Positions 1 to 49,026 of a DNA stretch of 49,026 nt are shown piece after piece. The stretch is from Maribacter sp. (lineage in GTDB: Bacteria; Bacteroidota; Bacteroidia; Flavobacteriales; Flavobacteriaceae), in the NCBI RefSeq assembly GCF_016744255.1, contig NZ_JADGES010000011.1, positions 1 to 49,026 on the forward strand, given 5' to 3'. Under the pieces are notes generated by a model. That model saw only the letters and a list, made by a program, of their open reading frames with translations, made no database searches and was not told the DNA's origin. The position numbers were made by a program, and so were the translations under genes. The first letter of the stretch is position 1; every line of letters begins with the position of its first letter.

Positions 1-29
1 AAATAGTAGTATGTCCATCACTATATTTT

Positions 30-617
30 TTAACTTAAAGCTTTGGTAACTAATGCTAAAGAGGAATCTGAAAAAGGGAGTTTTAAAGCACTTTCGTGTC
101 CTTTTTTAGACATTTTTCGCCATGTTTTTTGCAATATATCTATTAATTTTTCTTCGGGATATTTTTGAGCAAATACTTCAAAATAATACTCTAAAAAAAC
201 CAAGCAAATCACATCTTCTAGAATCTGGGTTTCTTTATTCTTTTTAAGTTGTTTTTTTTCTAACAGAAAAGCAACTTGTTCAATAACTTTAGGCTCGTAG
301 TCGATAGAATTTAAAATAGAACTCGCTTTCTTGGCGTGGTGTTTTTTTAAATCTTGTCGCCATTTTAAATAACCAGTTCGGTTCATGTCATACGAGTCCC
401 TAGCAATTTCCCATCTGCATATATGTTGGCAACGAGCAGTAAGTTGTAACGCTTCTGAAGCATTAGGTATAAATGTATTTAATTTATTGGTCATCCTAGT
501 GGCATAAAGAACTTCTTTAGCGTAGGTTTTTCCTTGATATAATTCTTTATTCGGGTCTTTTTCGTTTGCTGTATCAAAAAGAGAAAAAGCCTTTTGTAAT
601 TTATCTAAAGTTGCCAT
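30..617 (-). CDS. DUF4202 family protein
   Basis: Protein of 195 aa that resembles the DUF4202 family, which has no established function. It is soluble: no signal peptide and no membrane segment. It is mostly alpha-helical by composition and carries conserved-looking His and Cys residues near 64-68 (ARCQHICRWE) and a His-rich helix near 92 (KKHHAKKAS), a pattern that could bind metal, but that is inference. The ATG at 617 follows a housekeeping promoter at 637-669. It has no TGAYNNNNRTCA site at the activating distance, so it probably lies outside the regulon described here. Confidence 0.75.
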   Translation of the reverse strand: MATLDKLQKAFSLFDTANEKDPNKELYQGKTYAKEVLYATRMTNKLNTFIPNASEALQLTARCQHICRWEIARDSYDMNRTGYLKWRQDLKKHHAKKASSILNSIDYEPKVIEQVAFLLEKKQLKKNKETQILEDVICLVFLEYYFEVFAQKYPEEKLIDILQKTWRKMSKKGHESALKLPFSDSSLALVTKALS

Positions 618-636
618 ATGGGTATGGAATTAGTGT

Positions 637-669
637 CAAAACTATTCAGAAAAACCAATATACACAAAA
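637..669 (-). promoter_or_regulatory. Housekeeping-type promoter of the DUF4202 gene
   Basis: On the minus strand a perfect -7 element TAGTTTTG (positions 644 to 637) is preceded, 20 bp upstream, by TTTTG (669 to 665), matching the TTG / TAnnTTTG promoter of Bacteroidota. It is a useful contrast to the activator-type promoters of this window, which lack the upstream TTG. Confidence 0.6.
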
Positions 670-969
670 GCATCTTCTATTTTTACAAGATATGTCACAA
701 TATGATTTTCTGTATCGTTTATATTTTCATCAGTTTTTAATTTCTATAGCAAAACTTACGCTTTATCTATAGAGTCTAATGTTGTAAGAAAGTACAAATA
801 AAAAAAGTATTCCAATGCGAAGGTTTTGGATTGCTTCTTTAGTCTTTCCCTGTGTTTCTTTGCGGTTGCAGTTTCTGGAGACTATTTTATAATTGATGAT
901 TTGTTATATTGTTAGGAATTCTAGCCCTAGAAATAAAATTTGTAACCAAAGAGAGAGTAGAATTGAATA

Positions 970-1012
970 TGATGCCTGTCATAAAAGTAAGGAGGTAAAT
1001 AAAATATTTTTG
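970..1012 (+). promoter_or_regulatory. Crp/Fnr-type site and -7 element before the porin gene
   Basis: TGATGCCTGTCA at 970-981 (centre 975.5) is followed by a perfect -7 element TATTTTTG at 1005-1012. Centre to first T is 29.5 bp, the same as at the other sites of this window. No TTG lies about 20 bp upstream of the -7, as expected for an activator-dependent promoter. The half sites TGAT and GTCA fit the consensus, but the central bases GCCT differ from the usual ATTT. Confidence 0.7.
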
Positions 1013-1040
1013 CGCTTAAATTTATATCAAACAATCGATT

Positions 1041-2336
1041 ATGAAAAAGCAATTTGTACTATTAGGATTAGCCTTATTTAGTATTCACTTGGGATACTCT
1101 CAATTTACCTTAGATGGTGAATTTCGGCCAAGAACGGAGTATAGAAACGGATATGGTTCTATAATACCAGATGCAGCCGACGCAAGTTTTGCAGTATCTA
1201 CAAGAATACGCTTAAATGCAGGTTATAAAACGGAAGGGTACACTTTTTATTTAAGCTTACAAGATGTGCTTGTTTGGGGAGAAAATAGACAATTAAAACC
1301 AGAAGATAGTAATAACTCTTTTTCTTTATTTGAAGCTTGGGCAGATCTTAAGTTAGGAGAAGGTTTCTCTACAAAATTAGATAGACAAGCTATTGTTTAT
1401 GATAATCAGCGTATTATGGGAGCTGTAGGTTGGGCGCAACAAGCACGTAGTCATGATGCTGCTCTTTTAAAATATGGTAAAGGAAAATTTAAAGCAGATA
1501 TAGGGTTGGCTTATAATCAAGATTTTTCTACAACAACTGGTAACCCTGCTGGTTTTCAGTCGGTTGGTACAGCATATAACACTACGGGCTTTTTTAGCTA
1601 TAAAACAATGCAGTATGCTTACTTAAAACAAAGTGGAGATACTTTTTCAGGGAGTTTTTTGATACTGAATAATGGTTTTCAAAATTTTGAAACGGATGGT
1701 ACTACGCCAGATGGTTTAAGCAACCTACTTACCGTTGGTACGCATTTAGGATATGAGCAAGGTGAATTTGGTGTAGATTTTAATGCATACTTACAATCAT
1801 GAGAAAGACAAGGTTCTGTGGATGTCAGTAGTGCTTATTTATTAGGATTAGATTTAAGCTTAAAAGCTTCACAGAAAATAGGATTAGGAGCTGGTGTCGA
1901 GGTAATAAGTGGAAATGATGCTAGTACAACAAATAAAACGGAAGCCTTTTTTCCATTGTATGGAACTAATCATAAATTCAATGGATTTATGGATTATTTT
2001 TATGTAGGTAACCATGCTAATTCTGTTGGTTTAGTAGATATTCATGTAAGCGTAAAGTTTAAATTAGGAAAAAAATCTAGCTTATTAGTTAAGGCATTAA
2101 ACTTTAGCGGAGAACAAGAATTACCAAGTGGAGAAAAATTTTTAGGAACAGAAATAGATTTAGTTTTTTCGCAGCAATTTAATGGGTATGGTTTAAGTAT
2201 TGGGTATTCTCAATTATTTGCTAGCGATGGTATGTATGAGCTTAAAGGAGTTACAGAGGCTAATGCCGCTGATAGTCAGAATTGGGTTTGGGTTATGTTA
2301 ACGATTAAACCTAAGTTTTTAAATACAACTAAATAA
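1041..2336 (+). pseudogene. Alginate-export-type outer membrane porin, interrupted by in-frame TGA
   Basis: A signal peptide (residues 1-20, MKKQFVLLGLALFSIHLGYS) is followed by a beta-barrel sequence resembling the alginate export porin family (FTLDGEFRPRTEYRNGYG at the start of the barrel). The frame ends at TGA 1800-1802 after 253 codons, then continues in the same frame from 1803 for 178 more codons to TAA at 2334-2336. Together they give about 431 codons, a normal porin length. A single base change would restore the frame, for example GGA to TGA. Both halves keep amphipathic strand patterns, so the damage looks recent, or is a sequencing error. The gene has its own Fnr-type promoter, so the intact porin probably worked under oxygen limitation; its substrate is unknown. 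Confidence 0.75.
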
Positions 2337-2430
2337 AAGTGTTTACACGTTATTCCTTGGGTGTAGGACCGCCACAACTTATTTTATTCTGTTGTATCGG
2401 CTTTTTTATTTTTAAATATAACTTAGTCGT

Positions 2431-2792
2431 AATAGGGGAGCCTCCAATGGGAAAGAGGCTATTGCTATGGTTAAATATTTAGTGCCAAATTTACGTATGC
2501 CAGTAATGAATGGAATGGCCATTATACTTTCTATGCACGATTGTGAAGAGTGTGTTTTTAAAATCAGGAAGTACTTTAGCGGAGAAATTACTTACTTGTA
2601 AATCCTTCTAAAAACTCTTTAGAAGAGCTAGTAAAAAGGATGAAAAGGATTTTTTTTAATCTTATCAGTAAAGAATTTTAGGGTTGGTTTTGTCTGGATT
2701 AACGAATAAAAAAATTAGAGGATAGCAAGCGTAGGGTAGGAACACATCGTTTTAATTTGATGTGTAAAAAGGAAATTAAAAAGGTGCTGTAG
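2431..2792 (+). pseudogene. Remnant of a NarL/LuxR-type response regulator
   Basis: No intact frame exists, but pieces of a receiver plus LuxR DNA-binding regulator can be read in order. Frame one (2431-2601) gives GASNGKEAIAMVKYL, then PNLRMPVMNGMA fused directly to IILSMHDCEECVF, ending at TAA. The second frame (2601-2792) gives NPSKNSLEELVKRMKRIFFN, stops at TAG (2679) and TAA, then VGTHRFNLMCKKEIKKVL before TAG. These pieces match the typical receiver motifs NGKEAI, RMPVMNG and LSMHD and the recognition-helix region THRFNLMQKL. The phospho-acceptor Asp region and the stretch after NG are deleted. The gene is dead. Confidence 0.7.
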
Positions 2793-2826
2793 CTTTCTAA
2801 AAACAAAGGAGCATAATTTAGTTTTT

Positions 2827-3321
2827 TTAATCAAAATCATCATCGCCCATACGATCAATAAGAGCATCTATTTCTTGAATAGCCTCTTTTCTGCGAAGTT
2901 TAGCTTTGGTTATTATTTCTGGAGGGTTATTTGGGTAGGAAATCTGAATATTATAATAATCGATTAATGTTTTTAAAGCATTTAATCGGGCAGCTATTTT
3001 CATTTGCTGTACTTGTTCTTCTAAAGCTTTTTCGGAATTTTTCTGAGCGATAGCAGATTTTTTTAATTCTGTTCTATTCAGAGCTATTTCATTCCTCTGC
3101 ATTTTTAAATCTTCTTTTTGTAAAACAATAGTGTAGATTAATCCAGCAAAAGCAAATCCAGAAAATAACGCATTTACGGCTCCAAAAGAATCGCCAAACG
3201 TTCCTCTGTCTGACCAGTTATCAAGCCCAAATAGAATAAAAATAACGGATAATACCCATATGACTAAAACCAAAATAATCATTTTTGGTAGGAGGCTTTT
3301 TTTAGAATTTTCTTTTTCCAT
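2827..3321 (-). CDS. Small two-TM protein with coiled coil, unknown function
   Basis: About 164 aa. Two membrane segments lie near residues 13-34 and 45-66, followed by a charged helical region (about 70-120) with heptad-like KxxLxxQxxE patterns that suggests a coiled coil on the cytoplasmic side. The motif DRGTFGDSFGAVNALFSGFA between the segments is common in small membrane proteins of unknown function. The codon at 3322-3324 is GTG and is followed at once by ATG at 3321, so I place the start at 3321. It is 14 bp downstream of the DUF5995 gene and probably shares its transcript. No function can be assigned. Confidence 0.7.
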   Translation of the reverse strand: MEKENSKKSLLPKMIILVLVIWVLSVIFILFGLDNWSDRGTFGDSFGAVNALFSGFAFAGLIYTIVLQKEDLKMQRNEIALNRTELKKSAIAQKNSEKALEEQVQQMKIAARLNALKTLIDYYNIQISYPNNPPEIITKAKLRRKEAIQEIDALIDRMGDDDFD

Positions 3322-3335
3322 CACGTAAAAATATT

Positions 3336-4094
3336 TTAATTCTCTTTTAGTTTGCTAATAATTTTGCCCACATTTTTTTCCTCAAAAAAGCGAATAAATT
3401 TTAACCCTGTTCGTATAAGAAAAGATTTTGGGGCTTTTATAATAGTACTAAGTGCCAAAACTACATCATCGATACCTTTTATAGCCTCTTTCTTTTCTGT
3501 TACTGGTATAACATGCAAGAAGGTAGCACTATTCCATGATTGTTCTCTAGCCTTACGCATACTAAAATCTATTATTTTTTCATCGGATTTTAAACCAACA
3601 ACATCTAATAGAAAAAGTAAAGGAGAGACTCTTCCTAAACGTTTTTGCATTTCATTGGTAATTTGAAAGAGAACGGTGTTTACAGCGTTAAAATCGTTCT
3701 CAATATCTTTTATTGCTTTGCCTTCCATGGTTTCGCTAGTAGCAATACCTAAATCTAGATTTATATGTGCATTAATACCTAGCATTATGTGTTGAAGAAT
3801 AGTAAGTGGTTCTTCTTTACAACGAAAAGAAAATTCCCAACATTGACTTACTGGCTTACCTTTTCTAAAATCATGGTAGGCTTCTAAATATAAATTAGCA
3901 AAAGCTACATCCATTTGCTCTAATTGGGCATTGTTTTGAACATTACCTAGTTGTACTTCTTTTAAAATTTCGGCTGTGGTTCTTCTATAAATATAAGCGA
4001 ATAAACCCAAGCGGTCATTGGTTGCTATGGCATCTTCTATTATAAGATCTAGTTCCGCTAGTACCTCAGAAATAGTGGTAGGTTTTGGTGTCAT
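3336..4094 (-). CDS. DUF5995 family protein
   Basis: Protein of 252 aa resembling the DUF5995 family. It lacks a signal peptide. Recognisable features are the helical segments around LGLFAYIYRRTTAEI, YLEAYHDFRKGKPVSQCWEF and HIMLGINAHINLDLGIA (about residue 106-122), the last with two His residues that are typical of the family. The function is not established. It is the first gene of a likely two-gene operon with the membrane protein at 2827-3321. The upstream flank is a decayed glyoxalase-like gene, so its promoter may have been rearranged. Confidence 0.75.
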   Translation of the reverse strand: MTPKPTTISEVLAELDLIIEDAIATNDRLGLFAYIYRRTTAEILKEVQLGNVQNNAQLEQMDVAFANLYLEAYHDFRKGKPVSQCWEFSFRCKEEPLTILQHIMLGINAHINLDLGIATSETMEGKAIKDIENDFNAVNTVLFQITNEMQKRLGRVSPLLFLLDVVGLKSDEKIIDFSMRKAREQSWNSATFLHVIPVTEKKEAIKGIDDVVLALSTIIKAPKSFLIRTGLKFIRFFEEKNVGKIISKLKEN

Positions 4095-4104
4095 ACTTTT
4101 TAAA

Positions 4105-4257
4105 CTATATATGTTGGCTATAATAAGATAGGGTTTTCGTCGGGGTTGGTTATCATAAAACTTGCAGAGCCAGTACTTGTAGTGTTTGTTTTCTTATGAA
4201 TAATAATTCCTTTTTCTTTTGATTATCTCTTATATCGTTAAATGCTCCTAGTTTCAT
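4105..4257 (-). pseudogene. Decayed VOC/glyoxalase-family protein
   Basis: On the minus strand, ATG at 4257 opens MKLGAFNDIRDNQKKK, which joins the typical VOC N-terminus (MKLGAF) directly to the later element (D-I-R-D-x-Q) through an internal deletion. One base shift later the frame reads GIIIHKKTNTTSTGSASF and then MITNPDENPILL, which matches the VOC C-terminal pattern SGPASFMxxDPDGNPILxDQHI. After a TAG another shift gives QHI and the natural stop at 4105-4107. Normal family members have about 120-130 residues, so more than half is lost. Confidence 0.6.
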
Positions 4258-4328
4258 AACCATAGGTTTTGGTAATACGTTGCATTTTTCTTTATAGGGG
4301 AACTTTAATATACTGTAAGTTAAACAAT

Positions 4329-4520
4329 TTATTCTGTTATTATAATGCCATTTTGCATTTCGGTATCGGTAGGTTTTTCGAACCAGGTCTCCATAAAATT
4401 AAAATTTTCTTTGCTGACTTTAAATTCAAAAGAGGTTCCTTTTCTATACATATTCAGGGTATGTGTCTTTTCTTGATTAAAGTTAGTCAATTTTTTAACA
4501 AACCTGCTTAATGGAATAGA
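4329..4520 (-). pseudogene. Possible gene remnant of unknown family
   Basis: A minus-strand open frame of 63 codons without a convincing start. It has protein-like composition (for example KTHTLNMYRKGTSFEFKV and NFMETWFEKPTDTEMQNG) and ends at TAA 4329-4331. It sits between the VOC remnant and a featureless stretch, so it is probably the C-terminal end of another lost gene. The overlapping plus-strand frame at 4269-4511 is rich in Phe, Cys and Ile and looks like its shadow. I do not recognise the family. Confidence 0.3.
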
Positions 4521-4838
4521 TTACAGGTTATTAATGAATGTAGTACAGGGCAAATATTTTCTTTAATCTGGAAGATGGGTTGTGTTTCTGTACGGGATTT
4601 ATTCTAATAAAGGCTATACAGTTGCACATCTGTTCTTATGTGGAAGTATTAAAGATTAACAATGTTGGTAATTACATTTTTAGATGTGTAACTAATAGTA
4701 AAATTTAGGTTCTTTAAGTTTGCTTTTAGATGAGCTGTATCGCTTTTCTATCCATCCATTTTGTAGAGCTTTCAGCAGAGTATATCTGCTCTGGTTTGTG
4801 AAGCATCTAAAACATTTTTTAAAAAGATAGATATGGTT
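4521..4838. other. Gene-free stretch, probably decayed
   Basis: I see no intact gene, hairpin or regulatory site here. Translations of the minus strand give scattered protein-like fragments interrupted by many stops, in keeping with the decay seen in the neighbouring 2.4-4.5 kb. Confidence 0.4.
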
Positions 4839-5918
4839 CTAGGAACTAAGTAATAGTCTTTTATTAAGAGGGGTAATTTCTTTGGTGATAAAATCTATTT
4901 CGGCAAGTGCTTTCTCAGCAAAATTAAATAGACTCAAGGCACGGTCTAAATTCTGGTTTTCATAAGTAACTTGGTAATAGATATTTCCATTTAGATAATC
5001 TGTCAATGCTCTTAATCCATGAATAAAAGGCATAAAAACGACTCCTAGTGGTAAGGTTTTTAATTCGGCTGCGGATAAAAAGCCAGAGTTAGACTCTAGG
5101 CCATGTATAAAAGCAGTGAATAAATCTTTGTTGAAGGTTATTTTTGTATGGTCTTTTTCGTCTTCGGGAGCTGTGTTTACAATAGTACGAACGGCATCCC
5201 CAAAATCATAAAAGAAATATCCTTTCATAACGGTGTCTAAATCTATTAGGCAAAGCGCTTTGTTGCTAGATGTAGAAAATAAGATATTATTTAATTTGGT
5301 GTCGTTATGGCAAACCCGAGCGGGTAGTTTCGGATTTTGCAAAGGGGCTAAAACTTGGAAAAAAGTAGGCGTATAATTCAATGCTTTTTTGGCTATCTCT
5401 TTTCTTTTTTCGGTCGTAGACTCTAGTGCTTGTACAAACTGTTTTCTCCGTATATCTAAATTATGAAAATCGGGAATAGTATCTGTATAATCTTTGGCGT
5501 ATTCTTTTTGTAGCTGGTAATGAAAAATACTTATGATTTTACCTGCTTCTAATGCAATTTGTGGGTTGGTAGTAGTATTGTAAACAACGTTATCTTTTAT
5601 ATAGGTCATTATCCGCCAAGCTCCTTGTTTTGTAGTAACGTATGCTTGTTTGTCCTTTGTTTTAAGAAATTCAATTTTAGCATATTCCTTATGTTCTAAA
5701 AGATGTAAAACATTTGTTATGTTTTGCATTAACCCATCTACATTCGGAAAAACATCAGTATTTATACGTTGCAATATGTATTTGGGCGCAGTATTGGTAA
5801 CCACTAAAAAGGAAGTGTTAATTAATCCATTAATTAAAGGTGAAAAACTATAGTTTTTGCTTCCTTCTATAAAATGAGATATTATCGCTTGTAAAGTGGT
5901 GTCCGTATACTTTTGCAT
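4839..5918 (-). CDS. Anomeric sugar kinase, N-acetylhexosamine 1-kinase-like
   Basis: Protein of 359 aa of the aminoglycoside phosphotransferase (APH) fold. The catalytic loop HNDTKLNNILF (about residue 204-214) and the metal-binding IDLDTVMKGYFFYDFGD (about 225-241) closely follow the NahK pattern of N-acetylhexosamine 1-kinases. The reaction would be phosphorylation of GalNAc or GlcNAc at C1. The start ATG at 5918 lies 3 bp after the nucleotidyltransferase stop, so both are cotranslated. The neighbour would turn the sugar 1-phosphate into a UDP-sugar. The exact sugar is inferred from family and from the GH109-like gene across the divergent promoter. Confidence 0.75.
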   Translation of the reverse strand: MQKYTDTTLQAIISHFIEGSKNYSFSPLINGLINTSFLVVTNTAPKYILQRINTDVFPNVDGLMQNITNVLHLLEHKEYAKIEFLKTKDKQAYVTTKQGAWRIMTYIKDNVVYNTTTNPQIALEAGKIISIFHYQLQKEYAKDYTDTIPDFHNLDIRRKQFVQALESTTEKRKEIAKKALNYTPTFFQVLAPLQNPKLPARVCHNDTKLNNILFSTSSNKALCLIDLDTVMKGYFFYDFGDAVRTIVNTAPEDEKDHTKITFNKDLFTAFIHGLESNSGFLSAAELKTLPLGVVFMPFIHGLRALTDYLNGNIYYQVTYENQNLDRALSLFNFAEKALAEIDFITKEITPLNKRLLLSS

Positions 5919-5921
5919 AGT

Positions 5922-6812
5922 CTAGTCTTGCCAGAGTGGGGCAGGGTATTCCTTCTTCTCAGTTCTTTCTTTTAAAGCTTGTACCACTTCTTCTCGATCT
6001 TCGGCATAAGTAACACCAAACCACTGTCCTTTAGAATGTAACGCTTTAATAGGGCTTTCTCCAGATTCCATTATTTTCTTTAGGATTAATGGTAGGTAAA
6101 GTTCACTATTTTTAATTAAGCGCTCATCTTCTAGAAAAGTAATAAAATTTTCTTCTATAGCTTCAAATATTTCGGGTTGGCAAATCCAAAAATTCATACT
6201 GCATAACTCATCTCCAGAGAAAACATTCCCGGTTACAGTATCGGTTATAGTACTGCCGTTCTTTTGAATCTTTATATGTTCATCAATGGCTATTAAATTT
6301 GCGTCTTCGTCTATTTTACAGATTCCTCTAGAGACAGAGCCATTGTTAGATAAGGTATCTTTTAAGGTGTAGCCTACAAGCCCGTAGCTATTTTCATTTT
6401 CCGGGTTATTTAAAAAATTAGCGGCATTTATAAACGCATCTTTACCATAATAGTCATCCGCATTTAATACTACAAAAGGATTTTCTATAACATGGCGAGC
6501 AGACCATACTGCATGTGCGGTTCCCCAAGGCTTTTCTCTTTCACCCGAAAAACCAACGCCATAAGGTAAGTCTAAGGTTTCTTGAGAAATTACATCTAAA
6601 TCTATATTCTCAGGAATACGTTCATCCAAGTGGTTATGTGTAAAATCCACTTTGTCTTTTTGGGTAATAACAACGATTTGGGTAAACCCAGCTTCTATAG
6701 CATCAAAAATGCTGTATTCCATTAAAAGCTCTCCATTAGGACCCAAGTCATCAAACTGTTTTAACTTCCCATATCGGCTTCCGCGTCCGGCTGCCATCAA
6801 TAATAATGTCAT
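5922..6812 (-). CDS. Sugar-1-phosphate nucleotidyltransferase
   Basis: Protein of 296 aa. The N-terminal signature LLMAAGRGSRYGKLKQ (residues 4-19) is the nucleotide-binding G-x-G-(S/T)-R motif of sugar-phosphate nucleotidyltransferases, and VVLNADDYYG (around 134-143) gives the metal-binding Asp pair. It probably makes a UDP-sugar from the product of the kinase encoded 3 bp downstream. A signal peptide is absent, so it is cytoplasmic. It is the first gene of a two-gene operon divergent from the GH109-like gene. A possible -7 element TATCTTTA lies at 6856-6849 on this strand. Confidence 0.75.
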   Translation of the reverse strand: MTLLLMAAGRGSRYGKLKQFDDLGPNGELLMEYSIFDAIEAGFTQIVVITQKDKVDFTHNHLDERIPENIDLDVISQETLDLPYGVGFSGEREKPWGTAHAVWSARHVIENPFVVLNADDYYGKDAFINAANFLNNPENENSYGLVGYTLKDTLSNNGSVSRGICKIDEDANLIAIDEHIKIQKNGSTITDTVTGNVFSGDELCSMNFWICQPEIFEAIEENFITFLEDERLIKNSELYLPLILKKIMESGESPIKALHSKGQWFGVTYAEDREEVVQALKERTEKKEYPAPLWQD

Positions 6813-6878
6813 AATTTAAAAATGTTAAAAAGTAATTTTTTACTAGTATAAAGATATTTTAAAATTCGGTTAGCATGG

Positions 6879-6896
6879 AAATTTAACGTTAAATTT
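6879..6896. promoter_or_regulatory. 18-bp perfect palindrome between divergent sugar genes
   Basis: AAATTTAACGTTAAATTT is a perfect inverted repeat with a central CG. It lies between the divergent starts at 6812 and 6967 and looks like an operator for a dimeric repressor, such as a LacI-type protein (inference; no regulator gene is adjacent). TAATTTTA at 6911-6918 is a possible -7 for the rightward gene. Confidence 0.45.
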
Positions 6897-6966
6897 TATA
6901 TTTTGTTTTGTAATTTTAGAAGAATTTTAGAACAAATAGATTATTGTATAATAAAACACCGCTTTA

Positions 6967-8319
6967 ATGGGTACAAGAAGGAAATTTATAAAGAATACAG
7001 CTGCTTTAGGAACAGGGCTATTATTGGCTCCAAATCTATCTTTTAGTAGGGTTAGTGCTGCGGATAAGTTAAATGTAGCATTAATTGGGGTTGGGTTAAG
7101 AGGAACCAATCATCTTACCAATTTACTAGCCCGTAAAGATGTAAATGTTACCGCAATTTGCGATGTAGATGCCGCTAGAATAACCCTGGCCAAAGACCTT
7201 ATAAAAAAGGCAGGAGGTAAGGCTCCAAAAGTATTTGGAAATTCAGATTACGACTATAGAAATTTATTAGAATTAAAAGAGGTAGATGCTGTAGTTATTG
7301 CCACACCTTGGTTATGGCATACCAGAATGACGGTAGATGCTATGAAGGCAGGAAAATATGCAGGTGTTGAGGTTTCCGCATCGAACACTATAGAAGAATG
7401 TTGGGATTTGGTAAATACGCATGAAGCCACAGGTACCAATATGATGATTTTAGAGAATGTAAATTATCGTAGAGATGTTCTTGCCGTTTTAAATATGGTA
7501 AAGCAGAATGTTTTTGGGGAGCTGGTTCATTTTAGATGTGGCTATCAGCACGATTTAAGACATGTGAAATTTAATAACGGAAAGCAACCTTATGGTGGAG
7601 GTGTAGAATTTGGAGACAAAGCAATTTCTGAGGCTAAATGGAGAACCCAACATTCGGTAAAACGCAATGCAGATGTGTACCCTACCCATGGCTTAGGGCC
7701 CATTGCCGCTATGGCCAATATAAATAGAGGAAACCGATTTGTATCTATGACTTCTAGTGCGACTAAATCTATTGGTCTACATAATTATATTGTTAAGAAT
7801 GGAGGAGAAGATCACCCCAATGCTACCGTAAAATTTAAGCAAGGAGATGTTATAACGTCTACCATAGAAACGGCAAATGGGGAGACGATTATAATAACCC
7901 ACGATTGCAATTTACCAAGACCTTATTCCTTAGGGTTTAGAGTGCAAGGTGCTAATGGACTTTGGGAAGTAGATGGTAATAGAATGTATATAGAAGGAGA
8001 ATCTAAACCCCATAAATGGGATATTGCAGATTCTTGGTTAGAAAAATATGACCACCCGTTGTGGAAAAAGTATGGAGAATATGCTTTGAATGCAGGTCAT
8101 GGAGGAATGGACTTTTTTGTGCTTAATGCCTTTGTAGAATCTGCCAAAGAAAAAATAGCACCACCTTTAGACGCATATGATGCTGCAGCATGGAGCGCTG
8201 TAACACCACTTTCCGAACTATCTATAGAGAATAATGGAGCGCCACAAGATTTTCCAGATTTTACTCGCGGTATGTGGATAAAACGACAACCGTACAATTG
8301 GGTGAAAGACACTTTTTAG
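6967..8319 (+). CDS. Tat-exported Gfo/Idh/MocA protein, GH109-like glycosidase
   Basis: Protein of 450 aa. The N-terminus TRRKFIKNTAALGTGLLLAP is a twin-arginine signal. A Rossmann NAD-binding motif follows (VALIGVGLRGTNH, about residue 38-50). The arrangement matches the GH109 alpha-N-acetylgalactosaminidase type of Gfo/Idh/MocA proteins, with conserved stretches such as VEVSASNTIEECWDLV, NVNYRRDVLAV and YPTHGLGPIAAM (about residue 238-249). Known GH109 enzymes release GalNAc with NAD as a recycled cofactor. Together with the divergent kinase and nucleotidyltransferase it suggests release of GalNAc outside and its salvage inside. A non-hydrolytic oxidoreductase role cannot be excluded. Confidence 0.75.
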   Translation: MGTRRKFIKNTAALGTGLLLAPNLSFSRVSAADKLNVALIGVGLRGTNHLTNLLARKDVNVTAICDVDAARITLAKDLIKKAGGKAPKVFGNSDYDYRNLLELKEVDAVVIATPWLWHTRMTVDAMKAGKYAGVEVSASNTIEECWDLVNTHEATGTNMMILENVNYRRDVLAVLNMVKQNVFGELVHFRCGYQHDLRHVKFNNGKQPYGGGVEFGDKAISEAKWRTQHSVKRNADVYPTHGLGPIAAMANINRGNRFVSMTSSATKSIGLHNYIVKNGGEDHPNATVKFKQGDVITSTIETANGETIIITHDCNLPRPYSLGFRVQGANGLWEVDGNRMYIEGESKPHKWDIADSWLEKYDHPLWKKYGEYALNAGHGGMDFFVLNAFVESAKEKIAPPLDAYDAAAWSAVTPLSELSIENNGAPQDFPDFTRGMWIKRQPYNWVKDTF

Positions 8320-8373
8320 GATAAACACACTAGTAATGCAATGATGTAGTTTTAGACGTACAACATTCATTTA

Positions 8374-8416
8374 TGATATTTATCATGTTTTTTACTTTGA
8401 TATGCGCCTAGTTTTG
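8374..8416 (+). promoter_or_regulatory. Crp/Fnr-type site and -7 element before hemN
   Basis: TGATATTTATCA at 8374-8385 (centre 8379.5) precedes a perfect -7 element TAGTTTTG at 8409-8416. Centre to first T is 29.5 bp. The leader to the hemN ATG at 8434 is very short. Activation under low oxygen makes sense for an oxygen-independent heme-synthesis enzyme. Confidence 0.85.
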
Positions 8417-8433
8417 CAGTGTAAATAACAGGT

Positions 8434-9795
8434 ATGTGCAGTTTAGTTCAAAAATATAATATTCCAGGGCCTAGGTATACTAGCTATCCGACAGTTCCAT
8501 ATTGGAACATGGATACGTTTTCTGGTAAAAAATGGGAGACTACCCTTGCGCAGAGTTTTACTGAAAGTAATGCAGAAGAAGGTATAAGTTTATATATACA
8601 TTTGCCTTTTTGTGAGAGTCTCTGTACGTTTTGTGGCTGTCATAAACGTATAACAAAACGTCATGAAGTAGAATCTCCGTACATAAAAACACTCCTAAAA
8701 GAATGGGAGTTGTATACCAATTTGTTTTCGGAAAGGCCAAGAATAAAAGAATTACACCTTGGTGGAGGTACGCCAACTTTTTTTTCTCCAGAAAATTTAA
8801 AAACGCTTATAAATGGCATTTTTAAGCTAGCAGAGAAAGCAGAAGGATACGAATTTAGTTTTGAAGGCCACCCAAACAATACTACAAGAGAACATTTACA
8901 AGCATTGTATGATGTTGGTTTTAGAAGAGTTAGTTATGGTGTTCAAGATTATAACGAAACAGTACAAAAAGCAATACATAGAATACAGCCCTTTGAAAAT
9001 GTAAAGAGAGCCACAGAAGTAGCCAGAGAAATAGGATATACTTCCGTTGGGCACGATATAATTTTTGGATTACCTTTTCAATCTTTAGAACATGTTAAAG
9101 AGACAATCTTAAAGACAAAAGAGCTTAGGCCCGATCGCTTAGCTTTTTATAGTTATGCCCATGTGCCTTGGTTAAAAGGCAATGGTCAGAGAGGATATAA
9201 AGATGTCGATTTGCCATCTGCAGAGGAGAAGAGAGAGCAGTATGAAAAAGGGAAGAAGTTATTAATAGAAGTAGGTTATAATGAAATAGGTATGGATCAT
9301 TTTGCCTTGCCTTCAGATAGTCTTCATAAATCTATGGATATAGGTGAATTACACCGTAATTTTATGGGATATACGGCATCTAAAACCCAACTTATGGTAG
9401 GTTTAGGAGCTTCTAGTATTAGCGATAGCTGGTATAGCTTTGCGCAAAATGTAAAAAGCTTAGAAGAATATAACCACTTAGTAGAAAATAAAATAATACC
9501 AATATATAGAGGACATATATTAACTAGGGAAGATGAAATAATTAGGAAGCACATTTTAAACCTTATGTGTACATACCAGACCTCATGGTCTAGTGAAAGC
9601 TCGTATTTTAAAGATATAGAGACTGTACTGGGGAAATTGCAAGAAATGCAGTTGGATCAATTGGTGATTATATCGAAAAATACACTGCAAGTAACACAAG
9701 AAGGGAAGCCATTTATACGCAATATATGTATGGCTTTTGACGTTCTTTTACACAGAAAAGCACCAGAAACGCGCTTATTTTCAATGACAATTTAA
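8434..9795 (+). CDS. hemN: Oxygen-independent coproporphyrinogen III oxidase
   Basis: Radical SAM enzyme of 453 aa that converts coproporphyrinogen III to protoporphyrinogen IX without oxygen. The N-terminus PGPRYTSYPTVPYW is the HemN-specific start. The 4Fe-4S cluster motif is CESLCTFC (CX3CX2C, around residue 65-72) followed by GC, as in HemN rather than HemW. GGGTP (about 113-117) is the SAM-binding motif. Length is normal. The gene is followed after 8 bp by a universal stress protein and shares its Fnr-type promoter. The product feeds heme to the cytochromes of the nor, nos and cbb3 systems in this window. Confidence 0.92.
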   Translation: MCSLVQKYNIPGPRYTSYPTVPYWNMDTFSGKKWETTLAQSFTESNAEEGISLYIHLPFCESLCTFCGCHKRITKRHEVESPYIKTLLKEWELYTNLFSERPRIKELHLGGGTPTFFSPENLKTLINGIFKLAEKAEGYEFSFEGHPNNTTREHLQALYDVGFRRVSYGVQDYNETVQKAIHRIQPFENVKRATEVAREIGYTSVGHDIIFGLPFQSLEHVKETILKTKELRPDRLAFYSYAHVPWLKGNGQRGYKDVDLPSAEEKREQYEKGKKLLIEVGYNEIGMDHFALPSDSLHKSMDIGELHRNFMGYTASKTQLMVGLGASSISDSWYSFAQNVKSLEEYNHLVENKIIPIYRGHILTREDEIIRKHILNLMCTYQTSWSSESSYFKDIETVLGKLQEMQLDQLVIISKNTLQVTQEGKPFIRNICMAFDVLLHRKAPETRLFSMTI

Positions 9796-9803
9796 ATTTT
9801 AGT

Positions 9804-10628
9804 ATGATGAAAAAAATAATAGTACCTATAGATTTTTCCGAACAATCCGAAAATGCTTTAAAAGTAGCTGTTTCATTAGCTAAAAAACACGATTCAGAAG
9901 TATTAGCATTACATATGCTAGAATTGAACCAAGCTATGATTTCTTCAGAAGGAGGAATGCATCCGGAACAAACTGTATTTTTTCTAAAACTTGCAGAAAA
10001 AAGATTTAACGCCTTTTTGAGTAAAGACTATTTAAAAGACGTTAAGCTAACTCCAATTATAAAGCATTTTAAAGTTTTTAGTGAAGTAAATGAAGTGGCT
10101 AGCGAGAATAAAGCCGATTTAATTATAATGGGTTCTCATGGTACCGACGGATTAAAAGAGATATTTGTTGGCTCTAATGCAGAAAAAGTAGTTAGGAATG
10201 CAGATATACCAGTATTGGTAATTAAAAAAGAACATGTAGATTTTAAAATAGACAATTTTGTTTTTGCATGCGATTTTAAGGAGGAAAGTCTAGTAGCATA
10301 TAAAAAAGCAAAAGATTTTGCAGATATGTTAAAAGCAAAATTAGAATTAGTTTTTATAAATACTCCAGGAGACGATTTTTTAAGTACTTCGGATGCCTAT
10401 AAACGCATAAATACATTCTTAAGAAAAGGAGGTATAGGAGCAGAAGTAAAGATTTATAATGATTATAGTGTAGAGAAAGGAATATTAAATTATAGTGATA
10501 ATAGCGGTGCTGATATTATCGGAATTCCTACACATGGACGTAAAGGGCTATCACACTTTTTTATGGGTAGTATAGGAGAGGATATTGCAAACCACTCTAA
10601 TGTGCCCGTAGTTACCTTTAGGATTTAG
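9804..10628 (+). CDS. Tandem universal stress protein (UspA family)
   Basis: Protein of 274 aa with two UspA domains (about 1-145 and 150-274). Both keep the ATP-binding pattern: GSHGTDGLKEIFVGSNAEKV in the first and THGRKGLSHFFMGSIGEDIA in the second. Two start ATGs are adjacent (9804 and 9807). It lies 8 bp after hemN and is expected to be cotranscribed from the Fnr-type promoter. Usp proteins are often induced with anaerobic respiration genes; the precise role is unknown. A similar gene, also behind an Fnr-type site, is at 41044-41946. Confidence 0.85.
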   Translation: MMKKIIVPIDFSEQSENALKVAVSLAKKHDSEVLALHMLELNQAMISSEGGMHPEQTVFFLKLAEKRFNAFLSKDYLKDVKLTPIIKHFKVFSEVNEVASENKADLIIMGSHGTDGLKEIFVGSNAEKVVRNADIPVLVIKKEHVDFKIDNFVFACDFKEESLVAYKKAKDFADMLKAKLELVFINTPGDDFLSTSDAYKRINTFLRKGGIGAEVKIYNDYSVEKGILNYSDNSGADIIGIPTHGRKGLSHFFMGSIGEDIANHSNVPVVTFRI

Positions 10629-10658
10629 TGATTTATTTATATAATTTTAGTTGATGTA

Positions 10659-10692
10659 AAGGGGAGGTTGTAGTTGGCTTCCCTTTTTTTTT
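10659..10692 (+). terminator. Rho-independent terminator after hemN-usp
   Basis: AAGGGGAG at 10659-10666 and CTTCCCTT around 10677-10684 pair with one G-T wobble across a loop of about 10 bases, followed by an uninterrupted T run to 10692. Confidence 0.75.
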
Positions 10693-10746
10693 GTAAAAAA
10701 ATGAAAGCGTAGAACAATACTTAATAACAAGAAAAAGAGTATAAAT

Positions 10747-11178
10747 TTATACTGGTAAGAAAGATTTCTGTTGTTCTAAATCTATTGCTAAGTCATTGAT
10801 AGTAGTCTTTTCTAAGTTTTTTATAAAATTTGATTTTGCATTTCCAACCAACCCATGTAAAGGACAAGGGTGATCTTCATTACACTCTTTTAAACTTAGC
10901 ATACAAGATCTTAATCGATGATCTCCATCAATTACATCTACAATTTTTATTAAGGTGGCAGCTCTATTCTCTACATTTAAAAAGAACCCTCCTTTAGGAC
11001 CACGAGTAGAAGATACTAGGTTGTGACGAGATAGTTCTTGTAATAATTTAGCAATATAAGCTCTAGGAACATTAATGGGTTCGCTAATGTTTTTTGCTAA
11101 TATTTTACGGCTCTCATCCGAGTTTAATGCAAGGTATAAAACGGCTTTAAGAGCATATTTTGAAGAGTTCGAAAGCAT
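10747..11178 (-). CDS. Rrf2-family regulator, NsrR-like NO sensor
   Basis: Protein of 143 aa. The N-terminal winged helix (SSKYALKAVLYLAL, then PRAYIAKLLQELSRHNLVSS) is typical of Rrf2 proteins. Three Cys near residues 91-104 (SCMLSLKECNEDHPCPLH) have the spacing CX6CX5C, which is that of Fe-S-binding NsrR/IscR-type regulators. Its place directly before the nos operon favours an NsrR-like nitric oxide sensor over IscR. It is divergent from the nos operon, and the shared intergenic region contains an Fnr-type site and an AAGAC/GTCTT inverted repeat that might be its own operator. NO sensing is inferred, not shown. Confidence 0.8.
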   Translation of the reverse strand: MLSNSSKYALKAVLYLALNSDESRKILAKNISEPINVPRAYIAKLLQELSRHNLVSSTRGPKGGFFLNVENRAATLIKIVDVIDGDHRLRSCMLSLKECNEDHPCPLHGLVGNAKSNFIKNLEKTTINDLAIDLEQQKSFLPV

Positions 11179-11236
11179 AATATAATTAATGGAATGTGAA
11201 AATACTAAACATCTAATAAAAAGGAATAAATATAAA

Positions 11237-11252
11237 AAGACGTTTTAGTCTT
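11237..11252. promoter_or_regulatory. AAGAC-N6-GTCTT inverted repeat, possible Rrf2 operator
   Basis: Arms AAGAC at 11237-11241 and GTCTT at 11248-11252 form an AT-flanked inverted repeat 5 bp left of the Fnr-type site. It would overlap or follow the -7 region of the Rrf2 gene, so autorepression is a reasonable guess. This is weak evidence from symmetry only. Confidence 0.3.
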
Positions 11253-11257
11253 AAATA

Positions 11258-11300
11258 TGACATTTGTCATAGTTTAAGCTTGCTGACACAATTATTTTTG
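11258..11300. promoter_or_regulatory. Crp/Fnr-type site and promoter of the nos operon
   Basis: TGACATTTGTCA at 11258-11269 (centre 11263.5) precedes a perfect -7 element TATTTTTG at 11293-11300 on the plus strand, 29.5 bp from the centre. On the minus strand TATATTTA (11234-11227) lies at exactly the same distance and could serve the Rrf2 gene; it has one mismatch to TAnnTTTG. The leader to the first nos-operon gene is about 20-25 nt. Confidence 0.85.
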
Positions 11301-11328
11301 AGGTATAATTTAATAACAACCGTAACAA

Positions 11329-11832
11329 ATGAAAATTGTATTTAAGAGTATAGTACTTGTATTTTCACTACTAATTATTAGTTGTGGAGGAAAGGAAGAA
11401 AAGAAAAAAGAAGGTTTTAGTGTAGACAGGCAAAAAACCACAACGGTAAAGAAAGAAACTAAAGCCGCAACTACTGTAAAGGCGTCTGAAAAAATTGATC
11501 TTACAACGAAAGGAGTTGGGCCTGTAAAATCGGTAACCTTAGGTGCGGAAGTAGATAAGGCTTTAGCAGCCAAAGGGGAAGATATTTACAATAAAATGTG
11601 CTTGGCTTGCCATAGAATTGGCAAAAAATTTATTGGCCCACCGCCAAATGGAATTTTAGAAAGAAGATCTCCGGAATGGGTAATGAATATGATTCTTAAT
11701 CCAGAAGGAATGGTAAAAGAGGATGCATTAGCAAAAGAATTGTTAATGGAATTTAATGGAGCTCCAATGGCAAATCAAGGTCTTACCGAGGAGCAAGCTA
11801 GAGAAGTTTTAGAATACTTTAGAACATTATAA
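11329..11832 (+). CDS. Monoheme cytochrome c lipoprotein of the nos operon
   Basis: Protein of 167 aa. The signal ends in a lipobox (LLIISC, Cys about residue 19), followed by a charged linker rich in Lys, Glu and Thr, then a class I cytochrome c domain with CLACH (about residue 88-92) and a Met ligand candidate in GAPMANQ (about 144-150). First gene of the nos operon. As no nosR or nosC is seen, this tethered cytochrome is the likely electron donor to NosZ. The next gene starts 12 bp after its stop. Confidence 0.85.
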   Translation: MKIVFKSIVLVFSLLIISCGGKEEKKKEGFSVDRQKTTTVKKETKAATTVKASEKIDLTTKGVGPVKSVTLGAEVDKALAAKGEDIYNKMCLACHRIGKKFIGPPPNGILERRSPEWVMNMILNPEGMVKEDALAKELLMEFNGAPMANQGLTEEQAREVLEYFRTL

Positions 11833-11844
11833 CAACCAAATATT

Positions 11845-12429
11845 ATGAAAATAACAACCAATTTAAAATTATTTGTAGGCTCTCTTTTTTTGTTAACTAG
11901 TATGGTTAGCTGTAAAAATGAAGCTAAAACAGGAGCAAGTGGAGAAGCACAAAGCACAACGGTAAAAACAGAGACTAAAAAAACAGGGCAAGCCTTTATT
12001 ACAGATGATGAATCTACGCCTAACGTGCTTAATATAGCTATTGGTTCCAAAGACCACACAACTTTAGTTGCGGCAGTACAAGCTGCGGGTTTAGAAAATG
12101 CATTAGTGAATGCAGGGCCATTAATGGTTTTTGCTCCAGTAAATGCTGCTTTTGATGCCCTTCCAGAGGGTACCGTAGCTACTTTGTTAAAGCCAGAGAA
12201 TAAAAATGATTTAGCAAATATTTTAAAATACCATGTAACTCCAGGAAATTATAGCAAAGAGTTTTTAAAGAAATTTAAAAAGTTGGGACAAGCAAATAAC
12301 CAAAGCGTAGTTGTAGAAGTTAAAGATGGCGACGTTTATGTTGGTGGAGCTAAAATTATTGCAAGTATACCTGCAGGTAATGGAATTGTACATGTAGTAG
12401 ACAAGGTTATGTTACCCCCAACAGAGTAA
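11845..12429 (+). CDS. Fasciclin (FAS1) domain lipoprotein
   Basis: Protein of 194 aa with a lipoprotein signal (LTSMVSC, Cys about 24) and one FAS1 domain (about 55-192) showing the typical NIAIGSKDHTTLVAAVQAAG start, the LMVFAPVNAAFDALP motif and the terminal NGIVHVVDKVMLPP. FAS1 proteins mediate adhesion or protein contacts. Its place between the cytochrome and nosZ recurs in Bacteroidota nos clusters as far as I know and suggests a structural or assembly role for the surface complex, but no function is proven. Confidence 0.85.
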   Translation: MKITTNLKLFVGSLFLLTSMVSCKNEAKTGASGEAQSTTVKTETKKTGQAFITDDESTPNVLNIAIGSKDHTTLVAAVQAAGLENALVNAGPLMVFAPVNAAFDALPEGTVATLLKPENKNDLANILKYHVTPGNYSKEFLKKFKKLGQANNQSVVVEVKDGDVYVGGAKIIASIPAGNGIVHVVDKVMLPPTE

Positions 12430-12463
12430 AAACTAAAACAACAAATACAAAATAAAAATAAAA

Positions 12464-14422
12464 ATGAAAAAATTAAGCTATTCTATTATTGCCTTATTGG
12501 GCTTTGCAATGGTATTAACAAGTTGCAATCCCAAGGGAGATAATTCTGCCAATGGGGCTTTGTCTTCTAGTGCGGCAGAAAAGGTTTATGTGGCTCCTGG
12601 GGAACACGACTCCCATTACGCATTTATATCTGGAGGATATAGTGGTAACCTTACGGTTTATGGCCTACCCTCAGGAAGAATGTTTAAAGAAATTCCTGTT
12701 TTCTCTCAATTCCCAACAAATGGTTATGGGTATTCGGAAGAAACCAAGCCTATGTTAGAAACATCTTATGGCTTCATTCCTTGGGATGATTCGCATCATC
12801 CAGACATTTCTCAAACTAAAGGAGAATTAGATGGTCGTTGGATATTTATTAATGGAAACAACACACCACGTATAGCGAGAGTTAGTTTAACAACTTTTGA
12901 AACGGAAGAAATTATTGAAGTTCCAAATAGTGCGGGTAACCATAGTTCTTCTTTTATTACAGAAAATACGGAGTATGTTGTTGCAGGAACACGTTTTTCT
13001 GTGCCAATTCCACAAAAAGATATGTCTATTAAAGATTATAAAGGAAACTTTAAAGGGGCTTTATCTTTTATCTCTGTAGATCCAGAACATGGACATATGG
13101 ATATTAAATTCCAAGTTCTAATGCCAGGTTTTAATTATGATTTATCACACCCTGGACGAGGAAAATCTCATGGTTGGTTCTTCTTTACAACATATAATAC
13201 AGAAGAAGCTAACTCACTTTTAGAGGTTAATGCGTCTCAAAACGATAAAGATTTTATTGCAGCTATTAACTGGAAAAAAATTGAAGAATACGTAAATAAT
13301 GGTGGTGGTACAATGATGCCAGCAGATTATGCACATAACGTATATGATGAAGGAACGCATACTGCAACTTCTACCATGAAAAAAGAAGTACGTGTAGTTA
13401 ACCCTTCAGAGGTTCCTGGAGCTGTATACTTATTACCAACACCAAAATCACCTCATGGTTGTGATGTAGATCCTTCTGGAGAGTATATTGTGGGTAATGG
13501 TAAATTATCAGCGAACTTAACGGTACATTCATTTACAAAAATGATAGATGCAATTGAGAATAAAAAGTTTGATGGCGATGCTTATGGTATTCCTATCTTA
13601 AACTTTGAAGATGTTTTAGCAGGTTCTGTAGAGCAACCAGGTTTAGGGCCTTTACATACAGAGTTTGATGGTAAAGGAAATGCATATACTACTTTCTTTA
13701 TTTCTTCTGAAGTTGTAAAATGGAAATTAGGTACATGGGAAGTTATTGATAGAAAACCAACGTATTACTCTGTTGGTCACTTAACAATTCCTGGAGGAAA
13801 CTCGGCAAAACCTTTTGGTAAATACATGTTCGCAATGAACAAAATAACAAAAGATAGATATTTGCCAACTGGCCCAGAAATGGAACACTCTGCGCAATTA
13901 TATGATATTTCTGGAGATAAAATGGAATTACTTTTAGATTTCCCTACTCATGGGGAGCCTCACTATGCAGCAGCAATCCCAGCAGAAATTATTAAAAAGA
14001 ACTCTAAAAAAATCTACAAGTTAGCAGAAAATGAGCACCCTAAAAAGGCGTTAAGCGATGCAGACACTAAAGTAGTTAGAGACGGTAAAAATGTTCATAT
14101 TTATATGTCCATGATACGAAGTCACTTCTCACCAGATAATATTGAAGGTGTTAAAGTTGGAGACAAAGTATTTTTCCATATCACGAACTTAGAACAAGAT
14201 TTTGATGTGCCTCACGGATTTGCTATGATTGGTGCTAATAATGCAGAGTTATTAATTACACCTGGACAAACTAGAACGTTAACTTGGGAACCAAAAAAGG
14301 TAGGTGTATGGCCATTCTATTGTACAGATTTCTGTTCAGCACTACACCAAGAAATGCAAGGGTATATTAGAGTTTCTCCTGCAAGTTCTAATCTAGAATT
14401 ATCCTGGTCTCTAGGAGAATAA
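12464..14422 (+). CDS. nosZ: Nitrous oxide reductase, clade II
   Basis: Enzyme of 652 aa that reduces N2O to N2. The N-terminal seven-bladed propeller domain holds the CuZ site (His residues in WDDSHHPD, about residue 107-114). The C-terminal cupredoxin domain has the CuA site: CTDFCSALHQEM (Cys620, Cys624, His628, Met631) plus the upstream His in FDVPHGFAM. The signal is not of the Tat type used by clade I NosZ; it is a Sec signal with a lipobox (VLTSC, Cys about 21), so the enzyme may be membrane-anchored. It is the third gene of the nos operon and is followed by a terminator-like hairpin. Confidence 0.97.
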   Translation: MKKLSYSIIALLGFAMVLTSCNPKGDNSANGALSSSAAEKVYVAPGEHDSHYAFISGGYSGNLTVYGLPSGRMFKEIPVFSQFPTNGYGYSEETKPMLETSYGFIPWDDSHHPDISQTKGELDGRWIFINGNNTPRIARVSLTTFETEEIIEVPNSAGNHSSSFITENTEYVVAGTRFSVPIPQKDMSIKDYKGNFKGALSFISVDPEHGHMDIKFQVLMPGFNYDLSHPGRGKSHGWFFFTTYNTEEANSLLEVNASQNDKDFIAAINWKKIEEYVNNGGGTMMPADYAHNVYDEGTHTATSTMKKEVRVVNPSEVPGAVYLLPTPKSPHGCDVDPSGEYIVGNGKLSANLTVHSFTKMIDAIENKKFDGDAYGIPILNFEDVLAGSVEQPGLGPLHTEFDGKGNAYTTFFISSEVVKWKLGTWEVIDRKPTYYSVGHLTIPGGNSAKPFGKYMFAMNKITKDRYLPTGPEMEHSAQLYDISGDKMELLLDFPTHGEPHYAAAIPAEIIKKNSKKIYKLAENEHPKKALSDADTKVVRDGKNVHIYMSMIRSHFSPDNIEGVKVGDKVFFHITNLEQDFDVPHGFAMIGANNAELLITPGQTRTLTWEPKKVGVWPFYCTDFCSALHQEMQGYIRVSPASSNLELSWSLGE

Positions 14423-14462
14423 AAATATTAAAAAAGCAGTATATATGTTTTCTATAATAAAG

Positions 14463-14498
14463 GCAGGTTTGGTTTAATTAACCATCCTGCTTTTATTT
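14463..14498 (+). terminator. Hairpin with T tract after nosZ (partial terminator)
   Basis: GCAGG at 14463-14467 pairs with CCTGC at 14486-14490, with an inner GGTT/AACC stem, and TTTTATTT follows. As nosL, nosD, nosF and nosY follow on the same strand without another clear promoter, it probably reduces rather than ends transcription, or stabilises the nosZ 3' end. Confidence 0.55.
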
Positions 14499-14519
14499 AA
14501 TCAATTAAATAATAATACA

Positions 14520-15134
14520 ATGAAGAAAGCTGGAGTGTTAATGATGCTTGGGTCCCTTTTATTACTAGGGCTGTACTCTTTTCCTTTATGGAACATTATG
14601 TTGGGGGCGCCTCAATACCCTGAACCATTAGGTATGAACATCCATATAACAGGGATACAAGGAGTTTCAGAATTCGATATTCAGAATATTGATGGATTAA
14701 ATCATTATATTGGTATGAAAACAATTCCTAAACCAGAAGAAATGTGGGAATTTCAGACTTTTCCTAAAGTAATAGGAGGAATGGTAGCCCTAGGATTTAT
14801 AATTGGTTTTTTAGGATTTATAGGTAGAATAAGTTACAAGTGGTTTCTGTTTTGGTTTATTTTTATGTCTGTTTTAGGACTTTTGGGAATGTATGATTTT
14901 AATGAATGGCTTTTAGATTATGGTAGTAATCTTGATCCTCATGCCATTATTAAGGTAACCAATCCTGATGGCACGCCAATGTCTTACAAACCACCATTAA
15001 TTGGTTTTAAAAAACTATTAAATTTTGATGTTACTTCATTGCCACATACAGGAGGGTATATGATGTTTGTTGGTATGTCTATGACCATTATAGCCTTTTT
15101 TGTAGGCAAAAAAGAATGGAAAGCTATCCATTAG
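14520..15134 (+). CDS. Four-TM membrane protein of the nos cluster, NosB-like
   Basis: Protein of 204 aa with membrane segments at about 5-23, 84-105, 108-128 and 178-197. Between the first two is a periplasmic loop of about 60 residues. It sits directly after nosZ, as nosB does in clade II nos clusters (for example Wolinella), and its topology is in agreement. The sequence has a further His/Pro-containing loop (SLPHTGGYM). NosB function is unknown; a role in electron transfer or maturation is possible. The identification rests on position and topology, not on clear sequence motifs. Confidence 0.6.
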   Translation: MKKAGVLMMLGSLLLLGLYSFPLWNIMLGAPQYPEPLGMNIHITGIQGVSEFDIQNIDGLNHYIGMKTIPKPEEMWEFQTFPKVIGGMVALGFIIGFLGFIGRISYKWFLFWFIFMSVLGLLGMYDFNEWLLDYGSNLDPHAIIKVTNPDGTPMSYKPPLIGFKKLLNFDVTSLPHTGGYMMFVGMSMTIIAFFVGKKEWKAIH

Positions 15135-15230
15135 TTATTTGCAATTATCGAAAGATAAAATCCTATTAGGAGTTAGCACAGATGTTACTTTGTATATTGC
15201 ATTGGATAAAAAATAAGTAAAAAATAACAG

Positions 15231-15665
15231 ATGAAAGCAAAATTTAGTTTTGTTATTCTTATTACTGTATGGTTGAGTGCATGTAATAGTAGTCCTGAAC
15301 CGATTGAGTATGGTACCGATGGTTGTCATTTTTGTAAAATGACAATTGTAGATAGGCAGCATGCTTCAGAGATAGTAACTAAAAAAGGAAAAGCGTTTAA
15401 GTTCGATGCTATAGAGTGTATGATGAACCATGTAAACACTATAGATCGTAATAAAGTAAAACTTTTTTTAGCGAATGACTATAATAGACCCGGAGAATTA
15501 ATGGATGCAGCTACGGCAGTTTATTTAATTAGTAAAGAAGTCCCTAGCCCTATGGGCGAATATTTAACTGCTTTTAAAACAAAGGAAGAAGCAGAAAAAG
15601 TAAGGGAAGAGCATGGAGGAAAGCTATATTCTTGGGAAGAATTACAAAATAAGTTTAAAAAGTAA
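15231..15665 (+). CDS. nosL: Copper chaperone NosL
   Basis: Lipoprotein of 144 aa (lipobox VWLSAC, Cys about 18). The conserved metal-binding motif CHFCKM (about residue 32-37) and the region AFKFDAIECMMNH are typical of NosL, the outer-face Cu(I) carrier for NosZ assembly. Here the only two-Cys motif pairs with Met, as in NosL family members. It lies upstream of the nosDFY transporter genes with a 96-bp gap before it, in which I see no clear promoter. Confidence 0.9.
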   Translation: MKAKFSFVILITVWLSACNSSPEPIEYGTDGCHFCKMTIVDRQHASEIVTKKGKAFKFDAIECMMNHVNTIDRNKVKLFLANDYNRPGELMDAATAVYLISKEVPSPMGEYLTAFKTKEEAEKVREEHGGKLYSWEELQNKFKK

Positions 15666-15668
15666 GAC

Positions 15669-15962
15669 ATGTATCAAATCAATAATACCATTAAATTACA
15701 AAATTATAACGGCTTACAAGTTAGTAAAGTGGTTAAAACAGAAGTTTTAGAAATTATTTCTATTTCCTTAGAAAAAGAGGCTATATTTCCTGAGCACACA
15801 TCACCAACAGATGCTCAATTAGTTGTTTTAGAAGGGGATATTTCTTTTCATATAAATAATGAAACACACCAGTTAGTAGCCCAACAACATTTTAATTTTC
15901 CTAAAGAGATGAAGCATTCTGTTGTGGCTAATGCTAATTCTAAATTCTTGATAATAAGGTAA
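15669..15962 (+). CDS. Small cupin-domain protein
   Basis: Protein of 97 aa without a signal peptide, so cytoplasmic. It forms a single cupin barrel: the first motif region is EAIFPEHTSPTDAQLVVLEG and the second is HFNFPKEMKHSVVANAN. The His and Glu residues could bind a metal. It starts 3 bp after the nosL stop, and its TAA overlaps the nosD ATG by one base (TAATG), so it is translationally coupled. Its role in N2O reductase assembly is unknown. Confidence 0.75.
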   Translation: MYQINNTIKLQNYNGLQVSKVVKTEVLEIISISLEKEAIFPEHTSPTDAQLVVLEGDISFHINNETHQLVAQQHFNFPKEMKHSVVANANSKFLIIR

Positions 15963-17203
15963 TGAGGCTAGTAAAACAACTAGTCTTAACGTACGTACTT
16001 TTTTTTGCAGTTGCTATTAGAGCTAATACCATAACGGTTTGCCCTACATGTCCTATTTCCTCTGTACAAGAAGGGGTTAAGGCTGCTGCGGATTTTGATA
16101 CTTTACGTATTAAAAAAGGCACCTATAAAGAGTTTAATATTGTTGTAGACAAGCCCTTGGTAATTATAGGAGAAAATTACCCTGTGATTGATGGGGAAGA
16201 TCAAGGAGAAATAATAACCATTGTTTCGGATAATGTTACAATAGATGGGCTTTTTATTATAAACGTAGGTACAAGTTATACCGCCGATTATGCAGCAATA
16301 AGAGTAGTGAAAAGTCAACATTTTTTAATACAAAATGTAGTATTAGAAAAACTATTTTTTGGTATTTATCTGGAGAAATCTAAAAATGGAAAAGTATACC
16401 ATAACAAGATAATAGGAGATGCTGTAGAAGAGTTTAACTCTGGTAATGGGATTCAATTGTGGTACTGCCAGAACATTGAGGTAACTCAGAATATTGTGCA
16501 ACATGTAAGAGATGGTATTTATTTAGAATTTTCGGATAATATTACTATAGAAAACAATACTAGTACCAACAATGTAAGGTATGGTCTGCATTTTATGTTT
16601 TCTAATGATGATGTGTACACTAATAATGTTTTTGAAAATAATGGTGCTGGAGTGGCAGTTATGTTTTCAAAAAAGATAAAAATGCATAACAATATTTTTA
16701 AAAAAAACTGGGGAACTGCTTCTTTTGGTCTCTTGTTAAAAGAGATAAATGATGCCGAAATATTTGGAAATACTTTTGAGGAAAATACCATTGGTATAAA
16801 TATAGAGGGCTCTAATAGAGTTGAGTATAAAGGGAACGACTTTTTAAATAATGGTTGGGCTGTTAAAGTACGTGGAGCATGTTATACCAATGTGTTTAAG
16901 AATAATAACTTCATGTATAACTCTTTTGATCTCTCGTATAACAGCAAGTTAAATGACAATGTTTTTGAGTATAACTACTGGAGTAGTTATACCGGTTATG
17001 ATTTAGATAAAAACGGTATCGGCGATGTTCCTTATCGTCCTGTAAAGTTATTCTCTTATATTGTAAATAGAACTCCCGAAACTATAGTTTTACTTCGAAG
17101 TTTATTTATGGATATCATAGATTTTTCCGAGAAAGTATCCCCTGTATTTACACCTGATAATCTAATGGATGTACGTCCGCTAATGAAAAAATGGAATGAT
17201 TAA
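15962..17203 (+). CDS. nosD: Periplasmic NosD, maturation of NosZ
   Basis: Protein of 413 aa with a Sec signal (about 1-22) and a right-handed parallel beta-helix made of repeated short strands (for example VTIDGLFIINVG, NITIENNTSTNN). NosD works with the NosFY ABC transporter to supply sulfur for the CuZ cluster. A Cys pair in TVCPTCPISSVQEG, just after the signal, could bind metal or sulfur. The end overlaps nosF by 8 bp. Confidence 0.93.
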   Translation: MRLVKQLVLTYVLFFAVAIRANTITVCPTCPISSVQEGVKAAADFDTLRIKKGTYKEFNIVVDKPLVIIGENYPVIDGEDQGEIITIVSDNVTIDGLFIINVGTSYTADYAAIRVVKSQHFLIQNVVLEKLFFGIYLEKSKNGKVYHNKIIGDAVEEFNSGNGIQLWYCQNIEVTQNIVQHVRDGIYLEFSDNITIENNTSTNNVRYGLHFMFSNDDVYTNNVFENNGAGVAVMFSKKIKMHNNIFKKNWGTASFGLLLKEINDAEIFGNTFEENTIGINIEGSNRVEYKGNDFLNNGWAVKVRGACYTNVFKNNNFMYNSFDLSYNSKLNDNVFEYNYWSSYTGYDLDKNGIGDVPYRPVKLFSYIVNRTPETIVLLRSLFMDIIDFSEKVSPVFTPDNLMDVRPLMKKWND

Positions 17204-17906
17204 GATAGAAAATCTACATAAGAAGTTTGGAAAGAATGTGGTTCTTTCCGGGGTGGATTTATCCATTGACAAAGGAGGAATATTTGCCGTTTTAGGACCT
17301 AATGGTTCTGGTAAAACTACCCTAATAAAAAGTATATTAGGAATGGTATTGCCAAACAAAGGGACTATTACTGTTATGGATAAGAATATTCATAACAGTT
17401 GGCAATACAGACAAGAAATAGATTACTTACCACAGATTGCCAATTTTCCAGGTAATTTAAAGGTAAAAGAACTAATAAAAATGATTAAGGATTTACGCCA
17501 GAAACCAAGCGATGAAGAAAAGCTAATTGCTCTTTTTGGTTTGGAACCTTTTTTAGATAAAAAATTAAGCAACCTTTCTGGAGGAACAAAACAAAAAGTA
17601 AATCTTGTTTTAACTTTTATGTTCGATAGTCCATTAATAATTTTAGATGAACCCACAACAGGATTAGACCCAGCATCTTTAATTCATTTAAAAGAATGGA
17701 TTGGTAAAGAAAAAGAAAAAGGAAAAACAATATTAATTACATCTCATATTATGCAATTCGTAGAAGAGATTTCCGATGAAATTGTATACTTATTAGAAGG
17801 GAAAATTTATTTTAAAGGCAGTATCAAAGAATTGATGGTTAAAACTAATCAGACAGATTTTGAACATGCCATAGTAGCAATAGCAACACATACCGATCAT
17901 GCTTAA
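17196..17906 (+). CDS. nosF: ABC transporter ATPase NosF
   Basis: Protein of 236 aa. Walker A GPNGSGKTT (about residue 34-42), signature LSGGTKQK (about 127-134) and Walker B LIILDEPTTG (about 147-156) are complete. It powers the NosDFY complex. Overlaps with nosD and nosY by 8 bp each show tight coupling. Confidence 0.95.
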   Translation: MIKIENLHKKFGKNVVLSGVDLSIDKGGIFAVLGPNGSGKTTLIKSILGMVLPNKGTITVMDKNIHNSWQYRQEIDYLPQIANFPGNLKVKELIKMIKDLRQKPSDEEKLIALFGLEPFLDKKLSNLSGGTKQKVNLVLTFMFDSPLIILDEPTTGLDPASLIHLKEWIGKEKEKGKTILITSHIMQFVEEISDEIVYLLEGKIYFKGSIKELMVKTNQTDFEHAIVAIATHTDHA

Positions 17907-18681
17907 GATTCTTAAATATAGTTTTTACGATTTAATGCGTAGCCGTTGGAGTTATGTGTATTTTATATTCTACTTAATTCTGGGTTTTGTGCTATTATTT
18001 TTAAACCATGATTTATCTAAAGCAGTAATTACTTTAATGAATATAATTATAGTACTAGTGCCACTTATAGGAACCATTTTTGGGGTCATGTATTTTTATA
18101 ATTCTAAAGAATTTACAGAGCTATTATTAGCACAACCCATTAAGCGATCAACGATTTTTCTAGGGCAATATTTTGGAGTAGCCTCTTCCTTAACCTTAAG
18201 TTTAGTATTAGGTTTAGGAATACCCTTTGTACTTTATGGGCTATTTATGAGCGATGCTATTTGGGATTTTTCCCTGCTGTTAATTACAGGTGCCTTTTTA
18301 ACTTTCATATTTACTGGATTAGCGTTTAATATAGCGTTATCTAATGAAAATAAAATAAAAGGGTTTGGTTATGCTGTATTACTATGGCTATTTATGGCAG
18401 TTATTTATGACGGTCTTTTTTTATTGAGCTTAATTGTTTTTGAAGAATACCCTTTAGATTCTTTTTCTCTAGCGGCTACCATGCTTAATCCTATAGATTT
18501 ATCTAGGACTTTAATTTTATTGAAGTTAGATATATCTGCCCTTTTAGGATATACAGGAGCAGTTTTCAAAAAATTCTTTGGAACCAATTTTGGATTAATA
18601 GTTTCCATTATAGTACTTGTAGTTTGGACGTGGATTCCTATATGGAGATTATCATATAAATCTAAAAGAAAAGATTTTTAA
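17899..18681 (+). CDS. nosY: ABC transporter permease NosY
   Basis: Membrane protein of 260 aa with about six segments (near 18-37, 42-65, 98-119, 130-150, 158-180 and 235-252). It is the membrane partner of NosF and the last gene of the nos operon. The downstream gap of 139 bp holds the promoter of the next operon. Confidence 0.93.
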   Translation: MLKILKYSFYDLMRSRWSYVYFIFYLILGFVLLFLNHDLSKAVITLMNIIIVLVPLIGTIFGVMYFYNSKEFTELLLAQPIKRSTIFLGQYFGVASSLTLSLVLGLGIPFVLYGLFMSDAIWDFSLLLITGAFLTFIFTGLAFNIALSNENKIKGFGYAVLLWLFMAVIYDGLFLLSLIVFEEYPLDSFSLAATMLNPIDLSRTLILLKLDISALLGYTGAVFKKFFGTNFGLIVSIIVLVVWTWIPIWRLSYKSKRKDF

Positions 18682-18728
18682 TTTTTTTACTACCATTAAA
18701 ACTTACGATTAAAAAGGATGTAATAGTA

Positions 18729-18771
18729 TGATATTAATCATATTATCAGCAAGGTTGTAGAAGTATTTTTG
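18729..18771 (+). promoter_or_regulatory. Crp/Fnr-type site and promoter of the nor/nir operon
   Basis: TGATATTAATCA at 18729-18740 (centre 18734.5) precedes a perfect -7 element TATTTTTG at 18764-18771, 29.5 bp from the centre. It drives ten closely spaced genes up to 27729. The left side also has a one-mismatch -7-like TAAGTTTT at the same distance, but no leftward gene, which shows that one-mismatch matches can arise by chance in this AT-rich DNA. Confidence 0.85.
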
Positions 18772-18820
18772 TTATTAAAGATATAAAGGTCTTTTTATAT
18801 TAATACAAATACCAACCAAT

Positions 18821-19258
18821 ATGTTATCAAAAAAGCAAGCACGAGCATTCTTTCTAGGAGGAACGTTGGTAACCTTTTTAATTTTTATAGGGTTAACCAT
18901 CTATTCCTTTAGTAAAGATCAAGATCAAACTAATTATGGGGCAATTACCGAACAAGTAGTTCGTGGAAAAGACCTTTGGGAAGCTAATAACTGTATGGGG
19001 TGCCATACGATATTAGGGGAAGGGGCATACTATGCGCCAGAATTAACTAAAGTATTAGACCGTAGAGGTCCTGGTTATGTAAAGGCAGTATTAATGTCTC
19101 CAATACCATGGGAACCTAATGGTAGAAAGATGGTCGCCTATAATTTTTCAGAAGATGAAGCAGCAGATTTAATCGCCTTCTTTGATTGGATAGATGATAT
19201 AGACTTAAATGGCTTTGAGACCGTAGTATCGCCACTTGCTAAAGACAAAAAAAAATAA
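18821..19258 (+). CDS. norC: Nitric oxide reductase cytochrome c subunit
   Basis: Protein of 145 aa with one N-terminal membrane anchor (about 8-29) and a heme c motif CMGCH (about residue 58-62). The axial Met is probably in GRKMVAYNF. NorC receives electrons and passes them to NorB. First gene of the operon, 21 bp before norB. Confidence 0.95.
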   Translation: MLSKKQARAFFLGGTLVTFLIFIGLTIYSFSKDQDQTNYGAITEQVVRGKDLWEANNCMGCHTILGEGAYYAPELTKVLDRRGPGYVKAVLMSPIPWEPNGRKMVAYNFSEDEAADLIAFFDWIDDIDLNGFETVVSPLAKDKKK

Positions 19259-19279
19259 ACCGACCAAAATAGTATCACA

Positions 19280-20617
19280 ATGAAATATAAATCACAAAAA
19301 GTAGCCTATTGGTTTTTTGCCTTATCTATGCTACTATTAGTATTACAAATTGTCTATGGCTTTATCATGGGATTTGCCCGTATTGGTATGGACGGATTAC
19401 ATGAATTTATTCCTTTTAATACCGCAAGAGCTGTACATACCAATCTATTGGTAGTTTGGCTATTATCTGGTTTTATGGGAGCAGCCTATTATATTATACC
19501 AGAAGAAGCACAAAAAGAATTAGTAAGTGTAAAACTCGCTTATGTACAATTAATATCCTTGGCATTAGTAGGTGTTACTGCTATAATAGGGTATCATTTT
19601 AATTGGTGGGAAGGACGTAAGTTCTTAGAAATACCAAGACAATTAGATTATTTAGTTGTAGTAAATGTTCTTCTTTTTTTAGGACTAATAATAGCTACCT
19701 TATACAAAGGAAAACGAAAAACTACCACTGCGTTAGTCTTAACAATGGGGCTTTTGTTTGCGGCTTTGTTATACATTCCAGGAATGATACCTTTTGATAG
19801 TCAAGTATCCGATTCTTTTTTTAGATGGTGGGTGGTACATTTATGGGTAGAAGGTGTTTGGGAGCTTATTATGGGAGGTATTCTTTCTTTCTTATTAATA
19901 AAACTTACTGGGGTAGATAGAGAGGTTATAGAAAAATGGTTATACGTAATTGTAGGTTTAACTTTTTTATCTGGAATATTAGGTACAGGGCACCATTACT
20001 ATTACATAGGAGTAAATAAAATTTGGTTAATTGTAGGTGGTATTTTCTCTGCCCTAGAGCCGCTAGCATTTTTAGCAATGGCATTGTTTGCTGTAAATAT
20101 GTACAGAAAAGGAGAAAAGAAACACCCTAATAAAATTGCTTTATTCTGGACATTAGGATCTGCAATTGTATCTTTTATTGGTGCAGGATTATTAGGATTT
20201 GCACATACATTACCACAAACAAATTTGTATACGCACGGTACTTTGGTTACAGCAATGCACGGACATTTAGCATTTTGGGGAGCCTATGCAATGATTGTAC
20301 TTGCGATAATTAGTTATGCCTTACCTAATCTTACAGGAAGAAAACTGTATGATGGAGCAAGAGGAAGAGCAGCTTTCTGGACATCTAATATTGGGATGAT
20401 TGGGATGACAGTTGCCTTTGGAGTAGCAGGAGTAGTACAAGTATATTTAGAGCGTAAACTTAAAATGGATTTTATGGAAGTACAAAACGAAATAAGTATC
20501 CATTTTGTAGTTCTTATTATCTGTGCGTCTCTATTTACAGCAGGAATTGTGCTATATATAGTTGATTTTATAAAATACGGACGCCCTACAGATGAGGCAT
20601 TAGAGATTAAAGAATAA
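19280..20617 (+). CDS. norB: Nitric oxide reductase catalytic subunit
   Basis: Protein of 445 aa with about 12 membrane segments; cNOR type without the N-terminal extension of quinol-dependent qNOR. Expected ligands are all present: low-spin heme b His53 (AVHTN) and His329, heme b3 His327 (MHGHLAFWG), non-heme FeB His187 (VHLWVEGVWE), His238 and His239 (GTGHHYYY), and the conserved Glu191 and Glu195. It reduces two NO to N2O. Confidence 0.97.
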   Translation: MKYKSQKVAYWFFALSMLLLVLQIVYGFIMGFARIGMDGLHEFIPFNTARAVHTNLLVVWLLSGFMGAAYYIIPEEAQKELVSVKLAYVQLISLALVGVTAIIGYHFNWWEGRKFLEIPRQLDYLVVVNVLLFLGLIIATLYKGKRKTTTALVLTMGLLFAALLYIPGMIPFDSQVSDSFFRWWVVHLWVEGVWELIMGGILSFLLIKLTGVDREVIEKWLYVIVGLTFLSGILGTGHHYYYIGVNKIWLIVGGIFSALEPLAFLAMALFAVNMYRKGEKKHPNKIALFWTLGSAIVSFIGAGLLGFAHTLPQTNLYTHGTLVTAMHGHLAFWGAYAMIVLAIISYALPNLTGRKLYDGARGRAAFWTSNIGMIGMTVAFGVAGVVQVYLERKLKMDFMEVQNEISIHFVVLIICASLFTAGIVLYIVDFIKYGRPTDEALEIKE

Positions 20618-20638
20618 CACTAACCATAAACCTAAATT

Positions 20639-22108
20639 ATGAAATTTTTTAAACGAATAATTCAAGTATTTGGTTTTACAGCAATGGCTATACTAGCAAT
20701 TACAAGTTGTAAAAGAGAAAATAAGAATAACCAAGCAACGGTAATAGATGATGCTTCTAAAATTCATATTTCAGGAGAAATGGAAGCAGAATTGACTGCT
20801 CCTCCATTTGTGCCAGCTCCTGTTGGTAACCGCTCAGCAAAAAAGCTTAAAATTCATATGGAAATTCTTGAAAAAGAAGGAACTATGACCGATGGGGTTA
20901 AATATGTTTATTGGACCTTTGGAGGATCGGTACCAGGCAGTTTTATTAGAACACGTGTTGGGGATGAAGTAGAATTTACATTGGCTAACCATCCAGAGAA
21001 TAAACTACCTCATAATATAGATTTGCATGCTGTAACAGGACCAGGAGGAGGGGCAACATCATCGTTTGTTGCTCCAGGTCATGAAAAAATGTTCTCATTT
21101 AAGACTCTGAATCCAGGATTATATGTTTATCACTGTGCAACTGCACCGGTAGGAATGCATATTGCTAATGGAATGTATGGTCTAATTTTGGTTGAACCAG
21201 AAGGAGGATTACCTAAGGTAGACAAAGAGTATTATATAATGCAAGGAGATTTTTATACTAAAGGAGAATACGGCGAACCCGGCGTGCAATCTTTTGATAT
21301 GCAAAAGGCTATAGATGAAGATGCAGATTATGTCGTGTTTAATGGTAAAGTAGGTGCATTAACAGGGGATAACGCTATAACTGCAAATGTAGGAGAAACG
21401 GTACGTTTATTTGTTGGTAATGGAGGTCCTAACCTAACATCATCATTCCATGTAATTGGAGAAATTTTTGATAATGTGCATATAGAAGGAGGGTCTGTAT
21501 TAAATAAAAATGTACAGACAACCTCAATACCTGCAGGAGGAGCTGCAATTGTTGATTTTAAAGTGGATGTGCCTGGAACATTTATTTTAGTGGATCACGC
21601 TATTTTTAGAGCGTTTAATAAGGGTGCTTTAGCGATGTTAAAAGTAAACGGAGAAGAAAACAAAGCACTTTATTCTGGAGTAGTGCAAGAAGGGATTTAT
21701 AATCCAGAAGGAGGTACCATCCAAACCATGCCAACGGATACCAAAGAAACAGTTGAAAACAAGAGTAAAAAGACCTTGCAGGAAAAAATTTCATCTGGGA
21801 AACAAATTTATACAAACACCTGCTTTGCATGCCACCAGGCAAACGGAGAAGGTATTTCAAATGCTTTTCCTCCATTGGCAAAGTCAGATTATTTAAATGC
21901 GGATGTTAAACGTTCTATTGATATTGTACTTAATGGTAAATCTGGGGAAATTATGGTAAATGGTGCCAAATATAATAGTGTAATGACGAAACAAACCTTA
22001 ACAAATTCAGAAGTAGCAGATGTTTTAACCTATGTGTATAATTCTTGGGGAAATAATAAAACTAATGTTACAGAAATGATGGTTTTAGAAGTAAAGAATG
22101 CCCATTAA
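20639..22108 (+). CDS. nirK: Copper nitrite reductase with C-terminal cytochrome c domain
   Basis: Protein of 489 aa. A lipobox (ILAITSC, Cys about 21) precedes two cupredoxin domains. Type 1 copper ligands are in [20 protein letters not shown] and type 2 copper His in [10 protein letters not shown] linker rich in Thr and Lys (about 360-385) leads to a class I cytochrome c domain with CFACH at 395-399 and a likely axial Met near MTKQTL. The fused heme domain may act as built-in electron donor. The protein is likely membrane-anchored by lipid. The stop overlaps the nirV start by 11 bp. Confidence 0.95.
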
Positions 22109-22898
22109 TAAAGAACATATTAGTTCTGTAAATAAGGCTATTGTAAGATGGGGAATCTGTTTTGTCTTGTTTTGGACTACCCATGCGGATTGTCAATCCA
22201 AGATGGCCTTCATTACAGGAGGAACTTATGTGCCATTATACGGCAGAGATTCTTTACAAGTAACTATTTCTAATTTTTTTATGGACGTGTATCCAATAAC
22301 TAATGAAGAATTTGTAGCATTTGTTAGAAAGAATCCCAAATGGAAAAAATCAAAAGCGAAAAAATTATTTGTTGATGGTAATTATCTAGTGCAGTGGAAA
22401 TCGGATATAGAATTGGATTCTTCTCAAAATCTAAAAGCACCCGTAACTAGTATTTCATGGTTTGCTGCTATAGCATATTGCGACTGTCAAGGGAAACGAT
22501 TACCAACGGTAGATGAATGGGAGTATGTAGCAATGGCTAATGAAAACCTGGCTGATGCGAGACCTTTAAAAACATACAATCAATTTATTTTAAGTTGGTA
22601 TGAAAAGCCTAAAACGTATAATAATAGTATTGGTTCTACTTTTAAAAATTATTGGGGTGTATACGATTTGCACGGATTGGTTTGGGAATGGACCTCCGAT
22701 TTTAATTCGGTATTAGTATCTGGGGAATCGAGAAAAGATGTAGACAAAGATAGTAATCTATTTTGCGGAAGTGCAGCTATAGGAGCTACCGATTTAATGA
22801 ACTATGCCGCCTTTATGCGATATGCTATTCGTGGTAGTAGTAAGGCAAAATATACCATGCGAAATCTTGGTTTTAGGTGTGTAAAAGATAAAAATTAA
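22098..22898 (+). CDS. nirV: NirV-like formylglycine-generating-enzyme-family protein
   Basis: Protein of 266 aa with an exported N-terminus (about residue 13-32 hydrophobic) and an FGE-sulfatase/SUMF1 domain: [54 protein letters not shown] and RYAIRGSS. Genes of this family next to nirK are called nirV; their role is unknown, but maturation of NirK is often suggested. The overlap with nirK by 11 bp supports a joint function. The copper-binding Cys pair of true FGE is not evident, so it may have another function. Confidence 0.8.
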
Positions 22899-22901
22899 AA
22901 A

Positions 22902-23612
22902 ATGAGAAACATACAATATATTTTAATTTTTATAGGGATTTTACTACTGCAATTTTCTTGCAGAGATGGAGCCGCCAAAAATAATGGGGTTGCCATTTTT
23001 GAATGCCCTATGCATTGCGAAGGGGATATTACATATAACGAACCTGGCAATTGTAAGATTTGTAAAATGGATTTGATGGAAGTCGCTAAATCTGTAAGGA
23101 AAGTGGAAGCGGATTATATTTCTGAGGAGTCCATTTTTAACTTAACCACTAAATGGGTCACCGAAGAAAATAGAACTATAGAGTTAAAAGACTTAAAAGG
23201 AAAAACGTTGGTAATGGTTATGATTTATACTACTTGCAAAGCGGCATGTCCAAGACTGGTAGCAGATATGCGAAATATAGAAAAACAATTACCACAGGAA
23301 AATAGGAAGAATATGCATTTTGTTTTGGTAAGTATAGACCCTGAAACGGACACGCCAGAACATTTAAAAGCATTTGCATTGGAAAATCAAATGGATGAAG
23401 AACATTGGACTTTTTTACAAGGTACAAAAGATGGTGTTAGGGAATTTGCTAACGTTTTAGCAATGAAGTATAAACAAATTTCGCCAATAGATTTCTCCCA
23501 TTCTAATATTATTAGTGTGCTCAATGCTAAAGGTGAGCTAATACACCAACAAGAAGGATTAGGAGTAGATAATAAAGAAACAATCTTAAAAATTAAAGAA
23601 TTAATTAGATAA
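22902..23612 (+). CDS. Sco1/SenC copper chaperone with N-terminal heavy-metal-binding domain
   Basis: Lipoprotein-like signal (LLLQFSC, Cys about 20) then a small heavy-metal-binding motif (CPMHCEGDITYNEPGNCKIC, about 35-54, followed by KMDLM) and a thioredoxin-fold Sco domain with TTCKAACP (CX3C, about residue 109-116) and the conserved His in DFSHSNIISVL. It probably carries copper to NirK, or reduces its thiols. The gene starts 3 bp after nirV. Confidence 0.88.
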   Translation: MRNIQYILIFIGILLLQFSCRDGAAKNNGVAIFECPMHCEGDITYNEPGNCKICKMDLMEVAKSVRKVEADYISEESIFNLTTKWVTEENRTIELKDLKGKTLVMVMIYTTCKAACPRLVADMRNIEKQLPQENRKNMHFVLVSIDPETDTPEHLKAFALENQMDEEHWTFLQGTKDGVREFANVLAMKYKQISPIDFSHSNIISVLNAKGELIHQQEGLGVDNKETILKIKELIR

Positions 23613-23623
23613 AGAATATAATA

Positions 23624-24334
23624 ATGGTTATTACAAAGGATAAAACAGTAGGAGAAACAGTAACAGAAAATATTAAGACAGCCCATATATTTAAGAAATA
23701 CGGTATTGATTTCTGTTGTGGTGGGGGAATAAGTATAGCTAAAGCTTGCGAAAATAAGAATGTAGATTTTTCACAATTAGAAGAAGAGCTGTCTATAGTA
23801 GATAGGCCGCAAAAAGCATATGATTATAACTCTTGGAAGCTTGGTTTTTTAATAGATCATATTATAAATGTACACCATACTTATGTACAAGATTCCATTC
23901 CATTAATTCTACAGTATTCTAATAGAGTAGCGAAGGTTCACGGGCATCATTACACAGAGGTTTTGGAGATAAACGAGCTGTTTGTAGCCGTTGCTAATGA
24001 GCTTACCACGCACTTACAAAAAGAAGAGATGATATTGTTTCCATATATAAAGAAAATGGTTTCTTTAAAAGGGGAAATAGAAACTCCTCCTTTTGGAACC
24101 GTAAATAATCCTGTTGCAATGATGGAACAAGAGCATGAAATTGCTGGTGATATTTTTAAAAAAATAGCGCAATTAACCAATAATTACACGCCACCAGAAA
24201 ATGCTTGTAATACGTTTAGAGCCCTTTATGCAAAACTAGAGGAGTTTGAGCAAGATTTACACCAACATATTCATTTAGAAAATAATATTTTATTCACAAA
24301 AGCTATTCAGTTAGAAAAAGAGCTTAGTAATTAA
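23624..24334 (+). CDS. ric: Iron-sulfur cluster repair protein Ric (YtfE/ScdA)
   Basis: Protein of 236 aa. The N-terminal ScdA_N domain has KYGIDFCCGGG (Cys pair about residue 30). The hemerythrin-like C-terminal domain supplies His and Glu residues for a di-iron site (LIDHIINVHHTYV, HTHL-like TTHLQKEEMILFP, EQEHEIAGD, LHQHIHLENNILFT). The family repairs Fe-S centres damaged by NO. Cotranscription with NO-producing and NO-reducing genes fits. Confidence 0.93.
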   Translation: MVITKDKTVGETVTENIKTAHIFKKYGIDFCCGGGISIAKACENKNVDFSQLEEELSIVDRPQKAYDYNSWKLGFLIDHIINVHHTYVQDSIPLILQYSNRVAKVHGHHYTEVLEINELFVAVANELTTHLQKEEMILFPYIKKMVSLKGEIETPPFGTVNNPVAMMEQEHEIAGDIFKKIAQLTNNYTPPENACNTFRALYAKLEEFEQDLHQHIHLENNILFTKAIQLEKELSN

Positions 24335-24356
24335 TAGAGAACCTATACCGACAGAC

Positions 24357-25136
24357 ATGACTGAAATAGCCCCATATTACCATCAAATAGGAAAAGAAGT
24401 AGAGGTTTTTAATCACAGTTACGAGAACAAAATACCTGTACTTCTAAAAGGCCCTACGGGAACTGGTAAAACACGTTTTGTGGACTATATGGCGCATCAT
24501 TTAAATAAAAAAATGATTACCATTTCTTGCCATGAGGAAACTTCTTCTACAGATTTAATAGGACGTTTTATAATAAAAGGAGCCGAAACCATTTGGATAG
24601 ATGGCCCCTTAACTACTGCTGTTAAAGAAGGAGCAATATTATATATGGATGAAATAGCAGAAGCAAGACCAGATGTTATTGTTGCTATACACTCGTTAAC
24701 AGATCATAGAAAAGAACTCTATATAGATAAACTCGGAAAAACCGTAAAAGCGCATGAAGATTTTATGCTTGTAGCTTCTTTTAATCCAGGGTATCAAAAA
24801 GGATTTAAAGAACTAAAACCATCTACACGACAGCGTTTTATAGCCCTTCCTTTTTCGTACCCTAAAGCTAAAAACGAAACCGAGATTATAGAGAACGAAA
24901 CGGAGATAGAAGGCTCCATAGCGAAGAAGCTTGTTAATATTGCAAATAAAATAAGAAATCTAACAGAATTAGGTTTAACAGAAACAGTATCTACCAGATT
25001 ATTAGTAGATGCAGCGAAATTAATTAAGACTGGTTTGCCTAAGCGTTTGGCAGTTAAGGTAGCAATAGTAGAGCCTCTTACAGACGATAGAGAAATAGCA
25101 GAGGCATTGGTAGATTTATGCGATTTAATGATTTAA
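24357..25136 (+). CDS. norQ: MoxR-type AAA ATPase NorQ
   Basis: Protein of 259 aa. Walker A GPTGTGKTR (residues 32-40), Walker B ILYMDEIAEA (around 99-108), and sensor ASFNPGYQKGFKEL are those of NorQ/CbbQ. It works with NorD as a chaperone that inserts the iron of NorB. Starts 22 bp after ric. Confidence 0.93.
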   Translation: MTEIAPYYHQIGKEVEVFNHSYENKIPVLLKGPTGTGKTRFVDYMAHHLNKKMITISCHEETSSTDLIGRFIIKGAETIWIDGPLTTAVKEGAILYMDEIAEARPDVIVAIHSLTDHRKELYIDKLGKTVKAHEDFMLVASFNPGYQKGFKELKPSTRQRFIALPFSYPKAKNETEIIENETEIEGSIAKKLVNIANKIRNLTELGLTETVSTRLLVDAAKLIKTGLPKRLAVKVAIVEPLTDDREIAEALVDLCDLMI

Positions 25137-25142
25137 GACCCT

Positions 25143-26912
25143 ATGTTCGAGCCCGATGAATATCTATTTACCAAGTTTGCATTTTTCTTAAAGAGAAGAA
25201 AAAAAAATGCGAAAGAGGCAATAGAACATACCGTTAAATTATCCAAAATAAAAGCAAGGTTAACTATTTTAGCACGGGCTATTACAGGTAAGCCAATAGA
25301 AATTTATGCTGCCAAAAGAGAAGGCGGTTATAAGAATGATAGTTTTTTTGTGCCCGAGCGGTATTCCGAATTTTTAGAGTCAGATAAGAATATAAACTTT
25401 TACTTATTTAGAATTATCTATTTGTCGGTACAGAAAAATTTAGATTTCAATTATGCTACTAACATAGAGTTTACACTAGAAGAAGCCCAAGAAAAAGCAA
25501 AAACAACATCTGATATTGTTTTAAAAGAAGTATATCAGCAGTTTCCCTTAACCTTGAAAATAGTAAAAGAGCTTCAAAATTTATATGCTTCTAAAGTAAA
25601 GGATAAGGAAGACGTAGATACTACTTTTTTATATGGTAAATGGATGCGTAATTCCGTTGAGGTTCCAAAAAAAAATGTATTAAAAAACATTTCGGAACAA
25701 GTTAAAAATGCGGTGGAAAATGAAATTAATACTATTTTAAAAGCTAATGCAGTAGAAGAAATAGTTACCCAAGAAATAGATAAGAAGGCACAGGAAGATT
25801 TTGTGCTAAATCATAGTTTTGAAAAAGTAGAAACTGCCGAAGAGTGGGAAGGTGGGTGGCGAGATTTTGATGGTGATGACGATTTAGATGATCATTCTAA
25901 TGCTTTGGAAGATTTAAATATGAAACATACGGTACGGGTGGATGACCCTGTGCATTCTGTATACCAAGCAGATTTTATTGAAAATACCACCATTTCTGAA
26001 AGTGCCGAATTAGAGTCTAATGATTACCATGTATTGTATGATGAGTGGGATTATACAAAAAGAAAGTATAAAACCGATTTTTGTAAAGTATACCCTAAAA
26101 AGCAATTAAAAACGAATAGCGGGTATTATAAACGAACGTTACGAGAAAATGCTTCTACTTTATCGGGATTGCGAAAAATGCTTACTTCGGTAAATAATAA
26201 GTATCAACAGCAACGACGGCAAACCCAAGGGGATGAATTCGATTTAGATGCTATAACCGATTTGTATGTAGATATGCACTCGGGACACACACCATCAGAC
26301 AAAATATATTTATCCAAAAGAAAAAAAGAAAAAGATATATCTATTCTCATTTTGTTAGATAGCAGTTTGTCTAGTGATGGGTATGCTGCAGGCAATAAAG
26401 TTATAGATGTTGAAAAGAAAGTATCTATCATTTTCGGAGAGATTTTAGAGGAGTTTAATGTAGATTTTTCTATAGACTGTTTTTACTCTAAAACAAGAAA
26501 TTATGCCACCTATTTAACTCTAAAAGGTTTTGATGATCCTTGGGATAAAGCAAAACATAAGATAGGAGCAATAGAACCTTCGGGTTATACACGAATAGGC
26601 GCTGCTTTAAGACATTCTGGGGCGTTATTAGACACTCGAGATACAAAGAATAAATGGGTGATACTTATTTCGGACGGAAAGCCTAATGATTATGATAAGT
26701 ATGAAGGTAAGTATGGTGTAAATGATGTAAAACAAGCTTTGCGAGAATTAAATCAGCGTAATATTAACTCCTATGCCTTAGCTATAGAGGCAGAAGCTAA
26801 ATATTATTTACCGCAAATGTTTGGGCAAAATCACTATCAAATCTTAACTACTCCGGTAGAGCTATTACAATCTTTAGTAAAGCTTTATGATAAAATTAAA
26901 CACCAAAGTTAA
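25143..26912 (+). CDS. norD: VWA-domain protein NorD
   Basis: Protein of 589 aa. The C-terminal von Willebrand A domain has a MIDAS motif (LLDSSLSSD, around residue 404, DxSxS), a Thr in GYTRIGAALRHSG and a late Asp in ILISDGKPNDY. The N-terminal 380 residues are charged and helical. NorD with NorQ activates NorBC. Six bp follow the norQ stop. The norE ATG comes directly after its stop. Confidence 0.92.
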   Translation: MFEPDEYLFTKFAFFLKRRKKNAKEAIEHTVKLSKIKARLTILARAITGKPIEIYAAKREGGYKNDSFFVPERYSEFLESDKNINFYLFRIIYLSVQKNLDFNYATNIEFTLEEAQEKAKTTSDIVLKEVYQQFPLTLKIVKELQNLYASKVKDKEDVDTTFLYGKWMRNSVEVPKKNVLKNISEQVKNAVENEINTILKANAVEEIVTQEIDKKAQEDFVLNHSFEKVETAEEWEGGWRDFDGDDDLDDHSNALEDLNMKHTVRVDDPVHSVYQADFIENTTISESAELESNDYHVLYDEWDYTKRKYKTDFCKVYPKKQLKTNSGYYKRTLRENASTLSGLRKMLTSVNNKYQQQRRQTQGDEFDLDAITDLYVDMHSGHTPSDKIYLSKRKKEKDISILILLDSSLSSDGYAAGNKVIDVEKKVSIIFGEILEEFNVDFSIDCFYSKTRNYATYLTLKGFDDPWDKAKHKIGAIEPSGYTRIGAALRHSGALLDTRDTKNKWVILISDGKPNDYDKYEGKYGVNDVKQALRELNQRNINSYALAIEAEAKYYLPQMFGQNHYQILTTPVELLQSLVKLYDKIKHQS

Positions 26913-27488
26913 ATGACCAGTACTAACACTAATTCTCCAAATTTTTATTATCCTCCAGGGGGAATTTTAATGGGCATTATTATTTTTTTAGAGCTTTTTA
27001 CCTATGGAGTTTCTTTAATTGTTATGGTGTATTATGGGCAAGAAGAAGCCAAAGTATTTCATGAGTCTAGGTTGCGCTTAAATATTACAATAGGGACTAT
27101 AAATACGATGTTGTTAATTACCAGTGGCTTTTTTATGGCTACGGGAGTTGCATATTTTAAAAATAAGAATTTTAGTAAAGCGGCTTTTTTTATAAAGCTA
27201 ACTATTTTAGGAGGGTTCCTTTTTTTAGGCTTTAAGAGTTTTGAATTCTACGAAAAAATAGAAGCAGGTTTAACTCTAGGAACCAACACTTTTTTTACCT
27301 TTTATTGGTTGCTAACAGTATTTCATTATATACATGTAGTAGTAGGTATAATAATTTTATTTTCTATTCTTAGAGGTGTAGCAAAGGGAGAATCGAACAT
27401 AGAGGACATAGAAGCTAGTGCAGCTTTTTGGCATATGTGCGATTTAATATGGCTTTTATTATTTCCTATACTCTATTTATTATTTTAG
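26913..27488 (+). CDS. norE: NorE-like cytochrome c oxidase subunit III family protein
   Basis: Protein of 191 aa with five membrane segments (about 16-40, 55-77, 86-106, 120-145, 168-190). It matches the short subunit III-like NorE proteins, with HESRLRLNITIGTINTMLLI, YIHVVVGIIIL and AAFWHMCDLIWLLLFPILYL as family-like stretches. It is not essential for NO reduction in other bacteria, but supports full activity. The start follows the norD stop without any gap. Confidence 0.85.
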   Translation: MTSTNTNSPNFYYPPGGILMGIIIFLELFTYGVSLIVMVYYGQEEAKVFHESRLRLNITIGTINTMLLITSGFFMATGVAYFKNKNFSKAAFFIKLTILGGFLFLGFKSFEFYEKIEAGLTLGTNTFFTFYWLLTVFHYIHVVVGIIILFSILRGVAKGESNIEDIEASAAFWHMCDLIWLLLFPILYLLF

Positions 27489-27489
27489 T

Positions 27490-27729
27490 ATGAAGAAAGA
27501 TAATGTAATGACTTGGTTGTTTTTAATGGTGTTAACCATAATTTCGGTTTTATTCTCCACCAATAGGGCGCATAGTATTGGGTATGTAATATTAGGTTTG
27601 GCAGCTATAAAGTTCATAGGTGTGGCTTTTCAGTTTATGGAATTTAAGAAAGCACACACTATTTGGAAAACAAGTATTTATATTTTCCTATTTCTATTTG
27701 TGTTCGTAATAGTTATTTTATTGAAGTGA
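27490..27729 (+). CDS. Small NorF-like membrane protein
   Basis: Protein of 79 aa with three membrane segments (about 8-24, 28-48, 57-78), the length and topology of NorF or of oxidase subunit IV-like proteins. It starts 1 bp after norE. The sequence is too short to identify by motifs; order norE-norF in other nor operons supports the call. Its stop codon lies inside the left arm of a long terminator hairpin. Confidence 0.65.
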   Translation: MKKDNVMTWLFLMVLTIISVLFSTNRAHSIGYVILGLAAIKFIGVAFQFMEFKKAHTIWKTSIYIFLFLFVFVIVILLK

Positions 27730-27771
27730 TTTGTTTTTTTAAAAACCATTTAAAAAAACAAATTACTTCAA
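27721..27771. terminator. Bidirectional terminator between convergent operons
   Basis: Two 23-bp arms (27721-27743 and 27749-27771) are complementary except for one G-T pair, with a 5-base loop AACCA. The inner part is T7AAA/TTTA7, giving runs of T on either strand. It separates the nor/nir operon from the leftward gene at 27788. Confidence 0.8.
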
Positions 27772-27787
27772 TAAAAAGAAAAAAGCA

Positions 27788-29593
27788 CTAAACGATGATA
27801 CCTTTTAATGGTTTTGGTAGTTGCATTTTTTCAATTTCAACAGCCATATTATCCAGTACATTCTTGCCAAGTTCTAACTCTTTTAAGAAAGATGTTTTTG
27901 TAACAAATAGATTTTGGTAGTATGCTATACCTTCATTTAAGTTGTTCTTAAAAGTAGTAAGGTATTTAATCTGTTTGGCCGTAATTGTATTTTTGGTTTC
28001 CTCGATTTTTTCTTCTAAATAATCTAGATACATGCTAAGTTCTTTAATAAACATATGCGGGCGATCCGTTCTTGTAATAATATTAGTACGTCCGTAAATA
28101 TGGTTTGTAATCTCTTCTAATTTCATAATTTTAGAGAAATATGCCATATTAGGTCCAGGGCAAATAGATACGCCTGTTCCTTCTGTTTTTGTGTCTAATC
28201 CATATGCTAGTAGGGCAGATGTTCCTAGACCAACACAGATACAAGATTTTTCAACAATTTTTTCGTATTTACTATTGTATTCTTCTTTAGTTATAACTTC
28301 TTTTTCTAACTCTTGTAATTTTAAGTGTTGGTATTGCCTAGAGGCTATGCATAAATCTGTACCGTTAAATTCTTTGTTTAAAGAAACAAACTTTTTAGGA
28401 CAAGAGCTTCCTGGTCTGTTTTTAGCAATATTAACTGCTTTCTCACCATCTTTAGTATTACCCCTTAAACTCTGGAAACGAACTCCTAAAGGAGAAATAT
28501 TACTTAGGTAAAGGTCTTTTTCTTTAGCTTTTACTAGCTTTTCAACGGTAGCATTATCTACAGTTGTAGCTTCAGGAACTAATAAGAAAGGAGTTCCCCA
28601 ACCTACAGAATCTACCTGATAGTGATTAAGCATAAAATCGTGCTCTTCCGATGTTCCTACACCACCTTGAGCCGTTAATTTTATAGGCAATACTTTTACA
28701 GGAGCAGCTTTACCTTTTCTTTCTAAAGCAGGAGCAAAAATAGCATGAATAGAAGCGGCTAAAGAATCTTTTTTTTCTTTAAATTGTTCTAGTATAGGCC
28801 CCATTAAATAACCATCTGTAGCAAAAGCGTGTCCGCCACAATTTAAGCCAGATTCTATACGGTACTCGGATACCCAAAGCCCTTTTTTGGCTAAGAATTT
28901 CCCTTGAATTAGAGCGGATCTAAAGTCGCTAACTTTAAGCACTATTTTCTTTTTTATGTATCCATTTTCATCCGGGAAAAAATCCTCGAATTGTTCTAGA
29001 TAGCTATACAACCTAGGATTCATTCCTGCAGATAAAATAAGAGAAGAGCTAAGGTCACTAGTAGCGTATCCTCTAAGCGCAGCATGAGCATCGTTATACT
29101 CTGTTGGAAGTTGCTCTTTCTTTACATAATTATCCTTATCTACTTTAGTCATGATGTTAACATCAATACTACCCATAGATAAATTGTCTTTAAGCCAATG
29201 CTTAATTTCATCTACATTAAAATGCTCTTTGGTAAGTTTATTAAACTCTTGTTTTAATGACGAAGAATCTGGTAAAATAGAAAAATATTTTTTTATTTCA
29301 TTACTAGATTCTTGCGTAGCATTTTTAAATGCCTCGAACTTCTCTTCTGCTAAATCTTGAATAAGATTAAGGTAAGAGGTTATTCTTTTGGCTCTAAAAT
29401 CCTCTGCTTTTTCCGTTATTTCCGAATAAGGTAATTCTGAAATTTCGCAATACATTTTGCGAAGTTTCTCTAATAGAATATCATCTACTAAAGAAATAAC
29501 AGAGTCTATTCCAAAATGGGAAACTTTTAAAGGAGAATCTATGGTAAAGCCTATTCCCATAACAGGAATGTGAAACGAATGTGTTTTTGCCAT
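27788..29593 (-). CDS. 601-aa protein of unknown function, possibly an FMN-type TIM barrel
   Basis: I do not recognise the family. It has no signal peptide or membrane segment. The motif TAQGGVGTSEEHDF followed by VGWGTPFLLVPEA resembles the phosphate-binding end of FMN-dependent TIM barrels such as nitronate monooxygenase-like enzymes, and the N-terminus (PVMGIGFTIDSPLKVSHFGI) could be the first barrel strand. Several Cys lie in conserved-looking settings: LNCGGHAFATDGY, GSSCPKKF, TDLCIASRQY, KSCICVGLG and VSICPGPNMAYF, which might hold an Fe-S cluster. The last 90 residues are a charged helical region. It shares a divergent Fnr-type site with the next gene, so it probably belongs to the denitrification/microaerobic regulon. 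All functional statements are inference. Confidence 0.6.
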   Translation of the reverse strand: MAKTHSFHIPVMGIGFTIDSPLKVSHFGIDSVISLVDDILLEKLRKMYCEISELPYSEITEKAEDFRAKRITSYLNLIQDLAEEKFEAFKNATQESSNEIKKYFSILPDSSSLKQEFNKLTKEHFNVDEIKHWLKDNLSMGSIDVNIMTKVDKDNYVKKEQLPTEYNDAHAALRGYATSDLSSSLILSAGMNPRLYSYLEQFEDFFPDENGYIKKKIVLKVSDFRSALIQGKFLAKKGLWVSEYRIESGLNCGGHAFATDGYLMGPILEQFKEKKDSLAASIHAIFAPALERKGKAAPVKVLPIKLTAQGGVGTSEEHDFMLNHYQVDSVGWGTPFLLVPEATTVDNATVEKLVKAKEKDLYLSNISPLGVRFQSLRGNTKDGEKAVNIAKNRPGSSCPKKFVSLNKEFNGTDLCIASRQYQHLKLQELEKEVITKEEYNSKYEKIVEKSCICVGLGTSALLAYGLDTKTEGTGVSICPGPNMAYFSKIMKLEEITNHIYGRTNIITRTDRPHMFIKELSMYLDYLEEKIEETKNTITAKQIKYLTTFKNNLNEGIAYYQNLFVTKTSFLKELELGKNVLDNMAVEIEKMQLPKPLKGIIV

Positions 29594-29645
29594 GATTTTT
29601 TTGTTACGTATTGAAAGGTAAATTCATTAGTTAATATACCAACAG

Positions 29646-29719
29646 CAAATTTTCGATTATTCTAGCTCAAAAAACATGATATTTGTCAGGGATTAAGTGC
29701 AGTATTGTAATTAGATTAA
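29646..29719. promoter_or_regulatory. Divergent Crp/Fnr-type promoter region
   Basis: TGATATTTGTCA at 29677-29688 (centre 29682.5). To the right TAGATTAA at 29712-29719 and to the left (minus strand) AAAATTTG at 29653-29646 are both exactly 29.5 bp from the centre. Both are imperfect matches to TAnnTTTG (two mismatches and one mismatch). The site lies between the two divergent unknown genes and is the only candidate promoter element seen in this 130-bp gap. Confidence 0.65.
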
Positions 29720-29723
29720 CATA

Positions 29724-30944
29724 ATGAAACCAACCATCTTAAAACTAAGGCAGCATATTTTAATAGCACTTGGGTTCTTTTTTATAGCGGCTTTCTTGGG
29801 AGTTATATTGCGTTCTTTCCATTTACTAGATATTCCTGTGAATTATAAATTTATAGTTCATACACATTCTCATATAGCTCTTTTGGGGTGGGTTTATTTG
29901 GCTTTAACTACTTTGTTGTATAAATTATATTTAAGTGATGAAAATTTGGATAAGCGCTATAGTCGAATTTTTTGGTTTACCCAAGTCACCTTAGTAGGAA
30001 TGTTATTAAGTTTTCCTTTTCAAGGGTATGCTGTAGTGTCTATTATCTTTTCAACCTTGTTTCTATTTGCTTCTTACTGGTTTACTTGGTTTTTTATTAA
30101 GAATACGCCTAAAAAATATAAAAAAACGTATGCTTATACCTGTTTTTTAATTGCCTTAAGTTATTTGTTACTCTCTAGTATTGGACCATGGGTATTGGGT
30201 ATTATTATGAACACTTTAGGGCCAACCTCTATCTGGTACCGAATAGCGATATACTTTTATTTACATTTTCAGTACAATGGCTGGATGATTATGGGATTGA
30301 TTGGGATTTTCTTTTTTGTAATGGAAAGTTATAAAATAGAAATAGAAAAGATTAGGTTTTTACGCTTTGTCTGGAGTTTTAATATAGGAATAATACTAAC
30401 CTTTTTACTTTCCGTTTTATGGATTAGTCCTCCTTTATATGTTAATTATATTGCTGGTATTGGTGCATTATTACAAATATTTGCTTTTGGGTGCTTAATA
30501 TTCATGTATTTAAAACAAGTAACTAATTCCAGCGAATTGTTCTCTAGTATACAAGCAAGAATGCTTAGTTTATTAGTTGTTTTAATGGTTCTTAAAATGT
30601 CTTTACAATTACTATCTTCTTTTCCTTATTTTGCAAAACTTGCGGCTACGGTCTTAAGTTTTACTATAGGCTATTTGCATTGGACGTTTTTAGGAGTAGT
30701 CACCATAGGACTTTTTTTATTTTTAGATTTTTTTAGGTTAATTAGAATATCTAAAATAAGTTTCTATGTGTATGTTTTTGGTTTTTTACTGACAGAAATT
30801 TTAATCTTTTCGAGGGGGTTTAGTATTTGGCAGAATATTGTAATGTTCGAAAATTATGAAGTAGTATTGGTTATTGTAAGTGTTTTTATTCCTTTAGCGT
30901 TACTGCTTATTTTTAAAAATAATATAAAAAGGGCTTATTCTTAG
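29724..30944 (+). CDS. Polytopic membrane protein resembling heme-copper oxidase subunit I but lacking its metal centre
   Basis: Protein of 406 aa with about 12 membrane segments. By eye it parallels NorB and CcoN: VHTHSHIALLGW (His46, 48, 50) matches the TM2 heme-ligand region (VHTNLLVVWL in NorB), YLHFQYNGWMIMG (His181) matches VHLWVEGVWELIMG, and YLHWTFLG (His319) matches HGHLAFWG. The His of the high-spin heme is replaced by Tyr317, and the His-His pair of the FeB/CuB site is missing. A bis-His low-spin heme could still bind, but no oxygen or NO reduction would be expected. An NnrS-type protein is the other possibility. It is placed behind an Fnr-type site. Confidence 0.55.
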   Translation: MKPTILKLRQHILIALGFFFIAAFLGVILRSFHLLDIPVNYKFIVHTHSHIALLGWVYLALTTLLYKLYLSDENLDKRYSRIFWFTQVTLVGMLLSFPFQGYAVVSIIFSTLFLFASYWFTWFFIKNTPKKYKKTYAYTCFLIALSYLLLSSIGPWVLGIIMNTLGPTSIWYRIAIYFYLHFQYNGWMIMGLIGIFFFVMESYKIEIEKIRFLRFVWSFNIGIILTFLLSVLWISPPLYVNYIAGIGALLQIFAFGCLIFMYLKQVTNSSELFSSIQARMLSLLVVLMVLKMSLQLLSSFPYFAKLAATVLSFTIGYLHWTFLGVVTIGLFLFLDFFRLIRISKISFYVYVFGFLLTEILIFSRGFSIWQNIVMFENYEVVLVIVSVFIPLALLLIFKNNIKRAYS

Positions 30945-30950
30945 GAGCCT

Positions 30951-31352
30951 CTACTTATTATGATTCTCTCTATGTTCAAACATTTTTAAAAATAACATAG
31001 TAGACATTTTTTGTGCTCTATTTTTAGCTATCCAAGCAATTTCTCCATCAAATAACTCGTCAATAGTTTCATGCCAATCATTTAACCATAAGCCAAAATG
31101 TTCGGATGTTATTGTACCTTTTGTTTTGGTTTCTACCTCTTGGTGAGCCGTAACGGGATTACCATAATATTTACGCTTTAAAAAGAGTTGGGTTTCCCAG
31201 AAATCGGTTAATAGAATTAGATGGGCATCCCAATCTGTAATGATAGAGTTAAAGATGGGGCCTAGAGTTTCATGCGCTCTTATTTTTTCATAAAAAGTAT
31301 CAACAAGTAGTTTTACATCAGTTCTATTTGCGATGTCTTTTTTTTTGGTCAT
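30951..31352 (-). CDS. Group III truncated hemoglobin
   Basis: Protein of 133 aa with the truncated globin pattern: VDTFYEKIRAHETLGPIFN at the start, a distal Tyr/aromatic region, FWETQLFLKRKYYGNPVTAHQEV with the proximal His (about residue 75), and the terminal helix. Group III members are common in bacteria with microaerobic or NO metabolism. It lies 27 bp after the SafE-like gene on the same strand and is probably the last gene of the cco operon. Binding of NO or O2 is expected from the family. Confidence 0.85.
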   Translation of the reverse strand: MTKKKDIANRTDVKLLVDTFYEKIRAHETLGPIFNSIITDWDAHLILLTDFWETQLFLKRKYYGNPVTAHQEVETKTKGTITSEHFGLWLNDWHETIDELFDGEIAWIAKNRAQKMSTMLFLKMFEHRENHNK

Positions 31353-31379
31353 GCTATTGGTCTTAAAAGGTTAAGGTAG

Positions 31380-32084
31380 TTAATTGTGGCAGTCTATTTC
31401 AGAAGATATTACTTCTGTTACAGGTTGAGGTGAAATATATGGAATACCTAGCCCTAGCCCTCTTAAAATAAAAAGCACCCCAATGAGAACAACAAAGACA
31501 GGAATTATTTTTTGAACTTTTTGTCTTGCAACTCCTTTTAAAAGACTACTAAAGTAGATGGCGGTGGTCATTAAAGGAATAGTACCTAGCCCAAAGAGAA
31601 TCATATAAAGAGCTCCTTGCCATGCATTGGCCATTGCTATAGCACCAAATAAGGCCATATAGACTAATCCACAAGGAAGAAAACCGTTAAGAAAACCTAT
31701 AGTTAAAAAAGTATCCGGTGTTTTTTTCTTTAGTTCTTTGCCTAGTTGGTTTTTAACTTTGCTGATAATTTTATAAACAGGTTTAGAGAAATTGTATTTA
31801 TTAAATGTTTTATAGGGAATAAGAACTACCAGAATCATTAATATTCCAATGGCAATTGATAATTTTTGTTGAAGGCCAAATACTTGTAAGCTTTTACCTA
31901 AAAAACCAAATACTAAGCCCATAATACTATAAGCTAATAATCTGCCAAAATGGTAAATGAATATTTGGGTGAATTTTTTAAGGTTATTATTTCTGTCAAC
32001 AGGCAGCATAAAAGCAATTGGACCGCACATGCCTACACAGTGTAAGCTGCCCATTAATCCTAATGCTAGTGCAGATAGTAACAT
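31380..32084 (-). CDS. Sulfite exporter TauE/SafE-like protein of the cco operon
   Basis: Membrane protein of 234 aa with six segments. The N-terminal GLMGSLHCVGMCGPIAFMLP (about residue 9-28) with a Cys-x-x-x-Cys pair and NGFLPCGLVYMALFGAIAM are those of the SafE/DsbD-transmembrane-like proteins found next to ccoGH. The Cys residues suggest copper or thiol transfer for cbb3 assembly. The C-terminus EIDCHN carries another Cys-His. It starts 7 bp after ccoH. Confidence 0.85.
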   Translation of the reverse strand: MLLSALALGLMGSLHCVGMCGPIAFMLPVDRNNNLKKFTQIFIYHFGRLLAYSIMGLVFGFLGKSLQVFGLQQKLSIAIGILMILVVLIPYKTFNKYNFSKPVYKIISKVKNQLGKELKKKTPDTFLTIGFLNGFLPCGLVYMALFGAIAMANAWQGALYMILFGLGTIPLMTTAIYFSSLLKGVARQKVQKIIPVFVVLIGVLFILRGLGLGIPYISPQPVTEVISSEIDCHN

Positions 32085-32091
32085 TTACATT

Positions 32092-32544
32092 TTACTTTTG
32101 TTGAATATACGTAATGCTTTGTTTATGTAGATATTCTTTGCCATTATAGTTCCAGAATACTTTAATGTCCCAGCGACCATCTAACAAACGTTTGTCAGGT
32201 ATGAGCAAATGTGAATTGGACAGACTTAAAGGTAAGTCAAAATCCAAGTGTTTATTAGATGGTCTGTATAGGGACACTGTTCCTTTGAAAGCCTCAGTGT
32301 TTATATTTTTAGGAAACTGAATAGAAAGACCTTCTTTGGTTTTCTCTATTTTTATATCAATATTTCTTGCGTTATTACCTGCGTCTATCTCATTTTGGAA
32401 AGCTAGCTCTGCTTTGTAATATTCCTCAGTAACCAAATCATGATTAGCTCTGTTGTCGGTACTCATTTTAACTACAAAAAATAGTATAAAACTTATGAAA
32501 GCAATAAAGGCAATTATGATACCTGTTCCCCAGTTAATTTTCAT
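32092..32544 (-). CDS. ccoH: cbb3 assembly protein CcoH (FixH)
   Basis: Protein of 150 aa with one N-terminal membrane segment (about 7-27) and a periplasmic FixH domain (LLDGRWDIKVFWNYNGKEYLH near the end). FixH helps assemble cbb3 oxidase, with CcoG and CcoI. It starts 8 bp after ccoG. Confidence 0.88.
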   Translation of the reverse strand: MKINWGTGIIIAFIAFISFILFFVVKMSTDNRANHDLVTEEYYKAELAFQNEIDAGNNARNIDIKIEKTKEGLSIQFPKNINTEAFKGTVSLYRPSNKHLDFDLPLSLSNSHLLIPDKRLLDGRWDIKVFWNYNGKEYLHKQSITYIQQK

Positions 32545-32552
32545 AGTTCTAT

Positions 32553-33968
32553 TTATTTGTAACTTCTAGGAGCTAAAAACCTTGCGGTCGTAGTTTCTAC
32601 AAGTTTATCTCCACTATATACGCCAATTTTTAGCTTGTCTTTATCGCCATTTAAAGCGGAGTTATTTATTTCTATAAACAATGTTCCTTCTGCTAATTCC
32701 TGCGCAGATACAACAAAATCTTCATGACGAACCAGTTTAATAGTTCCTTTGTGAGAAAGAAGTTTAAAGCTTACGTCTTCAATATCTCTAGAGGTCTTAT
32801 TAACTAATTTAAAGGTATAAACATTACTAATAATATTTCCTTCTTTGTGTTCATATAATTGCCCTGGTAGGCGTAAGATATTTGCTTCTAATTCATTTCT
32901 TAAAAATAGCATACCAATTAGAACTCCAACAAGAATAAAAAGAACTGCAGAATACCCTTTTAACCTTGGCGTAAACTTGAATTTATCTTTCTTCTCTATG
33001 TTGTCTTCACTAGCATAACGAATTAAACCTTTTGGTAAATTTACTTTATCCATTATGGTATCGCACTCATCAATACATGCTGTACAATTAACACATTCCA
33101 GTTGTGTTCCGTTTCGAATATCTATGCCTGTAGGACAAACATTTACACATTGCATGCAATCTATACAGTCACCATGACCTAGCTCTTCTCTATCTTCATT
33201 TTTACGCCATTTTTTACGTCCGTTTTCAGCTTCTCCTCGTTTATGGTCGTACGCAACAACAATAGTTTTATTATCTAATAAAACTCCTTGCATTCTTCCA
33301 TAAGGACAAGCTATAATACAAACTTGTTCTCTGAACCATGCGAAAATAAAATAGAAAATTCCAGTAAAAATTAATAATGAAATAAGAGTGCTTACATGGT
33401 TTGCAGGTCCGTCTGTTATGTATTGTATTAAGCGATCACTACCGATTAAATAAGCTAAAAATACATTAGCGATTAGGAAGGAAATTATAAAGAAAATGAT
33501 CCATTTAAGTACCCTTTTTCTAATTTTTTCTGCATCCCAAGCTTGTCGAGCTAATTTAGTTTGTGCACCACGATCGCCATCAATCCAGAATTCTATTCTT
33601 CTAAAAACCATTTCTAAGAAAATGGTTTGTGGACACATCCAACCACAAAAAATACGGCCAAATGCTACTGTAAAAAGGGCAATAAATATAACTCCAATAA
33701 TCATGGAGATTACGAACAAGTGAAAATCCTGTGGCCAAAAAGGAAAACCGAATATATTAAAACGTCTTTCTAAGACATTAAACATTAAAAACTGATTCCC
33801 ATTTATTTTAATAAACGGAGAAGCAACAAGAAACAAGAGTAGAGCATAGCTTACCCATTTACGATATTCATAGAATTTACCGCTTGGTTTTTTAGGAAAA
33901 ATCCATGCGCGCTTCCCTTCATCATTAATGGTGCCTATCGTATCTCTAAAATTTTCGTCTTGTGCCAT
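32553..33968 (-). CDS. ccoG: cbb3 oxidase accessory ferredoxin CcoG (RdxA/FixG)
   Basis: Protein of 471 aa. About four to five membrane segments in the N-terminal half hold FGRIFCGWMCPQTIF (about residue 105-119) and FREQVCIIACPYGRMQG (about 212-228). Two 4Fe-4S ferredoxin motifs follow (CIDCMQCVNVCPTGI and CVNCTACIDECD, about 268-308), then one membrane segment and a periplasmic Ig-like domain. CcoG is a copper reductase in cbb3 assembly. Starts 30 bp after ccoP. Confidence 0.93.
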   Translation of the reverse strand: MAQDENFRDTIGTINDEGKRAWIFPKKPSGKFYEYRKWVSYALLLFLVASPFIKINGNQFLMFNVLERRFNIFGFPFWPQDFHLFVISMIIGVIFIALFTVAFGRIFCGWMCPQTIFLEMVFRRIEFWIDGDRGAQTKLARQAWDAEKIRKRVLKWIIFFIISFLIANVFLAYLIGSDRLIQYITDGPANHVSTLISLLIFTGIFYFIFAWFREQVCIIACPYGRMQGVLLDNKTIVVAYDHKRGEAENGRKKWRKNEDREELGHGDCIDCMQCVNVCPTGIDIRNGTQLECVNCTACIDECDTIMDKVNLPKGLIRYASEDNIEKKDKFKFTPRLKGYSAVLFILVGVLIGMLFLRNELEANILRLPGQLYEHKEGNIISNVYTFKLVNKTSRDIEDVSFKLLSHKGTIKLVRHEDFVVSAQELAEGTLFIEINNSALNGDKDKLKIGVYSGDKLVETTTARFLAPRSYK

Positions 33969-33998
33969 CTCAAACTTCTTGTTTATACTAAGAAATTA

Positions 33999-34940
33999 CT
34001 ATTCGTTGACAACCACTGAAGTGGAGTCGGTTACTTGTTCTGGAATTTCTTCTGCTGGAGCATTTGGATCTACCCAGATATCCCCTTCGGCAGCTTTTGG
34101 ATTAGCAGGTGTTTTGCCTCCAATTTCTTGAATTACATAACTAGCAACTTGTGCAATTTCTGCAGGTTTTAAGTTTTGTTTCCAAGCAACCATTCCTTTT
34201 CCGTCACGACCACCTTCAGAGATAGTATGAAAAATATTTTTAATACCTCCGCCTAGAATCCAGTTCTTATCGGTTAGGTTTGGTCCAATTCCACCACCAC
34301 CATCGGCCATGTGGCATGCTACGCAATTAGCTGTAAAAATAGCCTCACCAGCTTTTATGTCAGAAACTTCTGTTAATAGTTCAACAGTGTTAGCATCTAC
34401 TAAACCTTTTGCAGTTTTTTTGTATTCGTCAATTGCTATTTGGGCTGCTGCAACTTCTTGGTCATATTCTAAATCTTGATTGTAACCATCAAAAACTTCA
34501 AAACGTAGTAAGTATACTATAGCAAAAACAATAGTAGCATAGAACATATAAACCCACCAAGGTGGTAAGGTGTTATCTAACTCTTTAATACCGTCGTAAT
34601 CATGGTCTAGTACAATCTCGCCTTCTATTTCAATAGGTTTATTTCCAGAAAGTTTTTGGAATAATTTTCCTGTGGATGAGTTTTCCCATTTATTATCTTT
34701 AGCTGTATTGTACTTCACTCTTGCCTCTTCCGAAAGTGTTTGGTATAAAACACTTTCAATAGATTTTAAAATGACTTCAATACCTATTAGTATTAGAAGA
34801 ACCATTAGCATAAAAAATTGCGTAATGGGGTACTCTATAATAGCGGGTTTATCCCCTGAGTCTATAAAAAACTCCATCATTCCGAAGATGAGGAAGAAGA
34901 TTACAGGAATTCTAATCCACCAAGGTGACATATTTTTCAT
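33999..34940 (-). CDS. ccoP: cbb3 oxidase subunit CcoP, with a single heme c motif
   Basis: Protein of 313 aa. An N-terminal part with two membrane segments (about 8-25 and 37-57), a typical CcoP N-terminal region with LPPWWVYMFYATIVFAIVYL (about 126-145), then one cytochrome c domain with CVACH (about residue 205-209) and Met in GKGMVAWKQ. Most CcoP proteins have two CXXCH motifs; here only one is present. The tail is acidic and Pro-rich. Cotranscribed with ccoQ and ccoNO. Confidence 0.92.
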   Translation of the reverse strand: MKNMSPWWIRIPVIFFLIFGMMEFFIDSGDKPAIIEYPITQFFMLMVLLILIGIEVILKSIESVLYQTLSEEARVKYNTAKDNKWENSSTGKLFQKLSGNKPIEIEGEIVLDHDYDGIKELDNTLPPWWVYMFYATIVFAIVYLLRFEVFDGYNQDLEYDQEVAAAQIAIDEYKKTAKGLVDANTVELLTEVSDIKAGEAIFTANCVACHMADGGGGIGPNLTDKNWILGGGIKNIFHTISEGGRDGKGMVAWKQNLKPAEIAQVASYVIQEIGGKTPANPKAAEGDIWVDPNAPAEEIPEQVTDSTSVVVNE

Positions 34941-34945
34941 GATAT

Positions 34946-35131
34946 TTATTCTTTAGGTTGGTTATTGTTTTCAAATGGTATGTTACTTACTTCTTCAATG
35001 TGTTCTTTGGATGCTGTAAAAACCCAAATAAATAGAACTACAAAAAATAAAAAGAAGATTAGTAAGGATATCATAGGGTAGGTAGCTACCCCATCAATCG
35101 TTTCCATATAGCCTTTTACGAATTTGAACAT
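34946..35131 (-). CDS. ccoQ: CcoQ-like small subunit
   Basis: Protein of 61 aa with one membrane segment (about 19-41) and a short charged tail (SKEHIEEVSNIPFENNN). Position between ccoNO and ccoP and size fit CcoQ, which stabilises the oxidase. It starts 3 bp after the ccoNO stop and ends 5 bp before the ccoP start. Confidence 0.8.
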   Translation of the reverse strand: MFKFVKGYMETIDGVATYPMISLLIFFLFFVVLFIWVFTASKEHIEEVSNIPFENNNQPKE

Positions 35132-35134
35132 AGC

Positions 35135-37336
35135 TTATTTGTTTTCAGAGATTAATTCGCCTGTTTCTTTTATTTTAATATCTGTGCCTAAACGTTGTAA
35201 GTAAGCAATTAGAGATACAATTTCTCTGTCTCTCATCTCTACAAACTCATCGCCATTATCAGCAGCATATTTTTTGTCTTCTTCATATCCTTTTGCAAAA
35301 TCAGGATCAGCGTATAGATTTTTTTCTATTTGCTCTGCCTGTTTAGCCATATTTGCATCAGCGTTAGCAATATCTTCTTCGGTGTAAGGAACGCCTAAAG
35401 TTACCATTGCTTCCAATTTGGTTTTAATGTTACTACGGTCGTGCTTGTCTCTTACCATCCATTGGTATGCTGGCATTATAGAGCCAGAAGAAGTACTTTG
35501 TGGATCGTACATGTGATTTAGGTGCCAGTTGTCAGAGTATTTTCCTCCAACTCTAAGTAAATCTGGACCTGTACGTTTACTACCCCATAAGAATGGATGA
35601 TCGTAAACAAATTCTCCAGCTTTAGCATATTCGCCATAACGCTCTACTTCACTTCGGAAAGGACGTACCATTTGAGAGTGACAACCCACACAACCTTCTC
35701 TAATATAAAGGTCTCTTCCTTCTAATTCTAAAGGAGTGTAAGGTTTGACACTTGTTATTGTTGGGATATTAGATTTTACCATTATGACTGGCATTATCTC
35801 GATTATACCACCAATTAATATAGCAACTGTTGCTAATATGGTTAATTGTATTGGCTTACGTTCTAACCAAGTGTGGTAAGTTTCTCCAGATGTTCTCTTT
35901 TTAGATACTCTTATTAATGGAGCAGCTTCTGCCAATTCGTCTTCTACTTTTGCTCCAGATCTAATTGTAATGATAACATTGTAAATCATCACTAATGCAC
36001 CAAGAATAAATAAACTACCACCGATAGCACGCATCCAATACATTGGGATTATTTCATGAACTGTTTCTAAGAAGTTACCATAAACTAAAGTTCCGTCGGG
36101 ATTAAATTCTTTCCACATTAATGCTTGTATAAACCCAGCAACGTACATTGGTAAAGTGTACAGGATGATTCCTAAAGTACCAATCCAAAAATGGAAATTA
36201 GCCAATCCATTAGAGTAAAGTTTGGTTTTAAACATTTTAGGAACCAGCCAGTATATCATACCGAAAGTTAAGAATCCGTTCCATGCTAAGGCGCCAACGT
36301 GCACGTGAGCAATAATCCAGTCACTAAAGTGAGCAATAGCATTTACATTTTTAAGTGAAAGCATTGGGCCTTCAAAGGTTGCCATACCATAACCAGTAAT
36401 AGCAACTACCATGAATTTTAAAGTTGGGTCCGTTCTAACTTTATCCCAAGCACCTCTCAATGTTAATAAACCGTTTATCATACCACCCCAAGATGGAGCA
36501 ATTAGCATAACAGAAAAAGCAACACCTAAATTTTGTGCCCAGTCTGGTAAAGCAGAGTATAATAAGTGGTGTGGTCCTGCCCAGATATATATAAATATTA
36601 AAGACCAAAAGTGAACAATAGAAAGTTTATAAGAATAAACTGGTCTGTTTGCTGCTTTAGGAACAAAGTAATACATTAACCCTAAGAAAGGAGTAGTAAG
36701 GAAGAATGCAACTGCATTGTGTCCGTACCACCATTGTACTAACGCATCTTGTACCCCTGCATAAACAGAGTAACTTTTAAATGCACTTACAGGAAGTTCT
36801 AAACTGTTAAAAATATGTAGTACCGCAACAGTAACAAATGTTGCAACATAAAACCAAATTGCGACATATAGATGACGTTGTCTTCTTTTGATCATGGTAC
36901 CAATAAGGTTAATACCAAATGCTACCCAAATAACTGCAATAGCAAGATCAATAGGCCATTCTAATTCTGCATACTCTTTAGAAGTAGAGTATCCTAGAGG
37001 AAGTGTAATAGCTGCCGCAACAATAATCAATTGCCATCCCCAGAAATTAACTTTACTAAGAACATCACTAAACATTCTTGCTTTTAGTAAACGTTGCGTA
37101 GAGTAGTATACTCCGGCAAAAATTGCGTTTCCTACAAATGCAAAAATAACGGCATTGGTGTGTAACGGCCTTAAACGACCAAAACTTAACCAAGATATAC
37201 CATCTGTTACATTTGGAAACAAAAACATAAAGGCTAATAAAAGCCCTACGGACATTCCCACTACACCCCAAAACATAGTTGCATAGAGGAAATTCTTTAC
37301 GATTTTGTTGTCGTAATAAAATTGCTGTACTTCCAT
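35135..37336 (-). CDS. ccoN: cbb3 oxidase fused subunits I and II (CcoNO)
   Basis: Protein of 733 aa. Residues 1-470 are CcoN: low-spin heme and CuB ligands are seen in LRPLHTNAVIFAFVGNAIF, WWYGHNAVAFFLTTPFLGL, WAGPHHLLYS and DWIIAHVHVGALAWNGF. From about 515 on is CcoO with CVGCHSQMVRPFRSEVERYG and WGSKRTGPDLLRVGGKYS. The fusion of N and O is known from Bacteroidota. It is the terminal oxidase for growth at very low oxygen. The protein starts 6 bp after ccoS. Confidence 0.95.
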   Translation of the reverse strand: MEVQQFYYDNKIVKNFLYATMFWGVVGMSVGLLLAFMFLFPNVTDGISWLSFGRLRPLHTNAVIFAFVGNAIFAGVYYSTQRLLKARMFSDVLSKVNFWGWQLIIVAAAITLPLGYSTSKEYAELEWPIDLAIAVIWVAFGINLIGTMIKRRQRHLYVAIWFYVATFVTVAVLHIFNSLELPVSAFKSYSVYAGVQDALVQWWYGHNAVAFFLTTPFLGLMYYFVPKAANRPVYSYKLSIVHFWSLIFIYIWAGPHHLLYSALPDWAQNLGVAFSVMLIAPSWGGMINGLLTLRGAWDKVRTDPTLKFMVVAITGYGMATFEGPMLSLKNVNAIAHFSDWIIAHVHVGALAWNGFLTFGMIYWLVPKMFKTKLYSNGLANFHFWIGTLGIILYTLPMYVAGFIQALMWKEFNPDGTLVYGNFLETVHEIIPMYWMRAIGGSLFILGALVMIYNVIITIRSGAKVEDELAEAAPLIRVSKKRTSGETYHTWLERKPIQLTILATVAILIGGIIEIMPVIMVKSNIPTITSVKPYTPLELEGRDLYIREGCVGCHSQMVRPFRSEVERYGEYAKAGEFVYDHPFLWGSKRTGPDLLRVGGKYSDNWHLNHMYDPQSTSSGSIMPAYQWMVRDKHDRSNIKTKLEAMVTLGVPYTEEDIANADANMAKQAEQIEKNLYADPDFAKGYEEDKKYAADNGDEFVEMRDREIVSLIAYLQRLGTDIKIKETGELISENK

Positions 37337-37342
37337 AATTAA

Positions 37343-37549
37343 TTACTCTTTATTTAGTTGGATTGATTTATTCTCGTTTGTTTTTACTACTTTAGGAGTA
37401 TCTGTAACTAGCTCATCTTCAAAGAGCATACGTACGGAAGGAGTATAGGAATCGTCATACTGTCCATTCTTTACAGAATAAATAAATGCTGTAAAAAAAA
37501 TAATAGCAACAATTATACTTATTGTTAATAACACATAAATAACACTCAT
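37343..37549 (-). CDS. ccoS: cbb3 maturation protein CcoS
   Basis: Small protein of 68 aa with one N-terminal membrane segment (MSVIYVLLTISIIVAIIFFT) and the YDDSYTPSVRMLFED region typical of CcoS. The frame is open up to 37579, but I place the start at ATG 37549: the family begins MSVIY, and the predicted transcript starts near 37565, inside the longer frame. First gene of the ccoS-ccoNO-ccoQ-ccoP-ccoG-ccoH run. Confidence 0.85.
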   Translation of the reverse strand: MSVIYVLLTISIIVAIIFFTAFIYSVKNGQYDDSYTPSVRMLFEDELVTDTPKVVKTNENKSIQLNKE

Positions 37550-37568
37550 ACCTACCTGAATTCGGGCG

Positions 37569-37611
37569 TAAAAATACACCTGTGATTATCCAAAAAAAAT
37601 GACATTTGTCA
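37569..37611 (-). promoter_or_regulatory. Crp/Fnr-type site and promoter of the ccoS-ccoNO operon
   Basis: TGACATTTGTCA at 37600-37611 (centre 37605.5) and, on the minus strand, TATTTTTA at 37576-37569 (one mismatch to TAnnTTTG), with centre to first T of 29.5 bp. The site lies 5 bp after the ccoI stop, so the ccoS operon has its own promoter in addition to read-through from ccoI. Confidence 0.8.
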
Positions 37612-37616
37612 GTTTT

Positions 37617-40028
37617 TTAATATTTTTTATTCTTTTTTTTGTTTAATTTTCTTCCTAAAAGATTCGTTGCGATCGTCGTAAAAGCAACAACACTGATAGA
37701 GCTTAAGGGCATTAATATTGCCGCTATTACAGGTTGTAATTGTCCAGTAATTGCAAAGTATAAACCTACAACGTTATATAACAAAGATAGAAGAAAACTC
37801 CATTTAATTATCTGCATTGCTTTTTTTGAAGCTAAAATAAAAGAATGTAAATCTTTAAATTTTGTAGCATCTAGAATACCATCACAAGCAGGTGAAAATA
37901 CATTCACATTTTCGGATATTGCAATACCAACATTACTTTGAGCTAAAGCTCCCGCATCATTTAAGCCATCTCCTATCATCATAACCATTTTGCCTTGGTT
38001 TTGTAAAGATTTTATAAACTCTAGCTTATCTTCTGGCTTTTGGTTAAAATATAAAGGAGTTAGTTTTGGTAATAATTTTTCTAGCCTAGATTTTTCTCCA
38101 GAATTATCTCCAGATAAAATTGCTAGGTTTAAGGTTTGGGACATTGCAGTAAATAAGTCTGCTAATCCATCTCTATATTCATTATGAAATACAAAACGTC
38201 CCTTGTAATTGTCATTACTACTTATATAGACAGATGTGTTTTCAATATCTTTTGTTTCTGTATTACCAATAAATTCTGCAGACCCAATTTTCATGGTGTC
38301 CTTTTCTTTGGTTCCAGAAATACCTTTGCCTAAGTGTTCTTCATATTCATCAAGGGTAATAATATTTTGCTCGGAAAGCATATCATACAAAGTTCTGCTT
38401 AATGGATGATTAGAAGAGCGTAAGGTGTTTTTTAATAAAGATTCTTCTTCTTTATTAAGGGTGTATCCTTCATAGGTGGCTGTACTTTTTTTAGCTGCAG
38501 TAATGGTTCCTGTTTTGTCGAAAATTGCAGTGTCTATTCTGGCAAGTTGCTCAATAGTATAGGTGTCTTTTAGGTAGAATTTTTTGTTTCCGAAAATACG
38601 AAGCATGTTTCCTAAAGTAAAAGGAGAGGCTAAAGCGATGGCACATGGACATGCAATTATTAATACAGCGGTAAATACGTTTAGAGCCATACTGCTATCG
38701 TAATAAAGCCAAAAGGCAGTCGCTGTAAATGCAATGCTTAAAACCGCAATTGTAAAACGTTTGCCAATACTATCTGTAATCGATTGAAATTTACTTGTCT
38801 TATTATTTTGAAAAACAGCATTGCTCCATAACTGGGTAAGGTAACTTTGCGATACCGATTTTAGAGCTTCCATTTCCATGGCACTATTTAGTTGTTTTCC
38901 GCCTGCATAGACCTTATTCCCGGACTCTTTTGTAACAGGCTCAGATTCTCCAGTAACAAAGCTATAGTCAATTTGTGTTTTCTTGCTAATTAAGATTCCA
39001 TCTACAGGAATAAGCTCTTCGTTTCTAATAAGAATTCTGTCGCCTCTTTTTATATCATATACTTGAGCAGTCTCTTCTTTTCCGTTGCTAAGAATACGTG
39101 TTACTGCAATTGGGAAGTAAGATTTATAGTCTCTTTCAAAAGATAAAAAGGAATATGTCTTTTGTTGAAAAAATTTGCCTAACAATAAAAAGAAAACAAG
39201 GCCTGTTAGGCTGTCAAAAAAACCAGGGCCCGAATTAAAAATTATATCTGCAGTACTTCTTAAAAATAACACTAAGATTCCAAGGGATATTGGAACATCA
39301 ATATTTAAAAGTTTAGAACGAAGGCCTTTGTAGGCAGATATAAAATAATCTTGAGCAGCATAGAAAACTACAGGCAAAGAGAAAGTAAACATTAGCCAAC
39401 GGAAAATATCTTGGTATTTATTCAGCCAATATTCGCCGCCATCTATAGCGCTAGAAGCTAAATCAAAATATTCAGGAAAAGATAAAAACATGACATTCCC
39501 AAAAGCAAATCCAGCGACACCTAACTTATAAATTAGAGCTTTATTTGACGCTTCTTCTTTTTTATCTAAATCGTCTAAAGAAATATAGGGTTCATAGCCA
39601 ATACGTGCTAGCAATATGACCAACTGTTTTAACGTAATTGTTTCTGGGGCGTATGTTATACGAACTGTTTTTTTAGGAAAATCTACCTGAGAATGATTAA
39701 CGTTGGAATTTAATTTGTTTAAATTTTCTAAAACCCAAATACAAGAACTACAATGTATGTGTGGAATATAGAGATTTATTATCTGTATATTTTCGTCATT
39801 AAACTCGGTAAGTTTGTCAATGATTTCAGGATTTTCTAAGAAATCATATTTTCCATCGATTTCATTAGGAGTAGTGCCTGCAGAAGATTCTATGTCGTAA
39901 TAATATGATAAATCATTGCTCTGAAATATCTCATAGACTGTTTTGCATCCATTACAACAGAATTTTTTATCATCAAATTCTATAGGGGAATTTCCACAAT
40001 CGTCACCACAATGGAAACATTCTGCCAT
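37617..40028 (-). CDS. ccoI: Copper-exporting P1B ATPase of cbb3 assembly, CcoI (FixI)
   Basis: Protein of 803 aa. The N-terminal Cys-rich region (MAECFHCGDDCG, then FCCNGCKTVYEIF) and a heavy-metal-associated domain (IHCSSCIWVLENL) are followed by membrane segments, TGES in the actuator domain, CPC in IIACPCAIALASPF, DKTGT and GDGLNDAGAL. It pumps copper for the CuB site of CcoN. The frame is open to 40094, but I place the start at 40028 (MAECFHCG): the family starts there, and the predicted transcript start (about 40054) excludes the longer form. Confidence 0.93.
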   Translation of the reverse strand: MAECFHCGDDCGNSPIEFDDKKFCCNGCKTVYEIFQSNDLSYYYDIESSAGTTPNEIDGKYDFLENPEIIDKLTEFNDENIQIINLYIPHIHCSSCIWVLENLNKLNSNVNHSQVDFPKKTVRITYAPETITLKQLVILLARIGYEPYISLDDLDKKEEASNKALIYKLGVAGFAFGNVMFLSFPEYFDLASSAIDGGEYWLNKYQDIFRWLMFTFSLPVVFYAAQDYFISAYKGLRSKLLNIDVPISLGILVLFLRSTADIIFNSGPGFFDSLTGLVFFLLLGKFFQQKTYSFLSFERDYKSYFPIAVTRILSNGKEETAQVYDIKRGDRILIRNEELIPVDGILISKKTQIDYSFVTGESEPVTKESGNKVYAGGKQLNSAMEMEALKSVSQSYLTQLWSNAVFQNNKTSKFQSITDSIGKRFTIAVLSIAFTATAFWLYYDSSMALNVFTAVLIIACPCAIALASPFTLGNMLRIFGNKKFYLKDTYTIEQLARIDTAIFDKTGTITAAKKSTATYEGYTLNKEEESLLKNTLRSSNHPLSRTLYDMLSEQNIITLDEYEEHLGKGISGTKEKDTMKIGSAEFIGNTETKDIENTSVYISSNDNYKGRFVFHNEYRDGLADLFTAMSQTLNLAILSGDNSGEKSRLEKLLPKLTPLYFNQKPEDKLEFIKSLQNQGKMVMMIGDGLNDAGALAQSNVGIAISENVNVFSPACDGILDATKFKDLHSFILASKKAMQIIKWSFLLSLLYNVVGLYFAITGQLQPVIAAILMPLSSISVVAFTTIATNLLGRKLNKKKNKKY

Positions 40029-40057
40029 TTCTTTACTTACATTTGCTATACCTATTA

Positions 40058-40131
40058 CAAAGGTGGTCAAATAGGTTGTTATAAAACATGACAATTGTCA
40101 GTTTTTTTATATATTGGTAAGAGTATTTTTG
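40058..40131. promoter_or_regulatory. Divergent Crp/Fnr-type promoter of ccoI and the regulator gene
   Basis: TGACAATTGTCA at 40089-40100 (perfect palindrome, centre 40094.5). To the right is a perfect TATTTTTG at 40124-40131, 29.5 bp away, before the regulator gene at 40158. To the left on the minus strand CACCTTTG (40065-40058; one mismatch) is at the same distance before ccoI. One bound dimer could activate both, and this gives positive autoregulation. Confidence 0.8.
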
Positions 40132-40157
40132 TTTAGTCAGGTGTAAAAATAAAGGGT

Positions 40158-40847
40158 ATGGAAAGTAGATGTGAAAATTGTATTGTTCGTCAATTTAATT
40201 CTTTACGCGCGATGAGTAAGGAAGAACTTAAGGAAGTTTCTGATTCTAAGGTGACTAAGAAGTATAAGAAGGGAGAGACTCTTTTTGAGGAAGGTGAAAA
40301 ATTGAATGGTGTTTTTTGTGTTAGAGAAGGGGTTTCTAAAATGTCTAAACTTAGTGCGAATGGTAAAGATCAAATTGTAAAACTAGCAACTACTGGAGAG
40401 GTTATAGGGCAACGGGCAGTAATTGTAGAAGAGCCTACTAATTTAAGTGCTATTGCAGTGAATGATATGGAAGTGTGTTTTGTTCCTAAAGAGATTATTG
40501 TTAATAGTATGCATAAAAATCCAGACTTCACTTTAGAAGTTTTACGCCATATGGCACACGATTTAAAAGAGGCAGATGACGTTATTGTTAATATGTCTCA
40601 AAAAACAGTGAAGCAGCGTATTGCCGAGGCTTTTTTGTATTTAAAAAATAATTATGGAGTAGATGAAGAGGGGTATTTAAGCCTTACTCTTTCTAGAGAA
40701 GACATTGCAAATGTGGTTGGTACTGCAACCGAATCTTGTATTAGAATTATATCTGAGTTTAAGAAAAAAGGATATTTAAAAACATCAGGAAAGCGAATAG
40801 GGATAGCCAATGAAAAAGAGCTGCAAGATTTAATAGATGGCTTTTAA
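40158..40847 (+). CDS. Crp/Fnr-family regulator of the denitrification and cbb3 genes
   Basis: Protein of 229 aa. Residues about 15-130 are the cyclic-nucleotide-type sensor domain, followed by a dimer helix and a winged helix with LSREDIANVVGTATESCIRI (about 178-197). The recognition helix keeps Glu192 and Arg196, which match Fnr Glu209 and Arg213 that contact TGA; Ser212 of Fnr is replaced by Ile195. This fits the sites here, TGAYNNNNRTCA, which lack the first T of the Fnr site. Cys5 and Cys8 (CENC) plus Cys54 and Cys107 might bind an Fe-S cluster; a NO-sensing heme as in DNR is an alternative. The gene carries such a site in its own promoter. Confidence 0.88.
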   Translation: MESRCENCIVRQFNSLRAMSKEELKEVSDSKVTKKYKKGETLFEEGEKLNGVFCVREGVSKMSKLSANGKDQIVKLATTGEVIGQRAVIVEEPTNLSAIAVNDMEVCFVPKEIIVNSMHKNPDFTLEVLRHMAHDLKEADDVIVNMSQKTVKQRIAEAFLYLKNNYGVDEEGYLSLTLSREDIANVVGTATESCIRIISEFKKKGYLKTSGKRIGIANEKELQDLIDGF

Positions 40848-40877
40848 ATTTTTATATTGTTTATCGGGCTTAAACCC

Positions 40878-40909
40878 TTCTTTAAAAAGACTTTAGTTTT
40901 TTTAAAGAA
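40878..40909 (+). terminator. AT-rich hairpin after the regulator gene
   Basis: TTCTTTAAAAA at 40878-40888 pairs with TTTTTAAAGAA at 40899-40909 across a 10-base loop. A T tract after the stem is lacking, so termination is uncertain. It overlaps the palindrome AAGAACGTTCTT at 40905-40916. Confidence 0.35.
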
Positions 40910-40979
40910 CGTTCTTATGTATTAAAGACCTCTATATTACTAGGGATTTCAATTGTTTATTTTTTGCTCTATTTAAAAC

Positions 40980-41022
40980 TGATATTTGTCATAGTTTTAG
41001 AGATGTTGCCGTGCTAATTTTA
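40980..41022 (+). promoter_or_regulatory. Crp/Fnr-type site and promoter of the second usp gene
   Basis: TGATATTTGTCA at 40980-40991 (centre 40985.5) and TAATTTTA at 41015-41022 (one mismatch to TAnnTTTG). Centre to first T is 29.5 bp. ATG follows at 41044. Confidence 0.75.
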
Positions 41023-41043
41023 CAGTCTAGTTAAAAGAATAGC

Positions 41044-41946
41044 ATGAAAAACATATTATTACCTACAGACTTTTCAGATAACGCATGGAATGCCACTAAA
41101 TATGCCTTAGAATTGTTTAAAAATGAGACTTGTGTTTTTCATTTAGTCAATACATATACCCCTGCTATAGCAAATAGCCGTTTCATGGCAGCGACTCTCA
41201 GCGGAGGGCAAATGGAAGATGGGGTGCATATCGCATCCAAGAAGGGTCTTCAAACTCTTATTCAAAAAATAAAAAAAAGTTATAATAATTCTAATCATAG
41301 TTTCAATACTATTTCATCGTTTAGTTTATTGGTTGATGAAATAAAAGAGATTGTAGATGAAAAAAAAATAGACCTAATTGTTACAGGGACTAAAGGAGCT
41401 TCTGGTTTAGAAGAAGTTTTTATGGGTAGTAATACGGTTCGTATTATTAAATCTGTAAAGAATTGCCCTGTTTTGGCAATACCGCAATATTTTGATTTTG
41501 CCAGACCGTCTGAAATTGCTTTTGCTACAGATTTTAATCGCTTTTACACTGCATCAGAATTAAAGCCTTTAATAGATTTAGCAAAAACGTTTAAGGCAGT
41601 AATTAGGATTGTACATGTGCAATATGAGATAAAAGCATTGACAGAACTGCAACATTTTAATTTGGGAATGTTACGTAAGTATTTTGATGGTGTAGAACAT
41701 TATGTACATACAGTGTCCGAGTTGAATTCTGTTTCTAAGACTTTAGAGGTTTTTAGTGCAGAGTTAGATATTCATTTATTAGCTATGTTAAATTTTCAAC
41801 ATAGTTATATGGAAAAAATGACAAGAGAGCCTATTGTAAAACGTTTGACTTTTCATACGCAAATACCCTTACTGGTAATCCCTGAGTTAGGAATGGTTTC
41901 TCCTTCTAGTGTTTCTAAAAGTAAGAAAGAGACTGTTGCTAGATAG
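41044..41946 (+). CDS. Tandem universal stress protein (UspA family)
   Basis: Protein of 300 aa with two UspA domains. The first (1-150) keeps the ATP-binding motif GTKGASGLEEVFMGSNTVRI; the second (about 155-285) has lost it and reads LAMLNFQHSYMEKMTREPIV at this place, so it probably does not bind ATP. It is monocistronic, faces the glycosidase-like gene with a 15-bp gap, and has its own Fnr-type site. Confidence 0.85.
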   Translation: MKNILLPTDFSDNAWNATKYALELFKNETCVFHLVNTYTPAIANSRFMAATLSGGQMEDGVHIASKKGLQTLIQKIKKSYNNSNHSFNTISSFSLLVDEIKEIVDEKKIDLIVTGTKGASGLEEVFMGSNTVRIIKSVKNCPVLAIPQYFDFARPSEIAFATDFNRFYTASELKPLIDLAKTFKAVIRIVHVQYEIKALTELQHFNLGMLRKYFDGVEHYVHTVSELNSVSKTLEVFSAELDIHLLAMLNFQHSYMEKMTREPIVKRLTFHTQIPLLVIPELGMVSPSSVSKSKKETVAR

Positions 41947-41961
41947 TATATTCTAATTTTA

Positions 41962-43152
41962 TTATTTACTACTCCAGAATTTATCTGCTTCTGGAATATT
42001 TTTAGTGCTACCCAACGTTAAAGGGTTAAAATTTAGTTGAGAAAAAAGATACCAAGTAGAGGAAGAAACTGCAGGTGTAAGGTCTGCAGAATCCCAAAGA
42101 AGGCTAGCTCCATATGTAGAGCCGTAATTTGTTGTATAGGGAATTCCTTGAGCATTTGCGAAAGAAGGACTTGTAATAAAAGTTTTTTCAAGATTTTTAA
42201 TAATGCTATTTGCTTCTGCACTTTTGTTAGCTTGTTGGAATGCTACTAAAATTTGTGCCGTTCCCTCTAACCAAATAACATCTTTATCTTCATCAAAAGA
42301 GTATCCTGTTATCAATTTCCCATTTGTGGTATTGGTTTGAGTTGTTTTGTAGCGGTCTGTTTTTAATAATGTTTCTATCGGAAAATCTGGAAAAATACCA
42401 ACACTTAAACCGTGGAGGTCTAATGCAAATTTATATTCTATATTTTCTGGCCATGCAGTTAATAATTTTTCTTTGGCATCCCAACGGTTTGTTTTTAAGA
42501 AAGAAAGAATATTGGCATGAAAATCGTCATACCCAGGAACAGCGTTAAAAGCTGTGACTATACCCTCTGTTACTTTAGGTATCTCAGTACCATCTTCGTT
42601 AAAACCACCAATTAAACCGCCATCTTCTTTTTGTAATGATCGTAGCCATTGCTCAAGACCTCTGGCCATAAGACTATATTTTTGTGTTCCTGTGGCTTCA
42701 TGGTAATGATTAATAGCAATTAACAACCAAGCATTATCTCCCATCCAAGTTCGGCTTCCTTGTTCTCCTTTACTGTTTCTAAATTGGTAAAAACCCCCAG
42801 AACTACTCCGTAATTCTGTTTGAATTTTTTTATTAAAAAAATTGAATATTTTTTCAGCTTTGACATTTTCTCCTTGTTTAATATATAGCAAAGCTGCCAA
42901 TGCATTGTCGTACAGAGAGACAAAATCGGAATTCTCGGAACTTTGTAATAATCCATTAGGTTGTTGCATATTAAAAATCCATGTATTCGTTTTTGTTGCG
43001 GCAGCAGATAAGTTTATAGGACTAGGCTCTTCTATAGGAGTTACTTCCGGGACTAATTCTTCGGGTGATAGAATTTCGGCAGTTATTTCTTCTTTAGAAC
43101 AGGAGTTTAGTCCAAAAGAAATGCAAATAAAAAAAAGGGATGCTATACGCAT
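41962..43152 (-). CDS. Lipoprotein with six-hairpin glycosidase-like fold
   Basis: Protein of 396 aa. Lipobox FGLNSC (Cys about 18) then an acidic Pro-rich linker to about 48. The rest shows repeated helical hairpins (SLYDNALAALLYIKQGE, TWMGDNAWLLIAINHYHEATG, WLEGTAQILVAFQQA) typical of an (alpha/alpha)6 toroid. Asp and Glu residues in the loops, such as GDNAW and WLEGTAQ, could be catalytic, but the substrate is not known. A TACCTTTG -7-like element lies just upstream. It is unlinked in function to its neighbours. Confidence 0.7.
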   Translation of the reverse strand: MRIASLFFICISFGLNSCSKEEITAEILSPEELVPEVTPIEEPSPINLSAAATKTNTWIFNMQQPNGLLQSSENSDFVSLYDNALAALLYIKQGENVKAEKIFNFFNKKIQTELRSSSGGFYQFRNSKGEQGSRTWMGDNAWLLIAINHYHEATGTQKYSLMARGLEQWLRSLQKEDGGLIGGFNEDGTEIPKVTEGIVTAFNAVPGYDDFHANILSFLKTNRWDAKEKLLTAWPENIEYKFALDLHGLSVGIFPDFPIETLLKTDRYKTTQTNTTNGKLITGYSFDEDKDVIWLEGTAQILVAFQQANKSAEANSIIKNLEKTFITSPSFANAQGIPYTTNYGSTYGASLLWDSADLTPAVSSSTWYLFSQLNFNPLTLGSTKNIPEADKFWSSK

Positions 43153-43445
43153 AAAGAATAAATTATTTAGTCCTTTACAAAGGTAAATAACAAAAGAGAG
43201 AAGAAAAGAAATACTAGTCTAAATGTAAGATTTTTCGCTATACAGGAGGCTCTGTACTTTTAGTCTTAGGTTTTACGAATTTAATCGGATAGCGTTCTTT
43301 TTATGAATTGAGATAATTAACCGATGAATGGTGAAAACACATGAATGTAAGGCTCTATTATTATTTTTAAATTAGTTAGAAATAGTAGAGTCTACTCTTT
43401 CCATAAAGTTCCTACAAACATCTGGTTTTATATTAAAACCTTTAG
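43153..43445. other. Intergenic stretch upstream of the candidate small RNA
   Basis: AT-rich, no coding frame with protein-like content on either strand. It contains the leader of the glycosidase-like gene at its left end and the upstream promoter part of the candidate RNA at its right end. I see nothing else. Confidence 0.4.
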
Positions 43446-43555
43446 TATCTTTGAACTGTTGTGTTGTGCTTCAATTTTAATTGAAGCCAGGTGTAGATAT
43501 CGATGGTGATCGATACTATCCAATGAAAGGCTTTCCATATCGGGAAGCTTTTTTT
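43446..43555 (+). ncRNA. Candidate three-hairpin small RNA, about 95-100 nt
   Basis: A perfect -7 element TATCTTTG at 43446-43453 precedes a run of three hairpins that ends in a terminator. Hairpin 1 is GCTTCAATTTTAATTGAAGC (43468-43487), a perfect 8-bp stem. Hairpin 2 is TATCGAT-GGTG-ATCGATA (43498-43515) with an outer TAG/CTA pair around a bulged A (43494-43518). Hairpin 3 is GCTTTCC-ATATC-GGGAAGC (43530-43548) followed by seven T. No start codon with a useful frame lies inside. The transcript would start near 43457. It may correspond to a known flavobacterial RNA family, which I cannot check here. Confidence 0.6.
43526..43555 (+). terminator. Terminator hairpin of the candidate small RNA
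   Basis: Stem GCTTTCC/GGGAAGC with one T-G pair, extended by AAAG/TTTT, loop ATATC, and seven T at 43549-43555. On the minus strand no T run follows, so it works only rightward. Confidence 0.75.
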
Positions 43556-43560
43556 GTTTG

Positions 43561-43573
43561 CTCGATAATCGAG
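43561..43573. repeat. CTCGATAATCGAG inverted repeat
   Basis: A 13-base perfect inverted repeat directly after the small-RNA terminator and 45 bp from the hutG stop. It shares the ATCGA core with hairpin 2 of the RNA. It lacks a T tract on either strand. Confidence 0.3.
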
Positions 43574-43618
43574 ATTTTAATGCCCCGAGGTAGTTTACTA
43601 TTTTTTGGAGTTGATGAT

Positions 43619-44584
43619 TTATAGCTGGTTATGATTGCTTAGAGTAAAATGGATTAAAGAAGACGCTAATTTCGCTGTTTGGTTATCTCTGTCATATTTG
43701 GGGTTGAATTCTGCCAAATCTAAAGAGATTAATTTTTTTGAAGCTATAATTTTTTGAAGGCATTTTAAAACAATACTTGGAGCAAAACCCATAGGTGAGG
43801 CTGCACTTACTCCAGGTGCGTAGGCAGATGAGAATCCATCCAAATCAATAGTTACATATACTACATTGACCTTAGAAATAAAAGAATCTATTTTTTTTGC
43901 TATTCTTTTATAATTTGGGAGATTAAAATTTTCATTTTTAATATGTTTTACACCTAACTTTTTAGCAGTTTTAAATAAAATTTTTGGGTTCGCATCTTTG
44001 CGAATTCCTAAGCATAAATAGTGAAAAGGCATTTTGTCGGACTCGCAATCTTTCGCAATTTGATAAAAAGGCGTTCCAGAGTTAGAGCCGTTTTCATCGG
44101 AACGTAAATCAAAATGCGCATCAAAATTAATAATACCAATACGTTTATTATTTCCTATGCTTTTTTTAATGCCATTGTAATGCCCGTATGCAATATCATG
44201 ACCTCCACCGATGACTATCGGAAAGCATTTTTTTTCTAAAATTTGGGAAACGGTATTGGATAAATTTTCTTGTGTAGTTTCTAAATTCTCCTGTAGGCAT
44301 TCTATATTTCCAAAATCGTAGAAATGTCTTTTTTTAGAAAGAGGATTGGGCATTGGTGCCAAGGTTTTTTTAATGATGTTTGGTCCATCAACAGCTCCAG
44401 TTCTACCTTTATTCCGTTTTACACCTTCATCGCAAGCATAGCCTAAAAGAGCAAAGCTTTTGGATTGTACTATCTCTAAGTTGTCTTCTAAAGAGGTGCA
44501 TTCTATTTTTTCATGAATATATTGTTGGTCTTCAGAAATTCTTCCAGTCCAGTTTTTAGATGATGGAGCTTTGTAGTTAGTCAT
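43619..44584 (-). CDS. hutG: Formimidoylglutamase
   Basis: Protein of 321 aa of the arginase/ureohydrolase fold. Metal-binding motifs are complete: GGGHDIAYGH (about residue 123-132), NFDAHFDLR (about 149-157) and TIDLDGFSSAYAPGVSA (about 237-253). It hydrolyses N-formimidoyl-L-glutamate to glutamate and formamide, the last step of histidine breakdown. Its start overlaps the hutU stop by 8 bp. Confidence 0.92.
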   Translation of the reverse strand: MTNYKAPSSKNWTGRISEDQQYIHEKIECTSLEDNLEIVQSKSFALLGYACDEGVKRNKGRTGAVDGPNIIKKTLAPMPNPLSKKRHFYDFGNIECLQENLETTQENLSNTVSQILEKKCFPIVIGGGHDIAYGHYNGIKKSIGNNKRIGIINFDAHFDLRSDENGSNSGTPFYQIAKDCESDKMPFHYLCLGIRKDANPKILFKTAKKLGVKHIKNENFNLPNYKRIAKKIDSFISKVNVVYVTIDLDGFSSAYAPGVSAASPMGFAPSIVLKCLQKIIASKKLISLDLAEFNPKYDRDNQTAKLASSLIHFTLSNHNQL

Positions 44585-46580
44585 ATAAGCCTTCTAAGAT
44601 TTTGTCTTCTACTAAGTTAGGTAAAGTGACCTTTAATTCGGGCGTTCTTTGCATTTCTCTTTCAATAGCGAAAATGGCTTCTTTATTACGTGCCCAACTT
44701 CTACGAGAAATACCGTTGTTTACATCATAAAATAGCATGTTTTTTAATCTTTTAGAGGCCTCTTTAGAGCCATCCAGCACCATTCCGAAGCCTCCGTTGA
44801 TAACTTCTCCCCAACCAACACCACCACCATTATGTATAGAAACCCAGGTAGCGCCACGGAAACTATCGCCAATTACATTATGTATGGCCATATCGGCGGT
44901 AAATTTACTACCGTCATAAATATTACTTGTTTCTCTATAAGGAGAATCGGTGCCACTAACATCGTGGTGGTCTCTACCCAAAACAATAGGAGCAGAAAGT
45001 TCTCCTGAATTTACAGCAGTATTAAAAGCTTCTGCAATTTTGGCTCTTCCTTCTGCATCTGCATATAAAATACGTGCTTGGGAGCCTACTACTAGATTAT
45101 TCTTTTCCGCTTCTTTAATCCAAGTAATATTGTCTTGCATTTGCTGCTGTATTTCTTTTGGGGCATCCTTTTTTATGTCCTCTAAAATTTGGCAAGCAAG
45201 TGCATCTGTCTTTTGTAAATCTACTGGATTTCCAGAAGTACAGACCCATCTAAATGGGCCAAAACCATAATCAAAACACATAGGTCCTAAAATGTCTTGT
45301 ACATAGGAAGGGTATTTAAAATCTATGTTGTTCTTAGCCATAACATCTGCTCCAGCTCTAGATGCTTCTAATAAGAAGGCATTGCCATAATCAAAGAAAT
45401 AGGCACCTTTTGCAGTATGTTTATTTATTGCCGTAGCATGTCTTCGTAATGTCTTTTGTACTTCTATTTTAAATTGTTCGGGTTGCGTAGCCATCATTTG
45501 GTTGGCTTCTTCAAAAGTAATATCCACAGGGTAATAACCGCCAGCCCATGGATTGTGTAAGGAAGTTTGATCAGAGCCTAAATGAATAAATATTTCTTCG
45601 GTATAAAAACGCTCCCAAACCGTAACTATGTTCCCTATAAATGCAATAGAAACTATTTCTTTCTGAGTTTTGGCTTGTTTAGTTCTGGTAACCAATAGGT
45701 CTATATCTTCTATAAGCTCATCTACCCAACCTTGTTCGTGTCTTTTACGAGCAGCTGTTTCATTCACTTCTGCACAAATAGTAATACAGCCTACAATATT
45801 TCCTGCTTTTGGTTGTGCGCCACTCATACCTCCTAAACCAGCAGTTAGAAAAATTTTCCCGCTTGGGTTTTCTTCTTTTAGGAGTACTTTTCTAAAAGCA
45901 TTCATAACCGTAATCGTGGTGCCATGGACTATGCCTTGGGGGCCAATATACATGTAAGAACCAGCGGTCATTTGCCCGTATTGGGTAACTCCTAGGGCAT
46001 TGTATTTTTCCCAATCGTCTGGTTTAGAGTAATTAGGAATCATCATGCCATTGGTTACTACTACTCTTGGTGCCTCTTTGGTGGAAGGAAACAACCCCAT
46101 TGGGTGGCCAGAATAAATATGCAAAGTCTGCTCCATAGTCATGGTAGCCAGATACTGCATAGTTAAGAGGTACTGCGCCCAATTTTGGAAAACCGCACCA
46201 TTTCCTCCATATGTAATTAGTTCTTCTGGGTGTTGTGCAACGGCAGGGTCTAAGTTGTTTTGTATCATGAGCATAATGCTAGCTGCCTGTGCAGTTTTTG
46301 CAGGATACTCTGAAATAGGTCTGGCATGCATTTTATATGCTGGCATAAAACGATGCATATATATACGACCAAATTGTTCTAATTCTAAGGAGAATTCAGT
46401 AGCTAATTCTATATGCCATGCTTTTGGAAAGTAACGCAAGGCATTACGCAATGCAAGAATTTTTTCTTCTTTAGAAAGAATATCTTTTCGTTTTGGTGCG
46501 TGATTAGCATCCTTGATATAGGCTTTTTTAATAGGCAATTGCGATGGAATTCCCTGTAGAATAGTTGTTTTAAAATCCAT
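44577..46580 (-). CDS. hutU: Urocanate hydratase
   Basis: Protein of 667 aa, longer than the roughly 555 aa of proteobacterial HutU, as is usual in the larger version of this family. NAD-binding region TAGLGGMSGAQPKAGNIVGC (about residue 246-265) and the catalytic-Cys region FGPFRWVCTSGNP (about 449-461) are present. It converts urocanate to imidazolonepropionate. 5 bp separate it from hutI. Confidence 0.95.
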   Translation of the reverse strand: MDFKTTILQGIPSQLPIKKAYIKDANHAPKRKDILSKEEKILALRNALRYFPKAWHIELATEFSLELEQFGRIYMHRFMPAYKMHARPISEYPAKTAQAASIMLMIQNNLDPAVAQHPEELITYGGNGAVFQNWAQYLLTMQYLATMTMEQTLHIYSGHPMGLFPSTKEAPRVVVTNGMMIPNYSKPDDWEKYNALGVTQYGQMTAGSYMYIGPQGIVHGTTITVMNAFRKVLLKEENPSGKIFLTAGLGGMSGAQPKAGNIVGCITICAEVNETAARKRHEQGWVDELIEDIDLLVTRTKQAKTQKEIVSIAFIGNIVTVWERFYTEEIFIHLGSDQTSLHNPWAGGYYPVDITFEEANQMMATQPEQFKIEVQKTLRRHATAINKHTAKGAYFFDYGNAFLLEASRAGADVMAKNNIDFKYPSYVQDILGPMCFDYGFGPFRWVCTSGNPVDLQKTDALACQILEDIKKDAPKEIQQQMQDNITWIKEAEKNNLVVGSQARILYADAEGRAKIAEAFNTAVNSGELSAPIVLGRDHHDVSGTDSPYRETSNIYDGSKFTADMAIHNVIGDSFRGATWVSIHNGGGVGWGEVINGGFGMVLDGSKEASKRLKNMLFYDVNNGISRRSWARNKEAIFAIEREMQRTPELKVTLPNLVEDKILEGLYD

Positions 46581-46585
46581 GGTAT

Positions 46586-47836
46586 TTAACTATTGTGCTT
46601 GTTGTATACAAGTGTTCCATTTTTCCATACCATACAGGGTTTTAAATTGCCCTGATTGTATAGAATTTCGTTATAATTATCGGTATGAAAAATACTTAAA
46701 TCGGCTAGCATTCCTGGTTTTAATGTGCCGCGATCTTGTAAGTTTAATGCTGCTGCTGCTCGGAAGGTAATTCCGGCTAAGACTTCAGCATTGGTAAGTT
46801 TCTGGAAAGTTCCTAAAATAGATGCTTGGGTTAACAAATCTCCCATAGGAGCAGAACCTGGGTTATGGTCGCTTGCTATGGCTAAAGCACCACCAGCATC
46901 TAGTATTTTTCTGGCAGGAGTAAAGGCGCAACCTAAGCCAATAGAAGCTCCGGGTAAGGCCATTGCAATAACATCACTTTTTGCTAAAAGCATTATCTCT
47001 TTTTCTGTACTAGCTTCTAAATGGTCTGCGCTTATGGCTTTATGCTCTATTGCTGTTTGGCTTCCGCTAGTTGAAAACTGGTCGGCATGTACGGTAATAT
47101 CAAATCCAAACTCTTTAGCCTTTTCAAAATAGGCTTTAATCTGCTCTTCAGAAAAAGCACTTTCTTCAATAAAGGCATCAATCCTATTGGTTAGGCCTTC
47201 TTCTTTTAATTTTGGAAATAACGTAGTACTAATTTCTCTAAGATATTCTTCTTCGGAGCCTGTATAATCTTTGGGTAGCATATGAGCTGCCAAGCAAGTA
47301 GAAATTAAATCAGATGCGGTGGATTTGTTAGCTTCTTTTATGGCATAAAGCATTTTTAATTCTTCCTCCACAGAAAGACCATAACCACTTTTTACTTCTA
47401 GCGTAGTAACACCATTTTTTAAATGGCGATTCGCTCTTTTTATAGTATTTTTTGTAAGCTCTTCTTTGGTAGATTTTCTAGTTTGTGTAACGGTATCCCA
47501 TATTCCACCGCCTGCTTTAGCTATTTCTAGATAGGTTTTTCCAGCATTACGCATGGCGTAATCGGTAGCCCTTGTACCTCCAAAACAAATATGGGTATGC
47601 GCATCAATTAAACCAGGGAGACAAACATGTTTCCCTTTTAATGTTACAATATCCGTAGTATTGGTGTTAGCATACATTTCAGAAAATTTTCCGATAGCGG
47701 CAATAACATTGTCTTTAATTAGAATTCCTGCCTCCGAAATAATTTGAAGTTTATCATCTGTTAGGGCCCCTTTTAAGGGTAAGTTGTCCATGGTTATTAC
47801 CTGAGAAAATGGACCTATGAGTGTTTGTTTTTGCAT
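46586..47836 (-). CDS. hutI: Imidazolonepropionase
   Basis: Protein of 416 aa of the amidohydrolase family. GLIDAHTHICFGG (metal His pair), VHADQFS and ASDHNPGSAP (metal His and catalytic Asp region) are all present. The frame is open to 47854, but I choose ATG 47836 (MQKQTLIGPFSQ) since it follows the hutH stop by 4 bp, and the extra six residues would overlap hutH. Confidence 0.93.
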   Translation of the reverse strand: MQKQTLIGPFSQVITMDNLPLKGALTDDKLQIISEAGILIKDNVIAAIGKFSEMYANTNTTDIVTLKGKHVCLPGLIDAHTHICFGGTRATDYAMRNAGKTYLEIAKAGGGIWDTVTQTRKSTKEELTKNTIKRANRHLKNGVTTLEVKSGYGLSVEEELKMLYAIKEANKSTASDLISTCLAAHMLPKDYTGSEEEYLREISTTLFPKLKEEGLTNRIDAFIEESAFSEEQIKAYFEKAKEFGFDITVHADQFSTSGSQTAIEHKAISADHLEASTEKEIMLLAKSDVIAMALPGASIGLGCAFTPARKILDAGGALAIASDHNPGSAPMGDLLTQASILGTFQKLTNAEVLAGITFRAAAALNLQDRGTLKPGMLADLSIFHTDNYNEILYNQGNLKPCMVWKNGTLVYNKHNS

Positions 47837-47840
47837 AGCC

Positions 47841-49026
47841 TTAATATACTTCAAATTCGTTAGAGTATTGGGTTTTTAGTGATATATCCTCTCTTTTACA
47901 AGTTTCATTAATCACCTTAATAATGGTTTCGTTTTGAACGATTTTTATACCCATTTCAATATCATCAGCAAACACGCGGTCTTTGTCTGCAAAGGTAACC
48001 TTGGTACGTATTTCTTTATGAATTTCATCTAATAAGATGCCAGATTTTAGAGGTTTTCTAAACTCAAAAGCCTGTGCTGCAGTTAACAATTCTATTGCTA
48101 AAATTTTCTCTACATTCTCAATAACCTGTAATGCTTTTCTACCACCAATAGATCCCATACTCACATGATCTTCTTGTCCTAAAGAAGTAGGGATGCTATC
48201 CGCACTAGAAGGAAAACAAAGACCTTTGTTTTCGCTAGCTAAAGCTGCTGTTGTGTATTGCAAAATCATATATCCAGAATTAATTCCGGTATCTTCCATT
48301 AATAATTTGGGTACACCTGGGCTGTTACCTTCTAAAGCCAAATAGATTCTACGGTCCGAAATATTTCCGATTTCTGAAGCTGCCAAACAAGCATAGTCTA
48401 ATGCCATTGCAAGAGGTTGTCCATGAAAATTTCCACCGCTAATGGTTAGTTCCTCATCAATTATAATAGGATTGTCGGTAACAGAATTTAATTCCACTTC
48501 TACCAATTCTTTTAAATGTAACCATGCGTTTCTAGAGGCGCCATGTACTTGTGGAATACAACGCAAAGAGTAGGGGTCTTGTACCCGTTCGCAATCGATA
48601 TGGTCTTCCATAATTTCAGAACCTTGTAAAAGAGATTTTACTCTGGAAGCTACATGCTTATTTCCTTTAAAAGGGCGTAACTCATGGAGCTCCTTATAGA
48701 AAGGCTTAATAGAACCTTGCAATCCTTCTATCATCATAGCACCAATAATATCTGCTTGCGATAGGCAGCTTTGTAATTTAGCAACCACTTTTACGGCATG
48801 TGCTGCTATAAATTGAGTGCCATTAATTAGAGCCAAGCCTTCTTTAGGTCCAAGTGCTATGGATTCTATTTTTTTTAGCTTAAATAGGGTGTTGGTCGGA
48901 ATAGTTTCTCCTTCAAACTTTACCTTCCCTAAGCCTATTAGAGGAAGAAACAAATGAGATAATGGAGCTAAATCTCCCGAAGCTCCAACGGAACCTTGGG
49001 AAGGGACAATTGGTATTGCGTTATTT
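47841..49026 (-). CDS. hutH: Histidine ammonia-lyase, 5' end outside the window
   Basis: The frame is open to the window edge (first full codon at 49025), so the N-terminal roughly 100 residues are missing. The Ala-Ser-Gly that forms the MIO cofactor is encoded at 48983-48975 in QGSVGASGDLAPLSHL. Other family stretches are NPIIIDEELTISGGNFHGQP, GLCFPSSADSIPTSLGQEDH and VSMGSIGGRKALQVIENVE. It converts histidine to urocanate. It is the first of the hut genes seen, in order H-I-U-G. Confidence 0.95.
   Translation of the reverse strand, partial: NNAIPIVPSQGSVGASGDLAPLSHLFLPLIGLGKVKFEGETIPTNTLFKLKKIESIALGPKEGLALINGTQFIAAHAVKVVAKLQSCLSQADIIGAMMIEGLQGSIKPFYKELHELRPFKGNKHVASRVKSLLQGSEIMEDHIDCERVQDPYSLRCIPQVHGASRNAWLHLKELVEVELNSVTDNPIIIDEELTISGGNFHGQPLAMALDYACLAASEIGNISDRRIYLALEGNSPGVPKLLMEDTGINSGYMILQYTTAALASENKGLCFPSSADSIPTSLGQEDHVSMGSIGGRKALQVIENVEKILAIELLTAAQAFEFRKPLKSGILLDEIHKEIRTKVTFADKDRVFADDIEMGIKIVQNETIIKVINETCKREDISLKTQYSNEFEVY

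Follow-up and report, generated by a model that had tools for sequence, protein, structure and literature searches.

The window analysed here, a 49,026-nucleotide stretch of a Maribacter sp. genome, carries genes for heme synthesis, denitrification, a cbb3 oxidase and an FNR-like regulator, and among them a recurrent palindrome paired with a promoter-like -7 element. The features are as follows, the palindromes being given as putative operators.

970 to 981, plus strand: putative operator of a porin-like gene (1041-1802); -7 element TATTTTTG at 1005-1012
8374 to 8385, plus strand: putative operator of hemN (8434-9795) and of the usp gene behind it (9804-10628); -7 element TAGTTTTG at 8409-8416
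10747 to 11178, minus strand: Rrf2-family regulator gene (PF02082, 99 bits)
11258 to 11269, both directions: putative operator; rightward, the nos operon, with -7 element TATTTTTG at 11293-11300; leftward, the Rrf2-family gene, with -7 element TATATTTA at 11227-11234, minus strand
18729 to 18740, plus strand: putative operator of the nor/nir operon (18821-27488); -7 element TATTTTTG at 18764-18771
29677 to 29688, both directions: putative operator flanked by two ORFs without a family; leftward, ORF 27788-29593, with -7 element AAAATTTG at 29646-29653, minus strand (one mismatch); rightward, ORF 29724-30944, with TAGATTAA at 29712-29719 (two mismatches)
37600 to 37611, minus strand: putative operator of the cbb3 oxidase operon (35135-37336, onward to 30951); -7 element TATTTTTA at 37569-37576, minus strand
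37617 to 40028, minus strand: ccoI-like copper P-type ATPase, 803 aa, ATG at 40028
40089 to 40100, both directions: putative operator; rightward, the regulator's own gene, with -7 element TATTTTTG at 40124-40131; leftward, the copper P-type ATPase gene ccoI, with -7 element CACCTTTG at 40058-40065, minus strand
40158 to 40847, plus strand: FNR-like CRP/FNR regulator, 229 aa, with C5, C8, C54 and C107 and recognition helix GTATESCIR
40980 to 40991, plus strand: putative operator of a usp gene (41044-41946); -7 element TAATTTTA at 41015-41022

The porin-like gene, whose ATG lies 36 bases past the first -7 base, encodes a protein with an Alginate_exp match below cut-off. HemN is identified by TIGR00538 (419 bits; cut-off 325), and the gene behind it by a Usp profile match. 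The nos operon encodes a Sec-type NosZ (942 bits) together with NosL and NosD matches, and the cbb3 operon has matches to ccoNO, FixG, FixH, FixP and DsbD_2. Matches in the nor/nir operon are to cytochrome c, to multicopper oxidase plus cytochrome c, and to COX3, the names NorB and NorD being suggested by gene order and weak matches.

The palindrome TGAYNNNNRTCA occurs ten times in the window, compared with 2.31 on average and at most 7 in 100 dinucleotide shuffles. A sequence-only reading had placed eight copies with their centres exactly 29.5 bp from the first base of a TAnnTTTG-like element, and both the positions and the distance, which equals 23 bases between the palindromic 12-mer and the -7 element, were reproduced. 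So was its tally of the -7 elements: five are perfect (sites 970, 8374, 11258, 18729 and 40089), two have one mismatch (40980 on the plus strand, 37600 on the minus strand) and one has two (29677 on the plus strand). The other palindromes, at 10919 in the Rrf2-like ORF and at 12787 in the nosZ ORF, are coding matches with at least three mismatches at gap 23 on either strand. With an exact -7 element the window holds five pairs at gap 23 and none over the 30 other gaps in the range 8-38; when up to one mismatch is allowed on both strands, the counts are 11 and 8. The best single gap in 200 first-order Markov simulations never exceeded 1 pair (exact) or 3 pairs (one mismatch).

Leftward -7 elements at gap 23, additional to those of the sequence-only reading, stand at 11258 (TATATTTA), 29677 (AAAATTTG) and 40089 (CACCTTTG). 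Three operators probably serve both directions, and the window would therefore hold about ten likely promoters, with the Rrf2-family gene as the probable leftward target of the site at 11258. At 18729 a leftward one-mismatch match (TAAGTTTT) is probably fortuitous, since no gene lies leftward there. Of the two ORFs beside the site at 29677, the leftward one, of 601 aa, is the better fit.

Comparison with relatives changes how the mismatched -7 elements should be read. The earlier counts of mismatches were right, but at 37600 and 40980 the departures are a conserved TAnnTTTA, kept promoter by promoter, rather than degenerate copies: operator position and TAnnTTTA are conserved before the cbb3 operon in the regulator loci of relatives, and at the 40980 position all 77 intact elements are TAnnTTTA. 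Beside the regulator in 80 loci, TAnnTTTA occurs 150 times at gap 23 and 5 times over 30 other gaps. Of the 95 loci that have the palindrome, 80 show the leftward ccoI element at gap 23 with no more than one mismatch.

A scan of the whole genome and of relatives, which the sequence-only reading had proposed, extends this picture. The organism's own genome has 29 palindrome/-7 pairs whose gap lies between 8 and 38 bases, and 19 of them fall at the single gap of 23 (binomial 7e-22). That reading would have been refuted by random positions showing the pair equally often, which they do not: at fixed gap 23 the pattern gives 19 matches and its reverse 0. With up to one mismatch, the pattern gives 47 and its reverse 10. 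Among the matches listed for ten relatives, 50 of 150 lie at gap 23, and the exact 43-base pattern is present in all 30 Flavobacteriaceae genomes and in 124 of the 296 Bacteroidota genomes searched. In three relatives, with 20 sites and 18 ORFs behind them (10 of these ORFs covered by the family scan), hemN lies behind such a site in 3/3 and ccoN in 2/3. Some exact matches, such as those upstream of deoC or within coding sequence, may be due to chance. That the fixed spacing as a whole is a product of chance or of the composition of AT-rich intergenic DNA, as might be thought from two short, AT-rich elements and from the two plain coding matches among the ten window palindromes, is refuted by the reversed pattern, the simulations and the 150 against 5 in relatives, and its probability is negligible. 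The operator-promoter arrangement is real and common to relatives.

The regulator encoded at 40158 is a member of the CRP/FNR superfamily, with PF00027 (66.4 bits) and PF13545 (55.1 bits) both above cut-off; with the NCBIfam Fnr model NF008365 it scores 104.5 bits, below the curated cut-off of 228. Its predicted structure (pLDDT 90.7) has 2GAU as the best Foldseek neighbour (TM 0.87), and holo-FNR 5e44 follows at TM 0.81. The four cysteines, all in the N-terminal domain, are found in 81/81 close homologues, 29/29 divergent and 18/20 more distant ones, and the two of this last group that lack C54, both paralogues, have a third N-terminal cysteine instead (CxxCx4C). When the protein is aligned to A. 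fischeri FNR, two N-terminal cysteines and one strand cysteine match cluster ligands, while C54 lies elsewhere, three residues after the position of a non-ligand cysteine of A. fischeri FNR. The four cluster cysteines of E. coli FNR are thus not all at their places: N, S or T stands where the third N-terminal one would be, and the invariant cysteine is C54. The own genome encodes three PF13545 proteins, of which the window's regulator alone combines CxxC with an FNR-like helix, and in 69 of 80 close orthologues of its gene the palindrome lies within 200 bp upstream.

On these grounds the palindromes are probably the operators of the regulator at 40158, acting by class II activation under low oxygen, a reading in which we place considerable confidence. 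The excerpted text of PMC9723704 puts the flavobacterial sigma-A box at -12 to -5, so the 29.5-bp spacing would centre the operator at -41.5, and all eight sites have this class II geometry as derived from the box position. The same excerpt reports that cbb3 and heme genes rise in F. psychrophilum under oxygen limitation (PMC9723704). Inspection by eye showed no -33 TTG consensus next to the operators of the window, and the promoters therefore look activator-dependent. In the model that we infer, a regulator dimer would occupy MTGAY-N4-RTCAK under low oxygen, centred at -41.5, and would contact RNA polymerase at the Bacteroidota -7 element (TAnnTTTG, or the same with one base changed), making a -33 TTG unneeded. 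Heme synthesis, the cbb3 oxidase together with its copper loader, the reduction of N2O and of NO/nitrite, the usp genes and more would thereby be turned on, some operators driving two divergent promoters. Oxygen would probably be sensed through a [4Fe-4S] cluster with C5, C8 and C107 as ligands, C54 taking the role that a third N-terminal cysteine has in classical FNR. The earlier proposal of a single class II regulon, probably under this regulator, is well supported by the genome-wide and comparative counts, but had to be amended in that the motif is not specific to the window and three of its operators are probably two-way.

The pattern and the regulator vary together across genomes. Mean pattern counts are 9.9 in 26 genomes with a best regulator match at E<=1e-60, 3.5 (n=30) and 2.1 (n=44) in successively weaker match classes, and 0.39 in 196 genomes without a match at 1e-20, a link that is confounded because both quantities follow kinship. 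Two family genomes with no match at 1e-20 (G168, G271) have 3 and 7 pattern matches and two with weak matches only (G091, G126) have 6 and 9; the pattern persists there without a close match, and in these four some other regulator must therefore use the same motif. These genomes lend something to an unlikely alternative, that another CRP/FNR protein, for example a DNR/NnrR-like NO sensor or one of the tandem Crp-like pair on C9, binds the operators and that the window's regulator is a mere target. The genes nor, nir and nos are indeed classical NO-sensor targets, and DNR, NnrR and HcpR control such genes elsewhere, as the excerpt of PMC1274295 describes. According to the same excerpt, however, these proteins lack FNR-type cysteines (PMC1274295), whereas the window's regulator keeps four; the two C9 PF13545 proteins of the own genome have the helices SSREVISR and TSRVVVSR and no CxxC; the conserved target set is dominated by cbb3, hemN and usp; and the motif stands in the regulator promoters themselves.

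The half-site distinguishes the motif from better-known operators. At position 7, the half-sites of the own exact sites (n=38) have A 27 times, C 9, G 2 and T 0, giving MTGAY. The classical FNR operator consensus, TTGATnnnnATCAA with half-site TTGAT, calls for the T that is seen in 0/38. The TGTGA half-site that goes with Arg180 in the cAMP receptor protein is likewise not found, with G in 2/38, and T191 occupies the Arg180 place in an alignment read by eye. The HcpR/DNR/NnrR features, namely GTAAC or CTTGA motifs and no FNR-type cysteines, are not found either, the half-site being different and the four cysteines invariant. In 80 loci, 568 half-sites include 2 T and 4 G at position 7, these observations coming from few orthologous promoters and so not being independent. 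TTGAY-N4-RTCAA was tried in six genomes: it accounts for 3/5 matches at the matching gap in G008 and 4/6 in G308, and for 0 in each of G204 and G110, whose homologue has an FNR-like helix. The idea that the recognition helix predicts position 7 is therefore unproven.

The regulator's own promoter departs from the rule. In 31 of 95 loci, from several lineages, its -7 element lies at gap 9 (at most one mismatch), and the operator centre, at about -27.5, would consequently overlap the -33 region. Parsimony over 78 rows indicates that this element moved between activating and probably repressing positions at least 4 times, on a tree with 39 of 103 inner branches weakly supported. L165, whose one-mismatch match 156 bases upstream is probably chance, was dropped (the count is 5 with it), L127, with its palindrome at -244, was relabelled none, and rows labelled other or none were uncounted. 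The gap-9 arrangement also favours reading the palindrome as a repressor site that blocks polymerase at -41.5, or as a roadblock at some promoters. We regard this as improbable, since gap 23 is invariant at all other promoters, where a repressor would tolerate variable spacing and an activator would not, and the promoters look activator-dependent by their lack of a -33 TTG.

Class II activation by the FNR-like regulator, the preferred reading, has its closest parallel in proteobacterial FNR (E. coli, A. fischeri). Shared with it are the CRP/FNR fold, the two N-terminal cysteines and the strand cysteine, E and R in the recognition helix, low-oxygen respiration targets and an operator centre at -41.5, here derived from sequence. 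The differences lie in N, S or T for the third N-terminal cysteine, the new invariant C54, the half-site (MTGAY against TTGAT), I for S in the helix and TAnnTTTG for TATAAT at the -7 position. The HcpR, DNR and NnrR regulons likewise put nitrogen-oxide genes under CRP/FNR control (Rodionov 2005, PMC1274295, in excerpt); the cyanobacterial HcpR motif TTGACnnnnGTCAA has the TGAC core in common with the window motif, Bacteroides HcpR2 uses GTAACnnnnGTTAC, and fixed spacing to a TAnnTTTG element was not found in that excerpt. FixK2 and B. subtilis Fnr also belong to the CRP/FNR activators and serve cbb3 or anaerobic genes, according to the excerpt of PMC12937710; FixK2 lacks a cluster and has one reactive cysteine, Cys183, and B. 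subtilis Fnr, though likewise using a non-classical ligand set, holds its cluster in the C-terminal domain. The P. gingivalis Crp of 2GAU, the best structural neighbour and itself from Bacteroidota, is a cAMP-independent Crp without a cluster whose proposed box resembles that of E. coli Crp, as excerpted from PMC12040651. Searches of open-licence PMC papers found no prior description of the motif with its spacing, though one may exist, and no regulon or operator for a Bacteroidota oxygen switch.

More tentatively, and with slightly less than even confidence, we suggest that the regulator represents a Bacteroidota-wide oxygen-sensor branch, in which the fourth [4Fe-4S] ligand would have left the N-terminal loop for a beta-strand, as C54, and which would have a DNA code of its own, MTGAY. 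Each promoter's single -7 departure would be a conserved setting of its activator dependence, and repeated 14-bp shifts of the -7 element past an operator that stays in place would have switched the sensor gene between self-activation and self-repression.

Among the carriers of Sec-type NosZ, which removes the greenhouse gas N2O, flavobacteria and other Bacteroidota are prominent. The rigid operator-promoter pair would make the low-oxygen regulon readable from any such genome. If the reading is right, the regulator would offer a clean example of a metal-cluster ligand that changes its place in a protein without loss of the cluster, and its promoters a natural series of sign change in a regulator's own control.

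The palindrome TGAYNNNNRTCA occurs ten times in the window, itself a single contig within a 3.59-Mb draft genome, and in eight of the ten it is followed after exactly 23 bases (29.5 bp from the palindrome centre to the first -7 base) by a TAnnTTTG-like element; the remaining two lie within coding sequence. This confirms the claim of the sequence-only reading that eight palindromes stand at one fixed spacing from such an element. Exact -7 elements were found five times at gap 23 and not once at the 30 other gaps in the range 8-38, and with one mismatch allowed there were 11 at gap 23 versus eight summed over the other 30; in 200 Markov simulations of the window the best single gap held at most one exact and at most three one-mismatch elements. 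Across the whole genome, 19 of the 29 palindrome/-7 pairs with gaps of 8-38 have gap 23, and the reversed pattern gave seven over all gaps and none at gap 23. When one mismatch was permitted in the 43-base pattern (palindrome, 23 bases and -7 element), 47 matches were obtained versus 10 reversed. The open-licence literature searched yielded no description of this combination of motif and spacing.

A pair with a gap of 8-38 is present in 39 of 40 genomes (the Maribacter genome and relatives), and among the matches listed from ten relatives gap 23 accounts for 50 of 150. The exact 43-base pattern is carried by 124 of 296 Bacteroidota genomes and by all 30 of the window's family, with at most two reversed matches per genome among the 296. 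The mean pattern count is 9.9 where the match to the window's CRP/FNR regulator (40158..40847, plus strand, 229 aa) is 1e-60 or better (n=26), 3.5 at 1e-40 to 1e-60 (n=30), 2.1 at 1e-20 to 1e-40 (n=44) and 0.39 in genomes lacking a match (n=196), a trend that also tracks kinship. Four genomes of the family that lack a close match to the regulator (G168, G271, G091, G126) keep three to nine pattern matches each, so the link between the motif and this particular protein does not hold in every case. The highest count of the 296, 28 exact matches, belongs to G308, a genome of family f60 outside the window's class, and includes symmetric TTGAC/GTCAA sites at the matching gap.

Targets in the window are a porin-like gene, hemN with a usp gene, nos, nor/nir, the cbb3 operon, the regulator, a copper ATPase and a usp gene. 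Elsewhere in the genome, exact sites precede genes for phosphate acetyltransferase, a pyridine-nucleotide oxidoreductase, a thioredoxin, a pyridoxamine-oxidase-like protein and a ribosome hibernation factor (followed by usp), as well as a further usp; MlaE, a glyoxalase-fold protein and a DeoC-like protein are among the less expected targets. When all 20 exact sites of three other family genomes were taken, an ORF lay within 450 bases at 18, and among the 10 proteins scanned hemN was found in all three genomes and ccoN in two, with single finds of nirK, ribB and a 2-oxoacid oxidoreductase. One regulon operator is flanked by ORFs at 27788-29593 (minus strand) and 29724-30944 (plus strand), for which no Pfam or NCBIfam family scored over cut-off; these are possibly new low-oxygen genes.

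Some operators appear to face both ways, each named by the first base of its palindrome:

40089: leftward -7 element CACCTTTG, serving the copper ATPase, whose ATG is at 40028, 37 bases on
11258: candidate leftward -7 element toward an Rrf2-family gene, one mismatch, of the same kind as at 40089
29677: candidate leftward -7 element toward a 601-aa ORF, one mismatch, of the same kind as at 40089

Of 106 loci (80 from one homologue set, 25 from another, and the window), 95 have a palindrome no more than 260 bases from the regulator gene, and in 80 of these 95 a leftward -7 element with one mismatch or none stands at gap 23, with five or fewer at every other gap. No feature of the locus is more constant than this leftward element. 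A single palindrome elsewhere in the genome (G000:C27:117018-117091), with a periplasmic binding protein gene on one side and a TonB-receptor-like gene (named by eye only) on the other, has a perfect TAATTTTG at gap 23 in each direction and is a putative two-way class II promoter.

Departures from the -7 consensus are themselves conserved. TAnnTTTA makes up 13 of the 28 one-mismatch matches of the 43-base pattern in the Maribacter genome, and in the 80 loci, the regulator's own operator omitted, it occurs 150 times at gap 23 versus five over the other 30 gaps. When elements with intact A2, T5, T6 and T7 were sorted by position, the final base was A in 77/77 at the usp position and in 71/73 at the cco position, the first base was T in 0/64 at the ccoI position, and TAnnTTTG was kept in 43/45 at the regulator position; the genes were assigned by position rather than each annotated, and the related loci are non-independent events. 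The -7 element belongs to the code. We infer that the single departures keep the usp, cco and ccoI promoters silent without activator; a second sigma factor is the alternative account of the same departures.

The regulator-side -7 element lies at gap 23 in one set of lineages; in a second set the gap is 9 (or 8, 10 or 11), which would place the operator over the -33 region and makes repression probable there. On the protein tree, many of whose deep branches are weak, the activating and repressing positions (46 and 32 of 78 rows) require at least four changes, versus at least 21 in 100 shuffles. In 10 of 12 motif-less loci (L083, L104, L108, L116, L117, L124, L126, L131, L133, L136) the TGAY palindrome upstream of the regulator is replaced by a related AACCTA...TAGGTT (AACCTATAAAATTATAGGTT-like) sequence. 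Its centre is likewise 29.5 bp away from a TAnnTTT[GA] element, which suggests that some other class II regulator may bind it and can occupy that place.

The closest named relatives of the regulator are from Maribacter (92% identity). Its C5 and C8 align with two N-terminal cluster cysteines of A. fischeri FNR and C107 with the strand cysteine, whereas the third N-terminal cysteine is missing and FNR has alanine at the position of C54. All four cysteines are invariant in 81/81 close proteins and 29/29 further ones, down to about 38% identity, and are kept in 18 of 20 more distant proteins. The two exceptions, L208 and L209, which are paralogues from two genomes of the family, are without C54 and carry N-terminal CxxCx4C, nearer the classical FNR set, an either-or pattern as would be expected from a moved cluster ligand. 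In the structural model (pLDDT 90.7) C54 lies in strand 51-57 and C107 in strand 104-110. The recognition helix, GTATESxIR, retains the Glu and Arg of CRP and FNR, and the 19 exact sites of the genome give the half-site A/C-TGAY, with A 27, C 9, G 2 and T 0 at position 7; T there is permitted in at least two other genomes. The genome also encodes a tandem pair of Crp-like regulators whose helices are of the CRP type (G000:C9:5205-6638), one of them flagged with TAA within the match.

Cysteine positions, curated model score and operator consensus all set the regulator apart from classical FNR, and it is therefore not filed as such; its predicted working is FNR-like. PMC9723704 places the flavobacterial sigma-A box at -12 to -5, which would put the operator centre at -41.5, the standard location for class II activation. 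Most likely, the regulator would retain its cluster at low oxygen, the cluster-bearing dimer would bind the operator, and the bound dimer would recruit polymerase to promoters that lack a -33 element. The same paper reports that oxygen limitation raises cbb3 and heme genes in F. psychrophilum, which agrees with the proposed low-oxygen activation.
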